Part shown: piece after piece, positions 1-64,000 of the stretch
Position numbering within the stretch: the stretch's first letter is position 1
How the letters are laid out: each line of letters starts with the position of its first letter
Source: Cladorhizidae sp. MBARI D1340-BT2
Taxonomy: Eukaryota; Porifera; Demospongiae; Poecilosclerida; Cladorhizidae
DNA: 64,000 bases
Assembly (NCBI GenBank): GCA_028752905.1
Contig: JAQNBH010000004.1
Location: forward strand, 7,171,173 to 7,235,172
Direction of reading: 5' to 3'
Made by a program: the position numbers and the translations under genes
The notes under the pieces: model-generated
Seen by the model: the letters and a program-made list of their open reading frames with translations, nothing else
What the model was told of the DNA's origin: nothing
The model's database searches: none

Positions 1-198
1 TAGAAGCATGTGTGTAAAAGGGCATGAAGTAGCCACTAATGGAGCTAACTAATGTGCAAGGTGGCATCCAGTGCAATAAAATATCTAACAATTATTTACC
101 AACATGCACTAAGCCACACCAAAGGTGGAAAAATGGATAAACACCTGTGTGTTGCTTTACAGTAGCTCTCAGAAGTTTTATCTGATTATGAAGAGGCC
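1..198. repeat. Module fragment left of piggyBac A1
   Basis: This is the start of a module that recurs at about 5727, 13792, 21358 and 24479 (recognisable by the stretch beginning gaagcatgtgtgtaaaag). It continues after the piggyBac insertion at 3119. No gene is seen. The module carries one of the variable-triplet arrays upstream in its other copies, so the array belonging to this copy probably lies just outside the window. Confidence 0.7.
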
Positions 199-218
199 TT
201 AACTCTTTGAACGCGCGC

Positions 219-277
219 GGACACTATAGTGTCCACGTAAAAATTACATTGACACGCGGGCGGACACTATAGTGTCC
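219..277. promoter_or_regulatory. Two subterminal palindromes of piggyBac A1
   Basis: The perfect 16-bp palindrome GGACACTATAGTGTCC occurs at 219-234 and again at 262-277. Its 14-bp core begins exactly 17 bases inside the transposon tip. Copy A2 has the same pair at 18836-18851 and 18793-18808. The position fits a transposase-binding site, since subterminal palindromic sites are bound by the cysteine-rich domain in the model piggyBac element. That role is inferred here. Confidence 0.6.
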
Positions 278-459
278 CCAAAAGATACAATGCTTTATAA
301 GTGCGTACTGAGTAGCTGCTTGGGTTTACAGCTGCACTCGTAAGTTCTGTAGATAGAGGAGCTATTGATTTAGTTAAGAGCTATGTACAGTTTGGCATTT
401 CGCTAGTTATCAGATATACAGCAGATAGCAAGTTTAGATAAATATTGTGGTGTGTAACT

Positions 460-2198
460 ATGGCTAAATATCATGATACAGAAGAAGTGCTGTGTATGTT
501 GGATGATGATAGTGATGATGATTTTGATGGCTTCATAGAGGAGAATTATAGTGAGTATGATGAGGATCTTGGAGTTTGTGAGGTAGCTGTGATGGTGTAG
601 TTGGTGGTGAGTGTAGCTACAGTGGTAGCACTTCTGTTTCAAGTAGTTCTGGTGCCAGTACTTCTTGTTTCAGTTCTTCCATCTCCTTTAGCCAGGCATC
701 TGGGTGCACTGTAAACATGGAAGGAAAAGAGCCTTTGGAGTTTGCTCAGCTTTTTCTGGACGACAGGAGTTGTGAACGAAACAAATTTGTATGCCGAGCA
801 ATTCATGGCTGCAAATAAAGACTTACCTCCTCGATCAAGAAGCAGAGTGGAAAAGTTGATCAGTCAGTGAAATTATGAAGTTTCTTGCCCTTATCATTGC
901 CATGAGTGTGGACAATAAGCATCGGATTGAGGACTATTGGTGCAATGGCCTTTCACCACATCATGCTTCTCCTCGATCATGGCACGAGACCGATTTTGTC
1001 TCATCCTTCGCTTTTTTCACACGACAGGGAAAAGTATGTGCCTAGGGGTCAGCCAGGATATGATGCCCTGTTCAAAATATGGCCACTTATGGAGCATTTA
1101 CTCGACAAATTCAAAACTTTTTACCAGCTAGGGAGAGAAATATCAGTGGATGAATCAATGATAGGCTTCAAGGGACGGCTGTAGTTTATCCAGTACATGA
1201 CAACGAAACCTATCAAGTGGGGATTGAAAGCCTATGTCCTGGCAGTCCAGTGGATATACTTACAGTTGGAAGCTATATGCAGGTGAGGAAACTGTATATA
1301 TACACACAAAATAGCTATGTAGAAAAGTACTCTATATATATAATAATTATAATTATATACAATAAATATAATTCACTTCTTAGTCTCCCCCCCCCCCCCA
1401 CTTTTTTCTTTCTTTTTTCACTTCCTTCCCGCTCTTCTTCATTGTCCCCTTTTTCCTTCCCGCTTTTTTTCCTTTTCACTTCTTGTTCTTTTTTTTGGTC
1501 TCCCAGGGAAGGATGAGAGCCTCCGTGCTGCGGGAATGGGAATAGGAATAACACACGACGTGGTTATGAAGCTAGTGGAAGGGTTGGAGAATAAAGGACA
1601 CCATTTGTACTGTGACAAATATTACACCAGTCCAGACTTGTTCCTCACACTAAAAAGTAATGGCTTTGGTGCATGTGGTACAGTTTCGGGTGAACAGGAA
1701 GGGGGTTCCTGAGGCCAAAGACAAAATGAAAAAGGGTGAGATCAAGTCTGTAAGTACAAATGGTGTCCTTGCCTTGAAATGGATGGACAAGATAGCTGTG
1801 ACCATTCTAAGCATCCACGATGATAGCACTATATCAAAGAGGAGGAGGACAAGGCTGTCAGCAACTGGCAAGGAGGAGTTATAAAGCCAACAACCATTGT
1901 CGAGTACAACAGTCACATGGGTGGGGTTGATAAATCCAATCAGCTGATGAGTTACTATACCTTCCAACATAGGACACAGAAATGGTGGAAACGGGCAGCT
2001 TTTCATCTCCTCAACCTGGCATTGGTAAATGCATACATAATATATAAAGGGACACCTTTGACTGGCCGAAGAATAACACACCAGTCCTTCTTAGTGAAGG
2101 TTGCTGTTGGATTTCTTCTGGAGGCAGGACTGACAGAAGCACAGCTTGATGAAGTGTCCATCCTTCAAAATCATCCAGTGGCTGAACCAGCTAGCTGA
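460..2198 (+). pseudogene. Broken piggyBac (PGBD/DDE_Tnp_1_7) transposase, copy A1
   Basis: Seen: an ATG at 460 opens a 46-residue acidic N-terminus typical of PGBD proteins, stopped at 598-600. Homology resumes with MEGKEPLEFAQLF at 720 and continues through several frames. The first catalytic Asp lies in SVDESMIGFKGRL at about 1145-1184, followed directly by TAG where copy A2 has Trp. A four-base deletion near 1242 shifts the frame relative to copy A3. An intron at 1283-1506 (GTGAGG...CCCAG) joins LYAG to KDESLR. The next Asp motif reads LYCDKYYTS, with Lys where A2 has Asn. GGVDKSNQL near 1920 and a C-terminal part ending at 2198 follow. Known: piggyBac transposases cut and paste at TTAA. 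Inferred: with several frameshifts and stops this copy makes no active enzyme, and no cysteine-rich C-terminal domain is visible. Confidence 0.9.
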
Positions 2199-2289
2199 GC
2201 TGAAATATATACTAGCACTGGCTATAGAATACCTTAGTTTTCTTGGAGGTCTACTATATAGCTACCTCCAGCACTAGCTAGCTGACTAT

Positions 2290-2870
2290 ATATCAGCTAC
2301 AACTGCCAGCTTCAAGCGTAGCTAATTTTCTAGCTATAATGATCTTCCAAAAGAGCCAACTTCAAGCGCTAGCTAATTGGCTAGTTATAAAGATGAGCTA
2401 AAACTGCTTATGCACTTCAAGCGCTAGCTATTGATCTTCCAAAAGAGCCAACTTCAAGCGCTAGCTAATTGGCTAGTTATAAAGATGAGCTAAAACTGCC
2501 TATACACTCCAAGCGCTAGCTATTTGGCTAGTTATAAAGATCAGCTAAAACTGCCTATACACTTGAAGCGCTTGCTACTTGGCTAGGTATGAAGATGGTC
2601 TAAACTACTATACCTGGAGAGCTAGATACCTTGCTAGCCAAAGATGACCAACAATTATTCACTTTACTAATAATAATTATTAGATAAGCTATATAAATAT
2701 GATCTACAACTGCCTACTTCGAGCGCTAGCTATAAGATGACTTACAGCTAGCTACCTACAGCTAGCTTACCTCGAGTGCTACCTAAAAAGATGACCTATA
2801 TACAACTAGCTAGTGACCTAGCTAAAACTATCAACTTCGAGCACCTATGTAACAAACTGGTTAGCTTATC
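2290..2870 (+). repeat. Subterminal tandem repeats of piggyBac A1
   Basis: About nine irregular copies of a unit around cttcaagcgctagctaattg lie between the transposase stop and the right end. Several are followed by a shared stretch containing gctagttataaagatgagc. The block is mirrored in copy A2 at about 16230-16820. Repeated motifs next to a transposon end are often transposase-binding sites, but they could equally be a passive minisatellite. Confidence 0.75.
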
Positions 2871-3118
2871 CACATAATAATACTTACTTGGATTCTAACT
2901 TCACTTGTCTTGCCATCTCAAAAGGTTCTTCTAGCCTTGTGTTGGGTAGAAAGTTAGGAGATAAGTCTCAATATCACTCTTATGCTCACCTAAACAAGCC
3001 TTCAAAATTCAAAAAAATCCAATTAAAAATCAGGTGATTTCAAAAAACGGGTGATTCCAATAAACAGCCTCCACGGTCAGGGGAAATTACCTGGGCAACT
3101 CCCTTCGCGTTCAAAGGG

Positions 3119-3597
3119 TTAAGAAGCCCAGTGAGTCTTTCAGCTGCTTACCCTTGCAGGCTGACCTTTACCCCCTGGATCCTGTTGCTATTGCCTGTGG
3201 TTAGGGAGATAATGTAACATGTGGTTAGTTACAGCTGCAGCAAAGTGCATACATGTGCATATGTACACAATGCTAGTGATTGTGAGTAGGTGACTGTTTG
3301 CTGTGGCTCTCCTCTCCATGATTGATTCTACCCAACCTCATATATACATTTAGCATGCCTGTTTCTCATGCCACATCTGTGGAACTAGTGCTCTAATAAT
3401 TAGTAACTCTACCTTATCCTGCATCTCTCTGTTGAGGGCTTCTTACTAACTTGATTTGAGAGACATCTCCTGGCCCAACTGGTTCTGAGTGGAGATCTTG
3501 CTTGTATAGTGAATGACTAGTTTTGTTAAACTAACAGTTGACTCTGCCATAACTGATGATGCTTCTATTTTGTAAGAATAATTCTATCTCAGTTTAA
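3119..3597. repeat. Repeat module between piggyBac A1 and B1
   Basis: This is the right part of the common module, starting gaagcccagtgagtc. It recurs at about 5933, 6046 (a local duplication of about 100 bp), 21566 and 24677. No reliable gene is seen. The minus strand contains decayed frames that resemble one another between copies (for example MRLGRINHGEE in the 14.1 and 24.8 kb copies), but none stays open. Confidence 0.6.
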
Positions 3598-4749
3598 CCC
3601 TCTCACTGGCATAAGCGACTTAAGTCGCGAAAACTGATAACCGCGGACAAAAAAAATCGTAAAAAATTAATCATTTATGGTATAAACTTTAAAAATTGCA
3701 TAAGCATTCCTAAAGCATACTTCTACTATACCCCTGAATATTTGGAAAATAGGGCTTTAGGAAACCATTTGAAGTAAACATGCCAGCAAACATCACTTCC
3801 TGTTCATTCCCCGTCTCCAAGAAGAAATGGCGATCCATTTTAGTAGGGACGAAGTTTTGGACTTCCTATTTGAGGATGACTTCGTCCTGTCCGAGAGTGA
3901 CATTAGCGAAGAAGAAGAAGAAGGTGCCTGTGCTTACATGGGAAGTGAAGCAAGTTTTAACAGTATAGGTCGCCCTACTCTGCCAGGCGAAGCTTCAGAA
4001 GATAGCGACGATCATGAAGACTTTCCCCAAAGTAAGAATAGATAAGAGTTGTAAGGTAAGGCCTAGTAAGGCCTAGTAACTAGCATAATAATAAGAACTA
4101 TTTTTCCTGGGAAGGTAGTTTCACTCATGGACCTGGAGGAGGATGAGGAAGCAGCAGAGGAGAAGACAGGGTTGGAGGAGATGTTATTTTTTATATATTT
4201 TTCTATTTATTTCTAATGTAGCACTATGTGTTTGTCTGAGTTATGCTGAACATGCAGACCCTCACAGTGCCAAGCATTGCCCTTTTATTTTTATCTATAT
4301 TTATTGCATTGGGAAGGTATATATGTTATGCACACATTGCACATACTTTTATTTATTTTATTTATTTTTTCAGTACTAAGGGCCCTAGCCCTTACTTCCT
4401 CTTTGTTATAATGATATTCACACCTTTGTGGTTTGTTATAATCAACCACAAATTGTTGTTGACAAACAGTTGTTATTGTTGATCAGAAGTAGACCGGCTA
4501 ACATTGCTGGTTTCATGTGAAATATAAAAGTGAGATGATATAAACCCTTTATTTTACTTCCTGACAATATTCACATTTATGTGGTTTGTTGCAAAGCAAC
4601 TAAAATTTACCATAACGTCCCTTCATGCATCAGCTATCAACTGATATATAGTTGTTGGGTACTTCTCTTCATATGGTCCTCTATAAATAAAAAAGTGAAA
4701 TTATGTCAATTTTTGTAAAAAGTCCTCCGTAAATCTGCCAGTGAAAGGT
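3598..4749 (+). mobile_element. Non-autonomous piggyBac-like element, family B copy 1
   Basis: The element is 1,152 bp, flanked by TTAA at 3594-3597 and 4750-4753. Its ends are ccctctcactggca and the complement of acctttcactggca. It encodes only the N-terminal acidic part of a transposase and no catalytic domain. A perfect 14-bp palindrome, GCGACTTAAGTCGC, lies at 3615-3628, exactly 17 bases from the left tip. A paralogous uninserted target is found at 51908-51911, where the sequences on either side of the insertion are joined at a single TTAA. Two further copies are at 6511 and 22040. Confidence 0.9.
3827..4045 (+). pseudogene. N-terminal remnant of a piggyBac transposase (family B)
   Basis: The frame opens with MAIHFSRDEVLDFLFEDD and continues 72 residues with a run of five Glu and many Asp and Ser. 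This is the usual composition of PGBD N-termini: a short hydrophobic helix followed by an acidic tail ending before an intron or break. In copies B2 and B3 the ATG is ATT, so the start is lost. Nothing resembling the DDE core follows. A second acidic segment, SLMDLEEDEEAAEEK, lies near 4120-4170 in another frame and may be the next exon. A peptide could be made, but no enzyme. Confidence 0.65.
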
Positions 4750-4753
4750 TTAA

Positions 4754-5370
4754 GTGTTGTGGAACATAGTCTAATCATTGATAACATTTTTAAAGTATGT
4801 AACCCTATGTAAGTGTCGTGTAACATGGTCTGTGTTATACGATGGAAAATGATGCTCTACATTTTGAATGTAATACCGTATTTCATTAACAGATTCAGCC
4901 TTTGATCTGACATATCTTCAAATTGGAACATTCGTCAAAATGTTTTGTAAGACATGTGCTAAAAACCAGATTTTTACCTGCACATGTGCAGAAGGCTATA
5001 GCATTATTATATAAACCTTTATTTCTTGTTCTGGTTTATGTGAGTGGGCGGAGGAAGTGATAAACATATAACAAATAATAAAACTTACGGACAATAATGT
5101 CAACTAACAAGTGTAGCATACTTGATCTCAATGAAATTTAAGTCAGCGTTCTTCTCCGTAACTAGCGATCATTTATCAATAGACTTACTTGAGCCAAGAA
5201 TTGATTGAAACATATTTACTAATACCCACAGTGATCAGAATGCTCACTTGGCTGCCATTAAGCTCAAGTGCACTGTCCCTGTGACATCCATCCATGTGAA
5301 GAGATTCTATGGATACACAGCTGAACTTTACAATATATTTGTTTCAACATGTCCCTCATCTCTGTCTGTC
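4754..5370 (+). repeat. Module leading into variable-triplet array 1
   Basis: This is common module sequence, also seen upstream of the arrays at 8.6, 24.1, 26.0 and 31.4 kb. A plus-strand frame translating as IKLKCTVPATSIHVK recurs in several copies, sometimes broken. In the 26-kb copy it stays open from 25768 and ends exactly at the TAG of the first box. I do not recognise the peptide. Confidence 0.5.
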
Positions 5371-5630
5371 CTTACTTTATAGCTGGTGAGTTACAGTATT
5401 CTATGGCTAGGATGACATGATTTGACTAATTGTTCAACTTCAATTTATTTGAACATGTCTCTTGGCTCTCTGTGTCCAACCTACTTCATGAAACCATCGT
5501 AGTATGTGAGTTACAGTATATCTAAATTTAGGATGACATGATTGATCAACAGTTACTTTAATAATTAATTTCAACATGTCTATCCGCTCGGTGTCCAACC
5601 TACTGAGGTAATGTCAACATAGTTTGATAG
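5371..5630 (+). repeat. Variable-triplet array 1 (CTG, TAT; decayed TTT)
   Basis: Three tandem units with a 120-bp period. Each has a box of the form TAG, triplet, GTGAGTT. Triplets: CTG at 5383-5385, TAT at 5503-5505, and a decayed third box with TTT at 5623-5625 whose donor reads GATAGT. The first acceptor has a pyrimidine-rich tract (tctgtctgtccttactttatag). The geometry is that of a 3-nt exon between short introns, but splicing is not shown. Confidence 0.85.
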
Positions 5631-5726
5631 TTGCTAGAGTATGCAAGAACTAAAGTCTATTCACCTTGACTTGCAGTGGAAGTAATATGCCCAATCATGC
5701 ACTGAGCAGCAAGATAATGGTCACTA

Positions 5727-6510
5727 GAAGCATGTGTGTAAAAGGGCATGAAGTAGCCACTAATGGAGCTAACTAATGTGCAAGGTGGTGTCCAGTGCAA
5801 TAAAATATCTAACAATTATTTACCAACATGCACTAAGCCACACCAAAGGTGGAAAAATGGATATCACCTGTGTGTTGCTTTACACTAGCTCTCAGAAGTT
5901 TTATCTGATTATGAAGAGGCCTAGTTTGTGCTAAGAAGCCCAGTGAGTCTTTCAGCTGCTTACCCCTGCAGGCTGACGTTTACCCCCTGGATCCTGTTGC
6001 TATTGCCTGTGGTTAGGGAGATAATGTAACATGTGGTTGTGCTAAGAAGCCCAGTGAGTCTTTCAGCTGCTTACCCCTGCAGGCTGAGTTTACCCCCTGG
6101 ATCCTGTTGCTATTGCCTGTGGTTAGGGAGATAATGTTACATGTGGTTAGTTACAGCTGCAGCAAAGTGTATGCATGTGCATATGTACACAATGCTGGTG
6201 ATTGTGAGTAGGTGACTGTTTGCTGTGGCTCTCCTCTCCACGATTCATTCTACCCAACCTCATATATACATTTAGCATGCCTGTTTCTCATGCCACATCT
6301 GTGGAGCTAGTGCTCTAATAATTAGTAACTCTACCTTATCCTGCATCTCGGCTTCTTACTAACTTGATTTGAGAGACATCTCCTGGCCCAACTGGTTCTG
6401 AGTGGAGATCTTGCTTGTATATTAAATGACTAGTTTTGTTAAACTAACAGTTGACTCTGCCATAACTGATGGTGCTTATATTTTGTAAGAATAATTCTAT
6501 CTCAGTTTAA
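5727..6510. repeat. Common module, copy 2
   Basis: This is nearly identical to 1-200 plus 3123-3597, without the piggyBac A insertion. An internal duplication of about 100 bp (5933 and 6046) repeats the stretch gctaagaagcccagtgagtc. No gene is supported. Confidence 0.75.
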
Positions 6511-7642
6511 CCCTCTCACTGGCATAAGCGACTTAAGTTGCGAAAACTGATAACCGTGGACAAAAAAAATCGTAAAAAATTAATCGTTTATGGTATAAAC
6601 TTTAAAAATTGCATAAGCATTCCTAAAGCATACTTCTACTATACCCCTGAATATTTGGAAAATAGGGCTTTAGGAAACCATTTGAAGTAAACATGCCAGC
6701 AAACATCACTTCCTGTTCATTCCCCGTCTACAAGAAGAAATTGCGACCCAATTTAGTAGGGACGAAGTTTTGGACTTCCTATTTGAGGATGACTTCGTCC
6801 TGTCCGAGAGTGACATTAGCGAAGAAGAAGAAGAAGGTGCCTGTGCTTACCTGGGAAGTGAAGCAAGTTTTAACAGTATAGGTCGCCCTACTCTGCCAGG
6901 CGAAGCTTCAGAAGATAGCGACGATCATGAAGACTTCCCCCAAAGTAAGAATAGATAAGAGTTGTAAGGTAAGGCCTAGTAACTAGCATAATAAGAAGAA
7001 CTATTTTTCCTGGGAAAGTAGTTTCACTCATGGACCTGGAGGAGGATGAGGAAGCAGCAGAGGAGAAGACAGGGCTGGACGAGAGGTTATTTTTTTATAT
7101 ATTTTTCTATTTATTTATAATGTAGCACTATGTGTTTGTCTGAGTTATGCTGAACATGCAGACCTTCACAGTGCCAAGCATTGCCCTTTTATTTTTATCT
7201 ATATTTATTGCATTGGGAAGGTATATATGTTATGCACACTTTGCACATACTTTTATTTATTTTGTTTATTTTTCAGTACTAAGGGCCCTAGCCCTTACTT
7301 CCTCTTTGTTATAATGATATTCACATCTTTGTGGTTTGTTATAATCGACCAAAAATTGTTGTTGACAAACAGTTGTTGTTGTTGACCAAAAGTTGACCGG
7401 CTAACATTGCTGGTTTCATGTGAAATATGAAAGTGAGATGATATAAACCCTTTATTTTACTTCCTGTGTCTTATAACAATATTCACGTTTGTGTGGTTTG
7501 TTGCAAAGCAACTAAAATTTACCATAACGTCCCTTCATGCATCAGCTATCACCTAATATATAATTGTTGGGTACTTCTCTTCATATGGTCCTCTATTAAA
7601 AAAAAAATTTTAAAGTCCTCCGTAAATCTGCCAGTGAAAGGT
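6511..7642 (+). mobile_element. Non-autonomous piggyBac-like element, family B copy 2
   Basis: Flanked by TTAA at 6507-6510 and 7643-7646, with the same ends as the 3598 copy. The N-terminal transposase frame (FEDDFVLSESDISEEEEE) is present at about 6770-6958, but its start codon has changed from ATG to ATT. The subterminal palindrome is degraded by one base (gcgacttaagttgc). Confidence 0.88.
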
Positions 7643-7649
7643 TTAAGTA

Positions 7650-8570
7650 TTGTGGAACATAGTCTAATCATTGATAACATTTTTTAAGTATGTAACCCTG
7701 TGTAAGTGTCGTGTAACATGGTCTGTGTTGTACGATGGAAAATGATGCTCTCAATTTTGAATGTAATACCATATTTCATTAACAGATTCAGCCTTTGATC
7801 TGACATATCTTCAAATGAAAACATTTGTCAAAATGTTTTATAAGACATGCTAAAAACTAGATATTTACCTGCACATGTGCAGAAGGCTACAGCATTATTA
7901 TATAAAACTTTATTTCTTGTTCTGGTTTATGTGAGTGGGCGGAGGAAGTGATAAACATATAACAAATAATAAAACCTACTGACCATCATAAACAGTCTCT
8001 TCCTTACCTTTACTGCTGTCTCTGCAAGCCAATGAAAGCTCATGCTAGCCTGAAATCACTCAGAATCTCTTCACTCTTGAGAATAAAATGCACTCCTGGA
8101 TGTATTACTGCATCAGCATCTAGGGAAGGTTTGGCATTGTAGGTGCTAGCTAACATCAGGAGGGAAAGAGTTACCCTGTACAGGTTTCTCCTGGGATGTT
8201 TGGGCATTACTATATAGGAGCATTACTAGGATCTAGCTGTTCTGATCAGTAAGGGTAGCAAAACTTTACTAGAGTATACAGGATCCCATCCAAGGACAAT
8301 AATGTCAACTAACAAGTGTAGCATACTTGATCTCAATGAAATTTAAGTCAGTGTTCTTCTCCGTAACTAGCGATCATTTATCAACAGACTTACTTGAGCC
8401 AAGAATTGATTGTAAAATATTTACTAATACCCACAGAGATCAGAATGCTCACTTGGCTGCCATTAAGCTCAAGTGCACTGTCCCTGCGACATCCATCCAT
8501 GTGAAGAGACTCTAGGGATACACAGCTGAACTTTACAATATATTTGTTTCAACATATCCCTCATGTCTGT
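7650..8570 (+). repeat. Module between piggyBac B2 and array 2
   Basis: Common module sequence. It includes a segment repeated near 11816, 18920, 23530, 25440, 33657, 38690 and 48000 (ccatcataaacagtctcttcc). On the minus strand that segment reads as an acceptor (cattggcttgcag), 14 bases, and a donor (gtaaggaag). The plus-strand frame ending at 8515 is a damaged copy of the frame upstream of array 6. Confidence 0.5.
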
Positions 8571-8575
8571 CTGTC

Positions 8576-8925
8576 CTTACTTTATAGCCGGTGAGTTACA
8601 GTATTCTATGGCATGATTTGATCAACTTCAATTAATTTGCACATGTCTTTTGGCTCTCTGTGTCCAACCTACTTCATGAAACCATCATAGGATGTGAGTT
8701 ACAGTATATCTAAATCTATGATTATATGTCTTGATCAACTATAATTAATATACATGTCTCTTGGCTCTCTGTGTCCAACCTACTTACAGGAAACCTTCAT
8801 AGGCGATGAGTTAGTGTATTCTATGTCTAGAATGACATGTGTTGACTGATTGATCAATTCTAATTTATTTGAACATGTGTCTTTGCTCTCTGTGTCTAAC
8901 CTAATGAAACATAGTTTCATAGTTA
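8576..8925 (+). repeat. Variable-triplet array 2 (CCG, GAT; decayed GCG, TTT)
   Basis: Four units with spacings of 103, 112 and 112 bp. Intact boxes: CCG at 8588-8590 and GAT at 8691-8693, each followed by GTGAGTT. Decayed boxes: GCG at 8803-8805 followed by ATGAGTT, and TTT at 8915-8917 followed by CATAGTT. The same four-unit layout occurs in array 6 with different triplets in the intact boxes and the same triplets in the decayed ones. Confidence 0.85.
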
Positions 8926-8929
8926 CTTA

Positions 8930-10134
8930 TATTGCTAGAATATTGCAAGAATTAAAGTCTATTCACCTTGGCTTGCAGTGTAAGTAAGATGACCAATCAT
9001 GCGCTGAGCAGCAAGAAAATGTTCTCTAGAAGAACATGAATACATTTGACTGTACTGGCCACTAATGGAGCTAACTATTGTTCAATGTGGCATCGAGTAT
9101 GGTTGGAAAAATATTAAATATATTTATATGAACTGCCATGCACTAAGCCACACAAATGGTGGAGAAAGGGTTAAAGTCTGATAAATACCTGCGATGTGCT
9201 TTATAGTAGTGTTCGAAGTTTATCTGATTAGGAAGAGGCCTAGAGTATAAAGTACGGCTTAGGCAGTTGAAGTCGGGGGGGGGGGGGGGGGGGGGGGGGG
9301 GGCTTTACACCTGATTTTGACAGCACTGCAATAACTCCAGAATGCAACTCACTATGAGGTCGCCAAAGATTTATTTCACTAACGGTACACCCTTGAATCA
9401 TCAGATAATTGCTGGAATGTGGTGTCCTTGTCCTAAGTGCCCTTTGTCTTGTTCATTAATGCCTATTATCATAGAAACAGGTTGTAGCACATTCAGGCAT
9501 GCATATGCAAAGGTAGACACTAGAGATTGATTTTAAACAGCCTTTAATCTGATGATAGCACAAAGGAAATTAAAAGTATAGATATTCTAAATGATAGCAA
9601 AACTAGGGTTTGAACAAGAGATTTATACAAAAAGCATGTTTTTAGGAATTGGGGTTCAAAGTCTATACTCCATGTTTTTTTGGCCATTTCTATCCAGAAC
9701 TCCAGCCTGTAAGAAATGGAGAAGATGCACGCATAGAAATGGCCATAAGTATGGAATGGAACCTTCAATCGGAAATCCAGATTGTCTATAGTTGTCAGTT
9801 TATTCAAAATATAAAATGTAGGCCCTTTAAACATGATGGACAGTTCCTAAGAAGCCCAGTGGGTCTTAAGCTGCTTACACCAGTAGGCTGACCTTTACTT
9901 GTTGCTATTGCCTGTGGTTGGGGAGGTGATGTAACATGTGGTTAGTTATGCTGCAGCAAAGCTACCTGTTTGCTGTGGCTCTCCTCTCCATGATTGATTC
10001 TACCCAACCTCATATAGTTCTCATGCCACATCTGTGGAGCTAGTTGTCTAATAGTTAGTACCTCATCTCTCTGTTGAGGGCTTCTAACTTGGTTTGAGAG
10101 ACATCCTCCTGGGCCAACTGGTTCTGAGTGGAGG
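8930..10134. repeat. Diverged module copy with poly-G tract
   Basis: Relatives lie at about 26390-27300 and more distantly at 31850-32650. It includes a run of 28 G at 9275-9302. Small frames here (for example RNGEDARIEMAISMEWNLQ near 9720) have counterparts in the 29.4 and 41.4 kb copies, but they are broken and unrecognised. Confidence 0.5.
9275..9302 (+). repeat. Poly-G run of 28
   Basis: A run of 28 G. The paralogue at about 26718 has only six G, so the run has expanded in this copy or its length is affected by sequencing. It could form a quadruplex as single-stranded DNA. Confidence 0.9.
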
Positions 10135-11775
10135 TCTTGCTAGTAAAGTAAGAGACCAAAAAAATCTGGTTCTGTACCCATTCCAACGCTAATGTTACGA
10201 TGTTGGCGACATTTGAAACGTAGAATCAACGCATAAAAACCCCGACAGATAATGCAAGACAAATGCCGTTAAGTTTACCTTTCAATTTTTTAATATTTTG
10301 CTCTTTTTTTAAATAAATGCGTGTGCACACATTCACATGCACATGGGCTCCAGTTGTTTACAACAAGCTAAATCAAGCTAAATCTAGAGAGTGTTTTTTG
10401 CTCCACTTTGTTTTCTTCTTCCCAGATGTAATTTTTTCCATCAAGAAGTTTATTGCCGACTGAAGTACATATTAGTCATTTCTCTTCCTAGCCTTTTGGC
10501 CTGTGCCCACTAGTGTCTGTCCTTCAGGTCCAGCTCTCAACTTAGTATTAGTAGCTTTGCCTTCTAGTTCATTGCTACACTGTGTAGCTAAGATGCATTA
10601 GACTAAGCTTGCTATATAGTTTTGTAGAGGTTTGATTTCCTAGGCACAAAGCCTGGGCCCTTTTTAAAGCCCTCATAAAACCTCTAGTAGCTTGCCTTAG
10701 AGAGACTTTACAGAATAGCTTAGCAAGCTTTTTCTTAGAAAGGTTGAAGATTTTACATAGCAGGACTTGCCTTAGAAAATTTAACCTCTAGAAACCCTTA
10801 GCTAAGATTTTCTATCTAACAAGCCATGTCTAACTATTAAGCCTCACATCAACCATGTATAGACCAAGAGGAGCTGATACATTTACGCATTGCCCAATGG
10901 AGAACTCTGTGTCAGTGGTGCCCCTAACTACAGTGGAGGATGGTCATGTGTTTGGTGATAGGTATACTGTAAGAGTGGAAAACTTTGGTCAGGAGTGTAA
11001 AATTTCTGCAATGCATTACTCTTATTACATAGTGGATGTCTCTGTTGTACATGCAACAGGACCTCAGACTTCTATGGTTTAGTTAGAGGATGAGTTTGTC
11101 CTTGATGGCCCCATCAACTCACACATACTAGTCTACATCTCCACTACATTCGGTGGTTCCAACTACTTACCTCTTCATGAATTTGAGCTTGGTGTTTGGA
11201 GTCGATCCAGCAAACACAACTATATATGCTCGCAAAATAACAATGACATGGAATATTTATGTTAGTTTTGTAACTGACCGTTTTTTAAAAAGATATCTGG
11301 CAAGTTCATCTGCTTCACACAAAAATGTTCAAATGTCAGAGAAATATTGACACACTGAGACACACAAACACTTGGTTGTAGCTTTCAACCATGCTTCACA
11401 CCAAAAATGTGTCCTGCCAGTTGGGTAGTCTTGGTTGTGAAAGCCAACCATAACACAAGCCTTGCATGATACCGTGTTAATTGTCATGAAAGTTCACTGG
11501 TGATAGTTAATTGCTCAATGATTATGATAACCTTACTACCAGGTATTATATGCATGAACTACCAGTGAATAATTACAACAACATTAAATAGCCAGTTGCT
11601 GCTCCTTGTAGTTCGATGATACTTGGAAGAATTGAGAGCAGTCTATGGATCTCAAGTTTGACTGCATCAGTCCATATAACCTATGGATCTTAAGTTTGAC
11701 TGCATCAGTCCATATAACATCCTCTATGCCACAAGTCACCTCCCCAAGAAAATGCCAGATTCACTCCAATGTTAA
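10135..11775 (+). repeat. Module M copy 1 (unrecognised ORF, terminal-exon-like segment)
   Basis: One of three copies (others at about 14310-15955 and 27515-29135). In order it holds a segment ending in a good acceptor (tttgttttcttcttcccag at 10407-10425) followed by a short frame ending IKKFIAD and TGA at 10461-10463; a U2-like stretch containing tagccttttggcctg near 10487; short repeats of agcctt/agcaag type; then an ORF starting at 10855. The copy ends with ccaatgTTAAgtgaggaag at about 11765-11784, the empty counterpart of the site where piggyBac A2 sits in copy 2. Confidence 0.7.
10855..11350 (+). pseudogene. Unrecognised ORF, module M copy 1
   Basis: The frame starts MYRPRGADTFTHCPMENS and runs 75 codons to a TAG at 11080-11082. 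It then continues open with LEDEFVLDGPINSH and GGSNYLPLHEFELGVW until a frame shift near 11240. Homology with copy 2 extends to 11350. The predicted chain is rich in alternating hydrophobic residues, which suggests beta structure. I do not recognise the family. The internal TAG is at the same place in all three copies. Confidence 0.45.
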
Positions 11776-12283
11776 GTGAGGAAGAGATAAAAATATTAAA
11801 ACTTACTGACAATCACAAATTGCCATCATAAACAGTCTCTTCCTTACCTTTACTGCTGTCTCTGCAAGCCAATGAAAGCTCATGCTAGCCTGAAATCACT
11901 CAGAATCTCATCATTCCTGAGAATAAAATGCACTCCTGGATGTATTACTGCATCAGCATCTAGGATGGTTTGGCATTGTAGGTGCTAGCTAACATCAGGA
12001 GGGAAAGAGTTACCCTGTAGGTTTCTCCTGAGATGGTTGGGCATTAGTTGGAGCATTAGTAAGATCTAGTAGCTGTTCAGACACCAGTAACTAAGGGTAG
12101 CAATACCTTTACTAGATTACAGGGTCCCATCCAAGGAGAACAATGTCAACTGACAGGTATTGCATACTTGATCTCAATGAAAGCAAGTCAGCGTTTTTCT
12201 CCGTAACTAGCGAATAGACTTACTTGAGCCAAGAATTGATGGTAAAATATTTACTAATACCCACAGAGATCAGAATGCTCTGA

Positions 12284-12350
12284 CTGGGTAAGGATGAGGG
12301 AGGTGGCTGGGTAAGGTTGAGGGAGGTGGCTGGGTAAGGATGAGTGAGGT
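12284..12350 (-). repeat. Short minisatellite, three 23-bp units
   Basis: Three units of ggctgggtaaggatgaggga plus three bases. It is the unexpanded counterpart of the array at 19378-19922. Confidence 0.85.
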
Positions 12351-13425
12351 GTAGGTGATGTAACTGGTGCATGTGTATACATGTACACAATGCTATTAGA
12401 GAATGTGAATAGTGTACTACTTGCTGTACAATAGCTTATCTTCTTGTGGCTCACCTCTCCAGGAATGATTCTGCCCATACTCATGTTGCTGTTGCTGTTT
12501 CTCATGCCACACTTGGGGAGCTTCTCTTTCTAGTTATCTAAGAGTAGTATCTCTTACTTATCCTCCTGGATCACTCTTAGAGCAGCTAGCTCCTATATAA
12601 CCTCCATATCCCAGTGACCACTGCAAAGATCTCGCACTACTGTGGCCCAAAATAACCCCCAGTCTGTGAATAATGTATCAGAGATCACCAGCTAATTTAA
12701 TTTATTTTGCAGAATCGGATAAAAAAAGAAGACGAACATTTTAAATAATTCATGAACTCTACAACTTATTCTTTTTTAAAAGTGCTAGCATATCTCCTTA
12801 TAAGTAATTAAAGACAAAGGTTTATTCAAATGCAGCATGCTTGAGTTTGCTTACCAAAAGCAATGTCAGACTAGATCTACAAGGTAAAACTTACAGTAAA
12901 GTAGTCTAACTGGGAGTGCCTCCTTTCTCAAAGTCCAAGTTTCCAAGTCATGGCTGAAGTTCCAGCCTACTACACCTAGAAGGAAGTTTGAGAGGCTGCC
13001 TTTTAGGGGAGCAACCTCAGTGCTCAAGCAAGGCTGACAATTTGCATAACCTTTTTAATCTAGCAGTAGAGAAGTTTGAATATATGGCTGGTCATGTTCC
13101 CAGAAAGATATATTCATCTGTTCTCTATTTTTATGACAAGGTGGAGTGCCCATTGCTTAGTTGCAGGTGCTGGAGTGCACATTTTCTTGTCCTTATTGAA
13201 GTAGTGAATCAGGGCCATGGGAAAGATATCGCCAGCTAGCTGAAGGTCCAGCAAAATGTTATTGTGTGGTGACTGAGGGCAATCAAATTTTGTTTATCTT
13301 AATTAAGTGATGTGCATATTTAGAGATTATTGTTGTGAATTTCGAATTTCCCACCAGCAGGTGAATGTGAAAAGGCTTTAGGAATACACAAGCTTAACTT
13401 TACTATACATTTATGTCTCTCATCT

Positions 13426-13680
13426 CTTACTTTATAGATGGTGAGTTACAGTATTCTATGGCTGGGATGACAAGATTTTACTAATTGATCAACTTCAATT
13501 TATTTGAACATGTCTCATGGGTCTCTGTGTCCAACCTACTTCATGAAACCATTGTAGCCGGTGAGTTAAAATATTCCATGTCTAGGATGACATGTGTTGA
13601 GTGCTTTAATTAATTTGAACATGTCTATCAGCTCTAGGTGTCCAACCTACTGATGTGACATCAACATAGTTTGATTGTTC
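13426..13680 (+). repeat. Variable-triplet array 3 (ATG, CCG; decayed TTT)
   Basis: ATG at 13438-13440 and CCG at 13558-13560, both with GTGAGTT, then a decayed box with TTT at 13670-13672. The flanks match array 4, where the same two sites hold GAG and TTG. Confidence 0.85.
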
Positions 13681-13791
13681 CATACATTCATACATTGCTA
13701 GAATATTTCAAGAACTAAAGTCTATTCACCTTGACTTGCAGTGGAAGTAATATGCCCAATCATGCACTGAGCAGCAAGATAATGGTCACGA

Positions 13792-14309
13792 GAAGCATGT
13801 GTGTAAAAGGGCATGAAGTAGCCACTAATGGAGCTAACTAATGTGCAAGGTGGCATGTGTAATAAAATATCTAACATTTATTTACCAACAACCACACTAA
13901 AGGTGGAGAAAGGGTTAAAGTCAGATAAACACCTGTGTGTTGATTTATAGTGTCTGTTGGATTAGGAAGAGGTCTAGTTTGTACTCTATAAACTGTAGGC
14001 TGACCTTTACCCCCTGCATCCTTGTTGCTATTGCCTGTGGTTAGTGAGGTGATGTAACAGGTGATTAGTTGCAGCTGCAGCAAAGTGCATGCATGTGTAT
14101 ATGTACACAATGCTAGTGTTTGCTGTGGCTCTCCTCTCCATGATTGATTCTACCCAACCTCATATAGCATCCCTGTTTCTCATGCCACATCTGTGGAGCT
14201 AGTTGTCTAATAGTTAGTACCTCTAACTTATCATCCTGCATCTCTCTGTTGAGGGCTTCTAATAATTTGGTTTCAGAGACATCCTGCTGAGCCAACTGGT
14301 TCTGAGTGG
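13792..14309. repeat. Common module, copy 3
   Basis: Another copy of the module at 1-198 and 5727-6400, slightly shortened. A minus-strand frame at 14113-14295 (DVSETKLLEALNREMQDDK) looks protein-like, but the same stretch in the other copies contains stops. It may be a fossil exon. Confidence 0.6.
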
Positions 14310-15955
14310 AGGTGGGACTTGTATAGTAGTAGATTTAAAAAAATCTGGTTCTATACCCGTTGCAACGCTAATGTTACGATGTTGGAGAAATTTGAAGCGC
14401 AGAATCAAGGCATAAAAAACCCGACAGATAATGCAAAACAAATGCTGTTAGGTTTACATTACAATTTTTTTTTAATTGCACTTTTTTTAAATAAATGCGT
14501 GTGCACACATTCACGTGCACATGTGCTCCAGTTGTTTACAACAAGCTAAATCTAGCGAGTGTTTTTGCTCCACTTTGTTTTCTTCTTCCCAGATGTCATT
14601 TTGCCCATCAAGAAGTTTATTGCCGACTGAAGTATTAGTCATTTCTTTTCCTAGCCTTTTGGCCTGTGCCCACTAGTGTCTGTCCTTCAGGTCCAACACT
14701 CAACTTAGTATTAGTAGCTTTACCTTCTAGTTCATTGCTACACTGTGTAGCTAAGATGAATTAGATTAAGCTTGCTATATAGTTTTGTAGAGGTTAGGAT
14801 TCCTAAGCAAGTGTTAGGCAAAGCCTGGGCTTGTAAACAAGCCCCTTTTTAAAGCCCTCACAGAACCTCTAGTAGCTAGCAAGCCTTGCCTTAGAGAGAC
14901 TTTACAGAGTAGCTTAGCAAGCCTTTTCCTAGAAAAATTGAAGATTTTACATACCAGAACTTGTGATACAAAACTTAACTTCTAGAAACCCTTAGCTAAT
15001 ATTTTTTATCTAACAAGCCATGTCCAATTATTAAGCCTCACATCAACCATGTATAGACCAAGAAGAGCTGATACATTTACGCATTGCCCAATGGAGAACT
15101 CTGTGTCAGTGGAACCCCTAACTACAGTGGAGGATGGTCATGTGTTTGGTGATAGGTGTACTGTAAGAGTGGAAAACTTTGGTCAGGATTGTAAAATTTC
15201 TGCAATGCATTACTCTTATTACATAGTGGATGTCTCTGTTGAACATGCAACAGGACCTCAGAGTTCTATGGTTTAGTTAGAGGATGAGTTGGTCCTTGAT
15301 TGCCCCATCAACTCACACAAACTAGTCTACATCTCCCCTACATTTGCTGGTTCCAACTACTTACCTCTTCATGAATTTGAGCTTGGTGTTTGGAGTCGAT
15401 CCAGCAATCACAACTATATATGCTCGCAAAAATTAATAGCAATGACATGGAATATTTATGTTAGTTTTGTAACTGACCGTTTTTTTAAAAGATATCTGGC
15501 AAGTTCATCTGCTTCACACAAAAATGTTCAAATGTCAGAGAAATAGATCCACACTGAGACACACAAACACTTGGTTGTAGCTTTCAACCATGCTTCACAC
15601 CAAAAATGTGTCCTGCCAGTTGGGTAGTCTTTGGTTGTGAAAGCCAACCATAACACAAGCCTTGCATGATACTGTGTTAATTGTCATGAAAGTTCACAGG
15701 TGATAGTTAATTGCTCAATGATTATGGTAACCTTACTACCAGTGAACAAAACTCATAGCAATTTTGTATATATGCATGAACTACCAGTGAATAAGTACAG
15801 CAACATTCAATAGCCAGTTGCTGCTCCTTGTAGTTCAATAATCCTCAGAAGAATTGAGTGCAGTCTATGGATCTCAAGTTTGACTGCATCAGTCCATATA
15901 GCATCCTCTATGCCACAAGTCACCTCCCCAATAAAATGCCAGATTCACTCCAATG
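14310..15955 (+). repeat. Module M copy 2
   Basis: Second copy of the module at 10135. The terminal-exon-like segment is at 14593-14630 (acceptor ttcttcttcccag, frame ending IKKFIAD then TGA). The U2-like stretch is near 14640-14700. The copy is cut at its right end by piggyBac A2, which uses the TTAA of ccaatgTTAAgtga. Confidence 0.75.
15049..15546 (+). pseudogene. Unrecognised ORF, module M copy 2 (one internal TAG)
   Basis: This is the best-preserved copy. The frame stays open for 166 codons from ATG at 15049 to TAG at 15544-15546, interrupted only by one TAG at 15274-15276. The first part begins MYRPRRADTFTHCP; the second ends SHKNVQMSEK. There is no signal peptide, membrane segment or known catalytic motif that I can see. 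The internal stop is shared with copies 1 and 3, so it predates the duplications. It could mark the real end of a 75-residue protein, a readthrough site, or old decay. Confidence 0.45.
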
Positions 15956-15959
15956 TTAA

Positions 15960-18867
15960 CCCTTTGAACGCGAAGGGAGTTGCCCAGGTAATTTCCCCTG
16001 ACCGCGGAGGCTGTTTATTGGAATCACCCGTTTTTGAAATCACCTGATTTTTAATTGGATTTTTTTGAATTTTTGAGGCTTGTTTAGGTGAGCAAAAGAG
16101 TGATTATTGAGACTTATCTCCTAACTCTCTACCCAACACAAGGCTAGAAGAACCTTTTGAGATGGCAAGACAAGTGAAGTTAGAATCCAAGTAAGTATTA
16201 TTATGTGGATAAGCTAACCAGTTTGTTACATAGGTGCTCGAAGTTGATAGTTTTAGCTAGGTCACTAGCTAGTTGTATATAGGTCATCTTTTTAGGTAGC
16301 ACTCGAGGTAAGCTAGCTGTAGGTAGCTAGCTGTAAGTCGTCTTATAGCTAGCGCTCGAAGTAGGCAGTTGTAGATCATATTTATATAGCTTATCTAATA
16401 ATTATTATTAGTAAAGTGAATAATTGTTGGTCATCTTTGGCTAGCAAGGTATCTAGCTCTCCAGGTATAGTAGTTTAGACCATCTTCATACCTAGCCAAG
16501 TAGCAAGCGCTTCAAGTGTATAGGCAGTTTTAGCTGATCTTTATAACTAGCCAAATAGCTAGCGCTTGGAATGTATAGGCAGTTTTAGCTCATCTTTATA
16601 ACTAGCCAATTAGCTAGCGCTTGAAGTGGGCTCTTTTGGAAGATCAATAGCTAGCGCTTGAAGTGCATAGGCAGTTTTAGCTCATCTTTATATTAAACTA
16701 GCCAATTAGCTAGCGCTTGAAGTTGGCTCTTTTGGAAGATCATTATAGCTAGAAAATTAGCTACGCTTGAAGCTGGCAGTTGTAGCTGATATATAGCCAG
16801 CTAGCTAGTGCTGGAGGTAGCTAGTAGACCTCCAAGAAAACTAAGGTATTCTATAGCCAGTGCTAGTATATATTTCAGCTCAGCTAGCTGGTTCAGCCAC
16901 TGGATGATTTTGAAGGATGGACACTTCATCAAGCTGTGCTTCTGTCAGTCCTGCCTCCAGAAGAAATCCAACAGCAACCTTCACTAAGAAGGACTGGTGT
17001 GTTATTCTTCGGCCAGTCAAAGGTGTCCCTTTATATATTATGTATGCATTTACCAATGCCAGGTTGAGGAGATGAAAAGCTGCCCGTTTCCACCATTTCT
17101 GTGTCCTATGTTAGAAGGTATAGTAACTCATCAGCTGATTGGATTTATCAACCCCACCCATGTGACTGTTGTACTCGACAATGGTTGTTGGCTTTATAAC
17201 TCCTCCTTGCCAGTTGCTGACAGCCTTGTCCTCCTCCTCTTTGATATAGTGCTATCATCGTGGATGCTTAGAATGGTCACAGCTATCTTGTCCATCCATT
17301 TCAAGGCAAGGACACCATTTGTACTTACAGACTTGATCTCACCCTTTTTCATTTTGTCTTTGGCCTCGGGTACCCCCCTCCTGTTCACCCGAAACTGTAC
17401 CACATGCACCAAAGCCATTACTTTTTAGGGTGAGGAACAAGTCTGGACTGGTGTAATAGTTGTCACAGTACAAATGGTGTCCTTTATTCTCCAACCCTTC
17501 CACTAGCTTCATAACCACGTCGTGTGTTATTCCTATTCCCATTCCCGTAGCACGGAGGCTCTCATCCTTCCCTGGGAGACAAAAAAAGAACAAGAAGTGA
17601 AAAGGGAAAAAAGCGGGAAGGAAAAAGGGGACAATGAAGAAGAGCGGGAAGGAAGTGAAAAAAGAAAGAAAAAGTGGGGGGGGGGGAAGACTAAGAAGTG
17701 AATTATATTTATTGTATATAATTATAATTATTATATATAATACTTTTCTACATAGCTATTTTGTGTGTATATATACAGTTTCCTCACCTGCATATAGCTT
17801 CCAACTGTAAGTATATCCACTGGACTGCCAGGACATAGGCTTTCAATCCCCACTTGATAGGTTTCATTGTCATGTACTGGATAAACCACAGCCGTCCCTT
17901 GAAGCCTATCATTGATTCATCCACTGATATTTCTCTCCCTAGCTGGTAAAAAGTTTTGAATTTGTCGAGTAAATGCTCCATAAGTGGCCGTATTTTGAAC
18001 AGGGCATCATATCCTGGCTGACCCCTAGGCACATACTTTTCCCTGTCCTGTGAAAAAAGCGAAGGATGAGACAAAATCGGTCTCGTGCCATGATCGAGGA
18101 GAAGCATGATGTGGTGAAGGGCCATTGCACCAATAGTCCTCAATCCGATGCTTATTGTCCACACTCATGGCAATGATAAGGGCAAGAAACTTCATAATTT
18201 CACTGACTGATCACCTTTTCCACTCTGCTTCTTGATCGAGGAGGTAAGTCTTTATTTGCAGCCATGAATTGCTCGGCATACAAATTTGTTTCGTTCACAA
18301 CTCCTGTCGTCCAGAAAAAGCTGAGCAAACTCCAAAGGCTCTTTTCCTTCCATGTTTACAGTGCACCCAGATGCCTGGCTAAAGGAGATGGAAGAACTGA
18401 AACAAGAAGTACTGGCACCATAACTACTTGCAACAGAAGTGCTACCACTGTAGCTACACTCACCACCAACTACACCATCACAGCTACCTCACAAACTCCA
18501 AGATCCTCATCATACTCACTATAATTCTCCTCTATGAAGCCATCAAAATCATCATCACTATCATCATCCAACATACACAGCACTTCTTCTGTATCATGAT
18601 ATTTAGCCATAGTTGCACACCACAATATTTATCTAAACTTGCTATCTGCTGTATATCTGATAACTAGCGAAATGCCAAACTGTACATAGCTCTTAACTAA
18701 ATCAATAGCTCCTCTATCTACAGAACTTACGAGTGCAGCTGTAAACCCAAGCAGCTACTCAGTACGCACTTATAAAGCATTGTATCTTTGGGGGACACTA
18801 TAGTGTCCGCCCGCGTGTCAATGTAATTTTTACGTGGACACTATAGTGTCCGCGCGCGTTCAAAGAG
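15960..18867 (-). mobile_element. piggyBac-like DNA transposon, family A copy 2 (inverted)
   Basis: The element is 2,908 bp, flanked by TTAA at 15956-15959 and 18868-18871. It is a near-identical inverted copy of 203-3118. The flanks joined across the element match 11765-11784 in the paralogous module exactly at one TTAA, so the insertion happened after module M was duplicated. The pair of palindromes is at 18836-18851 and 18793-18808. Confidence 0.95.
16880..18610 (-). pseudogene. Broken piggyBac transposase, copy A2
   Basis: The ATG at 18610-18608 gives the same acidic N-terminus as copy A1. A frame of 126 codons (18164-17784) holds REISVDESMIGFKGRLWFIQ with the first catalytic Asp, intact where A1 has a stop. 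The intron is 17787-17572 (minus strand). The second Asp motif, LYCDNYYTS, is in the frame at 17593-17339, and the MGGVDKSNQL region and C-terminus follow down to the TGA ending at 16880. The frame is shifted near 17820 by the same four-base loss as in A1. It is less damaged than A1, so it is probably closer to the ancestral copy, but still not functional. Confidence 0.9.
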
Positions 18868-18871
18868 TTAA

Positions 18872-20993
18872 GTGACGAAGAGATAAAAATATAACAAATA
18901 ATAAAACTTACTGACAATCACAAATTGCCATCATAAACAGTCTCTTCCTTACCTTTACTGCTGTCTCTGCAAGCCAATGAAAGCTGTATAGGCATCTGGG
19001 CTAGCCTAAAATCCCTCAGAATCTCTTCATTCCTGAGAACTCCTGGATATATTATTGCATCGGCATCTAGGATAGTTTGGCATTGTAGGTGCTAGCGAGG
19101 GAAAGAGTTACCCTGTAGGTTTCTCCTGAGATGGTTGGGCATTAGTAGGAGCATAAGGTCTAGTAGCTGTTCAGACACCAGTAAGGCTAGCAATACCTTT
19201 ACAAGATTACATGCTCCCATCCAAGGACAATAATGTCAACTGACAGGTATAGCATACTTGATCTCAATGAAAGCAAGTCAGCGTTCTTCTCCGTAACTAA
19301 GTGATCATTTATCAACAGACTTACTTGAGCCAAGAATTGATTGTAAAATACCCTTAAAAATCAGAATGCTCACTTAACTGGGTAAGGATGGGGAAGGTGT
19401 TTGGGTAAGGATGAGTGAGGTGGCTGGGTAAGGATGAGGGAGGTGGCTGGGTAAGGATGAGGGAGGTGGCTGGGTAAGGATGAGGGAGGTGGCTCAGTAA
19501 GGATGAGGGAGGTGGCAGGGTAAGGATGAGGGAGGTGGCTGGGTAATGATGAGTGAGGTGGCTGGGTAAGGATGAGGGAGTTGGCTGGGTAAGGATGAGG
19601 GAGGTGGCTGGGTAAGGATGAGGGAGGTGGCTGGGTAAGGATGTGGGAGGTGGCTGGGGAAGGATGAGGGAGGTGGCTGGGTAAGGATGAGGGAGGTGGC
19701 TGGGTAAGGATGAGGGAGGTGGCTGGGTAAGAATATGGGAAGTGGCTGGGTAAGGATGAGGGAGGTGCCTGAGTAAGGATGAGATAGGTGGCTGGGTAAG
19801 GATGAGGGAGGTGGCTGGGTAAGGATGAGGGAGGTGGCTGGGTAAGGATGAGGGAGGTGGCTGGATGAGGGAGGTGGCTAGGTAAGGATGAGGGAGGTGG
19901 CTAGGTAAGGATGAGGGAGGTGTAGGTGATGTAACTGGTGCATGTGTATACATGTACACAATGCTATTAGAGAATGTGAATAGTGCACTACTTGCTGTAC
20001 AATAGCTTATCTTCTTGTGGCTCACCTCTCCAGGAATGATTCTGCCCATACTCATGTTGCTGTTGCTGTTTCTCATGCCACACTTGGGGAGCTTCTCTTT
20101 CTAGTTATCTAAGAGTAGTATCTCTTACTTATCCTCCTGGATCACTCTTAGAGCAGCTAGCTCCTACATAACCTCCATATCCCAGTTACCACTGCATAGA
20201 TCTCGCACTACTGTGGCCCAAAATAACCCCCAGTCTGTGAATAATGTATCAGAGATCACCAGCTAATTTAATTTATTTTGCAGAATCAGATTAAAAAAGA
20301 AGACGAACATTTTAAATAGTTCATGAACTCTACAACTTATTCTTTTTTAAAAATGCTATCATATCTCCTTATAAGTAATTAAAGACAAAGGTTTATTCAA
20401 ATGCACCATGCTTGAGTTTGCTTACCAAAAGCCATGTCAGACTAGATCTACAAGGTAAAACTTACAGTAAAGTAGTCTAACTGGCAGTGCCTCCTTTCTC
20501 AAAGTCCAAGTTTCTAAGTCGTGGCTGAAGTTCCAGCCTACTACACCTAGAAGGAAGTTTGAGAGGCTGCCTTTTAGGGGAGCAACCTCAGTGCTCAAGC
20601 AAGGCTGACAATTTACATAACCTTTTTAATCTAGTGGTAGAGAAGTTTGAATATATTATGGCTGGTCATGTTCCCAGAAAGATAATATATTCATCTGTTC
20701 TCTATTTTTATGACAAGGTGGAGTGCCCATTGCTTAGTAGAGTGCACATTTTCTTGTCCTTATTGAAGTAGTGAATCAGGGCCATGGTAAAGATATCGCC
20801 AGCTAGCTGAAGGTCCAGCCAAATTTTATTGCGTGGTTACTGAGGGCAATCAAATTTTGTTTATCTTAATTAAGTGATGTGCATATTTATAGATTATTGT
20901 TGTGAATTTCCCACCAGCAGGTTAATGTGAAAAAGCTGTAGGAATACACAGCTCAACTTTACTATACATTTATGTCTCTCATCTCTGTCTGTC
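18872..20993. repeat. Duplicated block N copy 2 with expanded minisatellite
   Basis: Matches 11776-13425. The minisatellite at 19378-19922 is expanded. The stretch at 20559-20771 is the second copy of the LFNL-VEKFEY frame, again without ATG and with small insertions. No gene is supported. Confidence 0.7.
19378..19922 (-). repeat. Minisatellite, about 24 units of 23 bp
   Basis: The unit is ggtggctgggtaaggatgag plus gga. Because 23 is not a multiple of three, three units make a 69-bp period, and the minus strand translates as a 23-residue repeat rich in Pro, Ser, His and Leu, open for 240 codons (20076-19354). That long frame is a by-product of the repeat. The paralogous site at 12284 has three units. 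Confidence 0.95.
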
Positions 20994-21256
20994 CTTACTT
21001 TATAGGAGGTGAGTTACAGTACTCTATGGCTGGGATGACAAGATTTTACTAATATCTCAACTTCAATTTATTTGAACATGTCTCTTTGCTCTCTGTGTCC
21101 AACCTACTTCATGAAACCATCATAGTTGGTGAGTTACAGTGTATCTAAATCTAGGATGACATGATTGATCAACAGTTACTTTAATAATTAATTTCTACAT
21201 GTCTGTCCACTAGGTGTCGAACCTACTGAGGTAATGTGAACATAGTTTGATAGTTC
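20994..21256 (+). repeat. Variable-triplet array 4 (GAG, TTG; decayed TTT)
   Basis: GAG at 21006-21008, TTG at 21126-21128 (both followed by GTGAGTT), and TTT at 21246-21248 followed by GATAGTT; period exactly 120 bp. Flanks match arrays 1 and 5, which have other triplets in the first two boxes and the same TTT. Confidence 0.85.
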
Positions 21257-21357
21257 CATACATTGCTAGAGTATGCAAGAACTAAAGTCTATTCACCTTG
21301 ACTTGCAGTGGAAGTAATATGCCCAATCATGCACTGAGCAGCAAGATAATGGTCACT

Positions 21358-22035
21358 AGAAGCATGTGTGTAAAAGGGCATGAAGTAGCCACTAATGGAG
21401 CTAACTAATGTGCAAGGTGGCGTCCAGTGCAATAAAATGTCTAACAATTATTTACCAACATGCACTAAGCCACACCAATGGTGGAAAAATGGATAAACAC
21501 CTGTGTGTTACTTTACAGTAGCTCTCAGAAGTTTTATCTGATTATGAAGAGGCCTAGTTTGTGCTAAGAAGCCCAGTGAGTCTTTCAGCTGCTTACCCCT
21601 GCAGGCTGACCTTTACCCCCTGGTTCCTGTTGCTATTGCCTGTGGTTAGTGAGGTGATGTAACATGTGGTTAGTTACAGCTGCAGCAAAGTACATGCATG
21701 TGCATATGTACACAATGCTAGTGATTGTGAGTAGGTGACTGTTTGCTGTGGCTCTCCTCTCCATGATTGATTCTACCCAACCTCATATATACATTTAGCA
21801 TGCCTGTTTCTCATGCCACATCTGTGGAACTAGTGCTCTAATAATTAGTAACTCTACCTTATCCTGCATCTCTCTGTTGAGGGCTTCTTACTAACTAGAT
21901 TTGATAGACATCTCCTGGCCCGACTTGTTCTGAGTGGAGATCTTGCTTGTATAGTGAATGACTAGTTTTGTTAAACTAACAGTTGACTGCCATAACTGAT
22001 GATGCTTATATTAGTAAGAATAATTCTATCTCAGT
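21358..22035. repeat. Common module, copy 4
   Basis: Near-identical to 5727-6506, without the local 100-bp duplication. It ends at the TTAA used by piggyBac B3. No gene is seen. Confidence 0.75.
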
Positions 22036-22039
22036 TTAA

Positions 22040-23178
22040 CCCTCTCACTGGCATAAGCGACACAAGTTGCGAAAACTGATAACCGTGGACCAAAAAAATC
22101 GTAAAAAATTAATCGTTTATGATATATATAAACTTTAAAAATTGCATAAGCATTCCTAAAGCATACTTCTACTATACCCCTGAATATTTGGAAAATAGGG
22201 CTTTAGGAAACCATTTGAAGTAAACATGCCAGCAAACATCACTTCCTGTTCATTCCCCGTCTACAAGAAGAAATTGCGACCCAATTTAGTAGGGACGAAG
22301 TTTTGGACTTCCTATTTGAGGATGACTTCGTCCTGTCCGAGAGTGACATTAGCGAAGAAGAAGAAGAAGGTGCCTGTGCTTACCTGGGAAGTGAAGCAAG
22401 TTTTAACAGTATAGGTCGCCCTACTCTGCCAGGCGAAGCTTCAGAAGATAGCGACGATCATGAAGACTTCCCCCAAAGTAAGAATAGATAAGAGTTGTAA
22501 GGTAACTAGCATAATAATAAGAACTATTTTTCCTGGGAAGGTAGTTTCACTCATGGACCTGGAGGAGGATGAGGAAGCAGCAGAGGAGAAGACAGGGTTG
22601 GAGGAGAGGTTATTTTTTATATATTTTTCTATTTATTTATAATGTAGCACTATGTGTTTGTCTGAGTTATGCTGAACATGCAGACCTTCACAGTGCCAAG
22701 CATTGCCCTTTTATTTTTATCTATATTTATTGCATTGGGAAGGTATATATATATGTTATGTACACTTTGCACTTACTTTTATTTGTTATATTTATTTTTC
22801 AGTATACTAAGGGCCCTAGCCTTTACTTCCTCTTTGTTATAATGATATTCACATCTTTGTGGTTTGTTATAATCAACCAAAAATTGTTGTTGACAAACAG
22901 TTGTTGTTGTTGACCAAAAGTTGACTGGCTGACATTGCTGGTTTCATGTGAAATATGAAAGTGAGATGATATAAACCCTTTATTTTACTTCCTGTCTCTT
23001 ATAACAATATTCACATTTCTGTGGTTTGTTGCAAAGCAACAAAAATTTACCTTAAAGTCCCTTCATGCATCAGCTATCACCTGCCCCAGCTGTTGGGTAC
23101 TTCTCGTCATATGGTCCTCTATATAAAAAAAATGTCAATTTTTATAAAAAGTCCTCCGTAAATCTGCCAGTGAAAGGT
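22040..23178 (+). mobile_element. Non-autonomous piggyBac-like element, family B copy 3
   Basis: TTAA at 22036-22039 and 23179-23182. It shares its ends with copies 1 and 2 and sits at the same place in the module as they do, so the insertion was probably duplicated along with its module rather than arising three times. The N-terminal transposase frame is at 22303-22491; a second acidic segment (SLMDLEEDEEAAEEK) is in the frame at 22460-22642. Confidence 0.88.
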
Positions 23179-23182
23179 TTAA

Positions 23183-24114
23183 GTATTGTGGAACATAGTC
23201 TAATCATTGATAATTTTTTTTAAGTATCTAACCCTGTGTAAGTGTCGTGTAACATGGTCTGTGTTGTACGATTGAAAATGATGCTCTCAATTTTGAATGT
23301 AATACCATATTTCGTTAACAGATTCAGCCTTTGATCTGACATATCTTCAAATGGGAACATTAATTTTGTCAAAATGTTTTGTAAGACATGTGCTAAAAAC
23401 CAGATTTTTACCTGCACATGTGCAGAAGGCTACAGCATTATTATATAAAACTTTATTTCTTGTTCTGGTTTATGTGAGTTGGCGGAGCAAGTGATAAAAA
23501 TATAACAAATAATAAAACTTACTGACAATCACAAATTGCCATCATAAACAGTCTCTTCCTTACCTTTACTGCTGTCTCTGCAAGCCAATGAAAGCTCATG
23601 CTAGCCTGAAATCACTCAGAATCTCTTCTCTCCTGAGAATAAAATGCACTCCCGGATGTATTACTGCATCAGCATCTAGGATGGTTTGGTATTGTAGGTG
23701 CTAGCTAACATCAGGAGGGAAAGAGTTACCCTGTACAGGTTTCTCCTGGGATGTTTGGGCATTACTATATAGGAGCATTACTAGGATCTAGCTGTTCTGA
23801 TCAGTAAGGGTATAGCAAAACTTTACTAGAGTATACAGGATCCCATCCAAGGACAATAATGTCAACTAACAGGTGTAGCATACTTGATCTCAATGAAATC
23901 TAAGTCAGCGTTCTTCTCCGTAACTAGCGATCATTTATCAACAGACTTACTTGAGCCAGGAATTGATTGAAAAATATTTACTAATACCCACAGTGATCAG
24001 AATGCTAACTTGGCTGCCATTAAGCTCAAGTGCACTGTCCCTGCGACATCCATCCATGTGACAGCTGAACTTTACAATATATTTGTTTCAACATGTCCCT
24101 CATCTCTGTCTGTC
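23183..24114. repeat. Module leading into array 5
   Basis: Repeat of 4754-5370 and 7650-8570. No intact frame. Confidence 0.6.
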
Positions 24115-24377
24115 CTTACTTTATAGGATGTGAGTTACAGTATTCTATGGCTAGGATGATATGATTTGACTAATTGTTCAACTTCAATTTATTTGAACAT
24201 GTCTCTTGGCTCTCTCTGTCCAACCTACTTCATGAAACCATCATAGTGGGTGAGTTACAGTATATCTAAATCTAGGATGACATGATTGATCAACAGTTAC
24301 TTTAATAATTAATTTCAACATGTCTGTCCGCTCGGTGTCCAACCTACTGAGGTAATGTCAACATAGTTTGATAGTTC
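24115..24377 (+). repeat. Variable-triplet array 5 (GAT, TGG; decayed TTT)
   Basis: GAT at 24127-24129, TGG at 24247-24249 (both followed by GTGAGTT), TTT at 24367-24369. Compared with array 1 only about five flanking bases differ over 240, yet GAT replaces CTG and TGG replaces TAT. Confidence 0.85.
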
Positions 24378-24478
24378 CATACATTGCTAGAGTATGCAAG
24401 AACTAACGTCTATTCACCTTGACTTGCAGTGGAAGTAATATGCCCAATCATGCACTGAGCAGCAAGATAATGGTCACT

Positions 24479-26037
24479 AGAAGCATGTGTGTAAAAGGGC
24501 ATGAAGTAGCCACTAATGGAGCTAACTAATGTGCAAGGTGGTGTTGAGTGTAATAAAATATCTAACAATTATTTACCAACATGCACTAAGCCACACCAAA
24601 GGTGGTAAACACCTGTGTGTTGCTTTACAGTAGCTCTCAGAAGTTTTATCTGATTATGAAGAGGCCTAGTTTTTGCTAAGAAGCCCAGTGAGTTTTTTAG
24701 CTGCTTACCCCTGCAGACTGACCTTTACCCCCTGGATCCTGTTACTATTGCCTGTGGTTAGAGAGGTGATGTAACATGTGGTTACTTGCAGCTGCAGGAA
24801 AGTGCATGCATGTGTATATGTACAGAATGCTACCTGTTTGCTGGGGCTATCCTCTCCATGATTGATTCTGCCCAACCTCATATAGCATCCCTGTTTCTCA
24901 TGCCACATCTGTGGAGCTAGTTGTTAGTACCTCTACCTTATCATCCTGCATCTCTCTGTTGAGGACTTCTTACTAACTTGGTTTGAGAGACATCTCCCTG
25001 GCCCAACTGGTTCTGAGAGATCTTGCTTGTATAGTAAATGACTAGTTTTGTTAAACTAACAGTTGACTCCTCCATAACTGATGATTCTTATATTTTGTAA
25101 GAATGATTCTATCTCAGCTTTAATGTTTTGATAACATTTTTGAAGTATGTAACACTGTGTAAGTGTCATGTAACATGGTCTGTGCTGTACGATGGAAAAT
25201 GATGCTCTCAATCTTGACCATATTTCATTAACAGATTGAGCCTTTGATCTGACATATCTTCAAATTGGAACATTCGTCAAAATGTTTTGTAAGACATGTG
25301 CTAAAAACCAGATTTTTACCTGCACATGTGCAGAAGGCTACAGCATTATTATATAAACCTTTATTTCTTGTTCTGGTTTATGTGAGTGGGCGGAAGAAGT
25401 GATAAAAATATAACAAATAATAAAACTTACTGACAATCACAAATTGCCATCATAAACAGTCTCTTCCTTACCTTTACTGCTGTCTCTGCAAGCCAATGAA
25501 AGCTCATGCTAGCCTGAAATTACTCAGAATCTCTTCACTCCTGAGAATAAAATGCACTCCTGGATGTATTACTGCATCAGCATCTAGGATGGTTTGGCAT
25601 TGTAGGTGCTAGCTAACATCAGGAGGGAAAGAGTTACCCTGTGTACAGGTTTCTCCTGGGATGGTTAGGCATTACTAGGAGCATTAGGAGCTAGCTGTTC
25701 TCTCACCAGTAAGAGTAGCAATACTATATAATTAGTAGCGCATACAGGATCACATCCAAAGACAACTATGTCAACTAACAGGTGTAGCATACTGATCTCA
25801 GGAAGCAAGTCAGCATTCTTCTCCGTCACTAGCGATTATTTATCAACAGACTTACTTGAGCCAAGAATTGATTGTAAAATATTTACCAATACCCACAGAG
25901 ATCGGAATGCTAACTTGACTGCCATTAAGCTCAAGTGCACTGTCCCTGCGACATCCATCCATGTGAAGAGACTCTATGGATACACAGCTGAACTTTACAA
26001 TATATTTGTTTCAACATGTCCCTCATCTCTGTCTGTC
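24479..26037. repeat. Common module copy 5 and lead-in to array 6
   Basis: A module copy without a piggyBac B insertion: the region around 25105-25130 has ctcagctttaatg where the other copies carry the element. The frame 25768-26049 (lacking an ATG at its start) is the best-preserved version of the lead-in frame: SVTSDYLSTDLLEPRIDCK and IKLKCTVPATSIHVKRLYG. It ends exactly at the TAG before the first variable triplet. I do not recognise it. Confidence 0.5.
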
Positions 26038-26385
26038 CTTACTTTATAGGGTGTGAGTTACAGTATTCTATGGCTAGGATGACATGATTTGATCAACTTC
26101 AATTTATTTGAACATGTCTCTTGGCTCTCTCTGTCCAACCTACTTCATGAAACCATCATAGTCGGTGAGTTACAGTATATCTAAATCTTGGATTATATGT
26201 CTTGATCAACTTTAATTAATTACATGTCTCTTGGCTCAACCTACTTACAGGAAACCTTCATAGGCGATGAGTTAGTGTATTCTATGTCTAGAATGACATG
26301 TGTTGACTGATTGATCAATTCAAATTTATTTGAACATGTGTCTTTGCTCTCTGTGTCTAACCTAATGAAACATAGTTTCATAGTT
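26038..26385 (+). repeat. Variable-triplet array 6 (GGT, TCG; decayed GCG, TTT)
   Basis: Intact boxes GGT at 26050-26052 and TCG at 26162-26164; decayed boxes GCG at 26264-26266 (followed by ATGAGTT) and TTT at 26376-26378. Compared with array 2, both intact triplets have changed and both decayed triplets are the same. Confidence 0.85.
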
Positions 26386-26389
26386 ACTT

Positions 26390-27514
26390 ATATTGCTAGA
26401 ATAGTGCAAGAATTAAAGTCTATTCACCTTGGCTTGCAGTGAGTAAGATGCCCAATCATGCGCTGAGCAGAAAAAAATGTTCACTAGAAGAACATGTATA
26501 TAATTGAATGTACCGGCCACTAATGGAGCTAACTATTGTTCAATTTGGCATCGAGTATGGCTGGATAAAATATATTTATATGTAAGCCACACAAATGGTG
26601 GAGAGAGGGTTAAAGTCTGATAAATACCTGTGATGTATTTTATAGTGGTGGTTGAAGTTTATCTGATTAGGAAGAGGCCTAGTTTGTTTAGGAGTGCTGT
26701 TGCTTAATTAAAGAAGTGGGGGGCTTTACAGCTGATTTTGACAGGACTGCAATAGCAACCAACTAGGAGGTTGATTTTTGTGCCAAAGATTTATTTCACT
26801 AAGGGTACACCCTTGAATCATCAGATATTTGCTGGAATGTGGTGTCCTTGTCCTAAGTACCCTTTGTCTGGTCTCTGGTTCATTAATGCCTATTATCATA
26901 GTAACAGGTTGTAGCACATTCAGGCATGCATATGCAAAGGTAGACACTAGAGATGATTTAAAACAGCCTTTAATCTGATGATAGCGCAAAGGAAATTGGA
27001 GAAAATACACGCATAAAAATGGCCATAAGTATGGAATGGAACCTTCAATTGGAAATCCAGCTTGTCTATGAATATAGTTGTCAGTTTATTCAAAATATAA
27101 AATGTAGGCCCTTCAAAGAGTGATGACAGTTCCTAAGGAGTCTTTAAGCAGCTTACACCAATAGGCTGACCTTTACCCCCTGGATCCCTGTTGCTATTGC
27201 CTGTGGTTAGTGAGGTGATGTAACAGGTGATTATTTGCAGCTGGAGCAAAGTGCATGTGTGTGTGTGTGTGTGTGTGTATATGTGCACAACACAATGCTA
27301 GTGATTGTGAGTAGGTACCTGTTTGCTGTGGCTCTCCTCTCCATGATTAACTCTACCCAACCTCATTTAGCATGCCTGTTTCTCATGCCACATCTGTGGA
27401 GCTAGTATCTAATAGTTAGTACCTCTAACCTATCATCCTGCATCTCTCTTTTGAGGGCTTCTAATAACTTGGTTTGATAGACATCCTCCTGGGCCAACTG
27501 GTTCTGAGTGGAGG
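26390..27514. repeat. Diverged module copy with TG repeat
   Basis: Counterpart of 8930-10134. It contains a TG dinucleotide run at 27256-27278. No gene is supported. Confidence 0.55.
27256..27278 (+). repeat. TG dinucleotide microsatellite
   Basis: About eleven TG units, where paralogous modules have gtgcatgcatgtgtatatg. Confidence 0.9.
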
Positions 27515-29135
27515 TGGGACTTGTACAGTAGGAGATTTTTTAAAAGGTTCTGGTTCTGTACCCGTTCCAACGCTAATGTTACGATGTTGGAGAAATTTGA
27601 AACGCAGAATCAACGCATAAAAACCCCGAACAGTTTACACTTCCAATTTTTTAATCTTGCGCTTTTTTTAAATAAATGCGTGCATACCCATTCACACGTA
27701 CACATGGGCTCCAGTTGTTTACAACAAGCTATATCTAGCGAGTGTTTTTTGCTCCACTTTGTTTTCTTCTTCCCAGATGTCATTTTGCTCATCAAGAAGT
27801 TCATTGCCGATTGAAGTATTAGTAATTTCTCTTCTTAGCCTTTTGGCCTGTGCCCACTAGTGTCTGTCCTTCAGGTCCAACTCTCAACTTAGTATTAGTA
27901 GCTTTGCCTTCTAGTTCATTGCTACACTGTGTAACTAAGATGCATTAGACTAAGCTTGCTATATAGTTTTGTAGAGGTTAGGTTTCCTAGGCATAGTGTT
28001 AGGGCTCGTAAAACAAGCCCCTTTTTAAAGCCCTCACAGAACCTCTAGTAGCTAGCAAGCCTTGCCTTAGAGAGACTTCACAGAGTAGCTTAGCAAACCT
28101 TTTCTTAGAAAAGAAGATTTTACATAGCAGGACTTGCCTTACAAAACTTAACTTCTAGATACCCATAGCTAAGCTTTTTTATCTAACAAGCCATGTCCAA
28201 TTATTAAGCCTCACATCAACCATGTATAGACCAAGAAGAGCTGATACATTTACGCATTGCCCAATGGAGAACTCTGTGTCAGTGGTGCCCCTAACTACAG
28301 TGGAGGATGGTCATGTGTTTGGTGATAGGTTACTGTAAGAGTGGAAAACTTTGGTCAGGATTCAGGATTGTAAAATTTCTGCAATGCATTACTCTTATTA
28401 CATAGTGGATGCCTCTGTTGTACATGCAACAGGACCTCAGAGTTCTATGGTTTAGTTAGAGGATGAGTTTGTCCTTGATGGCCCCATCAACTCACACATA
28501 CTAGTCTACATCTCCCCTACATTTGCTGGTTCCAACTACTTACCTCTTCATGAATTTGAGCTTGGTGTTTGGAGTCGATCCAGCAAACACAACTATATAT
28601 GCTCGAAAAAATTAATAGAAATGACATGGAATATTTATGTTAGTTTTGTAACTGACCGTTTTTTAAAAAGATATCTGGCAAGTTCATCTGCTTCACAGAA
28701 AATTTTTCAAATGTCAGAGAAATAGATCCACACTGAGACACACAAACACTTGGTTGTAGCTTTCAACCATGCTTCACACCAAAAATGTGTCCTGCCAGTT
28801 GGGTAGTCTTGGTGGAGAAAGCCAACCATAACACAAGCCTTGCATGATACTGTGTTAATTGTCATGAAAGTTCACAGGTGATAGTTAATTGCTCAATGAT
28901 TATGGCAACCTTACTACCAGTGAATAAAACTCATAGCAATTTTGTATATGTGCATGAACTACCAGTGAATAAGTACAGCAACATTCAATAGCCAGTTGCT
29001 GCTCCTTGTAGTTCAATAATCCCCAGAAGAATTGAGTGCAGTCTATGGATCTCAAGTTTGACTGCATCAGTCCATATAGCATCCTCTATGCCACAAGTCA
29101 CCTCCCCAATAAAATGCCAGATTCACTCCAATGTT
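27515..29135 (+). repeat. Module M copy 3
   Basis: Third copy of the module at 10135 and 14310. The terminal-exon-like segment is at 27777-27814, frame VILLIKKFIAD then TGA. The unrecognised ORF starts at about 28225 but is shifted near 28328 by a loss in the stretch ggtgataggt(g/a)tactg. The shared in-frame TAG after SMV is retained (28450-28460). Confidence 0.7.
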
Positions 29136-30184
29136 AAAGGCCTATTAACATAGTAACAACCATTCCATGTATGGACATATATATGCCAGCACTGGAGATA
29201 ATTCTGAAAGCAGCTCTTAATTTGTTGGTAATCGCAAGGAAATTCGATACTCATAGTCTCCGGAAGTGTAGAGCAATAAATGAGCTTTTAAATGGTGCCA
29301 GAGCTATAGAGTTTAGCAAGAATTTTAGCTGGCACCATATACATGTTTTGAGGAACCAAGGTTCAAAGTTGAGCATTCAACATGCCGGACATTTCTATCA
29401 AGCAGTCTACTCTCTAAGAAATGGAGAAGATGCATGGAGAGAAGTAGCCATAACTTTGGAATGGACCCTTCAATTGTTCTGAAACTTGAAATCCAGCTTG
29501 TGACAGTTACTAGTTCAATAATAATAGCAGGGCTGATTTATCGGGTTGGGGGGGACTGGGAGGAGCATTAGCCCCCCCTTGCTGATCCTCCGCCCACCTT
29601 GAGATCTTAGAGTATTGTATTATTGTATAGTATAGTGCTCTTTAATATGTGACCCCCCCCCCCCCCCCCCCCCCCCCCTCAACTCAATCCTAAATGCAGC
29701 CCTGAATAGTATTTAAAAGTAGACCCCAGTGGTGGGTTATAAACTGCTTACCGACAACAGTAGGCTGACCTTTAACCCCTGCATCCTTGTTGCTACTGCC
29801 TGTGGTTAGTGAGGTGATGTAACAGGTGATTAGTTACAGCTGCAGCAAAGTGCCTGCATGTGTATATGTACACAATGCTCCTGCTTGCTGGGGCTCTCCT
29901 CTTACCCAACCTCATATCATCCTGCATCTCTCTGTTGAAGACTAAACTTGGTTTGTGAGACATCCCCCAGGCCCAATTAGTGAACAACATCTTGCTTGTA
30001 TAGTAAATGACTAGTTTTGTTAAACTCCCAGTTGACTCCTTGATAACTGACGATGTTTATATTTTGTAAGAATGATTCTATCACAGGTTAAGTGTTTTAA
30101 AACATGTCTATTCATTGAGTAATGTTTTGTAAGGATTTGATAGAACTAATGTGCTAAACTCCTCCCCCTTCCCCATCCTAAAAC
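29136..30184. repeat. Module Q copy 1 with MITE 1
   Basis: Nearly identical to 41095-42180. It holds a frame at 29171-29482 (SLRKCRAINELLNGARAIEF, open for 103 codons) that is broken in the other copies and not recognised, plus a MITE-like element at 29528-29704. Probably not coding. Confidence 0.6.
29528..29704. mobile_element. MITE-like element 1 (CAGGGCTG ends)
   Basis: About 177 bp with short inverted ends: cagggctg[c]attt on the left and aaatgcagccctg on the right. CAGGG-type ends recall hAT elements, but I could not define an 8-bp target duplication. It carries a G-run near the left and a run of 26 C (29653-29678) near the right. Copies: 32689-32846, 36725-36913, 41531-41678, 47194-47368. 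Confidence 0.6.
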
Positions 30185-31366
30185 ACACACATAATAAATC
30201 CCACTGTTGGAAAATGGCAATGAAGATTGGAAAATGGAAGTGAAGACTGGCCACTCAGATCTTTGGACTCTCATTTAGTAATTTGTCTAATTCCTGACTC
30301 TCTTTCTCTTATGCTAGTGTTTGGATGTGCATGTTTATATGAACATCCAGAAAGGGCAATGCAATAAATGAAACTTGAAACTTAAACTTGCTGGAAGTTG
30401 TTTTTGTTTTGCAATATACTGTAATAATAGTATGCATGCATGCAATATGAAGCCATGGAAGCAACACAGGCCTTGTGGAAGTCACAGCTTGCATGCTTGC
30501 AAGGTACGTGTGCCATCCTTCCAGTTTGTAAAGGCCTTCACTAGATACGCTCGCTCAGTCTCACCAGTGACCACAGCTCTAGCATCCTAGACAGCCTTGC
30601 AGCATGTGTAGCTTCCAGCAGCATCCCAGCACAATATCATAGTGTAGCCACTTTAGTTGTTAAACCCGTTAGCCTGAAACGAACAGTTTACTGGTGCACT
30701 TATACCAAAGGACAGAGAAGGGAAGACAATATGCCTCACTGAAATGGCTCAAGTGGTAGGCCACCAAATTAAGTGATGCTGAAGATACGGGTCAGCCTCG
30801 TGTCCTTTGACCTCATATAATTAATTAAACTTGTAGTATAATGGTGTATGGTCATAGCCGCACCAGCCACACCAGTGGCTACTGCCCTGCATTTGTAGGA
30901 GCTAGCTGTTCTGACCAGTAAGGGTAGCATTACCTTTACTAGAGTATAGAGGATCCCATCCAAGCACAACAATGTCAACTAACAGTTGTAGAATATAGAT
31001 CTCAATGGAGACAAGTCAGCATTTTCTTATCCATAACTAGCGATCATTTATCGACAGATTAACTTGAGCCAAGAATTGATTGTAAAATGATTACAATACC
31101 ACAGAGATCAGAATGCTCACTTGGCTGCCATCAAGCTCAAGTGCACTGTCCCTGCGACATCCATCATTGCCCATGGACAGGTTCCGTTATGAACTATTGA
31201 AAGTTAATGCCATCCTTACTGGTGTTTAAACAGCCAGATCCTTGGCAAGTCCTACATCCCAGATGAACAATCCTTTTCTTGTCAATTGTTAATAACAACC
31301 TCCCTTTCAATAGATGGACTGAAATATATATTATCATGGTCAACATATCCCTCATCTCTGTCTGTC

Positions 31367-31748
31367 CTTACTTTATAGCCGGTGAGTTACAGTATTCTAT
31401 GGCTAGGATGACAAGATTTGACTAATTGTTCAACTTCAATTTATTTGAACATGTCTCTCGGCTCTCTGTGTCCAACCTACTTCATGAAACCATCATAGAT
31501 TGTGAGTACACTATTTCTATATCCAGGATTACATGTGTTCACTTATTGATCTACTTTAATTAATTTACATGTCTCTTGGCTCTCTCTGTTCAATTTATTT
31601 CATCAAACAATCATAGTGGGTAGTGACAGTATTCTATATCTAGGATGACATGTGTTGACTCTCTGATGAACTATAATTAATTTGAACATGTCTCTAGGCT
31701 CTCTGTGTCTAACCTACTGAGGTTATATCAACATAGTTTGATAGTTAC
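31367..31748 (+). repeat. Variable-triplet array 7 (CCG, ATT; decayed TGG, TTT)
   Basis: CCG at 31379-31381 (GTGAGTT), ATT at 31499-31501 (GTGAGTA), TGG at 31617-31619 (donor decayed to GTAGTG) and TTT at 31737-31739. It is the reference for the four recent copies: array 8 has ATT and AGG, array 9 ATG and TAT, array 10 GCG and GAG in the two intact boxes, while TGG and TTT never change. Confidence 0.9.
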
Positions 31749-32688
31749 ATGCATTGCTAGAGTATGGCAGAACTAAAGTCTATCCACCTTGACTTGAAGT
31801 GGAAGTAAGATACCCAATCACGCATTGAGCAGCGAGATAATGTTCATGAGAAGCACATGTTCATGTAGTAGCCACTAATAGAGCTAGCTTCTGTGCAACA
31901 TGTTGTCGAGTGTTGCCAAAATATCTAGCATTAAATGTGTTTTATTTACCATCATGCAGTAAGCCACGCAAAAGGTGGAGAAAGGGTTAAGGCAGAAAAA
32001 CAATTCTGTGGTGCTCTATAGTAGCCGTCATAAGTCATTAAGAAGAGTCCTAATTTGTGATGATGGGTGTAAAGTACAGCTTAGGCATTGGCATTAATTA
32101 AGCATTGTGGTTTTTACACCCGATTTTTATAAGACACCAATAACTCCAGAATGTAAACCAGTATGAAGTTGATTTTCATCCCAAAATGTAGCTCTTGAAA
32201 TAAGCTTCCTCTACTTCAAGGGTACCCCCTTGAATCATCAGATAATAGCTGGAATGTGGGTATCCTTGACCAGTTAGAACTAAGTGCCCATCTGGTTTGT
32301 GGTTCACTAAACATAGTAACATATTATACCACTATTCCATGTATAGGCATACATATGCTAAGATAACAACACTGGAGATAATTCTGAAAGCAGCCTTTAA
32401 TATGATGGTAATCGAATAGAAAATTTATATTCAGTGTCTCTGAAAGCTTAAAGCAATAAATGAGCTTCAGAACTGTAGAGAATTTTATGTGGCACCAAAA
32501 ACATGTTTTGAGGAACTGGGGTTCAAAGTTAAGCATTCATTATGCTGTGCATTTCTATCAAGCACTCCACTCTCTAAGAAATGGAGAAGATGCATAGCCA
32601 TAACTATGGAATAGAAACTTCAATTGTTCTGAAACTTGAAATCCAGCTTGCCTATGAATATAGTTACCATTTTAAAGAAGAATAATAG

Positions 32689-32846
32689 CAGGGCTGCATT
32701 TTTGGATTTTTGAGGTGGTTGGGGGGGAGGGGCATTAGCACCCCCTTGCTGATCCTCCACCCCTCTTGACATCTTGGGATATTGTATTGTGTTGTTAAAT
32801 ATGTGCCCCTCCCTCCCCCCTCAACTCAATCATAAATGCAGCCCTG
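32689..32846. mobile_element. MITE-like element 2 (CAGGGCTG ends)
   Basis: Ends cagggctgcattt and aaatgcagccctg are perfect inverted repeats. Short G-run at left and C-rich stretch at right. Confidence 0.65.
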
Positions 32847-35391
32847 AATAGTACTTAAAAAGTAGACCCCAGTGATGGACAGTTACTAACAAGCCTAGTA
32901 GGTCTATAGACTGCATACATATACCAGTTGGCTGACCTTTAACCCCTGGATGCTTGTTGCAGCTGCCTGTGGTTAGGGAGGTGATGTAACTGGTAATCTG
33001 TAGCAAAGTGCATGTTTGTGCATAGTACACAATGCTAGTGATTGTGAGTAGTTTACTGTTTGCTCTCCTCTCCATGATTGATTCTACCCAACCTCATATA
33101 GCATCCCTGTTTCTCATGCCATATCTGTGGAGCTAGTTGTCTATCCTGCATCTCTCTGTTGAGGGCTTCTACTAACTTGGTTTGAGAGACATCCCCCTGG
33201 CCCAACTGGTTCTGAGTGGAGATCTTGCTTGTATAGTAAATGACTAGTTTTCTTAAACTCCCAGTTGACTCCTTGCTAACTGATGATGTTTATATTTTGT
33301 AAAAATGATTCTATCACAATTTAAATTCTCTGAAACAGTCTAAACATTGAGTAATATTTTGTAAGGATGTAACCCTGTGTAAGTGTCGTGTAACACAGTC
33401 TGTGTAATATTGTTGATGGAGAAATAACTCTTAATTTTGAATGCATATTTCATTAAATGCTTTTAAGCTGATATATATTCGAATTATGACATTCATCAAA
33501 ACATTTTATAAGACATGCTAAAAACTAGATATTTACCTGCACATGTGCAGAAGGCTACAGCATTATTATATAAACCTTTATTTCTTGTTCTGATTTATGT
33601 GAGTTGGCGGAGGAAGTGATAAAAATATAACAAATAATAAAACTTACTGACAATCACAAATTGCCATCATAAACAGTCTCTTCCTTACCTTTACTGCTGT
33701 CTCTGCAAGCCAATGAAAGCTCATGCTACCCTGAAATCACTCAGAATCTCTTCACTCTTGAGAATAAAATGCACTCCTGGATGTATTACTGCATTAGCAT
33801 CTAGGATGGTTTGGCATTGTAGGTGCTAGCTAACATCAGGAGGGAAAGAGTTACCCTGTACAGGTTTCTCCTGGGATGGTTGGGGATTATAGGGCTATAG
33901 GCAGCTATTTGAAGGTGATGTAGCCAGAATCTGTTGGCTACCCTTGTGGGAGGTGATTTCTTCATGACTGGGAGAATTAGCCAGCAACAATCATCTCTCA
34001 AAATACTTTGTCTGCTCTGACTCCATTCCTTAGATCCAAAGCTCTCCCACTGTCACTTCAAAACATTATGTTGACCTCTGTTAAAGGATCAGATGTGCCC
34101 TCACTATGACACTGCTACTTCTCCTGATCAAACACACTGCGAATATCTTAGGCTGTGTCACTTGAATTTTGATATATCTAATCTACTGCCCCCCACCCCC
34201 CACCCCTGCACCCCACACCCCAATGTTGGAAGATGACAATGAAGACTGGAAAATGGAAGTTAAGACTGCCACTCTGATCATTGAACTCTCATTTAGTAAT
34301 AATTATTTGTCTAATTCCTGACTATCTTTCTCTTATGCTAGTGTTTGGATGTGCTTGTTTATATGAACATCCAGAAAGGGCAATGCAATAAATGAAACTT
34401 GAAACTTAAACTTGCTGGAAGTTGTTCTTGTTTTGCCATATATTATAATAATAGTATGCATGCATGCAATATGAAACGATGGAAGCAACACAGGCCTTGT
34501 GGAAGTCACAGCTTGCATACTTGCAAGGTACGTGTGCCATCCTTCCAGTTTGTAAAGGCCTTCACTAGATACGCTCGCTCAGTCTCACCAGTGACCACAG
34601 CTCTACCATCCTAGACAGCCTTGCAGCATGTGAAGCTTCCAGCAGCATCCAGCACAATATCATAGTGTAGCCACTTTAGTTGTTAAACCCGTTAGCCTGA
34701 AACGAACAGTTTACTGGTGCACTTATACCAAAGGACAAAGAAGGGAAGACAATATGCCTCACTGAAATGGCTCAAGTGGTAGGCCACCAAATTAAGTCAT
34801 GCTGAAGATACGGGTCAGCCTCGTGTCCTTTGACCTCATATAATTAATTAAACTTGTAGTATAATGTTGTATGGTCATAGCCGCACCAGCCACACCAGTG
34901 GCTACTGCCCTGCATTTGTAGGAGCTAGCTGTTCTGACCAGTAAGGGTAGCATTACCTTTACTAGAGTATAGAGAATCCCATCCAAGCACAACAATGTCA
35001 ACTAACAGTTGTAGAATATAGATCTCAATGGAGACAAGTCAGCATTTTCTTATCCATAAGTAGCGATCATTTATCGACAGATTAACTTGAGCCAAGAATT
35101 GATTGTAAAATGTTTACAATACCACAGAGATCAGAATACTCACTTGGCTGCCATCAAGCTCAAGTGCACTGTCCCTGCGACATCCATCATTGCCCATGAC
35201 AGGTTTCATTATGAACTATTGAAAGTTAATGCCATCCTTACTGGTGTTTAAACAGCCAGATCCTTGCCAAGTCCTACATCCCAGATGAACATTCCTTTTC
35301 TTGTCAATTGTAAATAACAACCTCCCTTTCAATAGATGGACTGAAATATAATATATTATCATGGTCAACATATCCCTCATCTCTGTCTGTC

Positions 35392-35775
35392 CTTACTTTA
35401 TAGATTGTGAGTTACAGTATTCTATGGCTAGAATGACAAGATTTGACTAATTGTTCAACTTCAATTTACTTGAACATGTCTCTCGGCTCCCTGTGTCCAA
35501 CCTACTTCATGAAACCATCATAGAGGGTGAGTACACTATTTCTATATCCAGGATTACATGTGTTCACTTATTGATCTACTTTAATTAATTTACATGTCTC
35601 TTGGCTCTCTCTGTTCAACTTATTTCATCAAGCAATCATAGTGGGTAGTTACAGTATTCTATATATCTAGGATGACATGTGTTGACTCTCTGATGAACTA
35701 TAATTAATTTGAACATGTCTCTAGGCTCTCTGTGTCTAACCTACTGAGGTTATATCAACATAGTTTGATAGTTAC
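35392..35775 (+). repeat. Variable-triplet array 8 (ATT, AGG; decayed TGG, TTT)
   Basis: ATT at 35404-35406, AGG at 35524-35526, TGG at 35642-35644 (donor GTAGTT), TTT at 35764-35766. Across the first 120-bp unit only about three flanking bases differ from array 7. Confidence 0.9.
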
Positions 35776-36724
35776 ATGCATTGCTAGAGTATGGCAGAAC
35801 TAAAGTCTATCCACCTTGACTTGAAGTAGAAGTAAGATACCCAATCACGCATTGAGCAGCGAGATAATGTTCATAAGAAGCACATGTTCATGTAGTAGCT
35901 ACTAATAGAGCTAGCTTCTGTGCAACATGTTGTCGAGTGTTGCCAAAATATCTAGCATTAAATGTGTTTTATTTAGCATCATGCAGTAAGCCACGCAAAA
36001 GGTGGAGAAAGGGTTAAGGCAGAAAAACAATTCTGTGGTGCTCTATAGTAGCCGTCATAAGTCATTGAGAAGAGTCCTAGTTTGTGATGATGGGTGTAAA
36101 GTACAGCTTAGGCATTGGCATTAATTAAGCATTGGGGTTTTTACACCTTATTTTGATAAGACACCAATAACTCCAGAATGTAAACCAGTATGAAGTTGAT
36201 TTTCATCCCAAAATGTAGCTCTTGAAATAAGCTTCCTCTATTTCAAGGGTACCACCTTGAATCATCAGATAATAGCTGGAATGTGGGTATCCTTGACCAG
36301 TTAGAACTAAGTGCCCATCTGGTTTGTGGTTCACTAAACATAGTAACATATTATACCACTATTCCATGTATAGGCATACATATGCTAAGATAACAACACT
36401 GGAAATAATTCTGAAAGCAGCCTTTAATATGATGGTAATCGAATGGAAAATTTATATTCAGAGTCTCTGAAAGCTTAAAGCAATAAATGAGCTTCAGAAC
36501 TGTAGAGAATTTTATGTGGCACCAAAAACATGTTTTGAGGAACTGGGGTTCAAAGTTAAGCATTCATTATGCTAGGCTTATCTATCAAGCACTCCACTCT
36601 CTAAGAAATGGAGAAGATGCATGGTAGAAATGGCCATAACTATGGAATAGAAACTTCAATTGTTCTGAAACTTGAAATCCAGCTTGCCTATGAATATAGT
36701 TACCAGTTTAACGAATAATAATAG

Positions 36725-36913
36725 CAGGACTGCATTTTTGGATTTTTGAAGTGGTTGGGGGGGGGGGGGGGGGGGGGGGCGGGCATTAGCTTCCCCTTGC
36801 TGTTCCTCCACCCCTCTTGAGATCTTGAGATCTTGAGATATTGTGTTATTGTATTGTGTTGTTAAATATGTGCCCCTCCCTCCCCCCTCAACTCAATCAT
36901 AAATGCAGCCCTG
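36725..36913. mobile_element. MITE-like element 3 with 23-G run
   Basis: Left end caggactgcattt, right end aaatgcagccctg. A run of 23 G at 36757-36779 replaces the shorter G-run of MITE 2. Confidence 0.6.
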
Positions 36914-37538
36914 AATAGTACTCAAAAAGTAGACCCCAGTGATGGACAGTTACTAACAAGCCTAGTAGGTCTATAGACTGCATACTTATACCAGTTGGCT
37001 GACCTTTAACCCCTGGATGCTTGTTGCAGCTGCCTGTGGTTAGGGAGGTGATGTAACTGGTGATCTGTAGCAAAGTGCATGTTTGTGCATAGTACACAAT
37101 GCTAGTGATTGTGAGTAGTTTACTGTTTGCTCTCCTCTCCATGATTGATTCTACCCAACCTCATTAAGCATCCCTGTTTCTCATGCCATATCTGTATCTG
37201 TGGAGCTAGTTGTCTATCCTGCATCTCTCTGTTGAGGGCTTCTACTAACTTGGTTTGAGAGACATCCCCCTGGCCAAACTGGTTCTGAGTGGAGATCTTG
37301 CTTGTATAGTAAATGACTAGTTTTCTTAAACTCCCAGTTGACTCCTTGCTAACTGATGATGTTTATATTTTGTAAAAATGATTCTATCACAATTTAAATT
37401 CTCTGAAACAGTCTAAACATTGAGTAATATTTTGTAAGGATGTAACCCTGTGTAAGTGTCGTGTAACACAGTCTGTGTAATATTATGATGGAGAAAAAAC
37501 TCTTAATTTTAAATGCATATTTCATTAACTGCTTTTAA

Positions 37539-38493
37539 CCCTTCCACCGCTGGATTTACACAGCACTTTTTAAAAATAGTGACGTTATTTTACATAATAT
37601 TTTATATTCAACCAGGAGTGCACAAATGTCCCTAGCAACCATGGTTGATGTTATAGCATTGGTGTTGACAAACATGGTGGTCAACTGTAGGTTGCCTAGC
37701 AACTGACCACATATGATGAATATCATTATAACATTTGATTGTTTGTTTTGATTGTAATTTTAGGCAGAATATGGACAGATAACTGTAGATTACATCATGA
37801 TGTAAATATAATAAAATGACAGTGTCATATTTTACTAGGGCAGATAATTAGAAACCATAGCTAAATAACTACCTACTAGCTTTATATTATTATAACTATA
37901 TAGATGGATAGCTAGTACCCGCGAAGTACCCAGGTAAATGCTATTTTTTATACAAGTCAGAAAAAAAGCAGTAATGCTAAAGGATCTTACATATATGGCT
38001 ATTTATTTTCCTGGGACATCTTGTTCCTGTTCTTCACCATCGTCAGTCTCAAGACCTGGATACCTATGCAAATCAGCGCTACTATCTCTGGACTGGCAAA
38101 AAACAGGTTCTGAATCTACGATGTCATTCAGAGTTGCTAGCTCTTCAGGATCTCTAGTCTGTTCTCCGTGGTATATAGGCAAATATATCTTCTCCTTCCT
38201 CATCACTGCTTTCAACCTCAGACAGACCGAATTCGTCGTCATCCAGCATTGCCAAAACATCGTCCACATTTAGTCTAGAAGCCATTTTTTTAACGATCAG
38301 CTGAGTTTGACGTCACAAATACCTTGGTTACCTAGGCACTATACCTCAGCTATTTTAATTCCAGCTCTAGCTAAGCAAGGGACATGCCCAGGTATATTTA
38401 GCATATGCGTAGCTAAAATGAACGATTTTATATATTTGTTTTTGTCGCAGTCATTTACAACTCCGCCATATGGCGGATACGGCGGTGAGACGG
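37539..38493 (-). mobile_element. Non-autonomous piggyBac-like element, family C copy 1
   Basis: 955 bp, TTAA at 37535-37538 and 38494-38497. Ends cccttccaccgctg and the complement of ccgtctcaccgccg. The perfect palindrome CCGCCATATGGCGG at 38463-38476 lies exactly 17 bases from the right tip, which is the end where the transposase start is. The uninserted paralogue is at 33463-33466. On the minus strand it begins MASRLNVDDVLAMLDDDEF near 38285 and continues acidic, then stops; no catalytic domain remains. Confidence 0.9.
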
Positions 38494-39237
38494 TTAAGCT
38501 GATATATATTCGAATTATGACATTCATCAAAACATTTTATAAGACATGCTAAAAACTAGATATTTACCTGCACATGTGCAGAAGGCTACAGCATTATTAT
38601 ATAAAACTTTATTTCTTGTTCTGGTTTATGTGAGTTGGCGGAGGAAGTGATAAAAATATAACAAATAATAAAACTTACTGACAATCACAAATTGCCATCA
38701 TAAACAGTCCCTTCCTTACCTTTACTGCTGTCTCTGCAAGCCAATGAAAGCTCATGCTAGCCTGAAATCACTCAGAATCTCTTCACTCTTGAGAATAAAA
38801 TGCACTCCTGGATGTATTACTGCATCAGCATCTAGGGAAGGTTTGGCATTGTAGGTGCTAGCTAACATCAGGAGGGAAAGAGTTACCCTGTACAGGTTTC
38901 TCCTCGGATGGTTGGGGATTATAGGACTATAGGCAGCTATTTGAAGGTGATGTAGCCAGAATCTGTTGGCTACCCTTGTGGGAGGTGATTTCTTCATGAC
39001 TGGGAGAATTAGCCAGCAACAATCATCTCTCAAAATACTTTGTCTGCTCTGACTCCATTCCTTAGATCCAAAGGTCTCCCACTGTCACTTCAAAACATTA
39101 TGTTGACCTCTGTTAAAGGATCAGATGTGCCCTCACTGTGACACTGCTACTTCTCCTGATCAAACACACTGCGAATATCTTAGGCTGTGTCACTTGAATT
39201 TTGATATATCTAATCTACTGCCCCCCACCCCCCACCC

Positions 39238-41030
39238 ACACCCCAATGTTGGAAGATGACAATGAAGACTGGAAAATGGAAGTTAAGACTGCCACTCTGA
39301 TCTTTGAACTCTCATTTAGTAATTTGTCTAATTCCTGACTCTCTTTCTCTTATGCTAGTGTTTGGATGTGCATGTTTATATGAACATCCAGAAAGGGCAA
39401 TGCAATAAATGAAACTTGAAACTTAAACTTGCTGGAAGTTGTTTTTGTTTTGCAATATACTGTAATAATAGTATGCATGCATGCAATATGAAGCCATGGA
39501 AGCAACACAGGCCTTGTGGAAGTCACAGCTTGCATGCTTGCAAGGTACGTGTGCCATCCTTCCAGTTTGTAAAGGCCTTCACTAGATACGCTCGCTCAGT
39601 CTCACCAGTGACCACAGCTATACCATCCTAGACAGCCTTGCAGCATGTGAAGCTTCCAGCAGCATCCAGCACAATATCATAGTGTAGCCACTTTAGTTGT
39701 TAAACCCATTAGCCTGAAACGAACAGTTTACTGGTGCACTTATACCAAAGGACAGAGAAGGGAAGACAATATGCCTCACTGAAATGGCTCAAGTGGTAGG
39801 CCACCAAATTAAGTCATGCTGAAGATACGGGTCAGCCTAGAATTAAACTTGTAGTATAATGTTGTATGGTCATAGCCGCACCAGCCACACCAGTGGCTAC
39901 TGCCCTGCATTTGTAGGAGCTAGCTGTTCTGACCAGTAAGGGTAGCATTACCTTTACTAGAGTATAGAGGATCCCATCCAAGCACAACAATGTCAACTAA
40001 CAGTTGTAGAATATAGATCTCAATGGAGACAAGTCAGCATTTTGTTATCCATAACTAGCGATCATTTATCGACAGATTAACTTGAGCCAAGAATTGATTG
40101 TAAAATGATTACAATACCACAGAGATCAGAATGCTCACTTGGCTGCCATCAAGCTCAAGTGCACTGTCCCTGCGACATCCATCATTGCCCATGACAGGTT
40201 TCATTATGAACTATTGAAAGTTAATGCCATCCTTACTGGTGTTTAAACAGCCAGATCCTTGGCAAGTCCTACATCCCAGATGAACAATCCTTTTCTTGTC
40301 AATTGTTAATAACAACCTCCCTTTCAATAGATGGACTGAAATATATATTATCATGGTCAACATATCCCTCATCTCTGTCTGTTCTTACTTTATAGATGGT
40401 GAGTTACAGTATTCTATGGCTAGAATGACAAGATTTGACTAATTGTTCAACTTCAATTTATTTGAACATGTCTCTCGGCTTTCTGTTTCCAACCTACTTC
40501 ATGAAACCTGAAACCATCGTAGTATGTAAGTTACACTATTTCTATATCCAGGATTACATGTGTTCACTTATTGATCTACTTTAATTAATGTACATGTCTC
40601 TTGGCGCTCTCTGTTCAACTTATTTCATCAAACAATCATAGTGGGTAGTTACAGTATTCTATATCTAGGATGACATGTGTTGACTCTCTGATGAACTATA
40701 ATTAATTTGAACATGTCTCTAGGCTCTCTGTGTCTAACCTAGTGAGGTTATATCAACATAGTTTGATAGTTACATGCATTACTAGAGTAAGGCAGAACTA
40801 AAGTCGATCCACCTTGACTTGAAGTGGAAGTAAGATACCCAATCACGCACTGAGCAAGATAATGTTCATGAGAAGCACATGTGTATGTAGTAGCTACTAA
40901 TAGAGCTAGCTTCTGTGCAACATGTTGTCGAGTGTTGCCAAAAAATTTAGCATTAAATGTGTTATATTTACCATCATGCAGTAGTAAGCCACGCAAAAGG
41001 TGGAGATAGGGTTAAGGCAGAAAACAACTC
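39238..41030. repeat. Tandem module P copy 3 (partial)
   Basis: Copy of the left part of module P through array 9. It then changes abruptly near 41030-41090 to module Q. The empty site for piggyBac D, gtggttcaTTAAaggcc, is at 41123-41126 just past the junction. Confidence 0.75.
40384..40772 (+). repeat. Variable-triplet array 9 (ATG, TAT; decayed TGG, TTT)
   Basis: ATG at 40396-40398 (GTGAGTT), TAT at 40523-40525 (GTAAGTT, still a good donor), TGG at 40642-40644, TTT at 40762-40764. The first spacing is 127 bp because of a 7-base duplication (gaaacct) before the second box. Confidence 0.9.
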
Positions 41031-41094
41031 TCTGATTCTTTAGCTGTCGTTAGATTAGGATAATAGCTGGAATGTGGTGTCCTTGACCAGTTAG

Positions 41095-42180
41095 AACTAA
41101 GTGCCATCTGGTTTGTGGTTCATTAAAGGCCTATTAACATAGTTACAGATTATAGCACCATTCCATGTATGGACATATATATGCTAAGATAAACAGCACT
41201 GGAGATAATTCTGAAAGCAGCCTTTAATTTGTTGGTCGTAAGGAAATTCGATACTCATAGTCTCCGGAAGTGTTGAGCAATAAATGAGCTTTTAAATGGT
41301 GCCAGAGCTATAGAGTTTAGCAAGAATTTTAGCTGGCACCATATACATGTTTTGAGGAACCAAGGTTCAAAGTTGAGCATTCAACATGCCGGACATTTCT
41401 ATCAAGCACTCTACTCTCTAAGAAATGGAGAAGATGCATGGAGAGAAGTAGCCATAACTTTGGAATGGACCCTTCAATTGTTCTGAAACTTGAAATCCAG
41501 CTTGTGACAGTTATAGTTCAATAATAATAGTAGGGCTGATTTAGAGGGTTGGGGGGGGACTGGGAGGGGCATTAGCTGATCCTTCTCCCACCTTGAGATC
41601 TTAGGATATTGTATTATTGTATAGTATAGTGCTGTTTAATATGTGCCCCCCCCCCACTCAATCCTAAATGCAGCCCTGAATAGTATTTAAAAGTAGACCC
41701 CAGTGGTGGGTCTATAAACTGCTTACCTACAACAGTAGGCTGACCTTTAACCCTGCATCCTTGTTGCTACTGCCTGTGGTTAGTGAGGTGATGTAACAGG
41801 TGATTAGTTACAGCTGCAGCAAAGTGCCTGCATGTGTATATGTACACAATGCTCCTGTTTGCTGGGGCTCTCCTCTTACCCAACCTCATATCATCCTGCA
41901 TCTCTCTGTTGAAGACTAAACTTGGTTTGTGAGACATCCCCCAGGCCCAATTAGTGAACAACATCTTGCTTGTATAGTAAATGACTAGTTTTGTTAAACT
42001 CCCAGTTGACTCCTTGATAACTGACGATGTTTATATTTTGTAAGAATGATTCTATCACAGGTTAAGTGTTTTAAAACATGTCTATTCATTGAGTAATGTT
42101 TTGTAAGGATTTGATAGAACTAATGTGCTAAACTCCTCCTCCTTCCCCATCCTAAAACACACACATAATAAATCCCAATG
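41095..42180. repeat. Module Q copy 2 with MITE 4
   Basis: Nearly identical to 29125-30184. MITE 4 lies at 41531-41678 with a left end mutated to tagggctg and a short C run. No gene. Confidence 0.7.
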
Positions 42181-43331
42181 TTGGAAAATGGCAATGAAGA
42201 TTGGAAAATGGAAGTGAAGACTGGCCACTCAGATCTTTGGACTCTCATTTAGTAATTTGTCTAATTCCTGACTCTCTTTCTCTTATGCTAGTGTTTGGAT
42301 GTGTATCTTTATATGAACATCCAGAAAGGGCAATGCAATAAATGAAACTTGAAACTTAAACTTGATGGAAGTTGTTTTTGTTTTGCAATATACTGTAATA
42401 ATAGTATGCATGCATGCAATATGAAGCCATGGAAGCAACACAGGCCTTGTGGAAGTCACAGCTTGCATGCTTGCAAGGTACGTGTGCCATCCTTCCAGTT
42501 TGTAAAGGCCTTCACTAGATACGCTCGCTCAGTCTCACCAGTGACCACAGCTCTACCATCCTATACAGCCTTGCAGCATGTGAAGCTTCCAGCAGCATCC
42601 AGCACAATATCATAGTGTAGCCACTTTAGTTGTTAAACCCGTTAGCCTGAAACGAACAGTTTACTGGTGCACTTATACCAAAGGACAGAGAAGGGAAGAC
42701 AATATGCCTCACTGAAATGGCTCAAGTGGTAGGCCACCAAATTAAGTGATGCTGAAGATACGGGTCAGCCTTGTGTCCTTTGACCTCATAAAATTAATTA
42801 AACTTGTAGTATAATGTTGTATGGCCGCACCAGCCACACCAGTGGCTATTGCCCTGCATTTGTAGGAGCTAGCAGTTCTGACCAGTAAGGGTAGCATTAC
42901 CTTTACTAGAGTATAGAGGATCCATCCAAGCACAACAATGTCAACTAACAGTTGTAGAATATAGATCTCAATGGAGACAAGTCAGCATTTTCTTATCCAT
43001 AACTAGCGATCATTTATCGACAGATTAACTTGAGCCAAGAATTGATTGTAAAATGATTACAATACCACAGAGATCAGAATGCTCACTTGGCTGCCATCAA
43101 GCTCAAGTGCACTGTCCCTGCGACATCCATCATTGCCCATGACAGGTTTCATTATGAACTATTGAAAGTTAATGCCATCCTTACTGGTGTTTAAACAGCC
43201 AGATCCTTGGCAAGTCCTACATCCCAGATGAACAATCCTTTTCTTGTCAATTGTAAATAACAACCTCCCTTTCAATAGATGGACTGAAATATATATTATG
43301 ATGGTCAACATATCCCTCATCTCTGTCTGTT

Positions 43332-43712
43332 CTTACTTTATAGGCGGTGAGTTACAGTATTCTATGGCTAGAATGACAAGATTTGACTAATTGTTCAACT
43401 TCAATTTATTTGAACATGTCTCTCGGCTCTCTGTTTCCAACCTACTTCATGAAACCATCATAGGAGGTGAGTATACTATTTCTATATCCAGGATTACATG
43501 TGTTCACTTATTGATCTACTTTAATTAATTTACATGTCTCTTGGCTCTCTCTGTTCAATTTATTTCATCAAACAATCATAGTGGGTAGTTACAGTATTCT
43601 ATATCTAGGATGACATGTGTTGACTCTCTGATGAACTATAATTAATTTGAACATGTCTCTAGGCTCTCTGTGTCTAACCTACTGAGGTTATATCAACATA
43701 GTTTGATAGTTA
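43332..43712 (+). repeat. Variable-triplet array 10 (GCG, GAG; decayed TGG, TTT)
   Basis: GCG at 43344-43346, GAG at 43464-43466 (both with GTGAGT), TGG at 43582-43584 (donor GTAGTT), TTT at 43702-43704 (GATAGTT). Confidence 0.9.
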
Positions 43713-44869
43713 CATGCATTGCTAGAGTATGGCAGAACTAAAGTCTATCCACCTTGACTTGAAGTGGAAGTAAGATACCCAATCACGCATTGAGCAGCAA
43801 GATAATGTTCATAAGAAGCACATGTTCATGTAGTAGCTACTAATAGAGCTAGCTTCTGTGCAACATGTTGTCGAGTGTTGCCAAAATATCTAGCATTAAA
43901 TGTGTTTTATTTACCATCATGCAGTAAGCCACGCAAAAGGTGGAGAAAGGGTTAAGGCAGTAAAACAATTCTGTGGTGCTCTATAGTAGCCGTCATAAGT
44001 CATTAAGAAGAGTCCTAGTTTGTGAGGATGGGTGTAGAGTACAGCTTAGGCATTGGCTTAATTAAGCATTGGGGTTTTTACACCTGATTTTGATAAGACT
44101 TCAATAACTCCAGAATGCAAACCACTATGAAGTTGATTTTCATCCCAAAATGTAGCTCTTGAAATAAGCTTTCTCTACTTAAAGGGTAACCCCTCGAATC
44201 ATCAGATAATAGCGGAATGTGGTGTCCTTGACCAGTTAGAACTAAGTGCCCATCTGGTTTGTGGTTCATTAACCGATTGCACGCCGTATTCCTAGTACCC
44301 GCGGGCAAATTATTCATGAATTAACGAGGTATTTTACTTATTATTTTTATATCTTCCGTTCTGCAGGGACTCCACCCATGAAACTTGGGTCATATTCAGC
44401 CACATGATAGCTCTACTTCCTGTAAAAAAATCGAGCCTTCCTTACCAACTGGGCAGAACTAACCAGCATTATAAAACCTTGTCATCTTTTTGGGGGTGAA
44501 TATTTTCATATTTTCACACTATTATACACACATTATAATGCCAACACAAGATGGAGCATCTATTTACAAACCCTCTACCAGCTGCAAAGCCAGTGAGTTG
44601 TTTTCCCCATCAAAATGCTAACACATAATAATACAAAAAACAAATTATAAGAGAGTGAAAATGCTAACATACTAGAATAAAACCATAATATAAAACACAA
44701 TTATGTAAGGGAGTGTCTTGGGTAGAGCTCCGGTCTTGCTGTCACGGGTAGAGTAAAACTTGCTCAGTCTTGGGTATAGCTTGCTTGGTCTCCGGCATGA
44801 TATTTCACCATGTTTTTATTCTACACAAACATGAGATACCAGGATAAGAATAACACTTGAATACTGGAG

Positions 44870-44992
44870 AGACGAGAGAAGTAGACGAAGGGACAGGGAA
44901 CGAGAGAAGTAGACGAAGGAGCAGGGAACAAGAGAGAAGTAGACGAAGGAGCAGGGAACTAGAGAGAAGCACAGAAAGGAGCAGGGGGTGCA
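44870..44992 (-). repeat. Tandem repeat at the 3' side of piggyBac D
   Basis: About four units of roughly 30 bp built on gagaagtagacgaaggagca. Part of the element; it gives spurious Arg/Glu-rich frames. Confidence 0.8.
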
Positions 44993-46563
44993 TAAACATT
45001 ACTGATAGTCCACCAAGGTATGGTATTACGAAAACAGTCACGGCCTGTTGATCCACCACACAAAGGAACCTTACAAAAACAACACTGGGACCTTGCCTCA
45101 TGCCTGTAACCTTTACTAATGCAAACTACACAGCGCTTCTTTGCACAGCACTGTGGGAAATGACCTAGTTTTAAATTGAGGCGATCTAGCTGACTATTTG
45201 CCTGACTACAACGTTGACCTGCACGCTGCCGAGAAGAGAAAGAACCAATCAAAGATTTAGCTAAAACAATCCTAGCTTCTAGATAATTACCCTTCCTTAC
45301 TGATATTGGAGCTCGGACAGAAGAAAACAAAATAAATGAATTCAATAAACAAGCTTCTATCAAATTTGTAACCAACAAACCATCAATAGAATTTACGTGT
45401 ACATAACGCATTAGCTCCAAAAACCGAGTCCTAGGCATTACTTTACGAACCAAAGATCCAGACAAATCCGAGTGATTAGTGGACCAGTACAATTCTAAGT
45501 ATGGAAGTGTGGAAACTCCCATTATTATCAACATTCCTACAAAAGCTTTCATTTCCTCTATATTAGTATCTACCCATGGCCTGGAGAGACTAGCCATCCT
45601 AGAAACGTAACTGTTCGTCTCTGCTACTAGGAGTTCCCACACTTCAAGAGTAAAAAAAAGGTAAAATGCATCTAAAAATGTACTTGATGCACCAAGCAAT
45701 GAAGAAGTTGGACCAGCTGTTGCTGTATAGTCCAATTTCAAAGGAGTTGGCTCCTTTATTTCCCACTTACCTGTGACCTCAGTTAGCCTAGAACCAGTGC
45801 CAGATGCTTGGGCAGAACCAGTACCAGATGCTCGGACAGAACCAGTGCCAGATGCTCGCACACGCCTATAACCTCTGGCCCGCCTACTACCAGTACCTTT
45901 TGGAGGACCACTAGCAACACTTACGACTCCACTACCACTTGAGCTGCTTCCCCCTTGGCCAGTACTCCCTCGCCCGCCTCTCCCTCGGCCAGTACTCCCT
46001 CGCCTGCCTCTCCCTCACACAACTCCAGCACCAGTCGTGTTCCCACGCCCTGTAGAGACTTCAGGCAAGGCTTCCTCATCCTCCAATGTAACAAAAGGAG
46101 TCATAGATGCCTCATCTCCACTCTCATCATCTGATGCTGTAGGAAAAGTAGTGGGGAGGGTGGGAAAAACAAGATATATATATATATCAAGTTTGTGGTC
46201 AACATTTGAAAATTCAAATTCAAATGAAAATCAACAACTGAACAACTCCAACCTACACTCTTAGCTATAACTTTTTTCTATAACTATCCTGTCTGAATTT
46301 GGAATACCAACAGAATAAGCTAGTATTTGGCAATAGTACACTCTCAGTTGACTATGGTAAACAAAGGCTATGAAGCGCTAAGGTTAAAAGAAACTTACAA
46401 TCGAGAAGTCCATCCAAGCGCGCCTCTTCTCTTAGAGCAACTGGTCCAGAGTGTTTCCTCGGTATGCATAGATGTCTTCACCTTCTTCCCCAAATGAATC
46501 TGACCCAGAATCGCCAGAATCGTTGGCTAAAAGTTGAGAAATAACGTCCTCACATGTGAGCAT
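44990..46563 (-). pseudogene. piggyBac transposase lacking its catalytic core (family D)
   Basis: Seen on the minus strand: MLTCEDVISQLLANDSG with an acidic tail and DIYAYRGNT from 46563; a probable intron 46398-46137 (GTAAGT...CTACAG); a Gly/Ser/Arg-rich linker with SGTGS repeats and one in-frame TGA near 46015; then from about 45720 a good PGBD N-domain (FTLEVWELLVAETNSYVSRM, FVGMLIIMGVSTLPYLELYW, RTRFLELMRYVHVN). After RYVHVN at about 45405 the frame jumps straight to a C-terminal part (LIEACLLNSFILF) and a Cys/His-rich finger (CAKKRCVVCISKGYRHEA). The whole DDE catalytic segment is absent. Inferred: it cannot cut DNA, but a protein with both N-domain and DNA-binding finger could still bind the ends. 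Confidence 0.85.
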
Positions 46564-47193
46564 CTTTGAGCAGATTTTTAAAAAAGCTCGACCAACAAAA
46601 ATGGCGTTCAACCGCAGGATTTTTGTTGCACGATGCATCAACCGGAAATAATTATTTTTGTGACGTTCTCTAGTCTACTAGGCATGTGCAGAACCCAACC
46701 GGGGCTGTTAGCTCGTAACGGTTCATTTTATATATTTTTGTGTGGCGAAGGATGTAAGGTCTCGCGCCATATGGCGCTTACGGCGTTTAATCGGTTAAAG
46801 GCCTATTAAACATAGTAACAGATTATAGCACCATTCCATGTATAGGCATACATATGCTAAGATAACAACACTGGAGATAATTCTGAAAGCGGCCTTTAAT
46901 ATGATGGTAATCGCATGATATTTGGTGTCTCTGAAAGCTTAAAGCAATAAATGAGCTTCTAAATGGTACCAGAACTGTAGAGAATTTTATGTGGCACCAA
47001 AAACATGTTTTGAGGAACTGAGGTTCAAAGTTTAAGCTTGCTGGGCATTTCTATCAAGCACTCCACTCTCTAAGAAATGGAGAAGATGCATGGTAGAAAT
47101 GGCCATAACTATGGAATAAAAACTTCAATTGTTCCGAAACTTGAAATCCAGCTTCTCTATGAATACAGTTACCAGTTTAAAGAATAATAATAG

Positions 47194-47368
47194 TAGGGCT
47201 GCATTTTTTTATTTGGGGTGGGTGGGGGGGGGGAGGGGGGGTGCGGATTAGCACCCCCTTCCTGATCCTCCAACCCTGTTGAGATCTTGAGATATTGTAT
47301 TATTGTACAGTGTTGTTAAATATGTGCCCCCTCCCTTCCCCCTCAACTCAATCATAAATGCAGCCCTC
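47194..47368. mobile_element. MITE-like element 5
   Basis: Left end tagggctgcattt, right end aaatgcagccctc, with interrupted G-runs near the left end (47224-47241). Older or more mutated than MITE 2. Confidence 0.55.
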
Positions 47369-48170
47369 AATAGTACTTAAAAAGTTGACCACAGTGATGG
47401 ACAGTTACTAACAAGCCTAGTAGGTCTATAGACTGCATACTTATACCAGTTGGCTGACCTTTAACCCCTGGATGCTTGTTGCAGCTGCCTGTGGTTAGGG
47501 AGGTGATGTAACTGGTTATCTGTACCAAAGTGCATGCTTGTGCATAGTACACAATGCTAGTGATTGTGAGTAGTTTACTGTTTGCTCTCCTCTCCATGAT
47601 TGATTCTACCCAACCTCATATAGCATCCCTGTTTCTCATGCCATATCTGTGGAGCTAGTTGTACAATTTAAATACTCTGAAACAGTCTAAACATTGAGTA
47701 ATATTTTGTAAGGATGTAACCCTGTGTAAGTGTCGTGTAACACAGTCTGTGTAATATTATGATGGAGAAAGAAACTTGAATGCAATACCATATTTGATTA
47801 ACTGCTTTTAGGCTGATATATATTCGAATTAGGACATTCATCAAAACATTTTATAAGACATGCTAAAAACCAGATTTTTACCTGCACATGTGCAGAAGGC
47901 TACACATCATTATATAAAACTTTATTTCATGTTCTGGTTTATGTGAGTGGGCGGAGGAAGTGATGAAAATATAACAAATAATATAACTTACTGACAATCA
48001 CAAATTGCCATCATAAACAGTCTCTTCCTTACCTTTACTGCTGTCTCTGCAAGCCAATGAAAGCTGTATAGGCACCTGGGTAGCCTGAAATCCCTCAGAA
48101 TCTCTTCACTCTTGAGAATAAAATGCACTCCTGGATGTATTAGCATTTATGTAGGATGGTTTGGCATTGT

Positions 48171-51100
48171 AGGTGCTAGCTAACATCAGGACCCTACACA
48201 AGTCTACATCCCAGATGCCACTGCAATGATCTTATTCTATTGTGACTCATATCAACACCAGACTGTAAACAATGTATCAAGGGTCACCCACACATTTTTC
48301 AAGATCAAAGCTATTGAGAGAGTTTCCTGTTAAGCATAAGTAGCCTAGTGTAGGAAAAACAGCTTGCAAAAATGCCAGTATCACCCAGAAAAACTTCTTC
48401 GAGGACAGTGTGTATGATCGGCCATTGCCACTAACAACCTTTTCTTTTCAAACCAGACACAACTTCCCTTTCACTTGCAAACAACCTTCAAATAGAAATG
48501 GCAGGTAGATGGCTGAAATAAATAGAAAATACCTAGAAATTGTATTCCTAGCCACCTTTCCTTTACCTAAGCTTGGGTCCTCTCATATAACATCCTTTAT
48601 ACTTCCTCTATACTTGCTTGCAAAACTGATTGTGTTATGATTAAAAGCCTTAAGACCATTTTAAATAAGTTCTTGTAAGGTACTAGAAGACTAATAGTCA
48701 ACCATACATAATCCAACCCCTAATGCTGCAGGGATAACTAATGTTGCTCCTACGCTGATGGTACAAAGAAGCCACCATACTAGAGCTTGGAATATCAATC
48801 CCATTGAAGAGACACCTCCCACACACGTGTATGTACCTGACTATCGAATGCTGAACATTCTAATTAATAGCATTTGGGGGGCCAAACTTCTACCACTTTT
48901 GTCTATAAAAATATTTTAGTTACCTAAACTCTGGTTGTTAAGCCTCTCATGTTTAGTTACCTAAAGTTGTTAAGATTAAGTTGTGGTATCTTGCCATGAA
49001 GCACTGTTCTCAAAGTCTTTGAAACATGCACCAATTATGAGCATGTGAACAAGCTTCACGATTAGTGTAACATTTATCACATAAAATTGAGAAGAATTGT
49101 AATAGCATAACCATGCCTATTTATAGCTGCAACTGTCTGTAACTGTCCACAGTTTCCTAACGAGTATCTTCCTGCCTCATTGCAGGTCACTTGTAACCGA
49201 TCTAGAAGCATAGGAAGCTCCTTTTAGATGGCCTCTAAATTACCGAAACCTTTTCCAACGTATCAAATGATGATATAACTAGATCGTAAAGGATGCCAAC
49301 ATTGAGCCTATCTCAAGAATTGTTCTCATCTTTGGATTTCCCCCAATAACTTGCGTTCAAATGTGTTTTTATCAAATTAACATACTTCGCTGAGTAAAGA
49401 CAATTGCAAAGAATGCAAGAGTGACCATCGCTAGCTCATTATATCGTTTGAAGGGCCTTGCTCCTTAATTTAATATGGCATGACAGTTTTGGTATTTCTT
49501 ATTGCGGCTCAACAGGATAGCTCCTTCAACAGGCTGCTCACAAGAGTAATCCTCCATTACTAAAGTCTAAAAATTGTTATGCAAAGTGTTTGTTTAATAT
49601 TTCTGTTAGTGTGATTAGACCACGCTTTCTACAGAGGTAAGGTGAAGGCTAGAAAACACTAGAGAGATTGAAGTGATAATGAGTGGTAATTATTTGATAT
49701 AGCACTGCAACTAATATAGCAACCGAGTATATCTACAAACACTCCACAATACTAAACAAATATTTAACGTAAACATTAACTTGCAACAATAATTTTTTTT
49801 AATTGAGTGTCTTTTCCATTAAATTATTGTCATTTTTATTGTGTGGTGACTGAGGGCACTGAAATTCAGGGCCTGCTGCTACACTTTAACACCAGGTTCA
49901 TATAATCACTTACAAGAAGCTGAGTGCTAAGCTTCCAAGTGGTGTGCCTTGCAATGTGGCCCAGCATTGGCCTGTAGAGTGCTCATGTACTAGACTCTTG
50001 GTCCATGCTTGTGCATCACAAATCTGTAGAACAATCTCCAGATAGAGCAAATTGTCATTAGGATTTGGCACCTATCTGTATTATTAAAGTGCTGTGCATA
50101 TTAGAAATTATTGTTGTGAATTTCCCACCAGCAAGATAAATGTGAAGGAATACACAGCTTAACTTCAGTCAGCATTTTCTTCTCTGTAACTAGCGATCCC
50201 TTATCAATATACTTACGTGAGCCAGAAATTGATTAAAAAATGATTCCATATTACCCACAGAGATCAGAATGCTCACTTAGCTGCCATCAAGCTCAAATGC
50301 ACTCTCCCTGCGACATCCATCATTGTCCGTGGGACGTGATCCAGGATGAACTATTGAAAGTTAATGCTCTCCTTTCTGGTGTTAAAACCTTCACAAGTTT
50401 TACATCCCAGATGCCACTGCAAAGATCTTGCTCTATCGTGGCCCAAATCAGCAGAAGACTGCAAACAATGTATCAAAGGACACTCACTCATTTCTCAAAG
50501 TCGAAACTATTGAGAGAGTTTCCTGGTAGGCACAAGTAGCCTAGTGTAGGAAAAACAGCTTGCTAAAACAGCACAATGCCCATAAAGATTCCTTCGAGGA
50601 CAGTGTTTGTGATCAGCGATTGCTAACAGCATTTTTCTTGTCAAACCAGACTTGTTAATAACAACCTCCCTTTCAATTGCAACCACCCTTCAAATAGAAA
50701 TTGCAGGTAGATGGACTGAACTAAATATTATTTGCAGTTGCTATTAGAAAATACATAGACATTTTATCCCTAGCCACCTTTCCTTTAGGTAAGTGTGGGT
50801 CTTTCCATATAACATCCTTTATACTTGCTTGCAAAACTGAATTAGTTATGATTTTAAAAGCCTTAAGACCATTTTAGATCAGTTCTTGTAAGTTGCTAGA
50901 AGATTAAAAGGCACCTGTGCAGGGATAACTAATGCTGTTCTAATGCTCCTGGTACAAAGCAGCCACCATACTAGAGCTGGGAATAACAATCCCATTGAAG
51001 AGGCACCTCCCACACAAGTGCATTTACCTGACTGTCAAATGCTGAACATTCTATTAAGTAGCATTTAGGGGGCTTAACTTCTACCTCTTATGTAGGCAAG

Positions 51101-52110
51101 AATTGTAATAGCATAACCATGTGTATTTATAGCTGCAACTCTCTGTAACTATCCAAAGTTTCCTAACGTGTATCTTGCTGCTCCATTGCATGACATTTGC
51201 AGCCTTTCCCAAGTGATCTAGTAGCACAGGCAGCTCCTCCTGCACGGCCTCTAAATTGCCAAAAAACATTTTCCAATGTCCCAATGATGGTATAACTGGA
51301 TCGTAAAGGATATCAACATTGAACCTGTCACAGGAATTGCATATTTCATGATAACTGATCTTCAAATGGATTTATAGACGAATATACTTTGCTGAATAAA
51401 ACCAATTGCAAAGAATTGTAGGAGCCGCGGTCCTTAATTTAATATGGCTTTGGAGTCTTATGAATTTCATTCATTTTCCACCTGTGCGCTTGACCACATA
51501 CTTATGTTTTAGTGCCTAATCAAAACTGTTATTGCATAGAGTAGGGCTTCCTGTAGCCACTGGTGCTAATTTCAACTCTCTAGCACAGCAATCTGTAGAT
51601 ATTTACGCGACGAAATCAGGCATTCAGGTTTTTGAGGATCCCTCCACTTGTAAATCCAGTAACTTGGCTATAGTTATATCTATGAAATTTTTTTTGTATC
51701 AACAGAGAGCACACAGAGAGACCTATCTTTTGAGATGTATATAAAGTCCATAACATGAAGTTTGCAGAATCTATGGAGCTATAAAGTGATAATCACAAGT
51801 TGTTGTTTTTAATTTTTTTAAATGCACCTGTCACCCCTAACAAACTCCCAGTTGACTCCTTGCTAACTGATGATGTTTATATTTTGTAAGAGTGATTCTA
51901 TCACAGGTTAAGTGTTGTGAAACATAGTCTAATCATTGAGTGAGGATGGAACCCTGTGTAAGTGCCTCAGAACTGTCCGTCAATTTGGAAATGCAAATTC
52001 AGCTGCGATTGTGTCAATTTTATACCTGGAACAGACTAGCTAGCCAGATGTGAGACAAAACTTTCTTCTTTCTGATGAAGACTGAAGTATTTCTGAACAA
52101 ACAGATTTAG
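48171..52110. repeat. Two diverged copies of a 2.2-kb sequence; no gene
   Basis: The stretch at about 48200-49450 matches 50400-51430 with many differences (for example cgaggacagtgt at 48401 and 50595). A minus-strand frame at 51365-51081 (FNVDILYDPVIPSLGHWKMF, then EAVQEELPVLLDHLGKA) is open for 94 codons. Its counterpart at 49330-49100 is disrupted, and a third inverted fragment lies near 59035-59085. It may be a fossil exon of an unidentified gene. The frame at 50240-50539 extends the IKLKC-type sequence seen upstream of the arrays. The empty site for family B is at 51908-51911. Confidence 0.45.
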
Positions 52111-52114
52111 TTAA

Positions 52115-53027
52115 CCCTTCCACCGCTGGATTTACACAGCACTTTATTTAAATAGTGACGTTATTTTACATAATATTTTATATTCAACCAGGAGTGCACA
52201 AATGTCCCTAGCAACCATGGTTGATGTTATAGCATTGGTGTTGACAAACATTGTGGTCAACTGCAGGTTGCCTAGCAACTGACCACATACGATGAATATC
52301 ATTATAACATTTGATTGTTTGTTTTGATTGTATTTTTAGGCAGAATATGGACAGAGATTACATCATGATGTAAATATAATAAAATGACAGTGTCATATTT
52401 TACTAGGGCAGATAATTAGAAACCATAGCTAACAAACTACCTACTAGCTTTATATTATTATAGCTATATAGATGGATAGCTAGTACCCGCGAAGTACCCA
52501 GGTAAATGCTATTTTTTATACAAGTCAGAAAAAAAGCAGTAATGCCTAAAGGATCTTACATGTGTATGGCTATTTATTTTCCTGGGACATCTTGTTCCTG
52601 TTCTTCACCATCGTCAGTCTCAAGACCTGGATCCCTACGCAAATCAGCGCTACTATCTCTGGACTGGCAAAAAAAGGTTCTGAATCTACGATGTCATTCA
52701 GAGTTGCTAGCTCTTCAGGATCTCTAGTCTGTTCTCATCACTGCTTTCAACCTCAGACAGACCGAATTCGTCGTCATCCAGCATTGCCAAAACATCGTCC
52801 AATTTAGTCTAGAAGCCATTTTTTAATCGATCAGCTGAATTTGACGTCACGAATACCTTGGTTACCTAGGCACCATACGTCAGCTATTTTAATTCCAGCT
52901 CTAGCAAAGCAAGGGACACCCCCAGGTATATTTAGCACATGCGTATCTAAAACTAACGATTTTATATATTTGTTTTTGTCGCGGTCATTTACAACTCCGC
53001 CATATGGCGGATACGGCGGTGAAACGG
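52115..53027 (-). mobile_element. Non-autonomous piggyBac-like element, family C copy 2
   Basis: 913 bp, TTAA at 52111-52114 and 53028-53031. The palindrome CCGCCATATGGCGG at 52997-53010 is again 17 bases from the right tip. Slightly shorter than copy 1 through small deletions in the N-terminal transposase remnant. Its flanks differ from those of copy 1, so this is a separate insertion. Confidence 0.9.
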
Positions 53028-53031
53028 TTAA

Positions 53032-54112
53032 AGAGAATCCTTGAATTTGCTTAGGGTAAGTTGCTCTATAACTAATTGAGTATACCGACAGACAAAAACT
53101 AACCTTGTGTGGCTCTATTATTTTCTTTATTTTTTCCAGTTCCGGTGTGAGAATTAGTTCTATGCAGTTCAAAATCTATATTAGAACTTAAAAATTTATC
53201 TTTAAATCAGCTTTTTGGTTCAGCTGAGAGTAATCGTACAACTTTGAATAAATTTAGAAGTGTACTAGTATTATGCATAATATGATGTCATTTATGTTAA
53301 TGTTACATGTTTTACCTTCTTGTATGTAACCTGATTGTAACCTGATATTCATCTCCCTCCTCTTGATGTTCGGACTCTCCTCACATTTGGTGAGTGTTTG
53401 AATCTACAATAATCATGCCCAACATCTTGCAGTGTGCAAGTGTTAGTATAATACAACTACTTATTGTTGGTGGTAATAATGCCCACAACTGTCTATACCC
53501 CAAATTTCTTAACATGGTGTCATAATGTGCTCAGGATGCTACACACAAAACTAGATGCTATGGGTAAATTTTCCTCTGTAAGTTAAAACTAGACCAACAC
53601 AACTGTCTTTGCATGGAACTTGAGCGCTATGTTGAATGAGCTCTATACTGGGAGGTATCAACAGCGAACCTAATTTCTGCTGCGTTATATGTTTTGTTTG
53701 TTCTTGCTCTAGTACAGGCATCCAGCAGTGAGGCTAGATATATTTAAAGGGAACTCTTAAGGGTGCGGATCTTGCTGTTCTTTTACTATTATTGTCTACC
53801 AGATAATGACAGGCTTAGATAATTCATCCACTAAAGCTTTGGATGGTACCTATCCCTTATAAGCTTCTTAAACTAGCCTTATTCCTACTAGGACAGCTTC
53901 TCAGGCTCTTCTACTTGGCACACTTGTAGATCTTGGATAGATAACCAATTATATCAACACCACTCTGGGCTACTTTCTGGGAAAGTAAATTGGATAATTT
54001 TACAAAAAAAATTTTATGGATCAGCTATCTTGTAAACAGCCTCCTGTGTGATCTGCTATCACATTCCAAGATGCTTCCTAGCATGTTTCATGGCTTATTA
54101 TTGGTAATCCTT
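53032..54112. other. No feature recognised
   Basis: AT-rich sequence with stops in all frames. No repeat shared with the rest of the window and no gene that I can support. Confidence 0.5.
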
Positions 54113-54116
54113 TTAA

Positions 54117-55425
54117 CTCTTTGAACAAAAGTACATGTGTCCTGACAAAATCAATTTCACACTTGGGATACTATAATATTGTCCCCAGAAGATGCAATGC
54201 TTTACAAGTGGGTACTGAGCAGCTGCTTGCTTTACAGCTGTGCTCTAGATAGAGGAGCTATTGATTTAGTTAAGAGCTTTGTACAGTTTGGCATTTGGCT
54301 AGTTATCATATTACAACAGATAGCAAATTTAATTAAATATTGTGGTGTGTAACTATGGCTAAATATTGTGATACAGATGAAGTGCTATGTATGTTGGGTG
54401 ATGAGAGTGATGATGATTTTGATCTTCATAGTGAAGAATTATAGTGAAGATGATGAGGATGATGAGGATGTTGGAGTCTGTGATGTATAGTGATGGTGTA
54501 GTCGGTGGTGAGTGTAGCTAAAGTGGTAGCAGTTCTGGTGCCAGTACTTCTTGTTCCAGTTATTCCATCTTCTTTAGCCAGGCATCTGGGTACACTGTTG
54601 ACATGGAAGGAAAAGAGCCTTTGGAGTTTGCTCAGCTTTTTCTGGACGACAGTATCCTGAGGAGAGTTCTGAACGAAACAAATTTGTATGTTGAGCAATT
54701 CATGGCTAGAAAGAAATACTTACCTCCTCGATCAAGAGTCAGAGAGTGGAAAAGGTGCTCAGTCAGTGAAATGATGAAGTTTCTTTCCCTTTATTGCCAT
54801 GAGCATGGATAATAAGCATAGGATTGAGGACTATTGGTGCAAGAAATGGCCCTTCACCATGTCATGCTTCTCCTCTATCATGGCAGGAGACCGATTTTGT
54901 CTCACGCTTCTTTCACCTAAATGATGGGGGAAAGTATGTGCCTAGGGGTCAGCCAGGATATGATGCCCTGTTCAAAATACGGCCACTTATGGAGCATTTA
55001 CTAGATAAATTCAAAACCTTTCATATACCAGCTGGGGAGAGAAATATCAGTCGATGAATCAATGATAGGCTTCAAGGGACGGCTGTGGTTTATCCAGTAC
55101 ATGCCAATGAAGCCTATCAAAGTGGGGCATGAAAGCCTAAGTCCTGGCAGACAGCTCCAGAGGATATACATACAGTTTGAAGCTCTATGCAGGTGAGGAA
55201 ACTATATATATATACACACAAAATAGCCATGTAGAAAAAAATATAATATATTATTATAAAATAAGTATAATTCACTTCTTAGTCTTTTCCCCCCACTTTT
55301 TTCTTACATTTTTCACTTCCTTCCCGTTCTTCTTCATTATCCCCTTTTTCCTTCCCACTTTTTTTTGGTTCTTTTTGGGGGGGTCTCCCAGAGAAATGCG
55401 AGCCTCTCTGCTACAGGAATTGAAA
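54117..55425 (+). mobile_element. piggyBac-like transposon, family A copy 3 (3' truncated, diverged)
   Basis: Starts after TTAA at 54113-54116 with ctctttgaac, then follows family A up to just past the intron acceptor, where homology stops near 55425. The right half, including the last transposase exon and the right end, is missing. It is more diverged than copies A1 and A2, and its subterminal palindromes are eroded. Confidence 0.85.
54355..55425 (+). pseudogene. Broken 5' part of a piggyBac transposase, copy A3
   Basis: ATG at 54355 begins MAKYCDTDEVLCMLGDESDD. MEGKEPLEFAQLFLDDSILR (54603 onward) is open to 54812 and keeps residues lost from A1 and A2. GGKYVPRGQPGYDALFKIRP and ISVDESMIGFKGRLWF follow in other frames. 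The segment before the intron reads VLADSSRGYTYSLKLYAG without the four-base deletion of A1 and A2, which establishes both the ancestral frame and the intron (55193-55391). The gene ends a few codons into the next exon. Confidence 0.85.
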
Positions 55426-56999
55426 AAGGGTTAGAGATACTGTAAGGCCCAGCATCTGGCCCAACCAGTAAAGCAACATATTGCCTCCATTCCTTTCCAC
55501 CAATCACTGTTGCACACCATCCCCCATCATTAGCTATTATACCCATACTTCATATTGAAATGTAATTACGGTACTTTATGACACTGGCAACCTGGAGTAA
55601 CTGGCTAGCTGTTCTCTTAGGGTATAAATGTACTCTATGTATGCCAAGCTCCTCCAAGCTCCAGGTTTCTAGATCACTGAATCTTCCATGCCCTTCTTTG
55701 TGACTTGTAGCTGCCCCTATGCTGAAGTTGTGGCACAGTAAACTTTCACGTATCAGAATGTCGGATTATTCAAACTCAGTTGCATGGTAATGATCATCAA
55801 TGGGAGATTTCATAAGGGAAGGCTAGAGATTTGCAGGTGAAAGTCAAATCAGTTCACTAGTCCTGCAAAAGGAAGATCATAGATTTATCTAGTGAGTCAT
55901 AGTTGGCTGTGCTTGGCAAGATATTTTAAGGAACCACTTGAGCTAGACTCTCATAAGAGTATGGCAGTAGAAATGCAACGATAACAGAGATCATGAAGAA
56001 TGAAACAAAACTTCGACAGTTAGCAGCACCATTTATAGTCAGTGGAGAGTTCAAGTCATGTCATGAGCCTTGCTAAAGATGACCAGCTTGGAAGCACTCT
56101 ATATTTCTATTTCATTCAGAAAAGGGACCAAGGCATCCAGTCTCAGTGGAATTCCATGAAAAGTTACATGAAGGAGAATCAGAAGCACACCATTTGCTAG
56201 GGGCAGACTGGCAACTGATGATGAGATAGACCACCAAGTGTTGCAGGACTGGCAACTGATGATGAGATAGACCACCAAGTGTTGCAGGCAATATGTTCTG
56301 AATCCTCTGAGACAGCACTGGTTGTTGTTAAAGGAGTGAGACATCTGGCATGCACAAAGACGCATGATAACCTGAAGCAAAGAACTCTTGGATCTCATTT
56401 TAGTAAATAGTGCTATTGTACAGGATGTAGTTGTCAACAACAATTGCTCGTACGAAAATTACACCAAAATACTGTAATTAAATGAATATGTGTATAAGAC
56501 AGCATGGCTGCTACTGAGGACATAGTTGCTTCTCATTCAGGAAGTAAGCTGCTCACACTTCAAGGCCCTGCAGACTAAAATCGCTAATAATATTAGCAAT
56601 TATTCTAACACCCGAGTCAGTATCGTAATTTATTGACTGACTTCATGCTTTTCATATACCCAAAGTTTTCCCTTATCTGAACTATAGTTTAGATCCCAAT
56701 ACGTTGAATGCATTTGGATATGTGAGGGTCTACAGTACCCAGATGCATCTAACCGTGCCTTGGCTGGGGACCGTCATGCAACCACTAACCATTGACATGA
56801 CAGATATGTGCTGTCTCGAAACACAGAGAGTGGGCCTTTTTTTACCCAGAGGTTAAGCAGAGTCCTGACTGGACTGATGTCTGACTTTTTCTTCCCGATG
56901 AAGAGCTGGATTCCGTGATGAAAAATGTGTATCTTCGACTGTAATAGTCATTCTTACGATGTCCTGGCGACACACTGCAATAGCTGAGCAAGACAAGTG
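55426..56999. other. No gene recognised; one 41-bp tandem duplication
   Basis: Short frames only. A 41-bp segment starting gactggcaactgatgatgag is duplicated head to tail at 56206-56246 and 56247-56287. A plus-strand stretch before it (SVEFHEKLHEGESEAHHLLG) looks coding-like but runs into a stop, so it may be a fossil exon. Confidence 0.5.
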
Positions 57000-57660
57000 G
57001 CATGTTGGTTCATAGAGGCTTCTGATAGACTGTCATTTTCATTTCCCCTGATCTTGGAAAGCAACAGAGGTCAAAGCAGCATGCATCCCATTGTGCTGGT
57101 CTATAATGGTATGAGTGGACCTCCCACCTCCTTTCAGCTTTATAAGAATATCAGGAGATATATGGCAATTTCTGTCATTTCTCCCAACCTTGGTATGCTT
57201 CCAACCATTTGATTCCCTGCAGACTGTATTGCAGATGTTGATGGGCAGGCTCCAAGTGATCTTTCTTGCCATCAGCAATGTGGAGAAATCAGATTGCTGA
57301 CAAGTATACTTGATGGTATGATGGTTAATTCTGACCCAGCAATCTATGACATGAAGCTGCACAGCACCGTCTCTGTTGCTGAACTGCCTGAAGCCCCCCT
57401 GTAATTTACAATTCGTGGTATTTTTTCTGACCAGTGTAGTATGTAACCTTGGCCATTCCTAAACAATATGTTTCTTCACCTCTCTTTAGCCAAGTTCAGC
57501 CAGCTAGATACTAGAGTTTCTTACAGTACTTGTGAGATGACACCATGTTCTCTGATGGCTGAAGGGACTGGGTACAGAAAGATGTTACATCATTTTGGGA
57601 CAGATTATCCACTGCTCTATTCTCTCTCCCACGGATGTGCTGGCTTATAATTAGCAGATT
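57000..57660 (-). pseudogene. Decayed tyrosine-recombinase retroelement (DIRS-type)
   Basis: Read on the minus strand in three frames. HIRGRENRAVDNLSQN at about 57640-57592 resembles the end of a retroelement RNase H domain. YYTGQKKYHE near 57440 resembles the start of a tyrosine-recombinase N-terminal domain. YLSAI at about 57310-57296, HIADG, LQGIKWLEAYQG, LPYIS and WDACCFDLCCFPRSGE (57090-57040) follow in the order found in DIRS/Ngaro-type tyrosine recombinases, where the last motif is normally a WAACC...FFGFLRSGE-like stretch just before the catalytic region. Frameshifts and stops make it non-functional. I could not find a clear reverse transcriptase at 57,700-58,900, nor the catalytic Arg-His-Arg-Tyr set. 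Confidence 0.6.
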
Positions 57661-60066
57661 ATATTAGAGCAAAAGAAGAACAGGCTTTTTATGAGGTTCG
57701 TCACATTGACAACCTTTCTACTACCTAATATCAGGATGGCCACCAATACAACACTGCTACACCAGTATTTAGCTGCTTATTCCCACCACTATTATCCCCC
57801 ATAAAGCTTGCCCAATCACTAATGTTAGCAGCTCTTCACCATGATGTGAGGGTTTTTCTATGCTTGTGGTAGTTTCTCTTAACACCATTGCCCTCCTGAC
57901 AAGAATATTCCACACTCCCATCATCGTGAGGCATTGGAATTAAGATCACTTCCCAACACCAATCCTCCCCTATTCTATGCTTGCAGAATGCAGGCCCACC
58001 ATAAAAGCTGACAGAAACCCATTCTGATCCTGGTGCTATAACGGAGCTCTCTAGCTAATGCTGGCAGGTCAGTTTCTTCTCAGGAATGATGTGCCTGATT
58101 TGATTAAGCTGCATACATATTGTAGCTGCCCAATTATTCCAAAAAATGGAGTTCTAAGAAATGAAAATCATGGATAACTGAACTTCAGTGTGGAAGATCT
58201 TCATCTATTTTTAGCTCCACATAAAATCATTGGCAATCCACTCTCCTATATTGCATTCCACTGCCACTCGAGCTAAATTTATCCAGTTCTTCGTAATATC
58301 ACAGATCTTGCTCAACATTGATATTAAGGAGAACTCTTTTTGTCTTTTGAATAGGTCTGGCCATACTCTCTGCTTAGACTAGAACATGCCGGACTAGTGA
58401 ATGCTATATGATATCCCTCCGCTTTGGACTAGGGATGTTGACCTATTGAAGTGCAAAGCACGTTATATCATAGGAGCAGTCTGATATCGATCGTCAACCT
58501 TACCATAGAGAAACTTCCATCGTAAGCCCAAAAGTTGTGGAGAACTCAAGCTGCAGAGGTAGCTGGTAGAAGGATAATTTTGACACGAAATTCATAATTT
58601 GCAGGAGATTATTAATGCTACTTTCTGTGATGGTACTCACGATAATAAATTTAAAAAAAGTTAGATATTTTCTTATGTCTGGGCATTTGTGAGACGAGTT
58701 CCAAATGTAAGTTTTAGAATTTCCCAGAAGATGCCTGAAACTTGAGAAGTCTTGAGTTGCCCTAACTATGGGTTTGCATGCACTAGAATAAATTTAAAGT
58801 AGTATAGGATATTGTTGCCACATTAGTTTTCCTAAATATTTGCTCTACATTCTCATCACCTCACTTGCCATATGGTATAGAGTGAGGATATGCTCTTGGG
58901 ATAAAATTACCAAAAAAATATCCTGTATTTCTGTGCACATATTCAACATATCTGACCATGCCCTAAGAGTTTCTCCATTGTGGTTATGATGTTTGGAAGC
59001 TGGCTACGTAACTGACATAAGAGCAGCAAGATACTCGTTAGGAAACTGTGGACAGCTACAGACATTTTCAGCTATAAACAGGCCTGCTTATGCTAGTAAA
59101 ACTCCTGCCGCAATGTTCTGTGAAACACATTACCCTAATGTTGAAGCTTATGCACATGCTCATAAGTTGATATTTATTTCAAGAGCAGCACTTTATAATC
59201 TACCATATGGATGTTAATGACATGGATACTAAACATCTTTTGGTGAAATAAAACATGAGAGGCATCTCAACCAGAGTTTAGAGCTGGCATAACAGTGACA
59301 TCCAACAACAGTGGAGAATTGGTCAACAAGCATGAAAGATTGTGATCGAGCTTCAGGACATGCAATGCATAATTCTGAAGGTGAAAGCAGTTAATATCAA
59401 GGAAAAGAAATCCATGCATACATCCAAGCTTAGTTGAGATCTTAGAGCAGTGACAGCATTGTGAAGAGAGGTCAATTCTGAGTCTACCTTGCTGGATAGC
59501 TATAATAGTTGCTGAGCTATGACTTTCCGGGAGCAGTTTATGCCTTCCTGCAGAGAGTGAAGATGCACATAAAGAGCCTATTGTAGAGATATAGCTGTTA
59601 CTCATAGTGTTTTGTATTCTTACATTGTGTTCATCCATGTTTTAATATATATATTAACTTGCTGTATGAAAGTTAATCATTGGTGAGATTTGTTTCTAGA
59701 CAACTCTCCTCAGCATTGGTCAACAAAGGAATTTGTGTATTGTTGTTCACCAAAAATGCTTCTCTCAAACTATCCCCCTTTTCAAGTGATGAGAGACAAT
59801 AAGGTTTACAGTGAAATGTCAACTGTGACATAAATTTACAAAATAACTGGTTGCATAAAGAGAAGTGAGGAGGACCATATCTTACAACTGGAATGGTCTC
59901 ACAACTAATTCGAATCCCATTCGGTATAATTATATGATCAATTTCATTTCTGTCGAAAAGTATTGTTGCTTTCAAAGTATTCTCAGTTGACATTGTAGAT
60001 ATCACTTTCTCGATTATTAACTTCAATGTACGCATTTGACATTCCTGCTAGATACTCTAACCTCAA
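57661..60066. other. No gene recognised
   Basis: May include more of the decayed retroelement at its left. The frame at 58993-59217 partly overlaps an inverted fragment of the repeat at 49110-49180 and 51130-51190. Minus-strand frames at 59267-59638 and 59673-60035 have no recognisable domains; the latter lies in one arm of the foldback region. Confidence 0.45.
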
Positions 60067-60122
60067 TCAGGAATAATAAGATGCTAAGATTCTTATGAGT
60101 CTTAGCATCTCATTGTTCCTGA
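60067..60122. repeat. 56-bp foldback (near-perfect inverted repeat)
   Basis: The sequence from tcaggaataataagatgcta to its mirror gcatctcattgttcctga pairs with only four mismatched pairs over 28. Weaker mirrored similarity extends outward: tcgagaaagtg on the minus strand near 60010 and tcgagaaagtc on the plus strand near 60176. It may be the centre of a decayed MITE. Confidence 0.8.
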
Positions 60123-60943
60123 TGAAGGCTAGAGCATTAGCCAGAATGTTGAGTGGGTAAATTTAAGTTGATTGTCGAGAAAGTCTTTGTAGCAAACAAT
60201 TCTACCATAAAAAGCTATGATCTCAGCAGTATACTTGTCTATGTATATGCTACCTCCTGGCATCTCATCAGCTTATGTAGATGCTACTGCACAACTTTAC
60301 TGTTCTCTCCTGACATGTCCAGGACAGCAAAAACAGTAATAGCCTTGGCTAGTAGTCTATTGTTAATTAAACAGAGGTTATGGTGTAACTAGCGCGTGAT
60401 TGACATATGAACAAACAATTGTGAGTCCACTATTGTGGCTCACCAGGGAACAATCCTTATGCCAGTGTGGACAGCAGGTCCTACCAGCTCCAAATATGTA
60501 GGAACCAGCTTATTTTTGTATTCATAGAACAGCTTGCTTTTACAAATGCTCAACCATCTCAAATGCAACTGCAAAGAAGTTACTCGACTATGGCTAAAGG
60601 ATCCCAAAATCTATAATCTGTAGATGACTTACCAAGGATGGAAAAATAAACTCAGGATGCAGAACTGGATGTAAAAGATAAAACAGTTAAGAGAGAAATA
60701 TTTTTTTGTACAACCTAATACCTTTTTTTACGATATCTATTTCTTGTGATTAAGTATTTCTTATTTTCTTCACTTGTATTACAATTAGTCTTAACAAGTA
60801 CTTTTTTCTAGCAGTCACTGATAGTAAGCAGCTCCATTTAACAACATGTGTGCAGGATATTTTTTATGATGTAACTACTCAGTGATTATAGATGTATACA
60901 ATAACTAATAGACACACTTTTCATGATATAGGACTTGATATAG
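60123..60943 (+). other. Upstream region of the Roc-COR gene
   Basis: No convincing exon before 60944. The gene must start further upstream, since the exon at 60944 is preceded by an acceptor and not by an initiator. Which of the small frames here belong to it cannot be told by eye. Confidence 0.4.
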
Positions 60944-63650
60944 GCAGAGGAACGTAAGCAAAGGCGACTTGAAGGTGAGCTTCATCGTGATGATCAAAGA
61001 ACCAGTTTAATCTAAGTTTTTTCAATACAGTGGAATACCGGAGCGCTCTGCTGAATGGCGTGTGTGATGTGACATACACTTCTGTGATGGTATTGGGTTG
61101 TGGTGGTGTGGGGAAGACCAGCCTCTTGTGTGGACTGAAGAATCAGCCACGTCCCGAAATAGCTAACAGCACTCTCATGGCAGATCTTGCCACTGTCAAA
61201 TCTGTACTAATCGACAGGACACCAGCAGCAACATGGATAAGTGCTGGTCAACAAAAATATTGGTCTGATATGACTGATGAAGACGAGTACGATGAAATGG
61301 CTCTACTTATACGCCAAATTCATTGCTCTCAACCTGAGAGAACATCTTTTACTTCAAGAAGTCTACAAGGCACTGACACTGCAATGTTTCTCCATCCTGA
61401 CGTTAAAGGCATTGTTGATAAAGTTTTGGCTCGTGCCCTTACAATTCCACCAGCACGGAAAGCATCTGACACCTGGATGCGTGTATGGGACTGTGGTGGC
61501 CAGCACATTTTCCGCAATATTTTGCCTGCTTTTCTCACCTCAAAAACAATGTTTTTGCTGATCTTTGATGCAAGGCAGGACTTGAATGCTCTGTGCATGT
61601 CGGTCTCAAATTGCCATGGTATACCCACTGATCATGTGGAGTATGTTACCAATCTACAACTCCTGCAGCAGTGGATGGCAATCATATACTCCACTATGAT
61701 GAAAGGTGATCACTTTTCTATCAAAAAAGCTCTTGACAGAGATAGCAATACTCGTTGTGTCGAGCAATCTACCTCAAGAGAATCTATGATTGACCTCCAT
61801 CAATCTGTTCCAGAAGTATCGAGCAATAGTTCTGAAAAAGTGCTTTCCATGCATTCCCGCATTTTACCTATAGGCACACATGGAGATGATCCCAGTGTGC
61901 AAAAAAATGCTAAGCAAATCCTTGGTAGTGTTTCTCAAGCATGCAAGGGGAAAGCCTATGCTGAAATAGTCGATAAGGGTGTCATTGTGGACAACACAAC
62001 AGCAGGTGCGGGAGCAAAAGAAGATCGCAAATATGGCAGTGTCAGAGAGTGGGTCAGTTCCTTTGCTAAAGGGAATAGTATCCCCACTCCGATAGCCTGG
62101 GCCTTGTATCGGAAAGTATTGAATGAACTGTCGAAATGCAAGCCTATAGTATCTATGGAAGTAGTTGAAGACATTGCTCGTGCTTGTTCCATTCCTGTGA
62201 AGACTGTTGGCAGTGTTCTTCACTTCTATCACAGTCTCGGTGTACATTTCCATTATGCACACATTGCCAGTCTTTCTCGTCGTGTCATTGCTAATCCGCA
62301 GTGGCTAGTCAAGATCATTGCTGCTCTTTTTCCCTTGGAAGGTTTCGAAGAAGAAAATATATCACCAGCTTTGTGGGCATTGCTTCGTGAAAGTGGAATT
62401 CTTGTACAGCCTTTGTTCAATCAAATTTTGAGCAGGCAGAAGTTTCTTCAACCAGAAGCTATTCTTGATTTGTTGGAGGACTTTCTCTTCATAGCACAGA
62501 TTCACACTTGCTCCAATGTGCATCGTATTCCTGGTCGGGAGTATTTTGTTCCGGCTATGCTGAAGCGAAGCACAGCTATCAACAAAAAGAAAGACCAAGC
62601 ACAAGCAGCCTCCAAAGGTGCTGTGAAGCAAGCTGGAACATGCATGCCAGCATCTCTTCACTTGATATTCAGCACTGACTTCCTACCCCCTGGTTTCTTC
62701 ACCCGTTTTGCTGCTCTTCTCTCTAAAGATGCTAATTGTGAAGTCTGCTTTGATCAAATATGCTCAAACAAAATTTGTTATGCATATGGCAAATGTAACC
62801 ACCGCATTGACCAAGTGGTGATTACTGAGGAGATTAAAAGTCTGCGGATTGACGTCAAGCGTGTCAAGCCACGTAAATACAAATACCCCTCATTGCTCCG
62901 CACTTGTCAAGAAATAGTCAAGCTACTTAAATCCTGTTCGACTGAAGTACTTGAATGGCTACCAGGTATTAGCACGAAGTTAGCATTCCAATGTTTGGAG
63001 TGCAGCAATGAAGATCCTGAACACTTCATTGAATTGCCTTCTGGTCCTCTTTTCTCTGAGCAAGCTCTTACATGCCAGAAGAGCGAATGCTGTGATCTGA
63101 GTTCTAACCAGGAGTGTTGGCTTGATCTTCAATCTGTAAGACACTATTTTTACCATCTTGTAATTATTACAATAATACTTTTTCTCAAACATGTAGAAAC
63201 CTGCTGCCTTATCAGAGGATGCAATGTTAGTAGTTGCAAACGATGTCGACAAAAGTCCCGGCAAACTAGAGCAGCTAGCTGCAGCTCTAGAAATGTCCAG
63301 TCATCTGCCAGATGTAGACTCTTGGACTTTGCTTGGTCGCTGGAAAATAGAAATGGAGCAATTGAATGTTCCCCTTCGAGCTCACCTCATTTATCACCTC
63401 AAGTCTATAGGCATGGACTCTACCATTCAGAAGTAAGTAAGGGATTGATATGTAATAACTAAATTATGGGTTATGTATGAGATTATTATATAATATATTC
63501 ATTGTGCATTATATATTGCAATGATGTGTTTACTATAGGTTGAGATATGACTATTCTGATGATGGAGAAAAAATCCATCTTTCAGAGAGCTCTCAGACTA
63601 TCACCGGTCCGAATGAGGACTTGATTGGATATGAAGCAAAATATGGTTAG
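60944..63650 (+). CDS. Roc-COR GTPase with C-terminal Death-like domain (5' end not found)
   Basis: Four exons can be joined: 60944-60974, 61031-63135, 63197-63432 and 63539-63650, giving 827 residues plus TAG. All introns are GT-AG (56, 61 and 106 bp), and the frame is kept across each. Residues numbered from 60944: a basic lead (AEERKQRRLE); P-loop GCGGVGKTS at 33-41; switch-type motif DCGGQ at 164-168; GTHGD at 292-296 as the base-recognition motif; together a Roc GTPase. A COR domain fits about 350-530. A Cys-rich segment follows at about 575-610, and a helical Death-like domain at about 735-800 (LLGRWKIEMEQLNVPLRAHL). Known: Roc and COR occur together in ROCO proteins; COR mediates dimerisation, and Death domains recruit signalling partners in cell death and immunity. 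Reading straight through the second intron gives a false longer frame ending at 63462. Earlier exons, perhaps encoding ankyrin or leucine-rich repeats as in relatives, are not visible. Confidence 0.85.
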
Positions 63651-64000
63651 CAGCCATACTATATAAGACTGCTGTCCAGACATTTATTTCTGTCTATGGA
63701 TAATATGGATATCTGGGAGGTGATGGCCACAAGCATGCAAGGCATGATTTTGTTTCTGCTCATGTCTGTTTGTGCCTTCTCTGACTGTCTGTCTGTATGT
63801 GTCTATTAACAAAATACCTCTTGGAGGATCATTACCAAACTTGGTAGGCAGATTATTCATCATTAGATTTTAAAGAGTCATTGTCAACGGGGAGGGTCTG
63901 TGTCCTATAATGCCACTTTTCACAAGTAACATCTATAGAGACTTGTTTCAAATTGTATGATTAAGACTAATGTCTTTTTTACATGTTGCCCATTGGCCAT
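63651..64000 (+). other. 3' flank of the Roc-COR gene
   Basis: No coding sequence seen. A good polyadenylation signal is not obvious in the first 200 bases. Confidence 0.5.

Follow-up and report, generated by a model that had tools for sequence, protein, structure and literature searches.

The tandem repeat at this locus of a cladorhizid sponge raises the question of why three adjacent bases should vary from copy to copy inside a unit of roughly 120 bp that is otherwise conserved. The window, i.e. the whole stretch of 64,000 nucleotides that was analysed, had been described in a preliminary description as carrying 20 boxes of the type TAG-NNN-GTGAGT that hold 13 different triplets. An exact search for this motif gave 19 boxes on the + strand and none on the - strand, while the 20th box, at 40523, has the donor GTAAGT instead of GTGAGT; the six donor bases are otherwise identical in all 20 boxes, and this one change keeps the donor consensus. 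All 20 boxes were thus re-found in the order first reported, and the number of distinct triplets was confirmed (Table 1).

Table 1. Positions in the window of the triplets, the third units serving as controls and the predicted ROCO exons.
Feature	Positions	Strand	Triplet or match	Remark
Array 1 unit 1	5383..5385	+	CTG (Leu)	
Array 1 unit 2	5503..5505	+	TAT (Tyr)	
Array 2 unit 1	8588..8590	+	CCG (Pro)	
Array 2 unit 2	8691..8693	+	GAT (Asp)	
Array 2 unit 3	8803..8805	+	GCG	broken donor ATGAGT, near-constant control unit
Array 3 unit 1	13438..13440	+	ATG (Met)	
Array 3 unit 2	13558..13560	+	CCG (Pro)	
Array 4 unit 1	21006..21008	+	GAG (Glu)	
Array 4 unit 2	21126..21128	+	TTG (Leu)	
Array 5 unit 1	24127..24129	+	GAT (Asp)	
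Array 5 unit 2	24247..24249	+	TGG (Trp)	
Array 6 unit 1	26050..26052	+	GGT (Gly)	
Array 6 unit 2	26162..26164	+	TCG (Ser)	
Array 6 unit 3	26264..26266	+	GCG	broken donor ATGAGT, near-constant control unit
Array 7 unit 1	31379..31381	+	CCG (Pro)	
Array 7 unit 2	31499..31501	+	ATT (Ile)	
Array 7 unit 3	31617..31619	+	TGG	altered donor GTAGTG, near-constant control unit
Array 8 unit 1	35404..35406	+	ATT (Ile)	
Array 8 unit 2	35524..35526	+	AGG (Arg)	
Array 8 unit 3	35642..35644	+	TGG	altered donor GTAGTT, near-constant control unit
Array 9 unit 1	40396..40398	+	ATG (Met)	
Array 9 unit 2	40523..40525	+	TAT (Tyr)	donor GTAAGT
Array 9 unit 3	40642..40644	+	TGG	altered donor GTAGTT, near-constant control unit
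Array 10 unit 1	43344..43346	+	GCG (Ala)	
Array 10 unit 2	43464..43466	+	GAG (Glu)	
Array 10 unit 3	43582..43584	+	TGG	altered donor GTAGTT, near-constant control unit
Predicted small coding exon just 5' of the Roc-COR exon	60944..60974	+		phase 0 after ATATAG, donor GTGAGC
Roc-COR (ROCO) open frame	61031..63462	+	Pfam Roc PF08477, COR-A PF16095, Ras PF00071	ends at stop

The cluster extends to the left beyond the window by four more arrays, and the whole comprises 14 arrays with 28 triplets, 14 of them distinct; two weaker units at C13:7146823-7146992 were left out of every count. In every box of the cluster the context is AG-NNN-GT(G/A)AGT and the length of the triplet is three (28/28), so that all 28 have the form of a microexon (AG before, GT after, at most 30 nt). 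Positions 1 and 2 of the triplets hold all four bases in similar numbers.

A diversity peak of three columns, which had been proposed as a check, is clearly present at the triplets in the alignments of the cluster, on the flank tree and in the self-alignments. Among the four youngest modules, whose arrays lie at 31379, 35404, 40396 and 43344, copies differ by 2.4% per site over 1.8 kb, as against 67% and 78% per site in the two triplets, and among the ranked windows listed all gap-free three-base windows above 33% overlap a triplet. A tree built from the flanks of the 14 arrays requires 20 changes at the unit 1 triplet and 18 at that of unit 2, compared to 7 for the best three-column window clear of them. 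Column by column, the Fitch counts are 8, 9 and 3 for unit 1 and 7, 7 and 4 for unit 2, whereas 600 other columns have a mean of 0.575 and a maximum of 4; in the 25 columns on either side of the triplet the mean is about 0.2 (unit 1) and 0.36 (unit 2). The bases that flank the triplets are more conserved than the background, and the rate of change in the triplets is tens of times higher. The 105 self-alignments of the cluster (C13 7,141k to 7,219k) gave a list of 45 sharply bounded spots, of which the multi-state ones are triplets only; the rest have a single alternative state, and two of the highest of these fall in a 23-bp minisatellite.

The difference in rate was also seen in 26 array pairs less than 1% apart in their flanks, which were drawn from 34 arrays and are not independent of each other: triplet sites differed in 73/156 cases and other sites in 85/12,527. 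The pair C13:4969202 and 5399027 differs at 4/6 triplet sites and 1/479 elsewhere, and another close pair at 1/6 and 0/492. Such a ratio as 4/6 to 1/479 demands very strong selection, homogenisation of the flanks or a mutational bias. When the flanks were identical, the triplets were identical as well in four of five pairs. The early statement that the flanks differ by a few per cent holds within a module subfamily, but not for array pairs more than 4% apart, mostly from different subfamilies, in which about 27% of the aligned positions differ. The modules stand in tandem and are mostly 93-100% alike within subfamilies, and the array clusters are themselves segmental duplicates.

Neighbouring units with a broken or altered donor behave differently. 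The altered-donor unit 3 reads TGG in all four of the youngest modules and in 7/8 copies in L033-L052 (one TAG), where unit 3 with the donor ATGAGT reads GCG in 3/3; four of these eleven unit 3 copies are identical duplicates of another. In the cluster itself the ATGAGT type reads GCG in two cases and TCG in the third. Genome-wide, 1,507 places match the unit. In five complete C10 arrays from a sampled, retroelement-linked set, whose sequence around unit 1 is that of the cluster, the triplets are constantly GAG/TAT/TAT, while their 1.8-kb surroundings differ by 0.5-6%, indicating that the variation is not driven by the motif alone. Copies of the retroelement type are not fully uniform (GAG/TAT/TAT, ACG/CCG and one AAG/TAT), and the sampled C10 and C3 modules adjoin sequence that by eye resembles a Penelope-like reverse transcriptase or GIY-YIG. 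Variable boxes, where the lists are complete (19 T-first, 30 C-first, 12 with G then C, G or T, and 39 of unit 2 with GTGAGT), are restricted to C13 apart from single boxes on C11 and C15 and two on C16. The exact unit 1 boxes that do not begin with G number 301, of which 100 were covered, in contig order to C13:24.3 Mb. C13 carries further variable arrays at 13.8-15.5 and 17.6 Mb, and C11 and C15 have a single one each; in these two regions of C13 a search for a Roc-COR partner gave no match with E up to 0.001. Several of the repeated codon orders on C13 turned out to be recent identical copies in the fetched arrays and were not taken as conserved gene order.

The third base of the triplets follows a rule that would be expected of codons. 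In 30 non-identical arrays it was G in 48, T in 10, C in 2 and A in none of the 60 triplets, and endings in T or C were found in 1/20 triplets of fourfold codon boxes vs 11/40 of the others (p = 0.047). Within the cluster, 7/8 triplets from fourfold boxes end in G, compared to 45/358 such codons in the ROCO frame (p = 5.8e-6), although CpG is depleted to 0.27. A third base that is almost always G, and otherwise T or C mainly for amino acids without a G-ending codon, fits single-codon exons in phase 0. The fourfold-box comparison of endings does not reach significance in the cluster alone (p = 0.37) or in the ROCO-linked set (p = 0.054). Exceptions to the rule are three GCA triplets, at 14.0 and 17.7 Mb, as well as AGT (two places among the matches listed) and GGT, which end in T though G-ending codons exist. 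None of 161 compiled triplets is a stop codon; this set includes recent copies, and beyond the cluster and the fetched loci it is without GA-first unit 1 boxes other than GAG.

A candidate gene for such codons lies downstream of the arrays. The frame of 822 aa has Pfam matches to Roc (E 1.1e-9) and COR-A (E 4.8e-11) in tandem, as in ROCO proteins, and the reading frame of the small exon before it is kept in two paralogues, as judged by eye from the alignments. Eight loci of this subfamily were found, seven on C13 with 94-100% identity and one on C16 with 82%; upstream of each, on its own strand, there are arrays with 3-nt units, and the nearest of those listed are 14-41 kb away. The next six ROCO loci (51-57%, on C3 and C7) have no variable array nearby among the matches listed, which included none on C7 and, on C3, only ACG copies 6 Mb away. 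From the last array into ROCO, the window and the copy at 4.65 Mb are collinear. Since the seven C13 units are segmental duplicates, C16 is the only nearly independent second case of this linkage; the copy there retains the phase-0 exon, and its introns are about 20% diverged. ROCO itself is not visibly under strong purifying selection, as two copies compared over 488 codons differ by 22 nonsynonymous changes and 8 synonymous ones. Between the arrays and ROCO no convincing coding exon was found by a splice-bounded scan (two candidates of 37 and 42 aa), a codon-usage scan (weak segments) or Pfam (no match in ten open frames), and a 5' exon of the gene was not found in this analysis. A homologue search returned 296 proteins; those inspected, among the 120 listed, look like mechanical open frames, and none has exons upstream.

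Two readings had been offered at the outset, a motif that mutates itself and a set of single-codon exons under strong diversifying selection. Our data favour the latter, on account of the splice-site frame, the third-base rule, the near-constant neighbours with broken donors and a diversity confined mainly to a few gene-linked clusters, whereas the five constant C10 arrays speak against the former. We consider it reasonably likely that the triplets are one-codon exons in phase 0 belonging to the 5' part of a ROCO gene family, and that strong diversifying selection causes their variability. The two triplets of an array would then be joined as a dipeptide, and the modules, made up of arrays and long introns, would be spliced to the two exons downstream, the phase-0 one at 60944 and that of Roc-COR at 61031. 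The mRNA might include all pairs in order, spelling RK PL ED WE LY PD MP EL DW GS PI IR MY AE, or, as a guess, a chosen pair or a subset of pairs. Either way a receptor-like protein would gain a segment that is rewritten residue by residue. Unequal crossing-over or gene conversion between the intronic modules may homogenise the flanks and add to the contrast. A bolder proposal, which is possible but unlikely, is that an animal family of ROCO receptors combines spliced one-amino-acid exons with a locus-restricted replacement of germline codons faster than flanking mutation, and so generates diversity codon by codon for the recognition of self or pathogens.

The readings that compete with selected exons differ in what they make of the rate. 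A germline mechanism specific to the locus could rewrite the triplets, with selection only removing stops and bad donors. It would account for a triplet rate far above that of the flanks in the two close pairs and for all four bases at positions 1 and 2, but the five C10 arrays keep their triplets in the same unit 1 surroundings, arrays with identical flanks mostly share them, the broken-donor units inside the same arrays hardly change, and neither a dedicated enzyme nor a template was noticed in the stretches read; we give this mechanism little probability. Equally improbable as a full account is point mutation plus selection in which the contrast comes mainly from conversion or unequal exchange evening out the flanks in the introns, with selection acting against those conversions by which codon diversity would be lost. 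The tandem, closely similar modules and the segmental duplication of the clusters would favour such a process; against it, conversion tracts of ordinary length would take the triplets along, and splice-site constraint alone explains the invariant bases adjoining them. We see homogenisation more as a part of the best explanation than as its rival.

Spacers without coding function, within a DNA or RNA element spread by retroelements, would fit the 1,507 matching places, the retroelement-like neighbours of the C10 and C3 modules, the variable clusters that have no Roc-COR partner and a weak hairpin that is possible across unit 1. Drift, however, cannot yield 73/156 against 85/12,527, and drift or an effect at the level of the element is also at odds with the fixed length of three in the cluster, the codon logic at the third base in the larger sets and the near-restriction of variable boxes to C13 in the complete lists; this explanation is therefore very unlikely. 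That the triplets are assembly or consensus errors is barely credible, as errors would not keep to three bases between splice motifs, follow the third-base rule, spare neighbouring units or recur identically in four array pairs with identical flanks and triplets.

If the triplets are selected exons, as we prefer, they can be compared with known systems. Diversity-generating retroelements act in an adenine-specific, template-driven manner. They resemble the arrays in having hypervariable codons within otherwise constant sequence, but a mutation of adenines only is excluded here by the occurrence of all four bases at triplet positions 1 and 2. Dscam exons encode parts of or whole Ig domains and their choice is mutually exclusive. 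Dscam too has tandem duplicated units differing from one another, which there are alternative exons, whereas the predicted exons of the sponge are single codons. According to PMC11378527, which cites Zambounis et al. 2012, the LRR-ROCO genes of brown algae are candidate immune receptors with shuffled LRR exons, diversifying selection and reported alternative splicing; the repeated exon, of 72 bp and in phase 2, specifies a single 23-residue LRR that contains four sites under selection. The two systems share the Roc-COR GTPase family and tandem units of equal size, which in the sponge are predicted exons lying upstream on the same strand at all eight loci; on the preferred reading they would also have diversifying selection and a candidate role as immune receptors in common. 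They differ in that the sponge units have 3 bp in phase 0, the predicted exon is itself the selected site, and neither an LRR nor a 72-bp one-LRR exon was seen. Tools for microexon detection accept 3-nt exons as real, and microexons are described as highly conserved (PMC7821500; see also PMC8042270 and PMC8831610); unlike those described so far in the literature surveyed, the present triplets are hypervariable and stand in tandem arrays. No description of hypervariable single-codon exons was found in the open-licence PMC literature surveyed.

As exons, the triplets would bring exon-based protein diversity down to its smallest possible unit; the residue that varies would be physically apart from all constant sequence, so that selection and splicing act on that residue alone. 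Exon-diversified ROCO immune receptors would then extend from brown algae to an animal genome, and the adaptive speed of each codon could be read against hundreds of neutral-looking bases on each side. Should the rate require a mutator, the triplets would exemplify a new form of targeted germline variation. Standard annotation would probably miss such genes, because the sensitivity of common aligners drops for microexons under 8-10 nt (PMC7821500).

Several other candidates were tried and rejected. A gene on the minus strand of the modules did not hold, since by eye its frame is broken on C10 and its donors are lost on C11. ARAGORN predicted no tRNA that would use the triplet as anticodon, and no Rfam family matched at gathering score. 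Mobile introns with 3-bp target duplications were dismissed because the changes in the triplets postdate the duplication of whole modules, and N-addition at junctions, as in V(D)J joining, because the length is fixed (28/28). Folds of unit 1 from four arrays gave a weak hairpin, which could make a mutational hot spot of its loop but was treated as coincidence. A sequence resembling a hammerhead ribozyme core was seen by eye in L002, and scanning the stretches of C13 and C10 with a pattern gave none; one pattern searched in viral and prokaryote collections had no exact match. The modules also hold one strongly conserved block on the minus strand (c-block) with splice-like ends, which the exon reading does not account for.

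Within the window, 19 boxes of the form TAG-NNN-GTGAGT were found on the plus strand and none on the minus strand, and a twentieth, at position 40523, carries the donor GTAAGT in place of GTGAGT. These are the boxes of the preliminary description, whose observation of hypervariable triplets (NNN) stands and is stronger than was claimed. They make up ten arrays with two intact units each (units 1 and 2), a triplet-to-triplet spacing of 103-127 bases and, in six of the ten arrays, a third unit whose donor is broken or altered. Gaps of 1.9-7.6 kb lie between the arrays, which sit in duplicated modules, some of them separated by transposon insertions. Four further arrays to the left (see table) bring the cluster to 14 arrays and 28 triplets, counts that omit two weaker units at 7146823-7146992 of C13, the contig that carries the window. 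Among sampled arrays, type B modules occupy the 3' end of each cluster.

When the 14 cluster arrays are placed on a tree of their flanking sequences, the two sets of triplet columns need 8, 9, 3 and 7, 7, 4 changes, whereas the 600 other columns have a mean of 0.575 and a maximum of 4, and the best three-column window clear of the triplets needs 7. The 25 columns on either side of the boxes lie below this average (about 0.2 changes for unit 1 and 0.36 for unit 2), as expected of constrained splice sites. The same triplet behaviour was seen in a comparison set of 20 arrays from three other C13 clusters (4.65, 4.90 and 5.37 Mb). The four youngest window modules differ by 2.4% per site over 1.8 kb, as against 67% and 78% at their two triplets. 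Array pairs less than 1% apart (n = 26, sharing history and hence not independent comparisons) differ at 73 of 156 triplet sites versus 85 of 12,527 other sites, and one such pair at 4 of 6 versus 1 of 479. Five array pairs have no flank difference at all; four of these have identical triplets, and the fifth shows changes at 1 of 6 triplet sites versus 0 of 492 others.

Unit 3 copies with a broken or altered donor lie only about 100-120 bases from the hypervariable units, yet they are near-constant. The altered-donor type reads TGG in all four window copies; in other clusters, where four of the eleven unit 3 copies are identical duplicates, this type reads TGG in seven of eight (one TAG) and the other donor type GCG in three of three. 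In our cluster this other type reads GCG, GCG and TCG. In the 857 Mb assembly, 1,507 places match the unit 1 box when three mismatches or fewer are allowed (control, 2), and the exact matches among those listed hold GAG or ACG, save for a single AAG and a single TGG. On contig C10, five complete arrays are constant at GAG, TAT, TAT while their 1.8-kb surroundings differ by 0.5-6%; they share a stretch with a Penelope-like retroelement, recognised by eye. Their unit 1 surroundings are the same as in our cluster, and those of unit 2 are slightly different, with the donor GTAAGT. Single copies on contigs C3, C4 and C11 read GAG/TAT/TAT, ACG/CCG, AAG/TAT and TGG/AAG. Local sequence is thus insufficient for hypervariability.

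All cluster triplets are exactly three bases long and framed by AG and GT(G/A)AGT, a pyrimidine-rich stretch precedes the AG of unit 1, and across the window's 20 boxes the six-base donor changes only once, in a way that leaves the consensus intact. The last exon base before a donor is preferentially G. Among 60 triplets of 30 non-identical arrays, 48 have G as third base, 10 have T, 2 have C and none has A. A would hardly ever be needed, since amino acids with an A-ending codon, isoleucine excepted, also have a G-ending one; T and C are the sole endings available for Asp, Tyr, His, Phe and Asn, and Ile allows A besides these two. T or C endings occur in 1 of 20 triplets in fourfold boxes versus 11 of 40 in others (p = 0.047), and in 1 of 48 versus 18 of 110 (p = 0.014) in a larger list of 161 triplets, compiled from the matches listed, that includes recent copies and lacks most GA-first unit 1 boxes. 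That list holds no stop codon and represents 19 of 20 amino acids. The test gave p = 0.054 for the ROCO-linked set and was not significant for our cluster alone (p = 0.37). Exceptions are three GCA triplets elsewhere on C13, and GGT and AGT, whose final T is not forced, as G-ending codons exist for Gly and Ser. That the triplets are single-codon exons is a well-supported prediction from these features. At least two of four folds of unit 1 boxes show that a weak hairpin can form there, with CTTAC on the left of the triplet paired to GTGAG on its right.

The last array in the window is followed, about 18 kb downstream, by an intact Roc-COR GTPase frame (ROCO). C13 carries seven copies of the protein (94-100% identity) and contig C16 a single one (82%), the next being at 57%; COR-A has 40 matches genome-wide, 24 of them above the curated cut-off. 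For each of the eight loci of this subfamily, the lists contain an upstream array on the strand of the gene, and the six next loci (contigs C3 and C7, 51-57%) have no array nearby among the matches listed. The 4.65 Mb cluster and the window are collinear from the last array into ROCO at 93-96.5%, with insertions. In three paralogues, the introns of one of them being about 20% diverged, the predicted exon preceding the Roc-COR exon starts, by our own reading of the alignments, in phase 0 straight after an AG, which fits whole-codon exons upstream. Location and phase support a probable link between arrays and ROCO. A comparison of window positions 61031-62481 with the 4.65 Mb paralogue, both frames open, gave 8 synonymous against 22 nonsynonymous changes in 488 codons, which suggests that ROCO itself may evolve fast.

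Locations of arrays, ROCO loci and accompanying features
Feature	Location	Nearest listed upstream array	Strand relative to array
Further arrays of the cluster, left of window	C13:7149697, 7156119, 7161382, 7170821		
ROCO locus	C13, 3.44 Mb	~39 kb	same
ROCO locus	C13, 4.63 Mb	~16 kb	same
ROCO locus	C13, 4.89 Mb	~14 kb	same
ROCO locus	C13, 5.35 Mb	~21 kb	same
ROCO locus	C13, 7.05 Mb	~20 kb	same
ROCO locus	C13, window	~18 kb	same
ROCO locus	C13, 7.44 Mb	~18 kb	same
ROCO locus	C16	~41 kb	same
Hairpin at unit 1 box	window 5371-5410, other unit 1 boxes		
c-block copies	window, within 7930-8060, 11760-11890, 18855-18985, 23475-23605		
c-block copies	window, within 25385-25515, 33600-33730, 38630-38760, 47945-48075		
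23-bp minisatellite	window 19378-19922 (24 copies), 12284-12351		
Tandem ~3.2-4.4-kb repeats	C13:7101173-7137000 (L009-L012)		
Open frame beside C11 copy	L029:6818-7324		

We propose that a long primary transcript would span the modules, that short introns of about 100-124 bases would splice unit 1 to unit 2 within an array, and that long introns would connect the arrays with the exon in phase 0 and with the one for Roc-COR. This would place the variable residues right before the charged stretch preceding the GTPase domain. Brown-algal ROCO genes have tandem LRR exons that are diversified and undergo alternative splicing (PMC11378527). By analogy with these genes, we conjecture that pairs would be chosen, and hold this to be slightly more probable than a transcript that always takes in every pair.

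Relative to the flanks, the triplets change to an extreme degree. Flank divergence may be lowered by exchange between modules; a less likely source of the contrast would be a locus-specific mutator. Variability tracks the intact donor and few loci, not local sequence, so the differences are best explained by selection that keeps the triplets different. As for the alternative originally offered, single-codon exons under diversifying selection, the reading as exons is well supported by sequence and selection best accounts for the variability, while transcription and function are predicted. No earlier description of hypervariable single-codon exons was found among the open-licence papers listed in literature searches.

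Variable arrays also occur at 13.8-15.5 Mb and 17.6 Mb of C13, where no Roc-COR match was found at E up to 0.001, and there are singles on contigs C11 and C15. From their triplet order, the arrays at the two C13 sites may be partial copies of one another. On C11 the copy stands as a lone module within the part read of the surrounding 28 kb; it adjoins an open frame of 169 aa without a Pfam match, followed by a PHD-finger-like cysteine pattern (by eye).

Modules of the 1,507-place family adjoin Penelope-like reverse transcriptase or GIY-YIG-like sequence by eye (stretches L002, L008 and L023-L028), and several of those on C10 are incomplete and lie in inverted orientation. A hammerhead-like core was recognised by eye in L002; a hammerhead pattern scan of the C10 and C13 stretches found none. 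The genome carries piggyBac-like transposase fragments (Pfam DDE_Tnp_1_7) and the Penelope-like retroelements, and CpG is depleted to 0.27; on these features it resembles that of an animal, perhaps a sponge. Immediately left of the cluster lies a tandem array of repeats of about 3.2-4.4 kb that contain coding-like minisatellites. A 23-bp minisatellite, CTGGGTAAGGATGAGGGAGGTGG, belongs to one module type. The c-block (about 77 bases) is almost invariant across its eight window copies, recurs somewhat changed in C10 copies and L002, and reads on the minus strand as an acceptor, a 55-nt segment and a donor GTAAGT.
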